Assembly (NCBI GenBank): GCA_017546705.1 | Contig: JAFYSB010000006.1 | Location: forward strand, 1-44,401 | Source: Paludibacteraceae bacterium | Lineage (GTDB): Bacteria > Bacteroidota > Bacteroidia > Bacteroidales > Paludibacteraceae | Direction of reading: 5' to 3' | Length of the DNA: 44,401 bases | In this document: piece after piece, positions 1 to 44,401 of the stretch | Numbering within the stretch: the first letter of the stretch is position 1 | Layout: every line of letters starts with the position of its first letter | The notes under the pieces: model-generated | What the model was told of the DNA's origin: nothing | The model's input: only the letters and a program-made list of their open reading frames with translations | The model's database searches: none | Program-made: the position numbers and the translations under genes

Positions 1-161
1 ATATTTTAAATACGAAAGGTTTAATACTAAGAAAATCAGTTGATTATATCATTTTACGCTGCTGTTTTTACGAAGATCGAAGCATCTCTCTAATCTGTGT
101 CATTCGCAGGGAGTTAACAAAATTTTGATGCGGTTGCCCTGTAATTTTTTTTGAAAAAATG
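1..161. other. Intergenic stretch downstream of mfd
   Basis: This AT-rich stretch follows the mfd stop codon and runs to the window edge. I see no open reading frame, tRNA or convincing terminator. An A/T-only stem near 143-160 could be a weak terminator for mfd, but it has no GC core. Confidence 0.4.
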
Positions 162-3100
162 TTATTCTCCACGCATTTTGCTCAGGATAGTCAGGGCACC
201 CGTAATCGTTTTTACTTGTTGGATTACGGCATAGCGTTTACCAGTTGGTTTGCCTTGTCGATCTTTGTCTTCTACCATACGGCAGCGTTGAGGACGCGAG
301 TAGATAAACTCAATGATTTTGCCGAATGTATCTGATTGCCAATATTTCTCGCTCTTGGTGGTAAAGTACAAGCTCAGTCGCTCTTGCTTGAGTATCACTT
401 TTTCTATACCCAATTTGCAGCACAGCCATCGCAATCTCACCACATTCAGCAGTTGCTCTGCCTCCTCGGGTAATTGACCAAATCGGTCGATCAAGCGCTT
501 TTGGTATTCGAGAAGAGCGTCTTCGTTAGGCAGACTATCTAATTCGCGGTATAAACTGATACGTTCGGCAATATTTTCGATGTAAGTGCTTGGAAATCCG
601 AGTGATAAGTCGCTTTCCAGTTGGCTATCGTTGCACCATAATTTTTCATCACTCTGGCGGGTGGTTTGTTCGATACCAAAGGATAGATCCAGTTGCAACT
701 CATCTTTCAACTCTTGCATGGCTTCGTTGAGGATGCGTTGGTAAGTATCGTAACCCAAGTCGGCAATGAATCCACTTTGCTCAGAGCCCAACATGTTGCC
801 TGCACCGCGAATATCCAAGTCTTGCATCGCCAATTGGAAACCTGCACCCAGTTCGGCGAAGGTCGTCAATGCATCCAATCTGCGGCGAGCGTCGGATGTG
901 AGTAGTTCTCTATCAGGAGTAATGAGATAGCAATATGCCTTGCGGTTGGAGCGACCTACACGTCCACGCAGTTGGTGCAAATCGGATAAACCATAGTGTT
1001 GCGCCGAGTGGATGATGATGGTATTGACATTGGAGATATCTACTCCCGATTCGATGATGGTAGTCGAAATTAGGATATCGTAATCGTAGTTGATAAAATC
1101 TTCCAATGCTTTTTCCATTTCACCTTGAGGCATTTGTCCGTGGGCTATGATGGTGCGTGCTTCTGGATAGAGGCGATGGATGCGCTGCTCGATGCGAGGT
1201 AACATCTCTATGCGGTTGCATACCACATAGATCTGTCCGTTGCGCTGCATCTCCAATTGTATAGCCTCCTTGATGATGTCCTCATCATCCAGCGTAATTA
1301 GCTCTGTTTGAACAGGATAGCGATTGGGTGGGGGAGTAGTAATGACACTCAGGTCGCGTGCTCCGAGGAGCGAGAACTGTAGCGTTCGTGGAATAGGAGT
1401 AGCGGTCAAGGTAAGTACATCCACATTGGTGCGCAGCGCCTTGAGTTTCTCCTTGACTGCTACACCAAATTTCTGTTCTTCGTCTATAATCAGTAGCCCC
1501 AAATCCTTCCATGCCACTTGTTTGCCGACCAACTTGTGTGTCCCTATCAAGATATCAATTTTACCATCTTTCAAGTCCGCTAATAGTTCTTTGACTTGTT
1601 TGGCAGTCTTGCCCCTACTAATATATTCCACGCGCACGGGGAAATCACGAAAACGCTCTTTGAAGGTGTTGTAGTGCTGCAATGCCAATACGGTAGTAGG
1701 TACTAATACCGCCACCTGTTTGCCGTCTGTAGCTGCTTTGAATGCAGCTCGCATCGCCACTTCGGTCTTACCAAAGCCCACATCACCACACACTAAGCGG
1801 TCCATAGGCATCTTGCTTTCCATATCGTGCTTGATATCTAAGGTGGCTTTCGCTTGGTCTGGAGTATCTTCATACAGGAAGGATGCCTCCAGCTCGTGCT
1901 GCATATATCCGTCGGGAGAAAAAGCAAATCCAGCTTGCTGTTTGCGGGTAGCATACAGTTGAATCAAATCGCGTGCAATCTCCTTCACTTTGTCTTTGGT
2001 GCGCTCTTTCATGCGCTCCCAAGCACCCGAACCGAGACGCGAAATGGTGGGAGTACTACCATCTTTACCTTTGTACTTAGCTATACGATGCAAGTTGTGG
2101 ATACTGACAAAGATGGTGTCGTTGTTGCGATAGACCAATTTGATAGTTTCTTGCGAGCGACCATTGAAGTGGGTGGTTACCAAACCCGCAAACTGACCTA
2201 TTCCGTGATCCACATGTACCACATAATCACCTACTTGCAATTGGTTGATCTCCTTCAATGTCATAATCGCTTTACCGCGACGTGCGTTCTCCGAGCGCAT
2301 GGTCACGCGGTGATAGCGCTCAAATATCTGATGGTCGGTATAGCAGCAAATCTTGGCACCACGATCGATAAATCCCTCATGCAAGGTGCTATTGACAGCG
2401 GTGAAGGAGATGGGAGTGGTGTTTTGATTGTGAGCAATATCTTCGAATATGGATTTGAGTCGGTCGGTTTGCTTGACTTGCTCAGCAAGAATATAGATGC
2501 GGTACCCCTCCTTGATACGTTCGTTCAAATCATCCGTAAGCAGGTCAAAATGCTTGTTGAAAGTAGGTTGAGGTAGGGTGTCAAAGGTGATGGTGTCGTG
2601 TTGATTAAAGGTAGATTTGTTCCCGATTTCGATGGTAGCACTTTGTTCGATGGCTTTGGTCAATAATGTGGTATCTTGATTGGTAACAGTACCTTCATAT
2701 TTATAGCGAACCAGTGAAAAATCATTGCTTATCCACAAAATGTTTTGCGGTAAATAGTCAATAATCAAGGTCTCTATGCCATCGTTGGAGTTGGCAGATA
2801 CGATATCCATCCTATCTACCTTATTTTGTGAGAGTTGTGTTTCTAATTCAAACTCGCGAATGGAGTCTATCTCATCACCGAAGAAATCTATTCGAAAAGG
2901 AATATCATGTGCGTAACTATAAATATCTACTATTCCTCCGCGCACAGCAAATTGTCCTGGCTCATATACGAAATCCACTCGCTGAAAATGAAGTTCCAGG
3001 AGCATTTCTATAAGTTGCGAGATGGCTATTTCCTCGCCTACAGAGAGGGTGATGGTCTTGCCTTGAAGCGAATCGGGTTGAGGTACACTTTCCGCCAAAG

Positions 3101-3515
3101 CTTCGGGGTATGTCACAATGATTGGTTTATGTATCCTACTTCCTGATTCCTGCTTCCTTGTTCCCAACAATGTCGTCAATACTTCCGTTCGCTGTACAGC
3201 CATTGCCTCGTCGATACCTCCTTGACGGCGACGATGTAGAGTAGGGAAGTAGTACACTTCGTTTTCGTTGCCAAGTGTCCGTAGGTCAGCATATAAGTAT
3301 TGGGCGTCATCCGCATTATCAAGGACGATGAAACATACGTTGCCTTTGTTGTGTGTATGTAGCCGAGAGACTAATGCGTTTAATATGAATGCCCTCGCAG
3401 AGGCATGCAACCCCTTGAGTAAAAGGTGTTTATTCCCCTTTTTACTCAATTCTTGCGTCAATACATCCAATTCCGGATGCATGCCAAATAGCTGTTGCAA
3501 TTCGTTGATTTGCAT
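162..3515 (-). CDS. mfd: Transcription-repair coupling factor Mfd
   Basis: Mfd is a cytoplasmic ATP-driven translocase that removes RNA polymerase stalled at DNA lesions and recruits UvrA. The protein of 1117 residues has the family's usual length and order: an N-terminal UvrB-like region, an RNA-polymerase-interaction region (around VGDYVVHVDHGIGQF), a RecG-like helicase with Walker A GDVGFGKTE near residue 575, a DEEQ box (IDEEQKFG) near 680, TATPIPRTLQ and RGRVGRS, and a C-terminal TRCF domain. I chose the ATG at 3513-3515 (MQINELQQ). An upstream TTG at 3528-3530 adds only MEARG and lies inside a repeat array. It lies downstream of an aldo/keto reductase in the same orientation and probably shares its promoter at 4551-4582. 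Oddity: about 12 residues near 118-129 are encoded by a heptanucleotide array (3131-3165). Confidence 0.97.
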   Translation of the reverse strand: MQINELQQLFGMHPELDVLTQELSKKGNKHLLLKGLHASARAFILNALVSRLHTHNKGNVCFIVLDNADDAQYLYADLRTLGNENEVYYFPTLHRRRQGGIDEAMAVQRTEVLTTLLGTRKQESGSRIHKPIIVTYPEALAESVPQPDSLQGKTITLSVGEEIAISQLIEMLLELHFQRVDFVYEPGQFAVRGGIVDIYSYAHDIPFRIDFFGDEIDSIREFELETQLSQNKVDRMDIVSANSNDGIETLIIDYLPQNILWISNDFSLVRYKYEGTVTNQDTTLLTKAIEQSATIEIGNKSTFNQHDTITFDTLPQPTFNKHFDLLTDDLNERIKEGYRIYILAEQVKQTDRLKSIFEDIAHNQNTTPISFTAVNSTLHEGFIDRGAKICCYTDHQIFERYHRVTMRSENARRGKAIMTLKEINQLQVGDYVVHVDHGIGQFAGLVTTHFNGRSQETIKLVYRNNDTIFVSIHNLHRIAKYKGKDGSTPTISRLGSGAWERMKERTKDKVKEIARDLIQLYATRKQQAGFAFSPDGYMQHELEASFLYEDTPDQAKATLDIKHDMESKMPMDRLVCGDVGFGKTEVAMRAAFKAATDGKQVAVLVPTTVLALQHYNTFKERFRDFPVRVEYISRGKTAKQVKELLADLKDGKIDILIGTHKLVGKQVAWKDLGLLIIDEEQKFGVAVKEKLKALRTNVDVLTLTATPIPRTLQFSLLGARDLSVITTPPPNRYPVQTELITLDDEDIIKEAIQLEMQRNGQIYVVCNRIEMLPRIEQRIHRLYPEARTIIAHGQMPQGEMEKALEDFINYDYDILISTTIIESGVDISNVNTIIIHSAQHYGLSDLHQLRGRVGRSNRKAYCYLITPDRELLTSDARRRLDALTTFAELGAGFQLAMQDLDIRGAGNMLGSEQSGFIADLGYDTYQRILNEAMQELKDELQLDLSFGIEQTTRQSDEKLWCNDSQLESDLSLGFPSTYIENIAERISLYRELDSLPNEDALLEYQKRLIDRFGQLPEEAEQLLNVVRLRWLCCKLGIEKVILKQERLSLYFTTKSEKYWQSDTFGKIIEFIYSRPQRCRMVEDKDRQGKPTGKRYAVIQQVKTITGALTILSKMRGE
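3131..3165 (-). repeat. Heptanucleotide array inside mfd
   Basis: Five consecutive 7-bp units occur here. On the plus strand they have the form nnTTCCT; on the coding strand they read about AGGAAnC. They are in frame and encode roughly GTRKQESGSRIH, a charged Gly/Ser-rich stretch in a region of Mfd where I expect a short linker before the strand IIVTYPEAL. The reading frame used contains no stop codon. The array has the same period as those in ribBA and rarA. Confidence 0.75.
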
Positions 3516-3519
3516 ACCC

Positions 3520-3596
3520 CTCGCCTCCAACCTTTAACCTCTAATCTTTAACCTCCAACCTTTAACCTCTAACCTCTAACCTTTCACCTCTCACCT
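3520..3596. repeat. Heptanucleotide array between aldo/keto reductase and mfd
   Basis: Eleven 7-bp units lie head to tail with no gap. The plus-strand consensus is YTAACCT and the coding-strand form is AGGTTAR. Nearly all of the space between the two genes is array. The last unit supplies the TGA stop of the aldo/keto reductase (3591-3593), and the first units overlap the alternative TTG start of mfd. Most units carry TGA, TAG or TAA in the direction of transcription, so stops fall in all three frames. Confidence 0.9.
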
Positions 3597-4526
3597 AATC
3601 AATCTCATTTCCTCTTCTGTAAACTGTATATTATTGATCGCCTGTAGGTTATCATCCAATTGCTTGACGCTGCTTGCGCCTACAATCACGCTCGTCACAT
3701 CTTGTGCCAGTAGCCATGAGATGGCCATTTGCGCCAATGTCTGTCCGCGTTCAGCGGCGATAGCACCCAAGCGCTGTGCGCGTGCTACGGCTTCGTCGGT
3801 CACTTGCTCTGGACGGAGGAAGACGTTCTTGCTTGCACGGCTACCAGCTGGGATACCATTGAGATAGCGGTCGGTCAATAATCCTTGCGCCAGAGGCGAG
3901 AAACAGATAAAGCCCGAACCATTTTCTGTAGCTACGGGCAAGTTCTCGTGCAAGGTCTCTGGGAAGATGATGTTGGCTTTGTATTGACTAATCACGCAAG
4001 GCACATGTGCAGCACGCAGATAATCATATGCTTCTTTCTGTTTATCAGCAGGATAGTTGCTTATTCCCACATACAATGCTTTGCCTGCTCGCACGATGTC
4101 CACCAATGCTTGCATGGTCTCTTCGATAGGTGTTTGCGGGTCATAGCGATGCGAATAGAAGATGTCGAAATACTCCAATCCGGTACGCTTCAAACTTTGG
4201 TCGCACGATGCTATCATATATTTGCGCGAACCGCCATTGCCGTAGGGACCGTCCCACATCCAATAGCCTGCTTTAGAGGAGATCACCATCTCATCGCGAT
4301 GGCTGGCTAAATCCTCACGCAGTACTTTGCCGAAGGTGATTTCTGCGGTGCCTGGTGCAGGACCGTAGTTGTTGGCGATGTCGAAATGTGTCACGCCTTT
4401 ATCCCATGCGTGCAATAGCATGGCGCGTGCTACATCTGCTGGATCTTCGCTGCCGAAGTTATGCCATAAGCCCAGTGATACCAGTGGCAACTGCAAGCCA
4501 CTCTTTCCTGAAAAACGATACTCCAT
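3591..4526 (-). CDS. Aldo/keto reductase, YghZ-like
   Basis: This is an NADPH-dependent aldo/keto reductase of 311 residues. The closest family I recognise is YghZ (AKR14), which in E. coli reduces L-glyceraldehyde 3-phosphate and methylglyoxal. Visible features are the catalytic Asp and Tyr in FDIANNYG, the Lys in ISSKAGYWMWDGPYG, the His in DIFYSHRYDP, and the C-terminal cofactor segment with VIVGASSVKQLDDNL. I chose the ATG at 4524-4526 (MEYRFSG) because the family starts there; the longer frame to 4553 would run into the -7 box of the promoter. It is probably transcribed with mfd. The substrate cannot be told from sequence. Confidence 0.9.
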   Translation of the reverse strand: MEYRFSGKSGLQLPLVSLGLWHNFGSEDPADVARAMLLHAWDKGVTHFDIANNYGPAPGTAEITFGKVLREDLASHRDEMVISSKAGYWMWDGPYGNGGSRKYMIASCDQSLKRTGLEYFDIFYSHRYDPQTPIEETMQALVDIVRAGKALYVGISNYPADKQKEAYDYLRAAHVPCVISQYKANIIFPETLHENLPVATENGSGFICFSPLAQGLLTDRYLNGIPAGSRASKNVFLRPEQVTDEAVARAQRLGAIAAERGQTLAQMAISWLLAQDVTSVIVGASSVKQLDDNLQAINNIQFTEEEMRLIR

Positions 4527-4550
4527 AATGCCAATTTTGTATATTTGCTG

Positions 4551-4582
4551 CAAAGTTACTAATAATTTTACATATTTGCAAA
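4551..4582 (-). promoter_or_regulatory. Bacteroidota-type promoter for the aldo/keto reductase and mfd
   Basis: Read on the minus strand: TTTG (4579-4582), a 20-bp spacer and TAACTTTG (4551-4558). This matches the Bacteroidota vegetative pattern TTTG - 19 to 21 bp - TAnnTTTG. The expected transcription start lies about 18 bases before the chosen ATG. Confidence 0.75.
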
Positions 4583-4601
4583 TTCTGTATTACAAGTTTT
4601 C

Positions 4602-4733
4602 TTCGGGCTACGCGACCATTTCGCGACCACTGTAGCACATCTGTGGCATTGTTGTGCCCTATCTGTGGGCGTAATTTTTGCTGACGCTACCCCTCGAAAC
4701 CACTTCGTTGCTACTGCGATGTCCATCGGTGGC
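4602..4733. repeat. Degenerate 11-bp-period array upstream of the giant GHL10 gene
   Basis: About twelve 11-bp units can be laid end to end. The clearest run is 4613-4667, where units such as CGACCATTTCG and CGACCACTGTA, then GCACATCTGTG, GCATTGTTGTG and CCCTATCTGTG, align column by column. In 4690-4733 a TCG/GCG core recurs at the same unit position. The region has no coding capacity. One stretch (4693-4709) recurs in inverted orientation at 12761-12777. Confidence 0.65.
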
Positions 4734-4742
4734 GGCTTCCCG

Positions 4743-4777
4743 TTTTCACTTTTCAGTTTTCAGTTCTCACGTTTCCT
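4743..4777. repeat. Heptanucleotide array before the promoter of the giant GHL10 gene
   Basis: Five 7-bp units lie here: TTTTCAC, then TTTTCAG twice, TTCTCAC and GTTTCCT. They directly follow the 11-bp-period array and end about 30 bases before the -33 element of the promoter at 4808-4838. Confidence 0.7.
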
Positions 4778-4807
4778 GCCATTTTTTTGAAAAAAAACTC
4801 ATTTTAC

Positions 4808-4838
4808 TTGCATATGTGCGTTTTTTGTAGTAATTTTG
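4808..4838 (+). promoter_or_regulatory. Bacteroidota-type promoter for the giant GHL10 gene
   Basis: TTG (4808-4810), a 20-bp spacer and TAATTTTG (4831-4838). The predicted start gives a leader of roughly 55 bases before the GTG start codon at 4900. Confidence 0.75.
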
Positions 4839-4899
4839 CGCGCTATTTGTGTAAAATGGCGAAATAGATGCTAATAATAACTACAAAATACCAAATTTA

Positions 4900-7800
4900 G
4901 TGAAAAAGATCTTTACACTTTGTGTTGTGCTCTGTTTGACGTATCTGAGTATGGGGGCTACCAATCCCAAGCACGAGTTTCGTGCTACGTGGCTAACTAC
5001 CGCATGGGGCAATGACTGGCCCAAAACGAGAGTGACGAATGCCACCACACGTAAGCAACAGCAAGATTCCCTGATTGCTATTTTTGACCGATTGCAAGCA
5101 GGTAATATGAATGCTGTTTGTTTCCAAGTACGTGGTCGATCGGATGCGTTCTACCAGTCGAGCTACGAACCTTGGGCTGCTGAATTAGCAGGTGCTCGTG
5201 GCAAAGATCCAGGTTATGACCCATTGGCTTTTGCTATCGAAGAGGCACACAAACGTGGTCTGGAGTTGCACGCATGGGTGAATCCATTTCGCGTAACCAG
5301 TGCTGGCACTTTGGATGCGAATGATCTTGTGAAAAAAAATGCAGGTCAATGGATTATACAATACAATAATGGTTCGTTTTCGGGACAAATCATAGACCCT
5401 GGCTATCCAGAGGCACGTGAATACGTGTTGAATGTATTGATGGAGATCATTAGCAATTACGATATCGACGGTATTGTAATGGACGACTATTTCTATCCAT
5501 ATGGTGGTACTACTACCGAAGATGCTGCATCTAAGGCATTGCACAAACCTGCAAACGTAGTGGATGTGAATCAAGATGGTTATACCGATGACGATTGGCG
5601 CAGAAGCAATGTAGATGTGTTCCTAAAGGAATTGTACGATCGCATTCAGGCTAAAAAGCCATGGGTACGCTTTGGTATGGGTACTTTTGGTATTTGGACT
5701 ACCCAAACCAAAGTAGCACAAGCATATGGTATCGCTTTGCCAAGTGGTATTTCTGGATTGGACGATTATGATGAACAGGCATGTAATCCTGTGGAATGGG
5801 TGAAGAATGGCTACGTGGATTATATCAACCCACAATTATATTGGCCAACTACTTCTACTGGTCAAAATTATAACAAGCTCTGCCAATGGTGGGCAAAAGA
5901 TGTGTGTGAGCACTTCTCCAACCAGTTGACAAATGGCAAAAAGGTGCATTTCTTCTCAAGCCAAAGTATTAGTAGTAACTCCGCTGTATCTGAAATCCAA
6001 GCGGAAATTGATGCCAATCGCAGTAATCTTTCATCTGGTTATACAGGATCGGTATTCTTTGATACAGATGCGTACCTGACAATGGATAAAGACTTGATGA
6101 CTTCGAGGTTTGCCACCAATGCTCTCACACCACCTATGGATTGGAAGTCAAAAACTGCTTTATCTGCTCCAACCAACCTTACAATATCAGGCACCACCCT
6201 CACATGGAAACATGCTACGGCGGAGCGCTTTACGGTGTATGTGTATCCTAAAGGAACGGCATGGAGTACAGCAAAGAATGATCCAGCCTATTTGCAAGGA
6301 GTGATCTATGGCAATAGTATGGATATCAGCGGAATAGATACTAATATGAATGATATCGCCGTATGTGCTTACGACCGCTTTGGCGTAGAGCATACTGCTG
6401 CTGTCTATAGCAATGATTCAGGTGCTGGTACTACACCTAATCCTGAAACAATCATATGGGAACTAAATGGTGGCGAGGTTAATACAGTTACCGTAGAAGT
6501 GCCCAGTTTAACTACTTTAGAAGCACAATTCAAGAATGACTACAATAGTTATTTTGGTGCGGCGGTAGCGACAACACGCGAAATAACCAACTTCTTGTAC
6601 TATGGCTCTAAAGAGGAAGGTGGTAGTAATCTTGTTTACAATATGATGAATGATCCAGTTGCTGATTGGACGTGGTTGCGTGATTACATTATTTCGAAAT
6701 CGGCAAGCAATACTACTATTCAAACTGCTCTACTAGCTGGAACAGATGCGCATTGGCGATATAGTATAGTTGCTTTCCTTACGGCTAGTGCAGGCACCAA
6801 TTCTACCTATACCGTTGATTTTTCTATCGCTGGTCAACCATCTAAATGGGGAACTGCATACCAAATAGCACACGGTGCGGTGTTGTTGCCTACTTATGTG
6901 ACCAGCGCATATACCTTGCCAGCTCCTGTTCATCCATCTAGATACGAGTTCCTTGGTTGGTATGATAATGCCGAGTTTGCGGGTTCACCTTTAACTACTA
7001 TCCCTGCTAATTGGACAGGTACGTTGTATGCCCAATGGCAAGAAAATGCTCCAACCATCGACCCAACATGGCAAATCCTCTATACCTCTACCGATGGCAA
7101 TGTCGTTGAGCCATACAAAACCAATGTCTTCGGTGCTAATATCGTCAGCAATATATATGAGAATGGAGTAGGTACGATTACCTTTGATGGTCCAGTAACG
7201 AGCATTGGAGATGGCGCTTTTACTCTTTGCGCTTCTCTTACTACCGTTACTATTGGCAATAGCGTAACGAGCATTGGAGATGGCGCTTTTACTCTTTGCG
7301 CTTCTCTTACTACCGTTACTATTGGCAATAGCGTAACGAGCATTGGAGATAATGCTTTTGATTTTTGCGCTGCTCTTTCCTCAATCACAATCCCTAATAG
7401 TGTAACAAGCATAGGAGACGAGGCTTTCACTGGATGCTCCTCCCTCACGTCAATCACGATTCCTAGTAGCGTAACACATATTGGAGTTAGAGCTTTTTCC
7501 AGTCACTCCATTGAATCAATCGTTGTGGATAGTGAAAATGCTACCTACGACAGTCGCAACAATTGCAATGCGATTATTGAGAAAGCCACAAACTCTTTGA
7601 TTGCTGGTTGCCAAAAAACTATTATCCCTAATAGCGTAACAAGTATAGGAAAGATGGCTTTTTATAATTGCTCCTCACTTGCCTCTATTACAATACCTAA
7701 TAGCATCAAGAGTATAAGTAGTTCTGCTTTCTATGGTTGCTCCTCCCTTACCTCTCTCACCATTCCTAATAGCGTTACGAGTATTGAAAAGGAGGCTTTC

Positions 7801-10800
7801 CATGCTTGCTCTTCCCTTACCTCTATCACGATCCCTAATAGCGTTACGAGCATCGGTGAGTGGGTCTTCTATGATTGCTCCTCCCTCACTTCCATCACTA
7901 TCCCTGAAAGCGTTACGAATATAGGTAATAGTGCTTTCTATGGTTGCTCCTCCATAGCCTCCATTACTATCCCTGAAAGCGTTACTAGCATTGGAAAAAA
8001 GGCGTTCGATAAATGTTCTTCTCTCGATACGATATACGTAGAAGCAACTACTCCACCTGCATTAGGAGAGAATGTATTTGCATCTTCTCCTGTCTGCCAC
8101 ATCCCTTGCGGAACCCTCGCTACATACGAATCATCCGCATGGGCAAGGCAAGTCGGTGGTTTTGTGGGAGATTGTCCACCAGCATCAGCTGCAATCACTT
8201 ACGTCCTCAACGGCGGTGTACAAAGCGAATGGGAAACCCCACAAGCAATGTACAACGAGTTGAATGCATTGTGGAATACATTTAGTGGTACTTCAAAGAC
8301 TTGGGGTGACTTGAGTACCCTCAAGGCGGATGTTGCTAAGGGTATTCCTACATTGGCATATGGTATGGCATTGGACTTCATCGCAGATGAGAATTTCAAG
8401 GAAAAATTCGAGTGGTTGGTAACCTACATGGATGCTAAATGTACTGAGCAAGGTCAAACATTGCCTTCTTCTGATGCATCTTTCTTGCGTTACAACTTGC
8501 AAGCTTTCTTTATTGATGGCATGCGCACAAGTTGGCCAATTTCTGCTGATTATACTATATGTGGTGTAAGCACTGTAGAGGCTTATCAACCATATTGGAA
8601 GAGTGGTTTTGCGAATCCGACCAATCCAACAGAGGAGTTTGTTCTCAACGCTCCATACAAAGAGGGCTATACATTCGCTGGTTGGTACACCAATGCCGAT
8701 TTCTCTGGCGAGAAGGTGACTACTATCAATGCCGAGACTACAGGCACACTCTACGCCAAGTGGATTAATAACGATTGGATAATCACCTACACCTCCACAG
8801 ATGGCAATATCGTCAAACCGAATAAAACCGGTGTCTTTGGTGCAAATATCGTAAGCAACGAATACAAAGACGGCCAAGGTGTCATCACCTTCGATGGTCC
8901 AGTTACGAGCATTGGCGAGGAGGCTTTCAATAGTCGCAAATCCCTCACCTCTATCACGATTCCTAATAGCGTTACGAGCATTGGAGAGAGGGCTTTCAAG
9001 AGTTGCGAGTCCCTCCCTTCTGTCGTCATTCCTAATAGTGTTACGAGTATTGGTACGAGTGCTTTTTGGTATTGTTCTTCTCTCGCCTCTGTTACTATCC
9101 CTACTAGCGTAACAAGCATTGGAGAGAATGCTTTCGCGGATTGCCCCTCCCTCGAATCCATTACAATCCCAAATAGTGTAACAAGCATTGGATTACAGGC
9201 GTTCTTTAACTCTGGCTTAAGATCCATTAGTATCCCTAATAGTGTTGAGAGCATAGGAATGAATGCTTTTAGAGAATGCTACTATCTTACTTCTGTGACT
9301 ATCGGCAGTGGAGTCACGAGTATTGGAAACGCAGTTTTTAGTTCTTGTCACTCCCTCACCTCTATGGTAGTAGAAGCTGGTAATCCCATATACGATAGCC
9401 GCGAGAACTGCAACGCAATTATCGAGAAAGCGACCAACACACTTATTGCGGGTTGTTCAGACACGAGTATCCCTAGTAGTGTCAAGAGTATTGGAGATTG
9501 GGCTTTCTATGGTTGCTACTACCTTACCTCTATTACAATCCCTAATAGCGTCACAAGTATTGGGGCTGATGCATTCAATGGTTGCACCTCCCTCTCCTCC
9601 ATCACGATCCCTAATAGCGTTACGAGCATTGGAGGGGAGGCTTTCGCACGTTGCAACAACATTAAAACGATCCATATAAAGGCAACAACGCCACCTAGTA
9701 TAGGATTAGATATTTTCTCTACAAAAGTGAGAACTGCCAATATACCATGCGGTACCAAGGAGGCGTATGAGGATTCAGATTGGGTGTTACATATTATCTT
9801 CTTTGAGGAAGATTGCTCAGAGCCTATCGACCCAACTTGGCAGATCACCTATACCTCCACCGATGGCAGTACCGTCACTCCAAATAAAACCGATGTCTTC
9901 GGCGCAAATATCGTAAGCAACGAGTACAAGGACGGCCAAGGTGTCATCACCTTCGATGGTCCAGTTACGAGCATTGGAGAGGAGGCTTTCTGGTCTTGCG
10001 AATCTCTCACCTCTATCACTATCCCGAAGAGCGTCACGAGCATTGGAGCGTATGCTTTTGTTACTTGCTGCTCCCTCACCTCTATCACCATCCCTAATAG
10101 CGTCACGAGCATTGGAGAAGCGGCTTTCGATGATTGCAGCTCCCTCACCTCTGTTACTATCCCAGAGAGCGTCACGAGCATTGGGTATCATGCTTTCTGG
10201 TCTTGCGAATCTCTCACCTCTATCACCATCCCTAATAGCGTTACGAGCATTGGAGAAGCGGCTTTCGCTGCTTGCCGCTCCCTCACTTCTATCGTGGTAG
10301 AACCAGGTAATACCACCTACGATAGCCGCGAGAACTGCAACGCAATTATCGAGACAGCGACCAACACGCTTATTGCTGGATGTCAAAACACAGTCATCCC
10401 CAACACCGTTACGAGCATTGGAAATTTGGCTTTCTTTCATTGCTTCTCCCTCACCTCTGCCACTATCGGCAGTGGCGTTACGAGCATTGGGAATAGGGCT
10501 TTCGAGGGTTGCTCTTCCCTCGCCTCTATCACTATCCCGAATAGTGTTACGAGTATTGGTGAGAATGCTTTCTCGGGTTGCACCTCCCTCATCTCTGTCA
10601 CCCTCGGCAGTGGCGTCACGAGCATTCGATTTGCGACTTTCTCTCGTTGCTCCTCCCTCACCTCTGTCACCCTCGGTAGTGGCGTTACGAGCATTGAAGT
10701 TTGGGCTTTTGGTGATTGCACCGCCCTCACTTCTATTACTTGCGAGGCAACAACGCCTCCTACACTTGAATCATCTGTATTCCCATCCGAACTCACCACC

Positions 10801-12678
10801 GCCTATATCCCTTGTGGCTCACTTGCCGCATACGAAGCATCGGATTGGGCAAGTCAAGTGGGTGAGTTTGTGGAGGAAGGATGTGCACCAATTCAGATGT
10901 GCGGTGATGACCTCTATTGGGAATATGCGGATGGTGTGCTCACCATCACGGGTACGGGGGATATGTACGATTATGCAAAGGATACCGATGTACCTTGGTA
11001 TGATGTGCGTGGTAACATCAAGACGGTTAGCTTGCCAGATGCAATGACCAAGATAGGACAAAATGCGTTCTATAAGTGTACCAACATGACTACTATCAAT
11101 ATGCCTACTAGTCTTACTGCTATTGGCGAGAAAGCATTTGCACAAGATACCAAACTGGCATGCGAGATTATCCTTCCAGCATCCATGACTACCATTGCTA
11201 GTCGTGCGTTCTTCAACTGCCAGGCCGTGACTGCCTTCCACATTGAAGCTACCACACCTCCAACGATACCAAATGATGCATTTGAACGTACTACTGCTCC
11301 TATCCATGTGCCATGTGGCTACGGACATATCTATGGCAAGCATACCCAATGGGGCGAACTAAATCTGGAGATGTGCGAGTTGCTGCAAGATAATGTATAT
11401 TACTATCCAATCGATGGCCATACAGCACGTGCGGTGACCTATCACAGCAATCCTACCGACACCATTGTCATTCCATCGGCTGTGGTGATAGATGACGTGC
11501 CACGTACCGTAACCGAGGTAGCAGACTTTGCCTTCACGGATTGTGCCAACTTGCCAGCCATCTACTTCAGCGAAGGTTTGGAGTACATCGGCGAGCGTGC
11601 CTTTGTGCGCTGCTATGGCTTGCAAGGCACCATCGTATTGCCTGCTACATTGGAGACAATTGGTGAGCGTGCATTCTCCTATTGCAATAATGTGGATAGA
11701 TACACCATCCAGGCCATGACTCCTCCTGTATTGGGCGCAAATGCTTTTACTGGCGATAATAAAAATGCGTTGTTCTATATCAGTTGTGAGGCGATGGATG
11801 ACTACAAGGTGGCTACCAACTGGTCTTCACTCAAGAGTCGCCTGCGCGATGCCTGCCTCAATATCTATCACTATAATACCGCATTGGGCGCAAATGGCGT
11901 ACATACCACCGAAGATACACTGGTAGCAAACATCGACTACCGCCGTAAGTTTACTACAAGTCGCTGGGAGACATTGTATCTGCCATTTGAAGTAGATCGC
12001 GTGACCGTGCTGGAAGATGGTGTGGAATATGACCTAACAGCATGGGATATTGTCAATGGAGGACATTATTACTTGGCAAAACCTTATGGCATCGAGAACA
12101 AAGAGGTTGTCTTCGCTTTTACTCAAGTGGTGGATGCTCATACACCTTATATCATTCAATTCAAAGATCCATATTTTCATGACAAGATGATTACCTTCCA
12201 TGGCAAAGAATCTTGGAACAAGTTGAGTAGCTCGTTTGAGGCGTTACCAATCAGTTTTGAGATGCAAATGGCTGGTAATACCACATTGCAAGATCAGATA
12301 TTGGAGGAGCCAGTATATATGTTGCGCGGTACTTCGAATTTCATCCTGCAAAATACCACGACTACCTTGCACCCATTCGAGTGCTACGTGATGCCATATG
12401 CTACACCAAGCGGAACCCCAGCACGTATGAACGTGCGCTTCCGCGGCGACGTGCCTACAGCTGTAGAGTCCGTGAAAGGCAATGAATCCTACCTGACATA
12501 TAGCGTTGATGGATACACATTGACCGTATATCCACAGGGGCAAGCCTTCAGCATCTACTCGCTCAATGGCGCATTGATCTACAGCTGCGAAGCAGGCAAA
12601 GAGGCAGTGGACTGCGAGCTGAATAGCGGATGCTACTTGCTGCATGCAGGCGCCGAAGCGCATAAGATCATGCTGTAA
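4900..12678 (+). CDS. Giant exported protein: GHL10 domain plus BspA-type leucine-rich repeats
   Basis: The 2592-residue protein starts at GTG with a signal peptide (about 1-19). Residues about 25-415 form a GHL10 (DUF187/PF02638) TIM-barrel-like domain: [37 protein letters not shown] and the acidic pair in [12 protein letters not shown] (D195, D196). The E. coli relative DigH/YddW cuts denuded peptidoglycan glycan strands. An Fn3-like segment follows (425-505), then an unnamed domain (about 517-660, diverged copy 1098-1245), each copy ending in an InlB-type repeat ([16 protein letters not shown]). BspA-type repeats of 23 residues ([16 protein letters not shown]) fill about 722-1090, 1291-1645, 1646-1995 and 2000-2300. 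The C-terminus has a domain shared with the other giants in style ([10 protein letters not shown]) and a tail ending [16 protein letters not shown] that resembles a type IX secretion signal. Domain assignments are by eye. Confidence 0.88.
7195..7332 (+). repeat. Exact 69-bp tandem duplication of one leucine-rich repeat
   Basis: Bases 7195-7263 and 7264-7332 appear identical. The unit is 23 codons, exactly one leucine-rich repeat ([19 protein letters not shown]). The following repeats share only parts of it, so this duplication looks recent. Confidence 0.9.
8775..10380 (+). repeat. Duplicated leucine-rich-repeat block
   Basis: Blocks beginning near 8775 and 9838 share long near-identical stretches. 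Examples are the coding for [20 protein letters not shown] (8853-8912 and 9912-9971) and the island coding for [12 protein letters not shown] (9390-9425 and 10318-10353). A third, more diverged copy of the same arrangement begins near 7069. The pattern points to segmental duplication or gene conversion within the gene. Confidence 0.8.
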
Positions 12679-12734
12679 TAAGGACTCAGGAAATAGCTTG
12701 AAACCACCTCACAGACTACGGGGAAAGTATTAGA

Positions 12735-12800
12735 TGGTAATTGAGTGGTAACGCAATGCTAACGAAGTGGTTTCGAGAAATATACGAGAAAGATAGATAA
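12735..12800. repeat. Degenerate 11-bp-period array downstream of the giant GHL10 gene
   Basis: Six 11-bp units follow one another: TGGTAATTGAG, TGGTAACGCAA, TGCTAACGAAG, TGGTTTCGAGA, AATATACGAGA and AAGATAGATAA. A weaker unit may precede them at 12724. Bases 12761-12777 are the exact reverse complement of 4693-4709 on the other side of the giant gene. I found no convincing promoter for cdd in this gap. Confidence 0.75.
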
Positions 12801-12824
12801 GCAAATTTATAAATCAGATATGAC

Positions 12825-13307
12825 ATGAAAGAAATTACATTGCAAACCCAGATCACTGCTTGCACAGTGGATGAACTTGATGCGGAGCTTCGCCAACTGG
12901 TGGAGATTGCCAAGCAAAAGACGCAAGATGCCTATTGCCCTTACTCGCATTTCCATGTAGGTGCAGCAGCCTTGCTCAATGATGGTACCATCATCACTGG
13001 CGCCAATCAAGAGAATGCAGCATACCCAAGCGGTATCTGCGCCGAGCGTACTGCCCTGTTTGCAGCCAATGCCAATCACCCCCATACGCCAGTCAAGGCG
13101 TTGGCGATTGCATGCTACACCAACGGACACTTCACCAAGCAGGCAGGTACACCATGTGGCGCGTGCCGACAAGTGATGTTGGAAACCGAGCACCGCTATG
13201 GACAAGATATGCAAGTGGTACTATACGGCGAAGAGGGATGTTATGTCTTCCACAAAGCAACAGACCTGTTGCCACTCAGTTTTGTATCGGATAATTTGAA
13301 AGGGTGA
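12825..13307 (+). CDS. cdd: Cytidine deaminase
   Basis: This cytoplasmic zinc enzyme deaminates cytidine and deoxycytidine to uridines for pyrimidine salvage. The 160-residue protein carries both family signatures: the Cys-Ala-Glu motif in GICAERTALFAA (C72 zinc ligand, E74 proton shuttle) and PCGACRQVM (C111 and C114 zinc ligands). Its length fits the small tetrameric class. The stop codon overlaps the GTG start of the next gene (GTGA, 13304-13307), indicating translational coupling with the permease. The 146-base gap behind the giant gene holds an 11-bp-period array but no recognisable promoter, so read-through from upstream is possible. Confidence 0.95.
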   Translation: MKEITLQTQITACTVDELDAELRQLVEIAKQKTQDAYCPYSHFHVGAAALLNDGTIITGANQENAAYPSGICAERTALFAANANHPHTPVKALAIACYTNGHFTKQAGTPCGACRQVMLETEHRYGQDMQVVLYGEEGCYVFHKATDLLPLSFVSDNLKG

Positions 13308-14791
13308 TTAAGAAAATTGACATATACCTGCTCAAGCAGTTTTTGGGCTTGCTCGTGATGACGTTTTTGATATGCGTTTTCATTCTGCTCATGCAGTTTG
13401 TATGGATGCATGTCAAGGACCTCGTTGGCAAGGGCGTCGAAATCAAAGTGCTGGCGGAGTTCTTCATCTATGCTGTCACGTCGGTGGTACCATTGGCATT
13501 GCCACTAGCTATCCTGTTGGCTTCGCTGATGACCTTCGGCAACCTGGGCGAGAAGTTCGAACTCACCGCCATGAAGGCGGCTGGCGTGAGCCTCTTCCGT
13601 ATCATGCGTCCGTTGGCCATTGCCATCGCATTTGTCTCGGTTGGGGCGTTTATGTTCTCCAACTATGTCTTGCCCGTGTCGCAAGTCAAACTATGGGCGC
13701 TGATCTTCTCGCTCAAGCAGAAATCGCCTGAACTGGATATCCCGCAGGGCGAGTTCTACGACGGTATCGAGGGCTACAATATCTACGTCCGCCGCAAGGC
13801 ACCGCAGACGGGTATGCTCTATGATATGATGATCTACGACTACTCCGAGGGCTTCCGCAATGCCAGTGTCATGGTGGCTGATTCAGGGCGTATTTTCTTT
13901 ACCGATGACAAGAAGTATCTGCTCTTGCACCTATATAGTGGCGAGTCATTTGAGAACTTGGATCGCAACCAACAACGCGCTACACACTCTGAGAAGAATA
14001 TCCCATACCGTCGTGAGAGCTTTGCGCAGAAGCAGATGCTCATCGACTTTGATATGGAGTTCGACCGCTACAACGAGGATGTGCTGGCAGACCAGCATGT
14101 GGCGAAGGATGTGGTGGAGTTGGTGCAGTCCATTGACTCGGTGCAGCATCTGGCACACGACCGAAGCCACGAGCAGAGCCAAACCATGGTGAGTAATCGC
14201 TATTTTGGTCGTGAGCGTGTCGCCAATCGTGATGTGGACATGTGGGAGGGAGCTAAGGAGCAGTATGCTGGCTATGATGTGGATTCACTCTATAGCCACT
14301 TCTCCGACGACGAGCGTTATCGTGCCCTATCTGCTGCCCTCGAGAAGGCCAAAGCACAACGCGACCAGATTGATTACAATGCCTTGATGCTCAATGACTA
14401 CCAGCGCTATATACGCAAACATGAGATTGAGCTGTATCGCAAATTTACATTGGCATTCGCATGCCTAATCTTCTTCTTTATCGGTGCACCATTAGGAGCT
14501 ATCACGCGTAAGGGAGGATTGGGAGCGCCTGTGGTGATTTCGGTGGTGATGTTTATCATCTATTATATCATCGACAACACCGGCTATAAGATGGCGCGTG
14601 AAGCATTGTGGCCCTGCTGGGCGGGTATGTGGCTCAGCTCGATGGTATTGCTGCCAATCGGTATATTCTTGACCTACAAAGCAGCTACGGACTCAGCATT
14701 GTTTAACCCCGAAGTGTGGATGAAATACTTGGGGTATATCAAAATAAAAGTAGTTAAATTAGTAAAACGTATATTCGTAAAACATAAATAG
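13304..14791 (+). CDS. LptF/LptG-type permease (YjgP/YjgQ family)
   Basis: Inner-membrane permease subunit of the lipopolysaccharide export ABC transporter. The 495-residue protein has the family layout: three hydrophobic segments at the N-terminus (about 10-35, 55-80 and 100-125; [15 protein letters not shown] is the typical start), a long periplasmic region (about 130-380), and three more segments near the C-terminus (beginning [25 protein letters not shown]). The periplasmic part is longer than in E. coli LptF/G (about 360 residues in total), as I expect for Bacteroidota. The start is GTG, overlapping the cdd stop by four bases. LptF and LptG cannot be told apart with confidence here. Confidence 0.9.
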
Positions 14792-14793
14792 AT

Positions 14794-16041
14794 ATGATGG
14801 ATACAATAGAAAAAGCAATCGAAGATATTCGCGAAGGTAAGTTCGTGATCGTGGTGGATGATGAAGATCGTGAGAATGAGGGTGATTTTATCATCGCAGC
14901 AGAGAAGATAACTCCTGAGAAGGTCAACTTCATGCTCCAGCATGGAAGGGGCGTACTATGTGTGCCACTGCCTGAGACACGCTGTGCAGAGCTAGATTTG
15001 GTGCACCAAGTGTCGAACAACACCTCGATGTTGGGCACCCCATTCACTGTGACCGTGGATAAGCTGGAGGGCTGTACTACTGGTGTGAGTGCGGAGGACC
15101 GTGCGGCTACTATCCGCGCATTGGCAGACCCTGCTTCTACGCCACAGACATTCGGTCGTCCAGGCCATATCAATCCGCTTTATGCACAAGAACGCGGTGT
15201 GCTGCAACGTGCTGGACATACCGAGGCTGCTGTGGATTTAGCACGTTTGGCGGGCTTGCAACCAGTGGCTGCACTCATCGAGATTATGAATGAGGACGGC
15301 ACCATGGCACGTATGCCACAACTGGAGAAAGTGGCTGAGGAATACGGATTGAGCCTCATCTCTATTAAGGACCTCATCGCCTACCGCATTAGCCATACCG
15401 AGGATGCCAACTCTCAACTCTCAACTGTCAACTCTCAACTGTCAACTGCCCTCGTGGAGCGTGGTGAGACAGTTAGTCTGCCTACCGAGTTTGGCGACTT
15501 TATGCTCACACCTTTCCGTGAGCTGACAACTGGACTGGAGCATATTGCCTTGGTGAAGGGCGAATGGCAAGCGGATGAACCAATCCTCTGCCGTGTACAC
15601 TCGTCGTGTATGACAGGCGATATCTTTGGCTCAAAGCGCTGCGAGTGTGGCGAGCAACTCCACAAAGCTATGCAGATGGTGGAGAAAGAGGGCAAGGGTA
15701 TCATCGTCTATATGAACCAAGAGGGACGTGGCATTGGATTGATGAACAAGATTCGTGCATACAAGCTCCAAGAGCAAGGCGACGACACCGTAGAGGCAAA
15801 CGTCCACCTGGGCTTCCAACCCGATGAGCGTAACTATGGAGTAGGGGCACAGATATTGCAACAATTGGGCGCACACAAGCTCCGCTTGATGACCAACAAC
15901 CCTATCAAACGAATTGGCTTGGAGAGTTTTGGCATAGAAATTGTAGAGAATATTCCAATAGAGATAGCTCCTAATCCATATAACTTGCGTTATATGCGCA
16001 CCAAGAAGGAGAAAATGCATCACAATCTAAACTTAGTGTAA
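14794..16041 (+). CDS. ribBA: Bifunctional DHBP synthase / GTP cyclohydrolase II
   Basis: Riboflavin biosynthesis. The N-terminal domain (about 1-205) makes 3,4-dihydroxy-2-butanone 4-phosphate from ribulose 5-phosphate; [11 protein letters not shown] binds metal and substrate, with [17 protein letters not shown] and [17 protein letters not shown] also visible. The C-terminal domain (about 220-415) opens the GTP ring; the zinc site is in [20 protein letters not shown], with [10 protein letters not shown] and [11 protein letters not shown] following. The 415-residue length is slightly above the usual 400 or so because of a 14-residue linker insertion ([14 protein letters not shown], 206-219) encoded by a heptanucleotide array. 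ATG at 14797 is an equally good start. It follows the permease by 2 bases. Confidence 0.97.
15409..15450 (+). repeat. Heptanucleotide array inside ribBA
   Basis: Six 7-bp units of consensus AACTSTC (AACTCTC or AACTGTC, the last AACTGCC) give exactly 42 bp, so the frame is kept. They encode two copies of NSQLST-V/A in the linker between the two catalytic domains, where an insertion should be tolerated. The frame used has no stop codon. Confidence 0.9.
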
Positions 16042-16042
16042 T

Positions 16043-17317
16043 ATGAAACGAGTATTTTTATTCATCCTGGCTCTTGGTTCCTTACTCTTGGTTCCATATT
16101 CTGCTTTGGCAGACGAGACGGTGACAGTCACTGCCACTACGTCCGACATTTCCGAAAACCTCGATCTTAAGACGGTTGCAACCCTCTTTGGACAAGCCAA
16201 AGACTTGGAGCAATTTGAGCAGTTGCTCAATAATCCTGATTCAGCATTCTCCAACCTCGACCTCAATGGCGATGGAGAAGTGGACTATTTGCGCGTCATC
16301 GAGACTGCCGATAACAACCGCCACCTCGTGGTCATCCAAGCCGTATTGGCTAAGGATATCTACCAAGATGTGGCCTCTATCTTCGTCGAGAAGGATGCTG
16401 ATGACCAAATCACCGTACAGGTGGTAGGCGACGAGTATATCTATGGTGCCGATTATATCATCGAACCAGTGTATATCTATAGACCATTGATTTATGATTG
16501 GTTCTGGGGAACATCGTGGGTATGCTGGCACTCGCCATATTATTGGGGCTATTGGCCAGGTTGGTGGCGTCCATACTATTGCGTAGATCCTTTCCTGTAT
16601 TGGGATCACTGCTATTGGCACCACTACCACTATCCTTACTGCTCTTTCCGTATGGGTCATCATCATCATGCACATTATCATAATATGTATGATCGTGTAC
16701 GCCGCAATGATTATGCGCATCGCCATCCTGAGCGTTCGTTCGCTACGCGCAATGCTTCGCGCAACGTGAGCAACGCACGTGCTTTTGAGCAAAGCCGCCG
16801 CACAGCTGTGCGTGATGCCAATGCTACACGCACTACGACAAGCAGAGGTTCGGCTACGCGCGTGAGTACATCATCTACTACGCGTGGCAATGCAGCACAA
16901 GCATCACGCAATGCTACGTATGGTAGCACCAATGTGCGCGGTACTACTACGGCTACTCGTGGCAATGCCACCCGTACTTCCACTACGACTACTTCGCGTA
17001 CCTCCACTGCTACCACACGCACTACGACTACTACACGCACTACGGCTACCCCTTCACGCACTACCACCACACGTAGCACTATTACTACTACACGCACGCA
17101 GCCTTCGCGCTCGAGTGTGAGCACTGCTACCACACCATCACGCTCAAGTAGCTCGGCAGTACGTTCCTCTTCGTCAAGCACGATGCGTTCGTCTGCACCA
17201 AGCAGTGTGCGTTCGTCATCATCCAGCACCATGCGCTCATCGGGTGGTATGTCGGGTGGAGGCTCGCGCTCAGGCGGAAGCTCTTCGTCGCGCAGTGGCG
17301 GAAGCACACGCAGATAA
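16043..17317 (+). CDS. Secreted protein with EF-hand-like loop, His/Tyr/Trp-rich centre and Ser/Thr/Arg tail
   Basis: I do not recognise a named family. The 424-residue protein begins with a signal peptide (cleavage near residue 23, YSALAD). Residues about 30-145 form a folded domain with a calcium-loop-like motif (DLNGDGEVDYL, about 73-83) followed by RVIETADNNRHLVVIQAVL. Residues about 145-215 are very rich in Trp, Tyr and His (YYWGYWPGWWRPYY; WHHYHYPYC; HHHHAHYH) and could bind metal or haem, or pack against the outer membrane. From about 225 to the end the sequence is low-complexity Thr/Ser/Arg and strongly basic. Its start lies one base after the ribBA stop, so it is in that operon. Function unknown; probably periplasmic or surface. 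Confidence 0.75.
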   Translation: MKRVFLFILALGSLLLVPYSALADETVTVTATTSDISENLDLKTVATLFGQAKDLEQFEQLLNNPDSAFSNLDLNGDGEVDYLRVIETADNNRHLVVIQAVLAKDIYQDVASIFVEKDADDQITVQVVGDEYIYGADYIIEPVYIYRPLIYDWFWGTSWVCWHSPYYWGYWPGWWRPYYCVDPFLYWDHCYWHHYHYPYCSFRMGHHHHAHYHNMYDRVRRNDYAHRHPERSFATRNASRNVSNARAFEQSRRTAVRDANATRTTTSRGSATRVSTSSTTRGNAAQASRNATYGSTNVRGTTTATRGNATRTSTTTTSRTSTATTRTTTTTRTTATPSRTTTTRSTITTTRTQPSRSSVSTATTPSRSSSSAVRSSSSSTMRSSAPSSVRSSSSSTMRSSGGMSGGGSRSGGSSSSRSGGSTRR

Positions 17318-17325
17318 ATGTGTCT

Positions 17326-17340
17326 TGGCACAGTTTTTGC
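17326..17340 (+). promoter_or_regulatory. Sigma54-type -24/-12 promoter before sodB
   Basis: TGGCAC (17326-17331), five bases and TTGC (17337-17340). The GG and GC doublets are exactly 10 bases apart, as in the RpoN consensus TGGCAC-N5-TTGC. The expected transcription start is near 17352, about 46 bases before the sodB ATG. A near-identical element precedes the rubrerythrin gene. Confidence 0.75.
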
Positions 17341-17346
17341 CTATAG

Positions 17347-17384
17347 TAACGTGTAGCACAATGGTGTGTTGCACGTTATTTTTT
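17347..17384 (+). terminator. Intrinsic terminator or attenuator between the ribBA operon and sodB
   Basis: A 14-bp stem (17347-17360 with 17365-17378) containing two G-U wobbles, loop ATGG and a run of six T (17379-17384). It is well placed to end the cdd-ribBA operon. It also overlaps the predicted start of the sigma54 transcript, leaving about nine base pairs of stem plus the T run in the sodB leader, so attenuation of sodB is possible. Confidence 0.75.
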
Positions 17385-17397
17385 ATACCTAAACCTT

Positions 17398-17991
17398 ATG
17401 ATTAAATTTCATTTCGAACTCCCAGAGTTGGGATACCAATTCGGAGATTTGGCTCCAATGATGAGTCAAGAGACACTTTCTTTTCACTATGGAAAGCATT
17501 TCCGCGCGTATGTGGATAATCTCAACCAACTGGTGGATGGCTCCAAGTACGAGGGATTATCCCTCGAAGAGTTGGTGCGTAAAGCGCCTGAAGGACCAAT
17601 TGCCAATAACGCTGGGCAAGTGCTGAATCACCAATTATTTTTCGAACAACTTACTCCTGCACGCAATGCTAAACGTCCGTCCGGTGAGTTTCTGTTCTTG
17701 ATCGAGCAATCCTTTGGCTCCGTAGAGAAAATGGTAGAGCAACTGGATAAGGCAGCCTCTTCGTTCTTTGGCTCGGGGTGGACATTCTTGGCAATGGACG
17801 ACGGTGGCGAACTGAAGATATTGTCCTTGCCTAATGGGGATAATCCCTTGCGCTATAACCTGAAGCCGCTCTTGGCAATTGATGTATGGGAGCATGCGTA
17901 TTACTTGGATTATCAGAATCGCAGAAAAGATTATTTGAAGAACTTGTGGTTGCTAATCAATTGGCATGTGGTGTCGGAGAGAGTGGTGTAG
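17398..17991 (+). CDS. sodB: Superoxide dismutase, Fe/Mn family
   Basis: This cytoplasmic enzyme dismutates superoxide to hydrogen peroxide and oxygen. The 197-residue protein has the metal-ligand pattern of the family: His30 in LSFHYGKHF, the His in NNAGQVLNHQLFF, and Asp and His in DVWEHAYYLDYQNRRKDYL, with FGSGWTFLAMDD between. The Gln in AGQVLNH is the arrangement of iron enzymes and of the cambialistic P. gingivalis enzyme, so I expect Fe or Fe/Mn use. It stands alone behind a sigma54-type promoter and a terminator-like hairpin. Its TAG stop (17989-17991) is part of the first unit of a heptanucleotide array. The peroxide produced would be a substrate for the rubrerythrin encoded next. 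Confidence 0.97.
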   Translation: MIKFHFELPELGYQFGDLAPMMSQETLSFHYGKHFRAYVDNLNQLVDGSKYEGLSLEELVRKAPEGPIANNAGQVLNHQLFFEQLTPARNAKRPSGEFLFLIEQSFGSVEKMVEQLDKAASSFFGSGWTFLAMDDGGELKILSLPNGDNPLRYNLKPLLAIDVWEHAYYLDYQNRRKDYLKNLWLLINWHVVSERVV

Positions 17992-18019
17992 GGTGTAAGG
18001 TGTAGCGTGTAGGGCGTAG
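17985..18019 (+). repeat. Heptanucleotide array at the end of sodB
   Basis: Five 7-bp units of consensus GGTGTAG begin inside the last codons of sodB. The first unit provides the TAG stop and the second a TAA in the next frame. The array ends about 58 bases before the sigma54-type promoter of the rubrerythrin gene. Confidence 0.85.
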
Positions 18020-18076
18020 CTTTTTACCTCTCATTGTTAACTTGTTTTTAGAAAAATCATCTTGTTGTTAATGTTT

Positions 18077-18091
18077 TGGCACGGTTTTTGT
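18077..18091 (+). promoter_or_regulatory. Sigma54-type -24/-12 promoter before rubrerythrin
   Basis: TGGCAC (18077-18082), five bases and TTGT (18088-18091). The spacing between GG and the -12 G is the canonical one; the only departure is T for C at the end. Twelve of the 15 positions, plus two further T before TGG, match the sodB element. The expected start is near 18103, about 39 bases before the ATG. Confidence 0.7.
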
Positions 18092-18141
18092 AGTATGTAA
18101 AGTGACAAAAGAATATTAACCTTATAAAAACAAAGAACAAT

Positions 18142-18690
18142 ATGAATAAGAAGTTTATTTGCCCAATTTGCGGCTATGTACACGAAGGTGCACCTGCTCC
18201 AGAGCGTTGCCCACAATGCAAACAAGTAGTAACATGGAAAGAAGTTGATGAGTCAGCTGGTATCGCATTCGCTTGCGAGCACATCATCGGCGTTGCTAAA
18301 GATACTGACGAGGAGATGATCAAGGACCTCAACGCGCACTTCATGGGTGAGGCTACCGAGGTAGGTATGTATCTCGCAATGTCACGCCAAGCTGATCGTG
18401 AGGGTTATCCTGAGATCGCAGAGGCATTCAAACGCTACGCTTGGGAAGAGGCTGAGCACTGCTCTAAGTTCGCTGAATTGCTCGGCGAGGTAGTATGGAG
18501 CACCAAGGAGAATCTGGAGAAGCGTATGATGGCTGAGGCTGGTGCTTGCGACGACAAACTCCGCATTGCTAAGCGTGCAAAAGCAATGGATTGGGATGCT
18601 ATCCACGACACCGTACACGAGATGGCTAAGGACGAGGCTCGTCACGGCAAAGGCTTCGAGGGCTTGTACAACCGCTATTTCAAGAAGTAA
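18142..18690 (+). CDS. Reverse rubrerythrin (NADH peroxidase)
   Basis: Cytoplasmic peroxide-scavenging protein of anaerobes that reduces hydrogen peroxide with electrons delivered through its rubredoxin centre. The 182-residue protein has the reverse domain order: an N-terminal rubredoxin-like site with four Cys ([10 protein letters not shown] and ERCPQCKQ, residues 7-30), then a ferritin-like four-helix di-iron domain with Glu and His ligands in [33 protein letters not shown] and [17 protein letters not shown]. In ordinary rubrerythrin the rubredoxin is C-terminal. It follows sodB in the same direction and has its own similar sigma54-type promoter, so the two probably form one stress response. 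It ends in a strong terminator. Confidence 0.93.
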
Positions 18691-18710
18691 TTTCCTTCGA
18701 TAATACAAAG

Positions 18711-18737
18711 AAAAGGCTGTCAAATCGACAGCCTTTT
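18711..18737. terminator. Bidirectional terminator between rubrerythrin and pgi
   Basis: An 11-bp perfect stem AAAAGGCTGTC (18711-18721) with its complement at 18727-18737, loop AAATC. The stem is flanked by A on the left and T on the right, so it can terminate both convergent genes. Confidence 0.92.
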
Positions 18738-18757
18738 TTATTGGTATGAGGTTTTGA

Positions 18758-20089
18758 TTATAGACGTGCTTTGATAGCTGCTGACTCTGCCTCGTAGCCT
18801 GGTTTGTCAAGGAGAGCAAACATATTCTTCTTGTATGCCTCTACACCAGGTTGGTTGAATGGATTCACGCCCAAGATATAACCTGAGATACCGCAACCGC
18901 GCTCGAAGAAGTAGATCAACTCGCCCAAATAATACTCGTTGAGCTTAGGCAAGGTGATCTTCATGTTAGGTACACCGCCATCGATATGCGCGAGCATGGT
19001 GCCAAGCTCAGCCATCTTATTCACTTCGTCCACGCGCTTGCCTGCAAGGAAGTTCAGACCATCGAGATTAGCATCATCGTGTGGGAATGCTACCATATGG
19101 TTGCTCTCCTCTACCGTAATCACGGTCTCAAACAAGTGACGCTCGCCCTCTTGTACGTATTGACCCATTGAGTGGAGGTCGGTGGTGAAGTCCACACTAG
19201 CAGGGAAGATACCCTTGTTCTCCTTGCCCTCTGACTCGCCATAGAGTTGCTTCCACCATTCGCTCACGAAGTGCAATTTAGGGTGGTAGTTCACCAAGAG
19301 CTCAATCTTCTTACCTTGCTCGCCATAGAGGTAGTTGCGTGCAGCAGCATATTGCGCAGCAGGGTTCTCAGCGAGTGGGGTATTGATGCCGCACACCTTC
19401 ATCATGCGTTCTGCACCGTCAATCAAGGCGTTGATATCATAGCCAGCACATGCGATTGGCAACAAGCCTACAGGAGAGAGTACTGAGAAACGACCACCGA
19501 TATTATCCTCAATCACGAAAGTCTTGTATCCCTCTTGAGTAGCCAATGTGCGGAGCGCACCTTTCTTAGCATCGGTGATACAAACGATGAGTTGCTTAGC
19601 AGCCTCTTTGCCTTGTTGCTCTTCGAGCTGAGTCTTGAGAAGGCGGAAAGCCAATGCTGGCTCGGTGGTAGTACCTGATTTGGAGATAGAGATAATACCG
19701 AACTTCTTGTTCTTGAGGAGCGCTTGCAACTCGTAGAGGTAATCCTCGCCGATGTTTTGTCCAGCATATACGATAGCTGGTTTCTCGCCCTCAAGCCATG
19801 CGAAACTACTGCTGAGTGCATCAATTACTGCCTTCGCACCTAAATATGAGCCACCAATACCGATGCATACGATTACTTCACACTCGCGGCGAAGCAAATC
19901 TGCAGTTGCTTGGATATCTGCCAATTGTGGACGGATATCTGCTGGGAGGTTCATCCAACCGAGGAAGTCGTTGCCTGCACCTGTACCGTTTACCAACATC
20001 TCTTGGCATGCTTTCACTTGCTGCTCGTAGGCAGCCACTGCCTCTGCGCTAACGGCTTTGGCATAAGAAAATTGAATATCTTTTGTCAT
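18758..20089 (-). CDS. pgi: Glucose-6-phosphate isomerase
   Basis: This enzyme interconverts glucose 6-phosphate and fructose 6-phosphate in glycolysis and gluconeogenesis. The 443-residue protein matches the short class found in Bacillus and Bacteroidota rather than the 550-residue E. coli form. Landmarks are [16 protein letters not shown] (about 76-91), the sugar-phosphate loop [14 protein letters not shown] (about 135-150), [14 protein letters not shown] and [21 protein letters not shown]. The start ATG is at 20087-20089. It lies downstream of gpsA, separated by a short AT-rich gap with heptanucleotide units. No separate promoter was seen, so it is probably the last gene of a lysS-gpsA-pgi operon. 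Confidence 0.97.
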
Positions 20090-20095
20090 AATTGT

Positions 20096-20116
20096 GAATT
20101 ATGAATTTTGAATTAT
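20096..20116. repeat. Short heptanucleotide array between gpsA and pgi
   Basis: Three units of the form GAATTnT, on the plus strand, fill most of the 37-base gap, with AT-rich bases around them. The same unit recurs at 22847-22888. Confidence 0.65.
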
Positions 20117-20126
20117 AAAATAATAA

Positions 20127-21110
20127 TTATTGAAATTTCTTAGTTAGTTCTTTGATAACTGCTTTAGCAGATCTTCTGTTGTATAGGATGTGATATACAG
20201 CCTCTACGATGGGCAAATCCACTTGCACATCTTGATTGGCGAGCCAAATAGCCTTGGTGCCGTAGTAGCCCTCTGCCACCATCTCCATCTCCGTTTGTGC
20301 GGCTTTCACGCTGTAGCCCATGCCAATCATTTGTCCGAATTGGCGGTTGCGTGAGAAGTTGGAGTAGGCAGTCACCAGTACATCGCCCAGATAACCACTG
20401 TCGGTAATATCGCGTGGGATATCCGATTTGGCTTTGGCAAAACGCATCATCTCGTGCATGGCATTGGTCAGCAGCACGGCTTGGAAGTTATCGCCGTAAT
20501 GCAAGCTCTTGCAGATACCTGCAGCGATGGCATAGATATTCTTCATGATGCTGGCATACTCCAATCCATCCACATCCTGACTGGGAGTGGTGCGCACGTA
20601 AGGTGTGTCAAAGAGCTTTTGCCACAAATCGGCTTTTGCTGCATCCTTGCAGCCCACGGTGAGGTAACTCAGGCGTTCCAATGCAATCTCTTCTGCATGA
20701 CATGGACCTGTAATCACACCTAAATTCTCTTCTGGAATATGGTAGTGCTCATGCAAATAATCCGTCACCAGCATATTCTCATCAGGAATCATTCCTTTCA
20801 CTGCGGATATGACGCATTTTTGTGACATGTCGATTTTTATGTCATCCAAACTCTGTTTGATATAAGGAGAAGGAATAGCCAAAATAATCAAATCGGATTG
20901 ATCGACTACTTCGTTGATGTCCGCAGAGAAATGAATGCGTGAGATATCAAAATATGCCCATTCCAAATGGTTGGGATTACGGCGAATCTCTATAAACTCG
21001 TCGATGGTTTCTTGTTTGCGTATGTGCCAATTGATATCAGGCACATTATGCATCACTATTTTGGCAAGGGCTGTCGCCCAACTGCCTGAACCTAGTATTG
21101 CTACGTTCAT
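20127..21110 (-). CDS. gpsA: Glycerol-3-phosphate dehydrogenase [NAD(P)+]
   Basis: Cytoplasmic enzyme that reduces dihydroxyacetone phosphate to sn-glycerol 3-phosphate for phospholipid synthesis. The 327-residue protein has the N-terminal nucleotide fold GSGSWATALAK (7-17), then LAIPSPYIKQSL, SAVKGM, GPCHAEEIA, the catalytic Lys in EYASIMKNIYAIAAGI and the substrate-binding motif SRNRQFG. The ATG at 21108-21110 is the only sensible start. It sits between lysS and pgi in the same direction. The 78-base gap to lysS holds two hairpins and a few heptanucleotide units. Confidence 0.96.
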   Translation of the reverse strand: MNVAILGSGSWATALAKIVMHNVPDINWHIRKQETIDEFIEIRRNPNHLEWAYFDISRIHFSADINEVVDQSDLIILAIPSPYIKQSLDDIKIDMSQKCVISAVKGMIPDENMLVTDYLHEHYHIPEENLGVITGPCHAEEIALERLSYLTVGCKDAAKADLWQKLFDTPYVRTTPSQDVDGLEYASIMKNIYAIAAGICKSLHYGDNFQAVLLTNAMHEMMRFAKAKSDIPRDITDSGYLGDVLVTAYSNFSRNRQFGQMIGMGYSVKAAQTEMEMVAEGYYGTKAIWLANQDVQVDLPIVEAVYHILYNRRSAKAVIKELTKKFQ

Positions 21111-21120
21111 ATATTCTTGT

Positions 21121-21165
21121 CTCTAAACTTTAAACTGTAGCTCGCTTTTGCGAGCGTCCTCTAAA
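21121..21165. repeat. Mixed heptanucleotide and TAG-hairpin repeat between lysS and gpsA
   Basis: CTCTAAA, CTTTAAA and CTGTAGC are followed by a 6-bp hairpin (GCTCGC, TTTT, GCGAGC; 21140-21155) and another CTCTAAA unit. The combination of TAG with a small palindrome matches the arrays at 26649-26711 and 43875-43963. Confidence 0.6.
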
Positions 21166-21167
21166 CT

Positions 21168-21197
21168 GAGAAATAAAGCGTCTGCGCTTTATTTCTC
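21168..21197. other. Perfect 13-bp inverted repeat across the lysS stop codon
   Basis: GAGAAATAAAGCG (21168-21180), loop TCTG, then its exact complement (21185-21197). The right arm includes the lysS TAA stop (21189-21191). There is no T run on either side, so a classical terminator is uncertain; it may shape the mRNA end or act in processing. Confidence 0.8.
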
Positions 21198-22733
21198 TGG
21201 CTTCATTGTTGGGAACAATAGCACATCTTGGATAGATGGTTGTCCTGTCATGAAAATAGCCAAGCGGTCGATACCGATACCGATACCCGATGTAGGAGGC
21301 ATACCGTACTCGAGTGCACGCATAAAGTCGTGGTCAATAATCATTGCCTCGTCGTCACCCTTGTCGGCGAGTTTCATCTGCTCTACGAAACGCTCGTATT
21401 GGTCGATTGGGTCGTTGAGTTCGCTGTATGCGTTAGCCAACTCCTTGCCGTTGACCATCAGCTCGAAACGCTCGGTGAGACCTGGTTTGGAGCGGTGCAT
21501 CTTGGTCAGTGGTGACATCTCCACAGGGTAGTCGGTGATGAAAGTAGGCTGGATAAAGGTGCCCTCGCATGTTTCGCCAAAGATCTCGTCGATGAGCTTA
21601 CCTTTGCCCATCTTCTCGGTATCCTCTACGCCGTATTTCTTAGCCACTTGGCGAATCTCATCTTCGGTCATGGTGCTGAGGTCATAGCCCGTCTTCTCTT
21701 GGATAGCCTCCAGGATAGGCAGACGGCGGTATGGTGCCTTGAAGTTCACGATATTATCGCCAATCTTCACCTCGGTGGTGCCGTTTACGGCAATGGCAAT
21801 CTTCTCCAGCAGTTGCTCGGTGAAGGACATCATCCAGTTGTAGTCCTTATATTGTACATAGAGCTCCATGCAAGTAAACTCTGGGTTGTGGGTGCGGTCC
21901 ATACCCTCGTTGCGGAAGTTACGACCAATCTCGTACACGCCCTCGAATCCACCTACGATGAGGCGCTTGAGGTAGAGTTCGGTAGCAATACGCATGTACA
22001 TATCCACGTCCAAAGCGTTGTGGTGGGTAATGAACGGACGAGCCGATGCACCACCTGCAATAGCTTGCAGCATTGGGGTCTCCACCTCGGTGTAACCCGC
22101 CTCATCAAACACCTGACGCATGGTGCGGATGATAGTTGCACGCTTCAAGAACACATCCTTCACACCTTCGTTCACTACGAGGTCCACATAACGTTGACGG
22201 TAGCGTTGCTCAGGGTCGTTGAAGCCGTCGTATGCCACACCGTCTTTGTATTTCACGATAGGGAGTGGGCGGAGCGATTTAGCAAGCACAGTGAGTTTTT
22301 GTGCGTGTACGCTGATTTCGCCCATTTGGGTGCGGAATACAAAGCCCTCGATACCTACGAAGTCACCTATATCAAGCAGTTTCTTGAAGACTACGTTGTA
22401 CATCTGTTGCTCCACGGTGGTAGCTGTCTCTCCTTCTGGAGTAGGGGCTTGGATATCGTCGCGGCTGACATATACTTGGATACGACCTTTGGAGTCTTGA
22501 ATCTCTACGAAGGATGCTTTGCCCATGATACGACGCGACATCATACGACCCGCAATGCGCACAGGCTTGCCTGTGTACCAATCAGCATCTTGATTGTCAT
22601 CTTCAAATGTAGCCTTGATCTCGGTGGAATAACCTGTAACTACATACTCATCAGCAGGATAGGGGTTGATACCCATATCGCGCATCTTTTGCAGACTTTC
22701 TCTGCGGATTACTTCTTGTTCACTAAGTTCCAT
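21189..22733 (-). CDS. lysS: Lysyl-tRNA synthetase, class II
   Basis: This enzyme charges tRNA(Lys) in the cytoplasm. The 514-residue protein has an N-terminal OB-fold anticodon domain (about 55-165, VRIAGRMMSRRIMGKASFVEI) and a class II catalytic core: ETPMLQAIAGGASARPF, motif 2 YEIGRNFRNEGMDRTHNPEF and motif 3 GIGIGIDRLAIFMTG, ending QDVLLFPTMKPEK. It lacks the C-terminal extension that I recall in some Bacteroidota LysRS, and resembles the compact E. coli-like form. It is the first gene of the lysS-gpsA-pgi group, behind the promoter at 22794-22824. Its stop codon lies inside a perfect inverted repeat. Confidence 0.97.
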   Translation of the reverse strand: MELSEQEVIRRESLQKMRDMGINPYPADEYVVTGYSTEIKATFEDDNQDADWYTGKPVRIAGRMMSRRIMGKASFVEIQDSKGRIQVYVSRDDIQAPTPEGETATTVEQQMYNVVFKKLLDIGDFVGIEGFVFRTQMGEISVHAQKLTVLAKSLRPLPIVKYKDGVAYDGFNDPEQRYRQRYVDLVVNEGVKDVFLKRATIIRTMRQVFDEAGYTEVETPMLQAIAGGASARPFITHHNALDVDMYMRIATELYLKRLIVGGFEGVYEIGRNFRNEGMDRTHNPEFTCMELYVQYKDYNWMMSFTEQLLEKIAIAVNGTTEVKIGDNIVNFKAPYRRLPILEAIQEKTGYDLSTMTEDEIRQVAKKYGVEDTEKMGKGKLIDEIFGETCEGTFIQPTFITDYPVEMSPLTKMHRSKPGLTERFELMVNGKELANAYSELNDPIDQYERFVEQMKLADKGDDEAMIIDHDFMRALEYGMPPTSGIGIGIDRLAIFMTGQPSIQDVLLFPTMKPEK

Positions 22734-22793
22734 ATCTTTTTTGTTCTTAAAATATTATTCGTACATGTGCGCGCATAATGCGCAATTTGGGTG

Positions 22794-22824
22794 CAAAGGT
22801 ACAAAAATATTTACAATCTACAAA
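22794..22824 (-). promoter_or_regulatory. Bacteroidota-type promoter for lysS-gpsA-pgi
   Basis: Read on the minus strand: TTTG (22821-22824), a 19-bp spacer and TACCTTTG (22794-22801). The predicted start lies about 54 bases before the lysS ATG. Confidence 0.8.
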
Positions 22825-22846
22825 ATTTACGGGGTATAATTTGTGA

Positions 22847-22888
22847 TAATTGAGAATTATGAATTGTGAATTATGAATTATGAATTGA
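22847..22888. repeat. Heptanucleotide array in the lysS/GH3 divergent region
   Basis: Six 7-bp units of consensus GAATTAT (variants GAATTGT, GAATTGA and TAATTGA) lie between the two divergent promoters. Together with those promoters this accounts for most of the 306-base gap 22734-23039. Confidence 0.85.
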
Positions 22889-22904
22889 AATTAGCATAGA
22901 AATA

Positions 22905-22935
22905 TTGCATATATCAAAAAAAAATAGTATCTTTG
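22905..22935 (+). promoter_or_regulatory. Bacteroidota-type promoter for the GH3-EamA pair
   Basis: TTG (22905-22907), a 20-bp spacer and TATCTTTG (22928-22935). The predicted leader is about 98 bases, ending at the ATG at 23040. Confidence 0.75.
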
Positions 22936-23039
22936 CAGCAGATTTTTGTGTATTTTGCACAAAATAAGGATATTTTGATAGTCTAAAGTGTTGGTGGTGT
23001 GTGGGTTGCGGAGAGGATTGTCATAAAGGAATAACTATT

Positions 23040-24893
23040 ATGAAGAAAAAAACTTATTTGGATGATCAGGGAAATGCATTGCCATATCCTTGGCTGATTA
23101 ACACGGCACTATGTTTGGTGGGCGGTTCGCAACGCCTGCGTTTGAACTATTGGTGCAGGCATCCTAAGCAGGCAGCAGAGCAGACACTACGCGATATATT
23201 GACCATATCACGCGATACGGTATATGGCAAGGAGCATCATTTTGATCGTATCTTGTCGGCTACAAGTACGGAGGATTTCTTCCGATTGTATCGTCAGTAT
23301 GTGCCTGTAAATGACAGCTTTGAGCCGTTGCGCCCTTATGTGGAGCGCCATAAGCAGGGCGAAGAGAATGTCCTGTTTCCTGGTAAGCCAGATATGTATG
23401 CAACCACCTCGGGTACAACCTCTGAGCCGAAGTGGATTCCGATGACGCATAAGTATTTGAAGGATGTGTATGGCAAGATGACGCATGTGTGGATATGGAA
23501 CTTTATTTGCCATCGCAGCCGCATCTTTGGCGGGCATCTGTTTACCACGGTAGGCAAGGAATTGGAGGGTTATGCTCCTGATGGTACGGTGTTTGGTTCG
23601 GTGAGTGGTGTGCTGGTGCGTGATGTGCCAAAGATTATTAAGAAGCATTATACAGCACCTGCATGTGTGATGTCGATTGATGACTACGCGGCGCGCAACT
23701 ATACGTTGATGCGCTTGGCGATGCAGTATCGCGATGTGACCTTGTGGGCGACAGCCAATCCGTCCACGATACTGGAGCTGCTGCGCACACTGAATGAGAA
23801 TGTGGAGGAAATGATTGATGATATTGAGAAAGGTACGCTGAGTTGGAACTTTGATATTTCTGAGTATATCCGTGAGGAGTTGCATGCGTATATGTCGCCT
23901 CAACCAGAGCGTGCAGAGGAGTTGCGTCAGCTGCTGAAGGAGCATGGAAAATTAGAGCCCAAGCATTTCTGGCCATGGTTGCAACTACTTTCGACCTGGA
24001 AATGCGGTAATACGAAGATTTATATGGAGAAGTATATGGACCAATTCAATTGGGATAAAACCATGTACCAAGAGTTGGGCTATATTGCTACGGAATGTCG
24101 ATTCGGCTTCTCGCTGGATGATACGAACGAGTCGGTGCTGTTCCCCCATTTCCACTACTATGAGTTTGTGGAAGAGAGCGAATTGGATAAGCCACACAAG
24201 CATTTCTTGCAGATATATGAGCTGGAGAAGGGCAAACGCTATTGTGCGTATGTGACGACGTATTCGGGACTGTTCCGCTATAATATGAACGACCTGGTGG
24301 AGGTAGGTGGTAGTTTCTACAAGACGCCGACCGTGCATATGGTGTCGAAGGTGAATGGTATTGTGTCAATGACGGGTGAGAAATTGTATGAGCCACAATT
24401 TATTGACGCGGTGCATAAGGCAGAGGAATTGATGGACATTAAGACCAAGTTCTTTGTTGGATTTGCGGACGTTCGTGAGTCGAAATACCATTTCTACTAC
24501 GAGTTTGTGGATGAGGAAATCGATCAACAAATAGCGGACGAATTTACGAAGGTAGTAGATCGTAAGTTGCAGGAAATCAACAATGAATACGAATCAAAGC
24601 GTGCGTCTTTCCGTCTGAAAGAGCCACAAGCACATATCCTATCTACCAATGCATACGCACGCTTCAAGAAATCCATGCTCAACGATGGTTGGCGCGATGG
24701 TCAATTCAAATTCAATTTGCTGATGCAGGATGAAATGCGTCGCCGTAAGTTTGACCAGATCGAGCGTCAAGATAGCTTGTCGGATATCATTATGGAACTG
24801 GCGGACAATATTGATACACGCATCAAAGGACGTCAGAAAGCGCGTGCGCAGCGTCGTACAGATCGTGCAACCAAACGCACGAAAAAGGAATGA
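23040..24893 (+). CDS. GH3 auxin-responsive-promoter family acyl-acid amido synthetase
   Basis: GH3 enzymes belong to the adenylate-forming superfamily; plant members join an acyl acid such as a hormone to an amino acid with ATP. This 617-residue protein has the three nucleotide motifs: TTSGTTSEPKWIPMT (motif I), YIATECRFGFSLDD (motif II) and YSGLFRYNMNDLVEV with SKVNGIVSMTGEKLYE (motif III and hinge). The C-terminal tail is rich in Arg and Lys. I chose the ATG at 23040, preceded by AAAGGA; a GTG at 23001 adds 13 unlike residues. Bacteroidota members have, to my knowledge, no settled substrate. Its stop overlaps the start of the EamA transporter (ATGA), so the two are coupled. Confidence 0.9.
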   Translation: MKKKTYLDDQGNALPYPWLINTALCLVGGSQRLRLNYWCRHPKQAAEQTLRDILTISRDTVYGKEHHFDRILSATSTEDFFRLYRQYVPVNDSFEPLRPYVERHKQGEENVLFPGKPDMYATTSGTTSEPKWIPMTHKYLKDVYGKMTHVWIWNFICHRSRIFGGHLFTTVGKELEGYAPDGTVFGSVSGVLVRDVPKIIKKHYTAPACVMSIDDYAARNYTLMRLAMQYRDVTLWATANPSTILELLRTLNENVEEMIDDIEKGTLSWNFDISEYIREELHAYMSPQPERAEELRQLLKEHGKLEPKHFWPWLQLLSTWKCGNTKIYMEKYMDQFNWDKTMYQELGYIATECRFGFSLDDTNESVLFPHFHYYEFVEESELDKPHKHFLQIYELEKGKRYCAYVTTYSGLFRYNMNDLVEVGGSFYKTPTVHMVSKVNGIVSMTGEKLYEPQFIDAVHKAEELMDIKTKFFVGFADVRESKYHFYYEFVDEEIDQQIADEFTKVVDRKLQEINNEYESKRASFRLKEPQAHILSTNAYARFKKSMLNDGWRDGQFKFNLLMQDEMRRRKFDQIERQDSLSDIIMELADNIDTRIKGRQKARAQRRTDRATKRTKKE

Positions 24894-25804
24894 GAAAAAT
24901 CGTTCCATATTTGTCGGTAGTTTTTGCTATGCTCTGTTGGGCTGGAGCAGGGATTGCAGTCAAAGAGGCGTTGGTGGTGTTTAGTCCACTGACGCTCATT
25001 GTTTTACGATTTTCGTTGGCCATCCTGTTGATGTTGCTTGTGGGGCTGCTGTTTCGTGGACATGAGGTGCTGGGATTGCAGCGGGTGGAGAAGCGGGATA
25101 TTCCGCTATTTGTGCTAGGTGGATTGTTTCAGCCGTTCTTGTATTTTATTTTCGAGACATATACCTATCAAAGTTTTGCTTCGCCCACGATAGCAGAGGC
25201 GATGCTGAGTACGCAGCCGATTATGGCACCGATTCTTGCGTTTATCATCTTGCGCGAAAAAGTGACCCGCAATAATGTGGTGGGTATTTTGATATCTACA
25301 GTGGGTATGTTGTTGCTGCTGTTGGTGGGGGCGAATAACTTTGCGTTGGGTAATCCGTGGGGCGTGTTGCTGGCAATTGTAACGGTCAGTATGTCAGTGG
25401 GATATACGATTATCTTGCGCCGTATACCTACGCGGTATTCATCGCTGAGTATTGTGTTTTATGTGCAGTTGGTGGCGTTGGTGTTGTTTTATGCGGTGTG
25501 GGGAGTATTCAATAGGCAGTCGTTGCAAGATACAATAGCGCCACTGTCGGCTGATCTGAGCCCAGTGATAGCTGTGGGCTATTTGGCGGTGTTTGCTTCT
25601 GTAACGGCATTTATATTATTTTGCTATACCGTGCGTCAGATAGGCGTGACGCGTGCGAACGTGTTCAACAATGTGCGCCCTGTGTTTACGGCCTTGCTGA
25701 TGTGGGTGATTTTTGACGAACAGTTGCCGATATGGAAGTGGGTAGGGATTATTGTTATTGTAATCGGACTATTTATTAGTCAAAAACAAAGAAAAATAGA
25801 ATGA
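24890..25804 (+). CDS. EamA/DMT-family transporter
   Basis: Inner-membrane protein of 304 residues with about ten hydrophobic segments arranged as two EamA halves (first half beginning YLSVVFAMLCWAGAGIAVKEA; second beginning NPWGVLLAIVTVSMSVGYTI). The family exports or imports amino acids, nucleosides and other small metabolites; the substrate cannot be predicted here. It overlaps the GH3 gene by four bases and ends 65 bases before the next gene. A new promoter lies in that gap, so the pair GH3-EamA is likely one unit. The transporter may move the substrate or product of the GH3 enzyme; that is inference from coupling only. Confidence 0.9.
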   Translation: MRKIVPYLSVVFAMLCWAGAGIAVKEALVVFSPLTLIVLRFSLAILLMLLVGLLFRGHEVLGLQRVEKRDIPLFVLGGLFQPFLYFIFETYTYQSFASPTIAEAMLSTQPIMAPILAFIILREKVTRNNVVGILISTVGMLLLLLVGANNFALGNPWGVLLAIVTVSMSVGYTIILRRIPTRYSSLSIVFYVQLVALVLFYAVWGVFNRQSLQDTIAPLSADLSPVIAVGYLAVFASVTAFILFCYTVRQIGVTRANVFNNVRPVFTALLMWVIFDEQLPIWKWVGIIVIVIGLFISQKQRKIE

Positions 25805-25817
25805 TTTTTAATATTTA

Positions 25818-25849
25818 TTTGGTGGTTTCATTTATTTTAACTAATTTTG
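25818..25849 (+). promoter_or_regulatory. Bacteroidota-type promoter for the steroid-reductase-like cluster
   Basis: TTTG (25818-25821), a 20-bp spacer and TAATTTTG (25842-25849). This is among the best matches to the consensus in the window, and it separates the three reductase genes from the GH3-EamA unit. The leader is short, about 14 bases. Confidence 0.8.
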
Positions 25850-25869
25850 CACGCTAATTATTATTGCTT

Positions 25870-26652
25870 ATGGAAATATCTACTGCTTTAGAATCATTTC
25901 ATGATTTTCTCTTTATACTATTCCTGATCGGATTGGTGGTGTTTGTGGCACTCTATTTCGTGGACGCAGGTTATGGCAAGATGCGTACTGAGAAATGGGG
26001 ACCTGCAATCAATAATAAGGTGGGCTGGTGTCTGATGGAGATGCCCGTATTTGTGGTGATGTTGTACTTGTGGGCAATGTCGGAGGTGAAGTTTCAGTTG
26101 CCCTATCTGATCTTCTTCTTGATATTCCAGTTTCACTATTTCCAAAGGTCGTTTATCTTCCCATTCTTGCTGAAAGGTAATAGCAAGATGCCAATTATTA
26201 TCATGGCATTCTCGGTGATCTGGAATCTTGTGAATGGCTATATACAAGGCTATTGGCTCTTCCATTTAGCGCCTCAATTTGCTCCATATGCTACTACTTG
26301 GCTGACCGATTGGCGCTTCATCTTAGGTGTGCTGACCTTCATCTGCGGATGGGCAATCAATATGCATTCAGACCATGTGATTCGCCATTTACGCAAACCT
26401 GGTGATACCAACCATTATTTGCCAAAGAAGGGTATGTACAAGTATGTGACTAGTGCTAACTACTTGGGCGAGATTACTGAGTGGCTTGGATTTGCAATTT
26501 TGACATGGTCGTGGGCAGGATTGAGTTTCTTCTGGTTCTCATGCTGTAATCTTGTTCCTCGCGCGAACTCTATTTATTATCGCTACAAAGAGGAATTCGC
26601 AGACGAGTTCGACGAAAAGAAGTTGAAACGAATTATTCCGTTTATCTATTAG
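25870..26652 (+). CDS. Steroid 5-alpha-reductase family membrane enzyme
   Basis: This 260-residue integral membrane protein (six or seven hydrophobic segments) belongs to the SRD5A family, which uses NADPH to reduce the C4-C5 double bond of 3-oxo-delta4 steroids. The C-terminal half carries the family signature: GWAINMHSDHVIRHLRKPGD, then GMYKYVTSANYLGEITEW and LGFAILTWSWAG, ending RIIPFIY. Human SRD5A1 has a very similar stretch (YVTAANYFGEIMEW) and also ends in IIPFLF; the enoyl-CoA reductase TECR, also in this superfamily, differs at the GEI-EW motif. I chose the ATG at 25870; a TTG two codons upstream is less likely. It heads a cluster with an old-yellow-enzyme reductase and a short-chain dehydrogenase. 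The TAG stop lies in the first unit of a repeat array. Confidence 0.9.
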   Translation: MEISTALESFHDFLFILFLIGLVVFVALYFVDAGYGKMRTEKWGPAINNKVGWCLMEMPVFVVMLYLWAMSEVKFQLPYLIFFLIFQFHYFQRSFIFPFLLKGNSKMPIIIMAFSVIWNLVNGYIQGYWLFHLAPQFAPYATTWLTDWRFILGVLTFICGWAINMHSDHVIRHLRKPGDTNHYLPKKGMYKYVTSANYLGEITEWLGFAILTWSWAGLSFFWFSCCNLVPRANSIYYRYKEEFADEFDEKKLKRIIPFIY

Positions 26653-26711
26653 ACCGCTACGCTGTCAGATGTCGGATCGCCTTCGGCTGTTAGACCGCTA
26701 CGCTGTTAGAT
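26649..26711 (+). repeat. TAG-hairpin repeat array after the 5-alpha-reductase gene
   Basis: Units of the form TTAGACC-GCTACGC-TG (twice), TCAGATG, TCGGATC-GCCTTCGGC-TG and TTAGATG. Seven-base units alternate with small palindromes (GCTACGC, GCCTTCGGC). The first TAG is the stop codon of the 5-alpha-reductase gene (26650-26652). The array fills most of the 81-base gap and shows no promoter. Confidence 0.8.
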
Positions 26712-26733
26712 GATATTGAATATTTTTTAGACA

Positions 26734-27981
26734 ATGAATAATAACCTCCTTTTTACTGAGCATAAGCTTGGTCCTATCACTTTGCGCAACCGCGCTATCC
26801 GTTCTGCCGCTTTTGAGAACATGGCATACGGCAACAAACCTAGTCAAGATCTCTATAATTATCATACTGCTGTGGCCCGTGGTGGTGCGGCTATGACTAC
26901 TGTGGCATACTGTTCTGTGACTCGTTCAGGTGTGTCCTTTGATGGTCAACTCTATATCCACGACGAGATAAAAGAGGACTTGAAGAAGCTCACCGATGGC
27001 ATTCATGCGGAGGGTGCTAAAGCTAGTATCCAATTGGGGCACTGTGGTAACATGACCCACTTCTATACTTGCAACTGTCTTCCTGTAGGTGCAAGTACAG
27101 GATTCAACCTCTATTCGCCAACCCTCCACCGTGCGCTTAAGAAAGAGGAGATAAAGGAGATAGTAAAGGCATTTGGCCACGCTGTGGACTTTTGCCGCGA
27201 GTGTGGTTTTGACTGCGTTGAGATTCACGCGGGTCATGGCTATTTGATTTCGCAATTCCTCTCTCCATATACCAACCGCCGTCGCGATGAGTACGGAGGT
27301 TCGCTGGAGAACCGTATGCGTTTCATGAATGAGGTCATGGCTGAGGTTATGGAGCACGCTGGCGACGATATGGCTGTGGTGGTGAAGACCAACATGTACG
27401 ACGGCTTTAAGTCTGGACTCAAAGTAGAGGAGTGCATCCGCATCGCCCAAGAGATTGAGAAACATGGTGTTCACGCACTCGTTCTTACTGCGGGCTTCGT
27501 GAGCAAAGCTCCTTTCACCGTCATGGGTGGTGCTATGCCAATCAAGACCTTGGCTCACTACATGAATCCATGGTCGTTCTGGTGGCTTCGCCTAGCATTG
27601 CGCTTCGTGGGTCACTTGATGATTCCTACTGTACCTTTCAAAGAACTCTTCTTCCTCGATACAGCGAAGCAATTCCGCAAGGCATTGAAGATGCCACTCA
27701 TCTATGTAGGTGGTGTCATGGGTCGTGAGAATGCAGAGACTGCTCTCGCAGAAGGATTTGATTTTGTGCAGATTGGACACGCTCTCGTGCGCGATACTGA
27801 TTTCGTGAACAAGATGAAAGAGGAGCAATATCACTCTGAGTGCAAACGCTCTAACTACTGCGTAGCGCGTATGTACACCCTCGATATGAAGTGCCACGAG
27901 TGCGACAAGGACATTCCTGCATACCTCAAGAAGGAAGCCCTCAAGTACGAACAAATGTGGTATCCCTCCTCTAAACACTAA
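26734..27981 (+). CDS. Old-yellow-enzyme family flavin reductase (BaiCD-like N-terminal domain only)
   Basis: FMN-dependent reductase of 415 residues related to the barrel domain of 2,4-dienoyl-CoA reductase and of BaiCD, which reduces the delta4 bond of 3-oxo bile acids. Visible: LGPITLRNRAIRSA, QLGHCGNMTH, HAGHGYLISQFLSPYTNRR, DEYGGSLENRM and the phosphate-binding GGVMGRENAETAL. The FAD/NAD(P) domains of BaiCD (about 640 residues in total) are absent. The iron-sulfur motif CxxCNxC...C is altered: C370, S373 in place of the second Cys, C376, C387, plus an extra C390. It lies between a 5-alpha-reductase and a dehydrogenase gene with no promoter between. The last residues and the TAA stop are encoded by a heptanucleotide array. 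An ene-reductase for another substrate remains possible. Confidence 0.88.
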   Translation: MNNNLLFTEHKLGPITLRNRAIRSAAFENMAYGNKPSQDLYNYHTAVARGGAAMTTVAYCSVTRSGVSFDGQLYIHDEIKEDLKKLTDGIHAEGAKASIQLGHCGNMTHFYTCNCLPVGASTGFNLYSPTLHRALKKEEIKEIVKAFGHAVDFCRECGFDCVEIHAGHGYLISQFLSPYTNRRRDEYGGSLENRMRFMNEVMAEVMEHAGDDMAVVVKTNMYDGFKSGLKVEECIRIAQEIEKHGVHALVLTAGFVSKAPFTVMGGAMPIKTLAHYMNPWSFWWLRLALRFVGHLMIPTVPFKELFFLDTAKQFRKALKMPLIYVGGVMGRENAETALAEGFDFVQIGHALVRDTDFVNKMKEEQYHSECKRSNYCVARMYTLDMKCHECDKDIPAYLKKEALKYEQMWYPSSKH

Positions 27982-28003
27982 ACACTAAACTCTAAACACT
28001 AAA
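27969..28003 (+). repeat. Heptanucleotide array at the end of the flavin reductase gene
   Basis: Five 7-bp units, CACTAAA or CTCTAAA. The array starts inside the coding region, encodes the last residues (SSKH, in part) and supplies the TAA stop at 27979-27981. It fills the gap to the dehydrogenase start at 28009. Confidence 0.9.
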
Positions 28004-28008
28004 CTAGA

Positions 28009-28836
28009 ATGCTTGCATTAGTTACTGGCGCATCATCGGGTATTGGCCTTCAATATGCCACCCAACTAGCGCGCGATTATCATACTGATCTTCTGTTGGT
28101 TAGCAACCAAGAAGAGGAACAAAAGAAAGTGGCTGCTGACCTCGCAGCTCAATATGGCGTAAAGACTACTGCTCTTTATGCCGATCTCTCCAAGCAAGAC
28201 GCAGCGGAGCAATTGCTCCAATACTGCAAGGACAGCAACCTCGTCGTGGATATCCTTATCAACAACGCGGGTGTGTTCTTCTTCAACCCTTATTGCGAGA
28301 CCAGCATGAAGCGCATTGAGCTCATGCTCAACTTGCATATGATTACGGTTGCTAAACTCACTCGTCTATTTGGTGAGGAGATGATCAACCGCCAACTCAC
28401 CGAAGAAGAACAAGCGCAGAAACTCTGCCGCAAACCACGCCGAAAAGGCTATATTCTCAATATGTCCTCCATGTCTGCATGGATGGCTATGCCGGGTATT
28501 CAGACCTACAATGCTACCAAGGCGTTTATCTATAATTTCTCCAAGTCACTTTGGTATGAGTTCAAACCTAAAGGCGTGAATATCACTGTGATGACTCCTG
28601 GAGCGGTAGATACCGAACTCTTTGGCTTAGCGCCTCACTTGCGCCGTTTGGCAGTAAACTTGACCGTGGCTATCCCACCAGAGAAACTGGTGAAACGAGC
28701 TTTGAAGAAGATGTTCCGTGGCAAGAAAGCCGATATGCCAGGTGTAATCAATTACTTGTGCACTCCATTGCTCAAGCACACCCCAGATTGGCTCGTGAAC
28801 CTCGCCATCAAGTTAGTGGGCAAGTTCCAAAAGTAA
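28009..28836 (+). CDS. Short-chain dehydrogenase/reductase, hydroxysteroid-dehydrogenase-like
   Basis: NAD(P)-dependent oxidoreductase of 275 residues. It has the classical SDR elements: TGASSGIG (6-13), the NNAG motif (about 85-88) and the catalytic triad S154, Y167 and K171 (YNATK). The chain is longer than the 250-residue minimum, with an insertion around 128-147 (EEEQAQKLCRKPRRKG) and a C-terminal hydrophobic or amphipathic tail (DWLVNLAIKLVGKFQK), features that recall the membrane-associated 17-beta-HSD3/12 group. Next to a 5-alpha-reductase and a BaiCD-like reductase, a 3-oxo/3-hydroxysteroid dehydrogenase role is the best guess. A 3-ketoacyl reductase is the main alternative. Confidence 0.88.
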   Translation: MLALVTGASSGIGLQYATQLARDYHTDLLLVSNQEEEQKKVAADLAAQYGVKTTALYADLSKQDAAEQLLQYCKDSNLVVDILINNAGVFFFNPYCETSMKRIELMLNLHMITVAKLTRLFGEEMINRQLTEEEQAQKLCRKPRRKGYILNMSSMSAWMAMPGIQTYNATKAFIYNFSKSLWYEFKPKGVNITVMTPGAVDTELFGLAPHLRRLAVNLTVAIPPEKLVKRALKKMFRGKKADMPGVINYLCTPLLKHTPDWLVNLAIKLVGKFQK

Positions 28837-28887
28837 AAGTTCAACTATTGCTATCAATTTTTATCGGATAGAATTGTTAACTAAACA

Positions 28888-28915
28888 AATAAGGTATGCG
28901 CGAGCATACCTTATT
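28888..28915. terminator. Bidirectional terminator between the dehydrogenase gene and rarA
   Basis: A 12-bp perfect stem AATAAGGTATGC (28888-28899) with its complement at 28904-28915, loop GCGA, then T-rich sequence on the right. The right arm contains the rarA stop codon (28911-28913), so the end of rarA is part of the hairpin. Confidence 0.88.
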
Positions 28916-30215
28916 CTTTTTTCCATAGATATTTCATCCAGTCAGCCATCTTCTGCTCTTGTGGACTACCTTGTGCGTGCCAAAGTTGTGTGCCTTGGAG
29001 AGCATCTGGCATAAACTGCTGTTTGACGAAATGGTTTGGAAAATCATGTGCGTATTGATATCCTTCGCCATACCCCAATTCATCCATGAGTTTGGTTGGT
29101 GCATTGCGCAGGTGCAATGGTACTGGCAGATTGCCAGTTTTTTCGACCAACTCTAATGCTTGATTGATAGCTAGATACGCGGAATTAGACTTTTGTGAGG
29201 TGGCGAGATATACTGTTGCCATCGCCAAAGGAATACGTCCCTCTGGCCAACCAATCTTCTGTAGTGTGTCGAAACAAGCATTTGCCACCAACATGGCATT
29301 CGGATTAGCCAAACCAATATCTTCGCTTGCTGAGATGACTAATCGGCGAGCTATAAATTTGGGGTCTTCGCCAGCTGCTACCATACGTGCCAACCAGTAT
29401 AATGCTGCATCTGGGTCGCTACCTCGGATAGACTTGATGAAAGCGGAGATAATATCATAATGCAGTTCGCCATCCTTATCGTATGCTACAGGATTCTGTT
29501 GCAGTTGCTGCGTGACGGTTTCATTATCAATAACCTTGACACCAGAATTTGTCACAAGTTCTATGATATTCAGCAGCTTGCGTGCATCACCACCCGAATA
29601 GCGGAGCAGACTTTCCGTTTCTTTAACCGCTATGTTGAGCGAACGGATATGCTCATCTTTTGTCATTGCACGATTGAGCAACTCTTGCAAATCTGCTTTT
29701 TCCAAATGCTTCAATACATATACTTGACAACGGCTTAGCAGCGGTGTAATCACCTCAAACGAAGGATTCTCTGTTGTAGCACCAATCAGCGTGATTGTAC
29801 CATCTTCTACAGCACCTAATAGACTATCTTGTTGCGACTTGGAGAAACGATGAATCTCATCGATAAATAATATCGCTCGCTCGACTCCAGACTCTCGATG
29901 CCTGATTCCCGACTCCCGACTCCCAAACAACCCGCTATTCATTGCAGCGTAGCGTTTCGCTTTGTCAATCACCTCGCGCACTTCTTTCACACCGCTGGTA
30001 ACGGCGGATAAGGTATAGAATGGGCGCTCCAACTCGTGTGCAATGATGCGTGCTAAAGTGGTTTTTCCCACACCAGGAGGACCCCATAATATGAACGATG
30101 ACAGATTGCCATTCTCAATCATCTGACGAAGAATAGCTCCTTCGCCTACAAGGTGCTTCTGACCGATATATTCATTAAGCGTTCTTGGACGCAATCGTTC
30201 TGCAAGTGGTAGCAT
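28911..30215 (-). CDS. rarA: Replication-associated recombination protein A (AAA+ ATPase)
   Basis: RarA (MgsA) is a clamp-loader-like ATPase that acts at stalled replication forks. The 434-residue protein has Walker A GPPGVGKTT (45-53), Walker B ILFIDEIHRFSKSQQD (115-130), sensor GATTENPSFEV, and the C-terminal MgsA part (DPDAALYWLARMVAAGEDPKFIARRL; ASEDIGLANPNAL-like; HLRNAPTKLMDELGYGEGYQYAHD). It lies 26 bases downstream of recN and probably shares its promoter. Oddity: residues about 99-112 (GSRESGIRHRESGV) are encoded by six heptanucleotide units, just before Walker B, where relatives have a short loop. Confidence 0.96.
   Translation of the reverse strand: MLPLAERLRPRTLNEYIGQKHLVGEGAILRQMIENGNLSSFILWGPPGVGKTTLARIIAHELERPFYTLSAVTSGVKEVREVIDKAKRYAAMNSGLFGSRESGIRHRESGVERAILFIDEIHRFSKSQQDSLLGAVEDGTITLIGATTENPSFEVITPLLSRCQVYVLKHLEKADLQELLNRAMTKDEHIRSLNIAVKETESLLRYSGGDARKLLNIIELVTNSGVKVIDNETVTQQLQQNPVAYDKDGELHYDIISAFIKSIRGSDPDAALYWLARMVAAGEDPKFIARRLVISASEDIGLANPNAMLVANACFDTLQKIGWPEGRIPLAMATVYLATSQKSNSAYLAINQALELVEKTGNLPVPLHLRNAPTKLMDELGYGEGYQYAHDFPNHFVKQQFMPDALQGTQLWHAQGSPQEQKMADWMKYLWKKE
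29880..29921 (-). repeat. Heptanucleotide array inside rarA
   Basis: Six 7-bp units, coding-strand consensus GGGAGTC, total 42 bp and keep the frame. They encode two copies of a GSRESGI/RHRESGV-like heptapeptide between the helix EVREVIDKAKRYA and the Walker B strand. The chosen frame lacks stop codons. Confidence 0.9.
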
Positions 30216-30241
30216 GCGTGTTTGTGTTTAGAAAGTAATAC

Positions 30242-31765
30242 TTATAAGCTACGCATTTTCTCAATTTCCATATCGTGTTCTTGAGCGGAAAGTTGGCGGA
30301 TATGTGTCTCGGTGCGAATATCTGTATCTTCTTTATATACCAAATAATGTTGCTCGCAGCGAGCTGCTACTTGAGGTAAGTGGGTAATGGTGATGATTTG
30401 CCTTGATTGAGCCATTTGGCGCATAATCTCTCCCATTTGACTGGCGATAGCGCCACTGACACCCGTATCAATTTCGTCGAAGATTATCGTTGGTAGTCCA
30501 TTACTGCTTGCAATAAGAGATTTGATACATAGCATCAATCGGCTGATCTCACCGCCAGATGCCACTTCCGAGACACGGCGAAGTGACTGGTTGAGGTTGG
30601 CAGCAAAGAGAAACTGTACATTGTCTTTTCCGGTCTCGGAGAAGTCATTAGTAGGCTGAATATCCACAGCTACTTTTGCGTGTGGTACACCCAAACGAAC
30701 CATATCTTCAACGAGGCGAGAGGCTATTAAGTTGCAAGGCTCGAGACGAGATGCCGTGAGTGCTTCTGCCGCGATGGACAATGCACTATGCGCTGTATCC
30801 ACCTCGGCTTGCAGATGCGCAAGATCTTCGTCGATATTTTCTATCCGTTGAACTTGTGTAGCGAGTTCATCGCGTAGCGTAATCAGTTGATCTACCGTCT
30901 GTACATGATGTTTCTTCATCAATGTTTGAAGCATACTGATACGCTCTTGTACTTGCTCCAAACGCATTGGATCGCGTTCTGTACGATCGTATAGACGTTG
31001 TATGTCGGATACAATATCTTTGAGTTCAATCTCCACACTATCAATGCGTTCGGCAAGTGCAGAATCCGCATCGGATAGTCGGGTAGAGTGGATTAGAGAG
31101 AGTGCGCCATGGTCACTATCTAATTGCTGTAAGGCTTGTGCTAACGCGGTTTGTATCTCTTCGGCGTGTGATAAGCGATACTCTTCTTCTTCCAATTCTT
31201 CTATTTCCCCAGCAACCAATTGTGCTTCTAGGAGTTGAGTGTACTGCCATTGTAGATAGTCAGCATCAGCTTGCGCCTTTTTAGCAAGGGCTTGTGCCTC
31301 ACGTAGAGCAGCCATTGCTTCTTGGTAGGAGATATAGGCATGGCTATATGCTTCGCGCTCGGCTGTATTACCTGCGATAGCATCTACCACTTGTATTTGA
31401 AAGAGATCATCGCCAATCATTAGGCTCTCGTGCTGCGAATGGATATCTATCAGTTGACGCGCGAGCACTTTGAGTTCGGTTTGAGTGACGATTTCATCGT
31501 TTACAAACGAACGCGAACGGCCGTTGGCACTCAATTCACGACGGATAATGAGATCTTCGCCAAAGGTGGCTTCTATCACGCAACGTTCTTCGCCCTCTGT
31601 GATACTTTTGATATCAGCACGTGCACCCATTACTAAGTTGAGTGCACCAAGGATGATGCTCTTACCAGCACCTGTTTCGCCCGTCATGACGGAAAATCCC
31701 TCATGGAAATCAATATCCAAGTGAGATATTAGCGCGTAGTTGCGTATGTGAAGATGGGTAAGCAT
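30242..31765 (-). CDS. recN: DNA repair protein RecN
   Basis: SMC-like ATPase of double-strand-break repair. The 507-residue protein has the N-terminal MLTHLHIRNYALISHLDIDF, Walker A GETGAGKS (29-36), a central coiled coil (about 150-350, Gln/Glu/Ala-rich), the ABC signature ASGGEISRLML and Walker B TIIFDEIDTGVSG (about 425-437), followed by THLPQVAARCEQHYLVYK. It is somewhat shorter than the usual 550 residues. I chose the ATG at 31763-31765; the frame is open to 31816 but those 17 residues overlap the promoter. The promoter at 31786-31816 separates it from the giant gene upstream; rarA follows. Confidence 0.96.
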   Translation of the reverse strand: MLTHLHIRNYALISHLDIDFHEGFSVMTGETGAGKSIILGALNLVMGARADIKSITEGEERCVIEATFGEDLIIRRELSANGRSRSFVNDEIVTQTELKVLARQLIDIHSQHESLMIGDDLFQIQVVDAIAGNTAEREAYSHAYISYQEAMAALREAQALAKKAQADADYLQWQYTQLLEAQLVAGEIEELEEEEYRLSHAEEIQTALAQALQQLDSDHGALSLIHSTRLSDADSALAERIDSVEIELKDIVSDIQRLYDRTERDPMRLEQVQERISMLQTLMKKHHVQTVDQLITLRDELATQVQRIENIDEDLAHLQAEVDTAHSALSIAAEALTASRLEPCNLIASRLVEDMVRLGVPHAKVAVDIQPTNDFSETGKDNVQFLFAANLNQSLRRVSEVASGGEISRLMLCIKSLIASSNGLPTIIFDEIDTGVSGAIASQMGEIMRQMAQSRQIITITHLPQVAARCEQHYLVYKEDTDIRTETHIRQLSAQEHDMEIEKMRSL

Positions 31766-31785
31766 GTCTTTTACAAAATAATTTG

Positions 31786-31816
31786 CAAAAGTACAACTTT
31801 TTCTTGAATTATGCAA
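31786..31816 (-). promoter_or_regulatory. Bacteroidota-type promoter for recN-rarA
   Basis: Read on the minus strand: TTG (31814-31816), a 20-bp spacer and TACTTTTG (31786-31793). It lies in the 65-base gap between the giant amidase gene and recN. Confidence 0.7.
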
Positions 31817-31830
31817 TACCTATTGCGTTC

Positions 31831-34800
31831 CTATTTCAATTTTGTGCCTTGAAGGGTATATATTTCCCCATTGCGTAAGATGTATATTATGCCATTACGC
31901 ATAATTTTAGTTGCTGTTTCCTGTGAATCAGTAGGTAGTAATACAATGATGTCTTCAGTGGTTGAACCTCTATCTACTGAAATACGTGCACGTGTTTGCA
32001 TTGGTCGTGACTCTTCTGTGTCTGCTAATTGGAAATAAGCACGCATACCGTTCATGTTAGCAGTTACGTTTGGCCATGCTAATATATTGTTGCTTGTCAA
32101 GAATAATGAACTTTTATCTCCTTCATAAAAAGTCTTGGGAGATAATATACCGTTGAATGTGACAATTTCAGAACCAGATGTTGAACCTTCTGTAGCAGTT
32201 ATAACTACATTATTAAATTCTAGAGGCAGTGTGATGTCATTAGCAGGTTGAATAAGATAAGGCATACCAGCCGTCAATTCATTAGCTTCAGTAAACTGTA
32301 GGCAAATATCTTGGGTGGTTCCTGTCTCTGTTACTTCTATATCACTCAATTCCAGCAATTCAGCACCTGCGAGAGGGGTACCATCTAATGTCGCCAAGTC
32401 GAATGGCAAACAAATGGTGTTGTACATGCCAGATGTCAATGTACGGTACACGCGTACATTAGTAGTCTGGTCGATTGCATCATTGAGTTTGATAGAGTTA
32501 TCTTCAGTATCACGCAAGTTGAGTTTTTTATCAATTATTTGCGATTTTTGCGCAGGTACGAGGCATATATTGTCTTCGGTAGGAATAGCGAATTTATACA
32601 TTTTTTCTGTCCAGGCAGAAGCTACATACAAGTCGCCTGCATAGTCAAATGCAATGCCATCAATATTTGTTTGGTTGCCACTAGCTAATGGTTCAGTTTT
32701 AGCAAATTTCGTGAGTGTTGGTACACCATTTGCATTGTAAGTTACTTTAAATAGTTGCACCATTCTACCACCACCAAATGCCAAAATATCTTCTCGCTCG
32801 TTATAAGCCACTTGTCCACGATAGGAGGCATTGGTAGTACTACCACTTGTATATGTCTCTAAGAGGGTATTGTTGTTGGTACTTGTGATACAAAAATCTC
32901 CTTCTCCATTGCTATTGATATGAGAAAGGACAGCGAAACCATCAAAATTACTTCTGTATTGTGCAACCCATAATCCGCCACGTCCATCTGATACGATAGA
33001 ATTGTCGAATGAGGCCCAACCATAAGCTTTAGAGAATGGAGATACTATACCATCTTGGATTTTATAAATTTGTCCTGTAGAGGCATTCGTATAATAGGCA
33101 TTATCCATTACGTACAAAGTTCCTTCTTTATCAAAGCATAGTGAATTAACTTTTGTAATATCTTCCGCTCCCGCTACCAAATTAGTTGCTGTGCCTGCCA
33201 AGTTTGAAGGATCCATTGCATAGGCACCAGTGGCTGAGTTGAGATAGTAAGCAAATGCTACTTTATGTGTTACAGGATCTACCGCTATACGGTGCATCTG
33301 TTGACGTTTAGTATTTAGTTCGCTGCTTGAATATTCTGTAATGAATGTGACATTTGAAGGAATAATACCCACATTATTAGTAGGATTTAATTCATTCAGA
33401 AGAGGATCAAATACGAATAATCCTGCTTGTTGTTGTGATTCGCGATTAGAATCTGCATTGTCACCACTGGTTGCTGCAGCAATATATATTTGTCCAAAAT
33501 GATTGGATTCAGGATTATTATCTACTGCTACTCCTTGTGGTAAGTAGAATCTATATTTATCAGTAGATTGGTCCGTGATTTCCACAAGTGTCGTATTCTC
33601 TTTTATCGCATCGGCATGGAGTTCGACACCCCAGTTGAGTGTGATATTGTCGCAAGGAATGTCTACCTCGTTGAGCGTGATAGAGTAAGCACCTTGCTGA
33701 ACATTGTCCAATGCGTAGCGACCGACTTCCGCACCCAATTGATTAAAGAATACAAGGTATGCCTCCGTAGCATCTGCTACGGATTTGAAAGTAAAGGTAT
33801 GATTGTCCTGATTGGATGTAAGACGCAGGTCATATGCCCAGATACGTTGTGCTTCAGCATCGCTCATGTATGAGTAAACGGATACATGACATGTGTCGGT
33901 GTGTCCTCCATCATCTGTTGTGACAATAATGTCGGTTTCGCCTTTGGCCACAGCAGTCACGATACCCGTGCTGGTAACGGTGGCAATATTGGTGTTTATG
34001 GATTTCCATGTGACAGTTTTGATGGTGGCTTCATCTGGAGTGACGGTGGCAGTAAGTGTCTGAGTTTCTCCAGCTCCTATACGGAGTGAGGAGTGGTTGA
34101 GAGTGACTTGTGATACTTTAATGCCAATACCGTTCTTACAAGTGACAGTCAGCGATTTACGAGCAGGTACGATGGTTTGGTTGTCAGCAGTAGGAAGAGC
34201 AAAAATGTGAATACCTGCATTGCCTGAACAAATAAGGTTTCCTGCATAATCCCAGTTCATTTGGCGAATCTGATCTACTCCATGATGATATTTATAACGT
34301 ACAGTTAGAGTAGGTTTGTCACCTGCCCATTCAATATCAAATACAAGGAAGTTTTGGCTACCATCGTTAAGTACAAGCATGGACTCGTCTGGTGATACTG
34401 CAAAACCAGCTGCATTAGAGCCATCAATGATACCTGAATAAGGTGCCTCGTTGGAACTGAGCTGTTTGTTTCCATTGTTGTCGTAAAATACCAATTCTGG
34501 CATATAGGTATTGTCGGCACCAGTACCGCGTACATGTGAGCAGAAGAATCCGTGGCTTGTTGTCCAAGGATTACCTTCTTCACTGGCACTAGCTTGGTGG
34601 GCGATACGGTATGCATCTCCCCAAGCAGATGGTTGTCCAGCAGTGGTGAAATCTACGTTGTACGTAGGATTACCAGCGTTAGCCATAAAGAATGCTGCAA
34701 TGCTATAGCGCCAATTGACTTCTTGTGTAATAGGCGCACCATTGATAGATTGAATATAGTCACCTAGCCATTTAAATTCAGAGGTGTTGTCTGTCATAAA

Positions 34801-37800
34801 TGCCGAAACATCTACAGAGTGGTTTGCTTTGCCTGTGTATAAGAAGTTGGTGACATTACCTGTGGATACGGAGTAATTGTCTTTATTAATATTGACACTA
34901 TAATATGTACAATAAGCGGTTTCAAACAACTCCCATAGAACAGCATTGGTTGGAATATCACCACCTATTGCACCAAGAAGTGGATATACCGCGCTAGGAG
35001 CGGTAGTCCATTGGCGGATGATGCTACCATCTTGTTGGCCAATATTGTAAACTGCTACGCCATTTTGAGGTAGTGTTCCTGCTTCGTCTTCGTTATAAAC
35101 ATATAACTTTGTGTTTTTTCCTTCGCCATAGACATAGCAACCAGGAGTGGAAGAACCCGTGTAAACACCAGCATTGTTGATTGCACCACTTCCTTCGCGA
35201 GTACCAGCAAAGAAGTTGGTAAAGTTTTGTGTGAGATTAGCGGTATTGGCAATCCAAATACCAGAGTGTCCATCGCTCCAATCGCTGATATAGAGGTATC
35301 CCTCTTGGTCTATGCCTATGCGGGTAGGATTTCCGAATGTTTGACCACCTCTATAATGGGTAGCATGTTGCTTGGTTAGCTGATAATTAAGGTCCCAAAT
35401 ACCACTATTAGCGGTCAACCCAGAGGTGGATCCTCCTGCACGGTGCATGATGTATATATGACCAAACTTCTCGGATTCGGGGTTGGTGTTTACCGCATTG
35501 AAGAGACGAGACGTGCCTGTGGCAATCAGCGATTTATCTTCTTTGATGAGTGCTACTTCTGAGATGGAATAGCCATTCATATCCAATGCCCAAGTGAGTT
35601 CTTGGTCGTGAATACCTGGTAGATCTTTAGCTGCAATGGTGAATGAGTTGTTACCCTCTTGGATTTTTCCTAATTCGACATGTCCTACTTCATCACCTGT
35701 AGTTTGATCGTAGAATATGATGTTCGCACCTCGTGCAACGGAGTTAGCATCAAAAGTGAAAATATAGTTACTACCATCCTGTGTGACATTGAGGTTGTAT
35801 GCGCATACATGCGGTACAATAGGTTGTTCCTCAGCCTTAGTAAATTTACTGAGTGAGTTGTCTTTTAGCAAATATAGGGTGATGATTTCTTCGTTGACAT
35901 CCGCTGCTGCCATAGAGTAGGTTGGGCTAGAAGCAGTGAGATTGGTATTGGAAGTCTCAATCAAAGAAGCATTATTGATACCGCTACTGATGTTATACAA
36001 GGCGATACCAATGTTGTTGCCATTAGCATCTTTTTTAGGGGTTGCCATCAATGTACTACCAGAGTAGGTAAAATAGTTGGCATCGTAGGTGTTGAATGTA
36101 GATGTAGCTACTGCCGTAGGTGTTGCTTTGGTTTCGTTGACTAGTTGCCATTCTACTGCTTCATGCGTAGAAGATGAGAGAACGAATCGATCGCTGCCTA
36201 ATAGTGAGGTCGCAAATCGTAGTTTATCGCCATATGTAGCGATAGATACACCTGCTGGTTGATTGCGAAGAACAGTAGATACTGCGTTATTGGTGATGGT
36301 ATAAAGTACGAAACGAATGGTTTTATTTGCGTCTGCGATATTCTGAGCAGTTGTCACTAGCTTGCCACTTGCGGAAGAACCCGTATATGCAAAGGTAGAT
36401 CCTACCATAGCGTCGTAGTAGTTACCGGCAGTTTCATTATTGGCATGCGCTATCCACTCTGTACCTGTCCATGTCCCACCATTATTGGTCCATTGGTATA
36501 GTTTCCATTTGTTGGCAGGTGTAAACGTGACATGTTCCATATTGCAGCCAATCAATACGCCGTCGGATGTTAGTGCGATATCACTGAGTTTGTATCCATC
36601 AGCAGAAACTACAGAGCAGTGGTTAGTAGGTAGTTCTGCTATCAGTGTGTGGTTTTCGGTGTTTATAGCAAGTAGAGTAGGTTCTTTATTAGCGTCAACA
36701 GCCAGTATATACATGATACCATTTCCATATACAGCACGACGAATGGTTTTACCAGTGAGTAGATTGCTAATTGATTGGTTGATGTAGTTTTGCTCCATCT
36801 CGATATTTTCGGAGACGATGTTACCACCTCCGCCACCTACTGCATCACTTACATTAGGTTCGGTACCTAGGCCAATGGACATAAATACCTCGGTATAGGT
36901 CGTAGCATCAGCTTTGACGGTGAGTGTTCCGGTATAGTCCGCATATCCGCTAGCATGTACAGATATGGTGTATGTACCAGGTGCAAGATTCTCAAAGACG
37001 AAGACACCGTTGTAATTGTTGTCAGTGGTGTAGTATAGTTGGTCACGTAGCATACGTTTGACGTATGGATAGCAATTGGTCTTTACGATTTGTCCGCTGG
37101 AATTACGCAAGACGATTTTTGCCCCGTTGATAGGTTTGTATACGTCGTTTGAAACGTTATGTGGTAGATAGAGTGGGTCGTTGGTTAGTTTCTCTGTTTT
37201 CGAGCGTACGTATCCCATGATGTATCCTACAGTCTCTTTTGATTTTCCATAGTAATCTATGATACCACGGTAGTAGCGTACACCTTCTTGACGGCACCAA
37301 TCAGTATTGAGTGCACGATGACGAGCAGGGCTATAGGTGTGGAAATATCCCTCTGTTAAGAATCCAGGAATAGCATGTTTAAGTGCACCGAGGTAGCCAT
37401 AGGTGGAAGTGGTGTTATAGAAGGAAAGATCACCTACTATATCTGGATTGGTCGGTGAGTAGTATGTGGTAAACTCTGGACCACCTCCTGCAGAAGGGTC
37501 TTTAGCTTTTGTGTAGAATATCTCATATAATCGAGCCATAGATGCCTTAGCCATCTTGTCGCTGTTGGTTACTTTGGGACTACCAGTATAACCTCGATAT
37601 AATATGACAGGATAGTTGGCAAAATTGGATGTGCCATTAGCATCTCCAATAGGACCCGCATTTGAGTGAATGGAGATGTAATAGTCAGCGTTGTATGCCT
37701 CTGCTTCCGCACATATGGTAGTTAATGCTTTATTATATGTTTTATCTTCATATCCAGCATACGGATAGGGACCAGAGGCGCGACGAGAGAGTTTTACATC

Positions 37801-38052
37801 GAATCCGCCTGCAGCTAGTAGCTTTTCCTCCATAGCAAAAGCTTTCCACAAATTGGTGTTTGATTCATAGAATCCCAATGTGTCAGGACGACCGGATGAT
37901 AATGCAGGGTAGGGAATTGTAGCTTGAGGACGGCAGTTAGGGCCCCAACTACCATGTCCTGGGTTGATGTAAACTCGGATATTTGCTGCACATACGGCAG
38001 ATACAACTACTTGCATTACGATGAATGCAAGTAGGTATTTCATTATTTTCAT
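31831..38052 (-). CDS. Giant exported protein with N-acetylmuramoyl-L-alanine amidase domain
   Basis: The 2073-residue protein has a signal peptide (1-23) and an Amidase_3 domain (about 24-270) that cuts the bond between N-acetylmuramic acid and L-alanine in peptidoglycan. Zinc and catalytic residues are visible: H33 (NPGHGS), E63 (YESN), H129 (SIHSNAG) and E234 (FLTEGYFH). Next come a carboxypeptidase-regulatory-like beta domain (about 300-395), propeller-like repeats (about 420-750), a module of Ig-like plus propeller type (750-1300) interrupted by an unnamed domain (about 1035-1170), a Big_2 Ig-like domain (about 1312-1395), a second such module (1402-1790) and a C-terminal domain (GMYNTICLPFDL). 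The tail IIYILRNGEIYTLQGTKLK is typical of Bacteroidota. ATG at 38043 is an alternative start. It starts 9 bases after the stop of the 1805-residue gene. An amidase fused to so long a surface module is unusual. Confidence 0.88.
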   Translation of the reverse strand: MKIMKYLLAFIVMQVVVSAVCAANIRVYINPGHGSWGPNCRPQATIPYPALSSGRPDTLGFYESNTNLWKAFAMEEKLLAAGGFDVKLSRRASGPYPYAGYEDKTYNKALTTICAEAEAYNADYYISIHSNAGPIGDANGTSNFANYPVILYRGYTGSPKVTNSDKMAKASMARLYEIFYTKAKDPSAGGGPEFTTYYSPTNPDIVGDLSFYNTTSTYGYLGALKHAIPGFLTEGYFHTYSPARHRALNTDWCRQEGVRYYRGIIDYYGKSKETVGYIMGYVRSKTEKLTNDPLYLPHNVSNDVYKPINGAKIVLRNSSGQIVKTNCYPYVKRMLRDQLYYTTDNNYNGVFVFENLAPGTYTISVHASGYADYTGTLTVKADATTYTEVFMSIGLGTEPNVSDAVGGGGGNIVSENIEMEQNYINQSISNLLTGKTIRRAVYGNGIMYILAVDANKEPTLLAINTENHTLIAELPTNHCSVVSADGYKLSDIALTSDGVLIGCNMEHVTFTPANKWKLYQWTNNGGTWTGTEWIAHANNETAGNYYDAMVGSTFAYTGSSASGKLVTTAQNIADANKTIRFVLYTITNNAVSTVLRNQPAGVSIATYGDKLRFATSLLGSDRFVLSSSTHEAVEWQLVNETKATPTAVATSTFNTYDANYFTYSGSTLMATPKKDANGNNIGIALYNISSGINNASLIETSNTNLTASSPTYSMAAADVNEEIITLYLLKDNSLSKFTKAEEQPIVPHVCAYNLNVTQDGSNYIFTFDANSVARGANIIFYDQTTGDEVGHVELGKIQEGNNSFTIAAKDLPGIHDQELTWALDMNGYSISEVALIKEDKSLIATGTSRLFNAVNTNPESEKFGHIYIMHRAGGSTSGLTANSGIWDLNYQLTKQHATHYRGGQTFGNPTRIGIDQEGYLYISDWSDGHSGIWIANTANLTQNFTNFFAGTREGSGAINNAGVYTGSSTPGCYVYGEGKNTKLYVYNEDEAGTLPQNGVAVYNIGQQDGSIIRQWTTAPSAVYPLLGAIGGDIPTNAVLWELFETAYCTYYSVNINKDNYSVSTGNVTNFLYTGKANHSVDVSAFMTDNTSEFKWLGDYIQSINGAPITQEVNWRYSIAAFFMANAGNPTYNVDFTTAGQPSAWGDAYRIAHQASASEEGNPWTTSHGFFCSHVRGTGADNTYMPELVFYDNNGNKQLSSNEAPYSGIIDGSNAAGFAVSPDESMLVLNDGSQNFLVFDIEWAGDKPTLTVRYKYHHGVDQIRQMNWDYAGNLICSGNAGIHIFALPTADNQTIVPARKSLTVTCKNGIGIKVSQVTLNHSSLRIGAGETQTLTATVTPDEATIKTVTWKSINTNIATVTSTGIVTAVAKGETDIIVTTDDGGHTDTCHVSVYSYMSDAEAQRIWAYDLRLTSNQDNHTFTFKSVADATEAYLVFFNQLGAEVGRYALDNVQQGAYSITLNEVDIPCDNITLNWGVELHADAIKENTTLVEITDQSTDKYRFYLPQGVAVDNNPESNHFGQIYIAAATSGDNADSNRESQQQAGLFVFDPLLNELNPTNNVGIIPSNVTFITEYSSSELNTKRQQMHRIAVDPVTHKVAFAYYLNSATGAYAMDPSNLAGTATNLVAGAEDITKVNSLCFDKEGTLYVMDNAYYTNASTGQIYKIQDGIVSPFSKAYGWASFDNSIVSDGRGGLWVAQYRSNFDGFAVLSHINSNGEGDFCITSTNNNTLLETYTSGSTTNASYRGQVAYNEREDILAFGGGRMVQLFKVTYNANGVPTLTKFAKTEPLASGNQTNIDGIAFDYAGDLYVASAWTEKMYKFAIPTEDNICLVPAQKSQIIDKKLNLRDTEDNSIKLNDAIDQTTNVRVYRTLTSGMYNTICLPFDLATLDGTPLAGAELLELSDIEVTETGTTQDICLQFTEANELTAGMPYLIQPANDITLPLEFNNVVITATEGSTSGSEIVTFNGILSPKTFYEGDKSSLFLTSNNILAWPNVTANMNGMRAYFQLADTEESRPMQTRARISVDRGSTTEDIIVLLPTDSQETATKIMRNGIIYILRNGEIYTLQGTKLK

Positions 38053-38061
38053 TAGCGATCT

Positions 38062-41000
38062 TTATTTTACTTTTGTTCCTTGGATGGTGTAAACTTCATC
38101 ACCACGAAGGATGTAAATAGTATTGTTATAGATTATTTTTCTTGTGTTGTTCTCTTGTTTGTTGTACTCCGTATTCTCCATGTCAGTAGCTACAGAAGGA
38201 GTCCTATTAATATACGCACGTGTGCGCGTAGATTGGAGACTTGGCTCGTTAACCTTGAAATATGCACGCATACCGTTCATATTAGCAGTTACGTTTGCCC
38301 AAGCGAGCTCGTTGTTAGCTACAAGGAAGAGGATGCTCTTGTCGTTGGCTTGCAACTCTGTAGGGTGGAGGACACCCTGCATAGTGACTGCTTCAAATGA
38401 TCCAACCGCATAGCCTTCTATAGCAGAAATCTTCACTCCCCTGAACTCCATTGGAGCTTCGATGTCAGCATTTGGTTCTACTAAATAAGGTTGTCCTGCG
38501 ACGATAGCATCTACCTCTGTGAAGTCTAAGAAAATCTCTTTGTACTCTCCTTCGCCTTTCACTGTTGCACCGTTGTATTGCCAAACAGTGGTGTGCTCCA
38601 ATGGTGTACCGGTTAATGTCGCTACATCGAATGGCAAGCAAAGGGTGTTGTACATACCTCCGGTTAAATTACGGAAGACGAATACGGTTTCTGTTTGGCT
38701 GTCATTTAAGTTGCTTAAAATTTCTTCATTATTTTGAGTGTCATAGAGTAATACTTTCTTAATTGCTTTTGATTTAGGAGCAGGAGTGGTACAAGTGTTG
38801 TCGTTGGTAGGGAGAGTAAAACAAACCACTTTCATAACATTGTTGTCTGTAGTGCCATAAGTTGTACCTGCGCAAGCAATAAGATTTCCTGCATAATCTA
38901 CAGATAATGTAGAAATATATTGAAGACTTATAGGATATGTATTTGACAGGGTCAGAGATGGTGTGTTTTCGTTCCAAGTAATAGCATATTCCAAAATTTT
39001 GCTGTCTTCTACAATATATAAAGCGGTATTGTCGGCATTAACAGTCATACCACCGCCTAAACTTGGCTTGCTATTTTGCATAAACTGAATTGTACCTGTT
39101 TTATCCACAAAGGCTATTTCAGGACGATCATCAGGATTAGACTTGTTTTGACTTACCCATACTCCCTTTGCAGTAGCGGCAAAATCATTGTTACCAAAGT
39201 TGTAACTGTCCTTTCCTGTTGCTGGATAATTTACTAACCATGTTGGTTCGTCACTCCATTGCTTAAGCACAGTACCATTTGCTTGACCAATTTGATACTT
39301 GACAATAGGTTGTTTGCCTGAATTGAAATTGGCATTGCTTCCATCTTCCATCATGGTGTAGAGCACTGCATCTTTACCTGCGCCATATACGCCAATACCT
39401 GATGTAGAACTACCTATTTCTTTACCGTTATTTTTATACAAACCATCAGAATCGTATGTACCATTAAAGAATTGTGTACATTTGGTCAAATCGGCAGGAT
39501 CCACAACGAAGATTCCTGCTTCAGCGCCATCTGTGTAGCCAGTTAAATATAATGTACCATCGGCTCCAACTGCGGGACGAGAATAACCCGCTGTAGAGAG
39601 TCCTAGTTGCGTAGTAGTAAAATCTGTAAAGTCTGGATTATAAACATATACACCACTATTTGATTTGGTTTTGCGGCGGTCTGCTACATATACTCGACCA
39701 AAATATTCAGATTCAGGGCTATTATCTACGACTGCATGAGCTCTTGCGAAACGATAATCAGCATCAGCAAATGTCTCGGCAAATGCGGGAATGGTGTTAC
39801 CGCTTAATTGAATTGCCCAAGGGATATCTGCTTGAGTCGGGAGGTCTGTCTTATTGAGTGTAACAGAAGTAGCTGTGTGAGCAAGGATTGGTGTACTTAT
39901 AGCATATGTTTGTACAACAGTTGTTCCGTCCTCGCTATAAAGTAACAAATTGCCACTAACTGCATCTGTATTTGGTTTGAAGGAGAAAGTATAAGAATCG
40001 CCATTATCCACAATATCCAAATCGTAAGCATATACTCGTGGATATGCAACTGCAAAGTTTGCCTGCAATGCTACATTCTCTGTTGCGGTGAAGGTGCGTG
40101 GGTTGTCAGTATTGCTATCGCTCCAACCTGTGAAATAATAGCCTGTTTTTGCCGTTGCTTTCAGTGTAACACTTTCGCCAACATAATATGTGCCGCTACC
40201 AGTCACATTACCCATGGTATTATCAGTAGCAGAAGCTGTGATGGTATATTTAGCATGTTCTTGGAAGTTGGCAGCTAAGGTCATATCACTATTGACAGTA
40301 ATGGTCAATGGGTTGTCGATAGAGGTTACATCACCTGTCCAATTCAAGAAATCATAGTGAGCAGCTGGGGTAGCTGTCAATGTTGCAGTAGTACCTTCTT
40401 CATATATTCCGCCACCTTCTACAATGCCACCCTCGCCTGCTGTAGCAGTGACATTGTATACTACAATGTTTGGCACTTTTTCACTAAAAGTATATACTTT
40501 ACCATCTGCAATGAGGTAAATGGTTAAGTCACCATCTACATCTACATACGCAGTAGTGGCAGCAGTGGTGGCATCAATTGCATTAGCTAAGTTGCCATTG
40601 GCTTCTACTATAGTTGGATTAGCAAATCCGTCTGTGATACCTAATACTTTTACACCTGCCAATCTGCCAGCACCATCTGCATAAGGAGCTATCATGAGAT
40701 GATGATCATTATAGTTATTGATGTATGTAGCTCCATTGTATTTCTTACTTAACACACCTTCAGCGAGCGATGTGAAGATTGTCATCTCTTGATTATCTTT
40801 GCTTTCAACAAATTCAGTAGGTACGGCTAATTCACCGTCTAATACCCAGTTACCATCGGCAAGAGGAGAAGCGCTTATTTCATAGGTACTTCCTATTGCC
40901 GAATAACTCATATTAGCAGCTTTACTAGGGGAAGTGGTAGACTTAGATCCATTTACTATATGATAGTGATCAAAACGAGCAGGACCAGTTGCATTGTTGT

Positions 41001-43479
41001 TAAAGCCTGCAACAATTACCCACGCATCATCAGAGGTTCCCTTCAAAGCCATAGTATATCCAACTCTTGCGCGATAATAGTTTACAGATTGTTGGGAAGT
41101 AAACCACAATGTTGGGTCACCATCTATCTCATCCCAAATATAGAAACGAGTTGTGCCGCGCTTATAACCAGCATCAACATATGAATTGGTATTTTGACAT
41201 AACATATAATTACAAGCTACCAATTTGCCATCTGCTGTCAATGCAATATCAGAGATAGCAAGGAAATCGCCTGCATTATCAGGGTCTACGGCCACTACAC
41301 CCTCTTGAGAAATCTCAGTGACTATCTTGGTGGCATGTGCGATATTGTAGATATGAGCAGTACCATTTGCTTCATGAGTTAATACAATGGTGTTTTCTCC
41401 GTTTTGGATAGCACGTTTCATCGTACCAACGATGCTTGTACTATAATCTCTTACGGGATGTGCGTTCAATGCGATAGAAGCAGTTAGAACTTGACGGAAG
41501 TTCGCAGTGATTGTTTCTTCGCCCGTCACTGTCATGGTCAATGGATTGTCAGTGCTACCATTGCTCCAGTTTACGAACTCATAACCATCATTAGTAGTTG
41601 CGGTCAAAGTAACCTCGGTTTCATATTCGTAGATGCCACCAGCAGGATCCAGCGCCACACTACCCTTTGTTGGATCATTTGCCTGAACGGTCAAAGTATA
41701 TTGTTTCTTTGCAAAGTTGGCGGTCACAGTTATATCGCTGTTTACTATTAGAGTCAATGGGTTGTCAGTAGAAGTAGTAGCATCCTCTAATTCCCAATCA
41801 ACAAACTCATAGCCTGTACTTGGAACTGGAGTAAGAGTTACGGATGTACCTTTCGCATGCTCACCCATACCTTCAACCGTACCAGAGCCTATAGGTTCGA
41901 CTATCGCAGTCACTGTACATACTTCAGCAGGGAAATCGCTTCCTTCATAAGCACCTGCGTAAGTCTTCTCGCGTCGCGCTGTTCCATTGATATCAGTAAG
42001 AACTTCTGCTAAACGGTCAACTGCTAAATTCAAATCACCATCTGAACTTCCTGCTAAAGACAAATCACCATTAGCAGCATCTGCGAATGTTACATTTGCC
42101 CACTTAGAAGTAGCGGCTTGACTAGGATATGATGTTTCTAAATCTGCGAAAATCATGCAAGAAGGAGCGGCAGCAACAATAGCAGCATTACCACCTTTAT
42201 GGTAGAATACATTACCTGTTACATTCTCATTCAATCCGCCACGAATCAAACTAACATTAGCAGTAGTTTCTTCACAAACAAAAATGTTATTTTGCACAGG
42301 ATATTTATGTGAACCTGCTAACCATAATAATGCTACAGCGTGTGTACCTACGAGTGAAGTACCAGGAGCGTAGGTTAGTTTTGGCATATAGAAAGTATTA
42401 TGGCGAATCTCACAAGGATCACCACAACGAATACCTACCAAACGAGACTCCTTTGACGTAGTTCCAGAAGCTAACGCATCATAACCGGAAAAATAATTAT
42501 TCTCAATAACCCAAACATCCGCACCGCCGGATGCAGTAATAGTTTGCAAACCAAATTCGCCTGCACTGGTATTTTTTGTAGAGTTTTTGATAAATTTATT
42601 ACCTCTTACATTAATAGTTCCTCTAACTGTAGTACCTAAAATTCCGTGACACATATATCCTCCTGGAGTTTCTAACATATTAAATGTGCAACCCTCAATA
42701 TTCATTCCGTTTACACCATACAAAAATGCACCACGAAGATGGGATGTTATGCTACAGTTTCGAATGGTAATGTTAGTGGGATGACCTGCGTATGAATTGG
42801 CTTGGTTTCCTTGACAATATACTACTTGAGACTGTGTTGATGCAGATTCTATAATGCAATTTTCTGCTACGCAGTTTTTAGGACCAATATTTTTAGATGT
42901 TTGCGAATAGTTTTCAGAACGAAACGCCAACGAATATGCTGTGCTAGAACCACTTCTACCAACAAGAATACAATTCCTAATAATCACATCTTGTACATCA
43001 CCATATAGCAAAACATTAGTGCCCCATTTATTGTTTGTAATTTTCAATCGAGGTGTCGTTTTACCTTCGGCAGCACCGTCAACGATTACATTCTTTGTAG
43101 GAACAGAAGCCCAACCGATGGTTGTACCTGGGGTCTTAGTCATATCACCACCAATTACGAAAACACCTGTAGGACCAGTGTTGTCCGTTGCTGTGGTGTA
43201 AGTGATGGTACGATTCTCATCCTTGTCTGGACGAATAGTCAATGTGTACTCAGATTTGTTTACAATACCAGTGTTGATGGTTTCTGTCAAATCTGTACAA
43301 ATAAGCAAAGTCACATCACCCGTAAACTCAGCAGATTTGATTGCCATACCAGCATCTGCCATAGATGCGTAATCATAAGAGCCACCCGTACCCACAGTGT
43401 AAGTACCGCTCATCTGACTTTGCGCAAACGATAACAAACTCATCGTCATCGCAACTAAAAATAGTGTAATTTTTTTCAT
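38062..43479 (-). CDS. Giant exported protein with beta-helix, InlB-like repeats and propeller modules
   Basis: The 1805-residue protein has a signal peptide (1-20, ending LSFAQS). Residues about 25-515 look like a right-handed parallel beta-helix of the pectate-lyase type (ITIRNCSITSHLRGAFLYG, MNIEGCTFNML, INVRGNKFIKN). Four InlB-like bacterial repeats follow in two pairs (about 518-660 and 1005-1145; GYEFVDWELE, GYEFVNWSNG, HYDFLNWTGD, GYYFTGWSDS). From 1146 an Ig-like plus propeller module starts (VYAYDLDIV, then VDNSPESEYFGRVYVADRR) that is homologous to two copies in the amidase giant. The C-terminal 220 residues (GMYNTLCLPFDVATLTGTPL to IYILRGDEVYTIQGTKVK) also match that protein. It is the first gene of the pair and has two promoters upstream. 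No catalytic site is evident; adhesion or glycan binding is plausible. Confidence 0.85.
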   Translation of the reverse strand: MKKITLFLVAMTMSLLSFAQSQMSGTYTVGTGGSYDYASMADAGMAIKSAEFTGDVTLLICTDLTETINTGIVNKSEYTLTIRPDKDENRTITYTTATDNTGPTGVFVIGGDMTKTPGTTIGWASVPTKNVIVDGAAEGKTTPRLKITNNKWGTNVLLYGDVQDVIIRNCILVGRSGSSTAYSLAFRSENYSQTSKNIGPKNCVAENCIIESASTQSQVVYCQGNQANSYAGHPTNITIRNCSITSHLRGAFLYGVNGMNIEGCTFNMLETPGGYMCHGILGTTVRGTINVRGNKFIKNSTKNTSAGEFGLQTITASGGADVWVIENNYFSGYDALASGTTSKESRLVGIRCGDPCEIRHNTFYMPKLTYAPGTSLVGTHAVALLWLAGSHKYPVQNNIFVCEETTANVSLIRGGLNENVTGNVFYHKGGNAAIVAAAPSCMIFADLETSYPSQAATSKWANVTFADAANGDLSLAGSSDGDLNLAVDRLAEVLTDINGTARREKTYAGAYEGSDFPAEVCTVTAIVEPIGSGTVEGMGEHAKGTSVTLTPVPSTGYEFVDWELEDATTSTDNPLTLIVNSDITVTANFAKKQYTLTVQANDPTKGSVALDPAGGIYEYETEVTLTATTNDGYEFVNWSNGSTDNPLTMTVTGEETITANFRQVLTASIALNAHPVRDYSTSIVGTMKRAIQNGENTIVLTHEANGTAHIYNIAHATKIVTEISQEGVVAVDPDNAGDFLAISDIALTADGKLVACNYMLCQNTNSYVDAGYKRGTTRFYIWDEIDGDPTLWFTSQQSVNYYRARVGYTMALKGTSDDAWVIVAGFNNNATGPARFDHYHIVNGSKSTTSPSKAANMSYSAIGSTYEISASPLADGNWVLDGELAVPTEFVESKDNQEMTIFTSLAEGVLSKKYNGATYINNYNDHHLMIAPYADGAGRLAGVKVLGITDGFANPTIVEANGNLANAIDATTAATTAYVDVDGDLTIYLIADGKVYTFSEKVPNIVVYNVTATAGEGGIVEGGGIYEEGTTATLTATPAAHYDFLNWTGDVTSIDNPLTITVNSDMTLAANFQEHAKYTITASATDNTMGNVTGSGTYYVGESVTLKATAKTGYYFTGWSDSNTDNPRTFTATENVALQANFAVAYPRVYAYDLDIVDNGDSYTFSFKPNTDAVSGNLLLYSEDGTTVVQTYAISTPILAHTATSVTLNKTDLPTQADIPWAIQLSGNTIPAFAETFADADYRFARAHAVVDNSPESEYFGRVYVADRRKTKSNSGVYVYNPDFTDFTTTQLGLSTAGYSRPAVGADGTLYLTGYTDGAEAGIFVVDPADLTKCTQFFNGTYDSDGLYKNNGKEIGSSTSGIGVYGAGKDAVLYTMMEDGSNANFNSGKQPIVKYQIGQANGTVLKQWSDEPTWLVNYPATGKDSYNFGNNDFAATAKGVWVSQNKSNPDDRPEIAFVDKTGTIQFMQNSKPSLGGGMTVNADNTALYIVEDSKILEYAITWNENTPSLTLSNTYPISLQYISTLSVDYAGNLIACAGTTYGTTDNNVMKVVCFTLPTNDNTCTTPAPKSKAIKKVLLYDTQNNEEILSNLNDSQTETVFVFRNLTGGMYNTLCLPFDVATLTGTPLEHTTVWQYNGATVKGEGEYKEIFLDFTEVDAIVAGQPYLVEPNADIEAPMEFRGVKISAIEGYAVGSFEAVTMQGVLHPTELQANDKSILFLVANNELAWANVTANMNGMRAYFKVNEPSLQSTRTRAYINRTPSVATDMENTEYNKQENNTRKIIYNNTIYILRGDEVYTIQGTKVK

Positions 43480-43588
43480 GATTTTTATGGTATTAATTAT
43501 TTAGCTAAATGTTGTTTTTTCACGATAATAAGCGCGTCTTTTTTACCGAATAGTAGGATAAAAATAGATGCGCAAACGTTTTCGGGGG

Positions 43589-43619
43589 CAAAATTATTAA
43601 AAATATTTGGAATACGCAA
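43589..43619 (-). promoter_or_regulatory. Bacteroidota-type promoter (proximal) for the giant pair
   Basis: Read on the minus strand: TTG (43617-43619), a 20-bp spacer and TAATTTTG (43589-43596). It would give a leader of about 105 bases. Confidence 0.6.
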
Positions 43620-43687
43620 GTATTTAAGAGAAAAATATTAAAAAATGTAATTTTACATCTCTGTCGCGTGTTTTGTAATTGTGAGTG

Positions 43688-43718
43688 CAAAGGTAGTGAA
43701 ATTTTGTGAGATGGCAAA
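43688..43718 (-). promoter_or_regulatory. Bacteroidota-type promoter (distal) for the giant pair
   Basis: Read on the minus strand: TTTG (43715-43718), a 19-bp spacer and TACCTTTG (43688-43695), a perfect match to the consensus. It would give a leader of about 200 bases. Confidence 0.75.
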
Positions 43719-43764
43719 ATAATTTGGGTACCTTTTGAAGTTTTTAGTGAAAAGAGTGTAATTT

Positions 43765-43852
43765 CAGTGTAGATGCGGTGTAGGTACGGTGTGAATATAC
43801 TAATGTACCGTGTATATACCGTGTATGTACCGTATATCTACCGTAGTTGATA
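43765..43852. repeat. Degenerate 11-bp-period array upstream of mutA
   Basis: Eight 11-bp units follow one another, among them CAGTGTAGATG, CGGTGTAGGTA, CGGTGTGAATA, then CGTGTATATAC, CGTGTATGTAC and CGTATATCTAC. The first three and the later ones are two related sub-families. The period is kept without insertion over 88 bp. Confidence 0.8.
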
Positions 43853-43874
43853 GCGAGTTGGTAGTGGGGGATAA

Positions 43875-43963
43875 TAGATCGCTCGCAGGGTGAGCTGTAG
43901 ATGGTAGTTCGCTTCGCTGTAGATCGGGCAGAGCCCTGTAGTTTGTTCGAGGGAGAGTTGTAG
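43875..43963 (+). repeat. TAG-hairpin repeat array upstream of mutA
   Basis: Five units each begin with TAG and mostly end in TG. Between these lie small palindromes or near-palindromes, for example CGCTTCG and GGGC-AGA-GCCC. One unit is the bare heptamer TAGATGG. The architecture matches 26649-26711, though the palindrome sequences differ. Confidence 0.75.
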
Positions 43964-44031
43964 AAAAAAGCGGAAAAAAAGAGCGAAAAGAGGCAAATTA
44001 TGACTTTTTATTAAAAAAATACGTTTCGCGC

Positions 44032-44062
44032 TTGCGTATATGCGAAAAAAGCAGTACCTTTG
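44032..44062 (+). promoter_or_regulatory. Bacteroidota-type promoter for mutA
   Basis: TTG (44032-44034), a 20-bp spacer and TACCTTTG (44055-44062). The predicted leader is about 82 bases. Confidence 0.75.
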
Positions 44063-44150
44063 TCGCGAAATATGCAGTTTCGCCGCTTTGGCGAGCAAAA
44101 ATATGCTAAAAAACATATAAAACAATATAATTAACTAATTTTCTTAAATC

Positions 44151-44401
44151 ATGGCAGAAGAAAAATTGAACATGTTAGCCGAATTTCCAGCCATCTCTTC
44201 AAAGGCATGGAAGGAGAAAATCGTAGCTGACCTCAAAGGCGCTGACTTCGACAAGAAGCTCGTATGGCGCACTTCAGAAGGCTTCAACGTACAGCCTTAC
44301 TACCGTCAAGAGGACCTCAAAGGTCTTAAGACTACCGTATCTGCACCAGGTCAATTCCCTTACGTGCGCGGTACCAAAACCCACAACGAGTGGGCTATCC
44401 G
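44151..44401 (+). CDS. mutA: Methylmalonyl-CoA mutase small subunit, N-terminal fragment
   Basis: Only the first 83 codons are inside the window. The sequence MAEEKLNMLAEFPAISSKAW followed by KEKIVADLKGADFDKKLVWR and the segment EGFNVQPYYRQEDL is typical of the start of methylmalonyl-CoA mutase; in Bacteroidota the small subunit MutA begins this way. With MutB it interconverts methylmalonyl-CoA and succinyl-CoA in the succinate-propionate pathway, using a cobalamin cofactor. The start ATG at 44151 follows a consensus promoter. Small versus large subunit is judged from the N-terminus alone. Confidence 0.88.
   Translation, partial: MAEEKLNMLAEFPAISSKAWKEKIVADLKGADFDKKLVWRTSEGFNVQPYYRQEDLKGLKTTVSAPGQFPYVRGTKTHNEWAI

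Follow-up and report, generated by a model that had tools for sequence, protein, structure and literature searches.

The window, by which we mean the whole stretch of 44,401 nucleotides analysed here, belongs to an uncultured Paludibacteraceae bacterium of the Bacteroidales. A tandem-array scan (match +1, mismatch -2, score >=12, periods 2-30) detects eight period-7 arrays in it, at 3529-3596, 4743-4769, 15408-15448, 17985-18019, 20090-20114, 22844-22886, 27971-28004 and 29897-29924. The initial annotation had pointed to nine places with period-7 DNA, and all nine do hold it; eight pass the strict score, the one at 3131-3165 being weaker. These arrays, together with one hairpin cassette that had not been listed, are arranged as follows.

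3131..3165, minus strand: four imperfect heptamers of the AGGAAGC type, within the mfd gene, at a loop prone to indels
3524..3596, plus strand: about ten AACCTYT heptamers, filling the spacer between mfd and an aldo-keto reductase gene
4743..4777, plus strand: TTTTCAC/TTTTCAG heptamers, intergenic between two divergent genes
15408..15450, plus strand: six AACTSTC heptamers, an in-frame linker joining RibB and RibA domains
17985..18019, plus strand: five GGTGTAG heptamers, 3' of a superoxide dismutase gene
20090..20116, plus strand: AATTNTG heptamers, filling the gpsA-pgi spacer
21131..21165, minus strand: hairpin cassette TTTAGAGGAC-GCTCGC-AAAA-GCGAGC-TACAGTTTA in the gpsA-lysS spacer
22844..22888, plus strand: GAATTAT/GAATTGT heptamers between lysS and a GH3-family gene
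27969..28004, minus strand: five GTTTAGW heptamers in the stop-to-start gap of two plus-strand genes
29880..29924, minus strand: six RGGARTC heptamers, in frame within a RarA/MgsA-type ATPase gene

Three window arrays are truly coding. The gene carrying the heptamers at 3131-3165, the weakest of the nine places (TRF 3140-3158, 2.7 copies, score 31), contains Mfd domains; the corresponding loop holds AGGCGAA units in the sister species G014 and, by eye, AAAGTCG units in G059, against the AGGAAGC type here, and it is without an insert in six of 14 aligned relatives (G049, G048, G013, G028, G011 and G020), the others carrying different sequence. The RibB and RibA domains (amino acids 6-197 and 225-388) flank the linker encoded by the 15408-15450 array, where G054 has CCAATAG-type heptamers (by eye) and five of 13 aligned relatives (G028, G011, G013, G048 and G020) have no insert. 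In the RarA/MgsA-type ATPase gene the array of G054 has diverged at equal length, and G020, G028 and G011 are without the insert. Outside the genes, the gpsA-pgi array is letter-identical in G014 and is not present at that junction in any of the nine further members of the genus that were read; other heptamers stand at the gpsA-pgi junction in L068, L090, L133 and L124. The G014 site matching 17985-18019 has no array by scan, though GTGTAG-like letters persist by eye; the junction of 27969-28004 is occupied in G014 by cassettes and another heptamer array; and the 22844-22888 array cannot be compared with G014, since the G014 sequence past lysS differs. We reject assembly error as the source of the arrays, given the letter-for-letter match of the gpsA-pgi array in G014 and the intact frame of the coding arrays.

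In the window, periods 6, 11, 18, 22 and 30 yield one array each in the same scan and the remaining periods none, so that any basic period from 2 to 13 other than 7 has at most one; detections at periods 14, 21 and 28 are mostly period-7 arrays found again, the exception being a period-14 array at 16071-16102. Beyond the window, a genome sample of 616,620 bp in 40 stretches, scanned at the same score threshold, holds 48 arrays of period 7, 29 of period 11, 12 of period 9, eight of period 8, four of period 12, one each of periods 5 and 13, and none of periods 4, 6 and 10. Simulated genomes (three each for Markov orders 1, 3 and 5) contain in total no more than one array at any period from 6 to 11, which rules out chance or base composition as the source. 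The tandem 7-nt units thus exceed statistical expectation, as do the long heptanucleotide simple-sequence repeats of bacteria, and the idea that a step of 7 lies far above chance holds across the genome sample. Period 7 is also commoner than periods 2-6, 8, 9 and 10, although period 11 comes close (29 against 48); at the strictest of five scan settings period 11 (20 arrays) slightly exceeds period 7 (18), and 7 is therefore not the sole favoured step. The period-11 peak (29 in 617 kb) is left unexplained by slippage at 7. Eleven other genus members have four period-7 and 11 period-11 arrays in 255 kb, and since they hold so few of the former we regard the period-7 excess as lineage-specific.

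The window and the genome sample together provide 56 arrays, which we compared with 37 arrays from G014. Most are extragenic and occupy chiefly short co-directional spacers, with some in tolerant protein loops: 34 of the 56 lie outside genes though the ORFs of a simple caller span 92% of the sample, and 27 of these 34 are in co-directional spacers. The 22 arrays inside ORFs are an upper figure, because the simple caller makes spurious ORFs. This over-representation outside coding sequence is again a property of long heptanucleotide simple-sequence repeats. In 22 of the 27 co-directional spacers the array ends 13 bp or less from the called downstream start, a closeness that is partly an artefact because a longest-ORF caller extends genes towards the array. 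Strand preference is absent, the purine-rich strand being the coding strand 14 times and the template 13 times in the 27; GTTTAG arrays in co-directional spacers are sense in seven cases and antisense in four. Across the whole genome, overlapping matches to three GTTTAGN units number 63 forward and 15 reverse (0 for the reversed pattern), a forward excess on the contigs that is unexplained.

The arrays had been described as having no shared sequence, a description that the wider comparison contradicts. The 56 arrays yield 27 consensus units, of which GTTTAGT is the consensus of 13 arrays and GTTTAGW the commonest family; most arrays have non-GTTTAG units. The exact unit recurs in another array for 38 of the 56 (mean 11.4, maximum 23 in 200 shuffles). 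Units of our genome are used by 19 of the 37 G014 arrays (mean 2.05, maximum 6 of 500 shuffles; one with reversed units), and G014 units by 36 of our 56 (mean 4.0, maximum 12; reversed 5). Sharing with other Bacteroidales extends to just nine of 48 arrays (mean 2.1, maximum 7; reversed 7). Arrays with the same unit seldom have homologous flanks: flanks match between different arrays in nine non-neighbouring pairs, mostly over 30-64 bp and partly through leftover heptamers. A dispersed repeat carried on longer homologous flanks is thus rejected; only the L017/L140 pair fits it, the eight other pairs sharing just 30-64 bp.

As a rule, what a site holds is lost or exchanged between the sister species. 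Both flanks of 20 of our 56 arrays were located in the G014 sample, where three sites hold the same unit, three an array of another unit, one another period and nine other sequence, and four lack the array. Conversely, 11 of the 37 G014 arrays were located in our genome, with the same unit at two sites, another unit at three, absence at four and something else at two. The unit is kept at five of the 31 orthologous arrays listed, a tally in which the two lists share some sites. The array at L025:7181, for example, consists of ACAGTTG here and of AGGTGAA at its G014 counterpart, L261:14805. For periods 9 and 11 the sites located (two of 12 and two of 30 of our arrays; two of three and one of 29 from G014) are too few to judge turnover.

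The GTTTAG arrays house a further component, hairpin cassettes of the form GRAC-hairpin-TAY, whose ends are fixed and whose base-paired stem varies. A pattern that requires flanking TTTAG and GTTTA and leaves the interior free matches 42 times in our genome, 47 times in G014 and 0 times in the control. Forty of our 42 cassettes pair completely down to a loop no longer than 5, with 18 distinct stems, against a mean of 16.6 and a maximum of 24 in 500 reshufflings of the 3' halves, the first base pair in this test being set by the search pattern. When the GTTTAG requirement is dropped, each position of GTTTAG still appears 5' of the cassette in 19-23 of 25 copies here, and the G014 flanks are mixed. 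At eight of our cassettes the G014 site was located; four cassettes are kept there and four are without counterpart. The cassette at 21131-21165 has the identical stem at the identical site in G014, with an altered loop, and no paired (compensatory) stem changes were seen at orthologous cassette sites between the two species. In co-directional spacers the cassettes are sense six times and antisense six times here, and four and three times in G014. Cassettes vary in stem across sites, hold the stem at each site, and can stand in one sister species and be missing from the other, as would be the case for mobile mini-elements. An Rfam search of the window at the gathering threshold gave no match. 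A cyanobacterial origin, which the heptamers could suggest, was rejected: the best named relative is a Paludibacteraceae MAG (82% in PGI), and GCGATCGC, a palindrome, shows no abundance, with 12 places in 2.1 Mb and nine for the reversed word. Arrays as hairpin arms were also rejected, since an inverted partner within 250 bp accompanies none of our 56 arrays and none of the 37 in G014; in other Bacteroidales such a partner was seen for 14 of 48 (control mean 0.58, maximum 3).

We think that the arrays are probably long heptanucleotide simple-sequence repeats, of a kind already known from bacteria, maintained by slippage together with copying between permissive sites. Slippage or misalignment by 7 nt during replication would add or remove units, and a unit or array copied to another permissive site, as the shared units suggest, would overwrite that site and not merely lengthen an existing array. 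The commonest family, GTTTAGW, would additionally carry hairpin cassettes behaving like mobile mini-elements. A caveat on copying is that a generator with a strong sequence preference would produce similar unit sharing. The initial annotation had instead proposed a generator that makes every array anew at its site, with a 7-nt step and no sequence memory, which we judge unlikely. The 7-nt step stands, as does the occurrence of different heptamers at one orthologous site in relatives (the Mfd loop in three species, the RibBA linker in two, L025:7181/L261:14805 and the gpsA-pgi junction); however, the recurrence of units, both within the genome and in G014, far exceeds that in the shuffled and reversed controls, so inventing each array purely on the spot does not suffice. 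A more elaborate possibility, to which we give a low probability, is a two-part system of the genus, in which a fixed-7-nt copying process would draw on a shared vocabulary of units and write them into permissive spacers, overwriting what was there, while a hairpin mini-element with fixed ends and a new stem at each insertion would move within the arrays.

The abundance of cassettes in both species, with a control of 0, and the four located cassettes without a G014 counterpart could also be read as evidence that the arrays spread inside mobile mini-elements, cassette and GTTTAG heptamers forming a single element that travels by transposase or via RNA. We find this improbable, because most heptamer arrays use other units and neither candidate driver follows the cassettes: the Y1 (REP-type) transposase domain PF01797 went unmatched in both G000 (90% complete) and G014 (98% complete) and matches in three of 12 genomes, one above the cut-off, and reverse transcriptases have three matches in G000 and none in G014. 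Very improbable, in our view, is that the arrays serve in regulation, for example as sites of a translation-controlling protein by analogy with the proposal for the TAACTGA repeats of marine Beggiatoaceae (PMC4679880). The closeness of arrays to called starts would agree with such a role, yet that closeness is partly an ORF-caller artefact, the arrays show no strand preference, some lie inside protein loops, and between sister species they disappear or give way to others. An effect of arrays on expression through spacer length is possible; a function is superfluous for explaining them.

Contrary to the suggestion that no system of this kind has been described, heptanucleotides are presented in published work as the leading long simple repeat of bacteria, with a slippage hypothesis attached (PMC4679880, PMC4692102); the passages cited there from Mrazek 2007 concern long heptanucleotide repeats and propose slippage with a 7-nt step. 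Relative to that account, the present arrays add a period-11 peak, unit sharing tested against controls, and site replacement between sister species. The GGGAATC/GGGGAYT heptamers of Xanthomonas and Nostoc lie in spacers near start and stop codons, vary in length and sequence at one place among relatives, and are dominated by one G-rich unit type with four copies preferred (PMC4692102). The window array at 29880-29924 is of the same unit type; by contrast, many different units occur here, and GGG or CCC, the mark of GGGNATC G-quadruplex heptamers, is present in only four of the 27 consensus units, including AATCGGG (= GGGAATC). The TAACTGA repeats of Beggiatoaceae, Cyanobacteria and some Bacteroidetes are likewise intergenic and adjoin start codons, with other heptamers intermixed, and two Cyanothece strains differ mostly by 7-nt indels at such repeats (PMC4679880). 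Our arrays differ from what is described there in their units, TAACTGA being missing from the 27 consensus units of the 56 arrays, and in being without strand preference. The REP/REPIN elements with RAYT transposases are short palindromic dispersed elements in spacers (PMC3116915); unlike these elements, the cassettes have stems that differ among copies, and the Y1 transposase was not found in the two cassette-richest genomes.

What is new relative to known repeats is the GTTTAG array housing hairpin cassettes with fixed ends and a variable paired stem, recalling the small dispersed repeats of cyanobacteria. Those of Nostoc (Elhai, 2008) are reportedly 21-27 nt long, share a hairpin kept by compensatory changes and often lie within tandem heptamers. 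The cassettes share two of these features, paired differences among dispersed copies and embedding in tandem heptamers; they belong to another phylum and end in GRAC...TAY. Our search of open-licence PMC articles turned up no Bacteroidales literature on units or cassettes of this sort.

Why the simple repeats of bacteria prefer 7 nt is a long-standing open question, and this lineage offers a direct test, with many arrays, a suitably distant sister species, heptamers swapped at sites in conserved genes, and a second step of 11. If the two-part system were true, the hairpin mini-element would rank with the smallest known mobile elements, and would be found outside the cyanobacteria. Cassettes with fixed ends and variable stems would carry the idea of a tiny mobile element within a heptamer array from cyanobacteria to the Bacteroidales.

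Eight arrays of head-to-tail heptamers are found in the window by a plain self-match scan, in which no further basic period between 2 and 13 occurs more than once, and a weaker four-unit run in mfd completes the nine places listed in the initial annotation. When the same threshold was applied to 40 extra stretches of the window's genome, G000 (616,620 bp, in which the pattern had not been noticed beforehand), it returned 48 arrays of period 7, 29 of period 11, 12 of period 9, 8 of period 8 and none of period 10; simulated controls (three genomes for each of three Markov orders) gave 0 or 1 array in total per period. Period 7 also comes first in these stretches under varied settings, except that at the strictest one it is about equal to period 11 (18 vs 20). 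The sister species G014 (38 stretches, 706,824 bp) has 37 arrays of period 7, 29 of 11, 11 of 10, 10 of 8 and 3 of 9, and eleven other genus members (15 stretches, 255,027 bp) have 4 of period 7 and 11 of period 11. In named Bacteroidales, 80 loci around pgi (824,931 bp), which are mutually homologous so that their counts are not independent, hold 48 arrays of period 7, 21 of 6, 18 of 22, 14 of 21, 11 of 9, 9 of 8 and 2 of 11. A phylum-wide sample (20 stretches, 385,992 bp) yielded 5 of period 7, confined to 3 of 20 genomes. By these counts period 7 is widespread yet patchy, with G000 and G014 rich in it, and period 11 is the genus's second peak. Thirty period-11 arrays lie in 661 kb of G000, several with recurrent units and some close to contig ends:

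Window 43767-43845: period-11 array, example unit TACCGTGTATA
Sampled stretches L017-L036 and L136-L155 of the genome: period-11 arrays, example units GAATCACTAAA and TACGTAGGATA

The 56 period-7 arrays of G000, the window's included, reduce to 27 distinct consensus units, GTTTAGT accounting for 13 arrays. The initial annotation held that arrays share no sequence, because only nine had been looked at; in fact 38 of the 56 have an exact-unit twin elsewhere in the sample, vs a mean of 11.4 for letter-shuffled units. A G000 unit recurs in 19 of 37 G014 arrays (shuffled 2.05, maximum 6 in 500 shuffles; reversed units 1), and in 9 of 48 arrays of other Bacteroidales, near the controls (mean 2.1, maximum 7, reversed 7). 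Nine pairs of non-neighbouring G000 arrays have matching flanks, one (L017/L140) being a longer repeat and the rest matching over 30-64 bp. In the other Bacteroidales, 14 of 48 arrays form inverted same-unit pairs (control maximum 3) that would fold into long stems; such pairs were not seen among the arrays of G000 or G014. Examples are:

Locus L068, 3736-3826 and 4831-4949: inverted heptamer array pair
Locus L070, 6347-6458: inverted heptamer array pair
Locus L135, 2137-2232: inverted heptamer array pair

The window is an entire contig (C53) of a 2.1-Mb draft in 82 contigs, 90% complete, whose best named relative is a roe deer rumen Paludibacteraceae MAG (82% identity, phosphoglucose isomerase comparison). 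Contigs C25 and C27 (L301, L302) are identical over 2979 bases, so the draft has duplicate contigs and whole-genome counts are slightly inflated. Array neighbours are ordinary genes by Pfam: Mfd, aldo-keto reductase, LptF/G, RibBA, superoxide dismutase, rubrerythrin, PGI, glycerol-3-phosphate dehydrogenase, class II tRNA synthetase, GH3, and MgsA/RarA and RecN/SMC types; abbreviations like gpsA and lysS reflect our own interpretation of the window's genes. Although ORFs make up 92% of the sample, 34 of the 56 arrays lie outside them, in co-directional (27), divergent (4) or convergent (2) spacers or at an edge (1). Most co-directional spacers (23 of 27) measure 8-68 bp. In 22 of the 27, no more than 13 bp separate the end of the array from the called start of the downstream gene, and in 23 the array either starts at most 14 bp from the upstream stop or overlaps it; these distances are approximate since the longest-ORF caller extends starts. 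The coding strand is the purine-rich one in 14 of these spacers and the template strand in 13. The window also contains a long repetitive ORF, its repeats presumably of the kind found in leucine-rich surface proteins:

Window 4900-12678: 2592-aa ORF containing numerous imperfect repeats of 69 bp (23 aa)

Arrays of G000 are broken by hairpin cassettes, GTTTAG[AT]G[GA]AC-hairpin-TAC[AT]GTTTAG (25 copies, 15 stems), and those of G014 often by GGAC-hairpin-TAY (89 copies, 29 stems). The window's copy is:

Window 21131-21165: hairpin cassette

A pattern fixing only the ends, with 7-17 free interior bases, matches 42 times in G000 (two cassettes counted twice through the C25/C27 identity), 47 in G014, 19 each in G038 and G060, 15 in G025, 10 in G054, 7 in G039, 6 in G056 and a single time in both G019 and G049. 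It is absent from the other 51 of the 61 genomes, and the reversed pattern has no match in any of the 61. Full pairing that leaves a loop no longer than 5 is seen in 40 of the 42 (18 distinct stems), vs 16.6 (maximum 24) with reshuffled 3' halves, the closing G-C pair being set by the search pattern itself. Under a looser pattern, 8 sites of 22 sampled G000 cassettes were found in G014, 4 with the cassette and 4 without; of 83 G014 cassettes 15 were located in G000, the same four kept and 11, at five sites, without counterpart. The kept four differ in or beside the loop, and in one of them a change on one side only breaks a pair; stems thus vary between sites, not visibly within one. Near 14238 in L142 a composite tandem repeats GTTTAGT heptamers and a minimal cassette GAACGCTGCGCTACT several times; the matching G014 site has just a short GTTTAG-like remnant. 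The cassettes may resemble the small dispersed repeats of Nostoc, reportedly the subject of Elhai 2008. PMC4390886 and PMC3116915 mention that work or those repeats.

Content at orthologous sites turns over. The gpsA-pgi junction has an identical array in G000 and G014, none in G025, G054, G039, G052, G059, G038, G033, G011 and G028, and different heptamer arrays in L068 (Bacteroides), L090 (Prevotella) and L124 and L133 (Bacteroidaceae). Coordinates place a heptamer array of G052 (L046:15943-15976) in the gpsA-lysS spacer, which in G000 holds a hairpin cassette. Protein loops behave likewise, with relatives' units read partly by eye: the Mfd loop holds AGGAAGC-type heptamers in G000, AGGCGAA in G014 and AAAGTCG in G059, lacks the insert in 6 of 14 relatives and has other sequence in the remainder; the RibBA linker has AACTSTC in G000, CCAATAG-type in G054 and no insert in 5 of 13 relatives; and the RarA array is old, with an equal-length diverged copy in G054 and none in G020, G028 and G011. 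Where both flanks were located, the unit was kept at 3 of 20 sites from G000 to G014 and 2 of 11 in reverse, sites seen from both sides being counted twice. Elsewhere the array was absent or replaced by another heptamer array, another period or other sequence, the last including, by eye, cassettes and degenerate heptamers.

The initial annotation read the arrays as products of a local 7-nt generator resembling no described system. However, PMC4679880 and PMC4692102, citing Mrazek 2007, name heptanucleotide repeats as the most abundant long simple repeat category of most genomes and give the proposal of slippage at a 7-nt polymerase contact; PMC4692102 also describes repeats between the same genes in two Xanthomonas species, varying in length and sequence. 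The G000 arrays belong to this known kind. The observation holds, the interpretation is supported in part, and the view that no such system has been described is not supported. Beyond those papers, the analysis shows that units are shared well above controls, that 11 is a second favoured step, that cassettes occur, and that orthologous sites, protein loops included, have their content replaced. Slippage probably shapes the arrays, arrays are probably copied from site to site, and the cassettes may be mobile.
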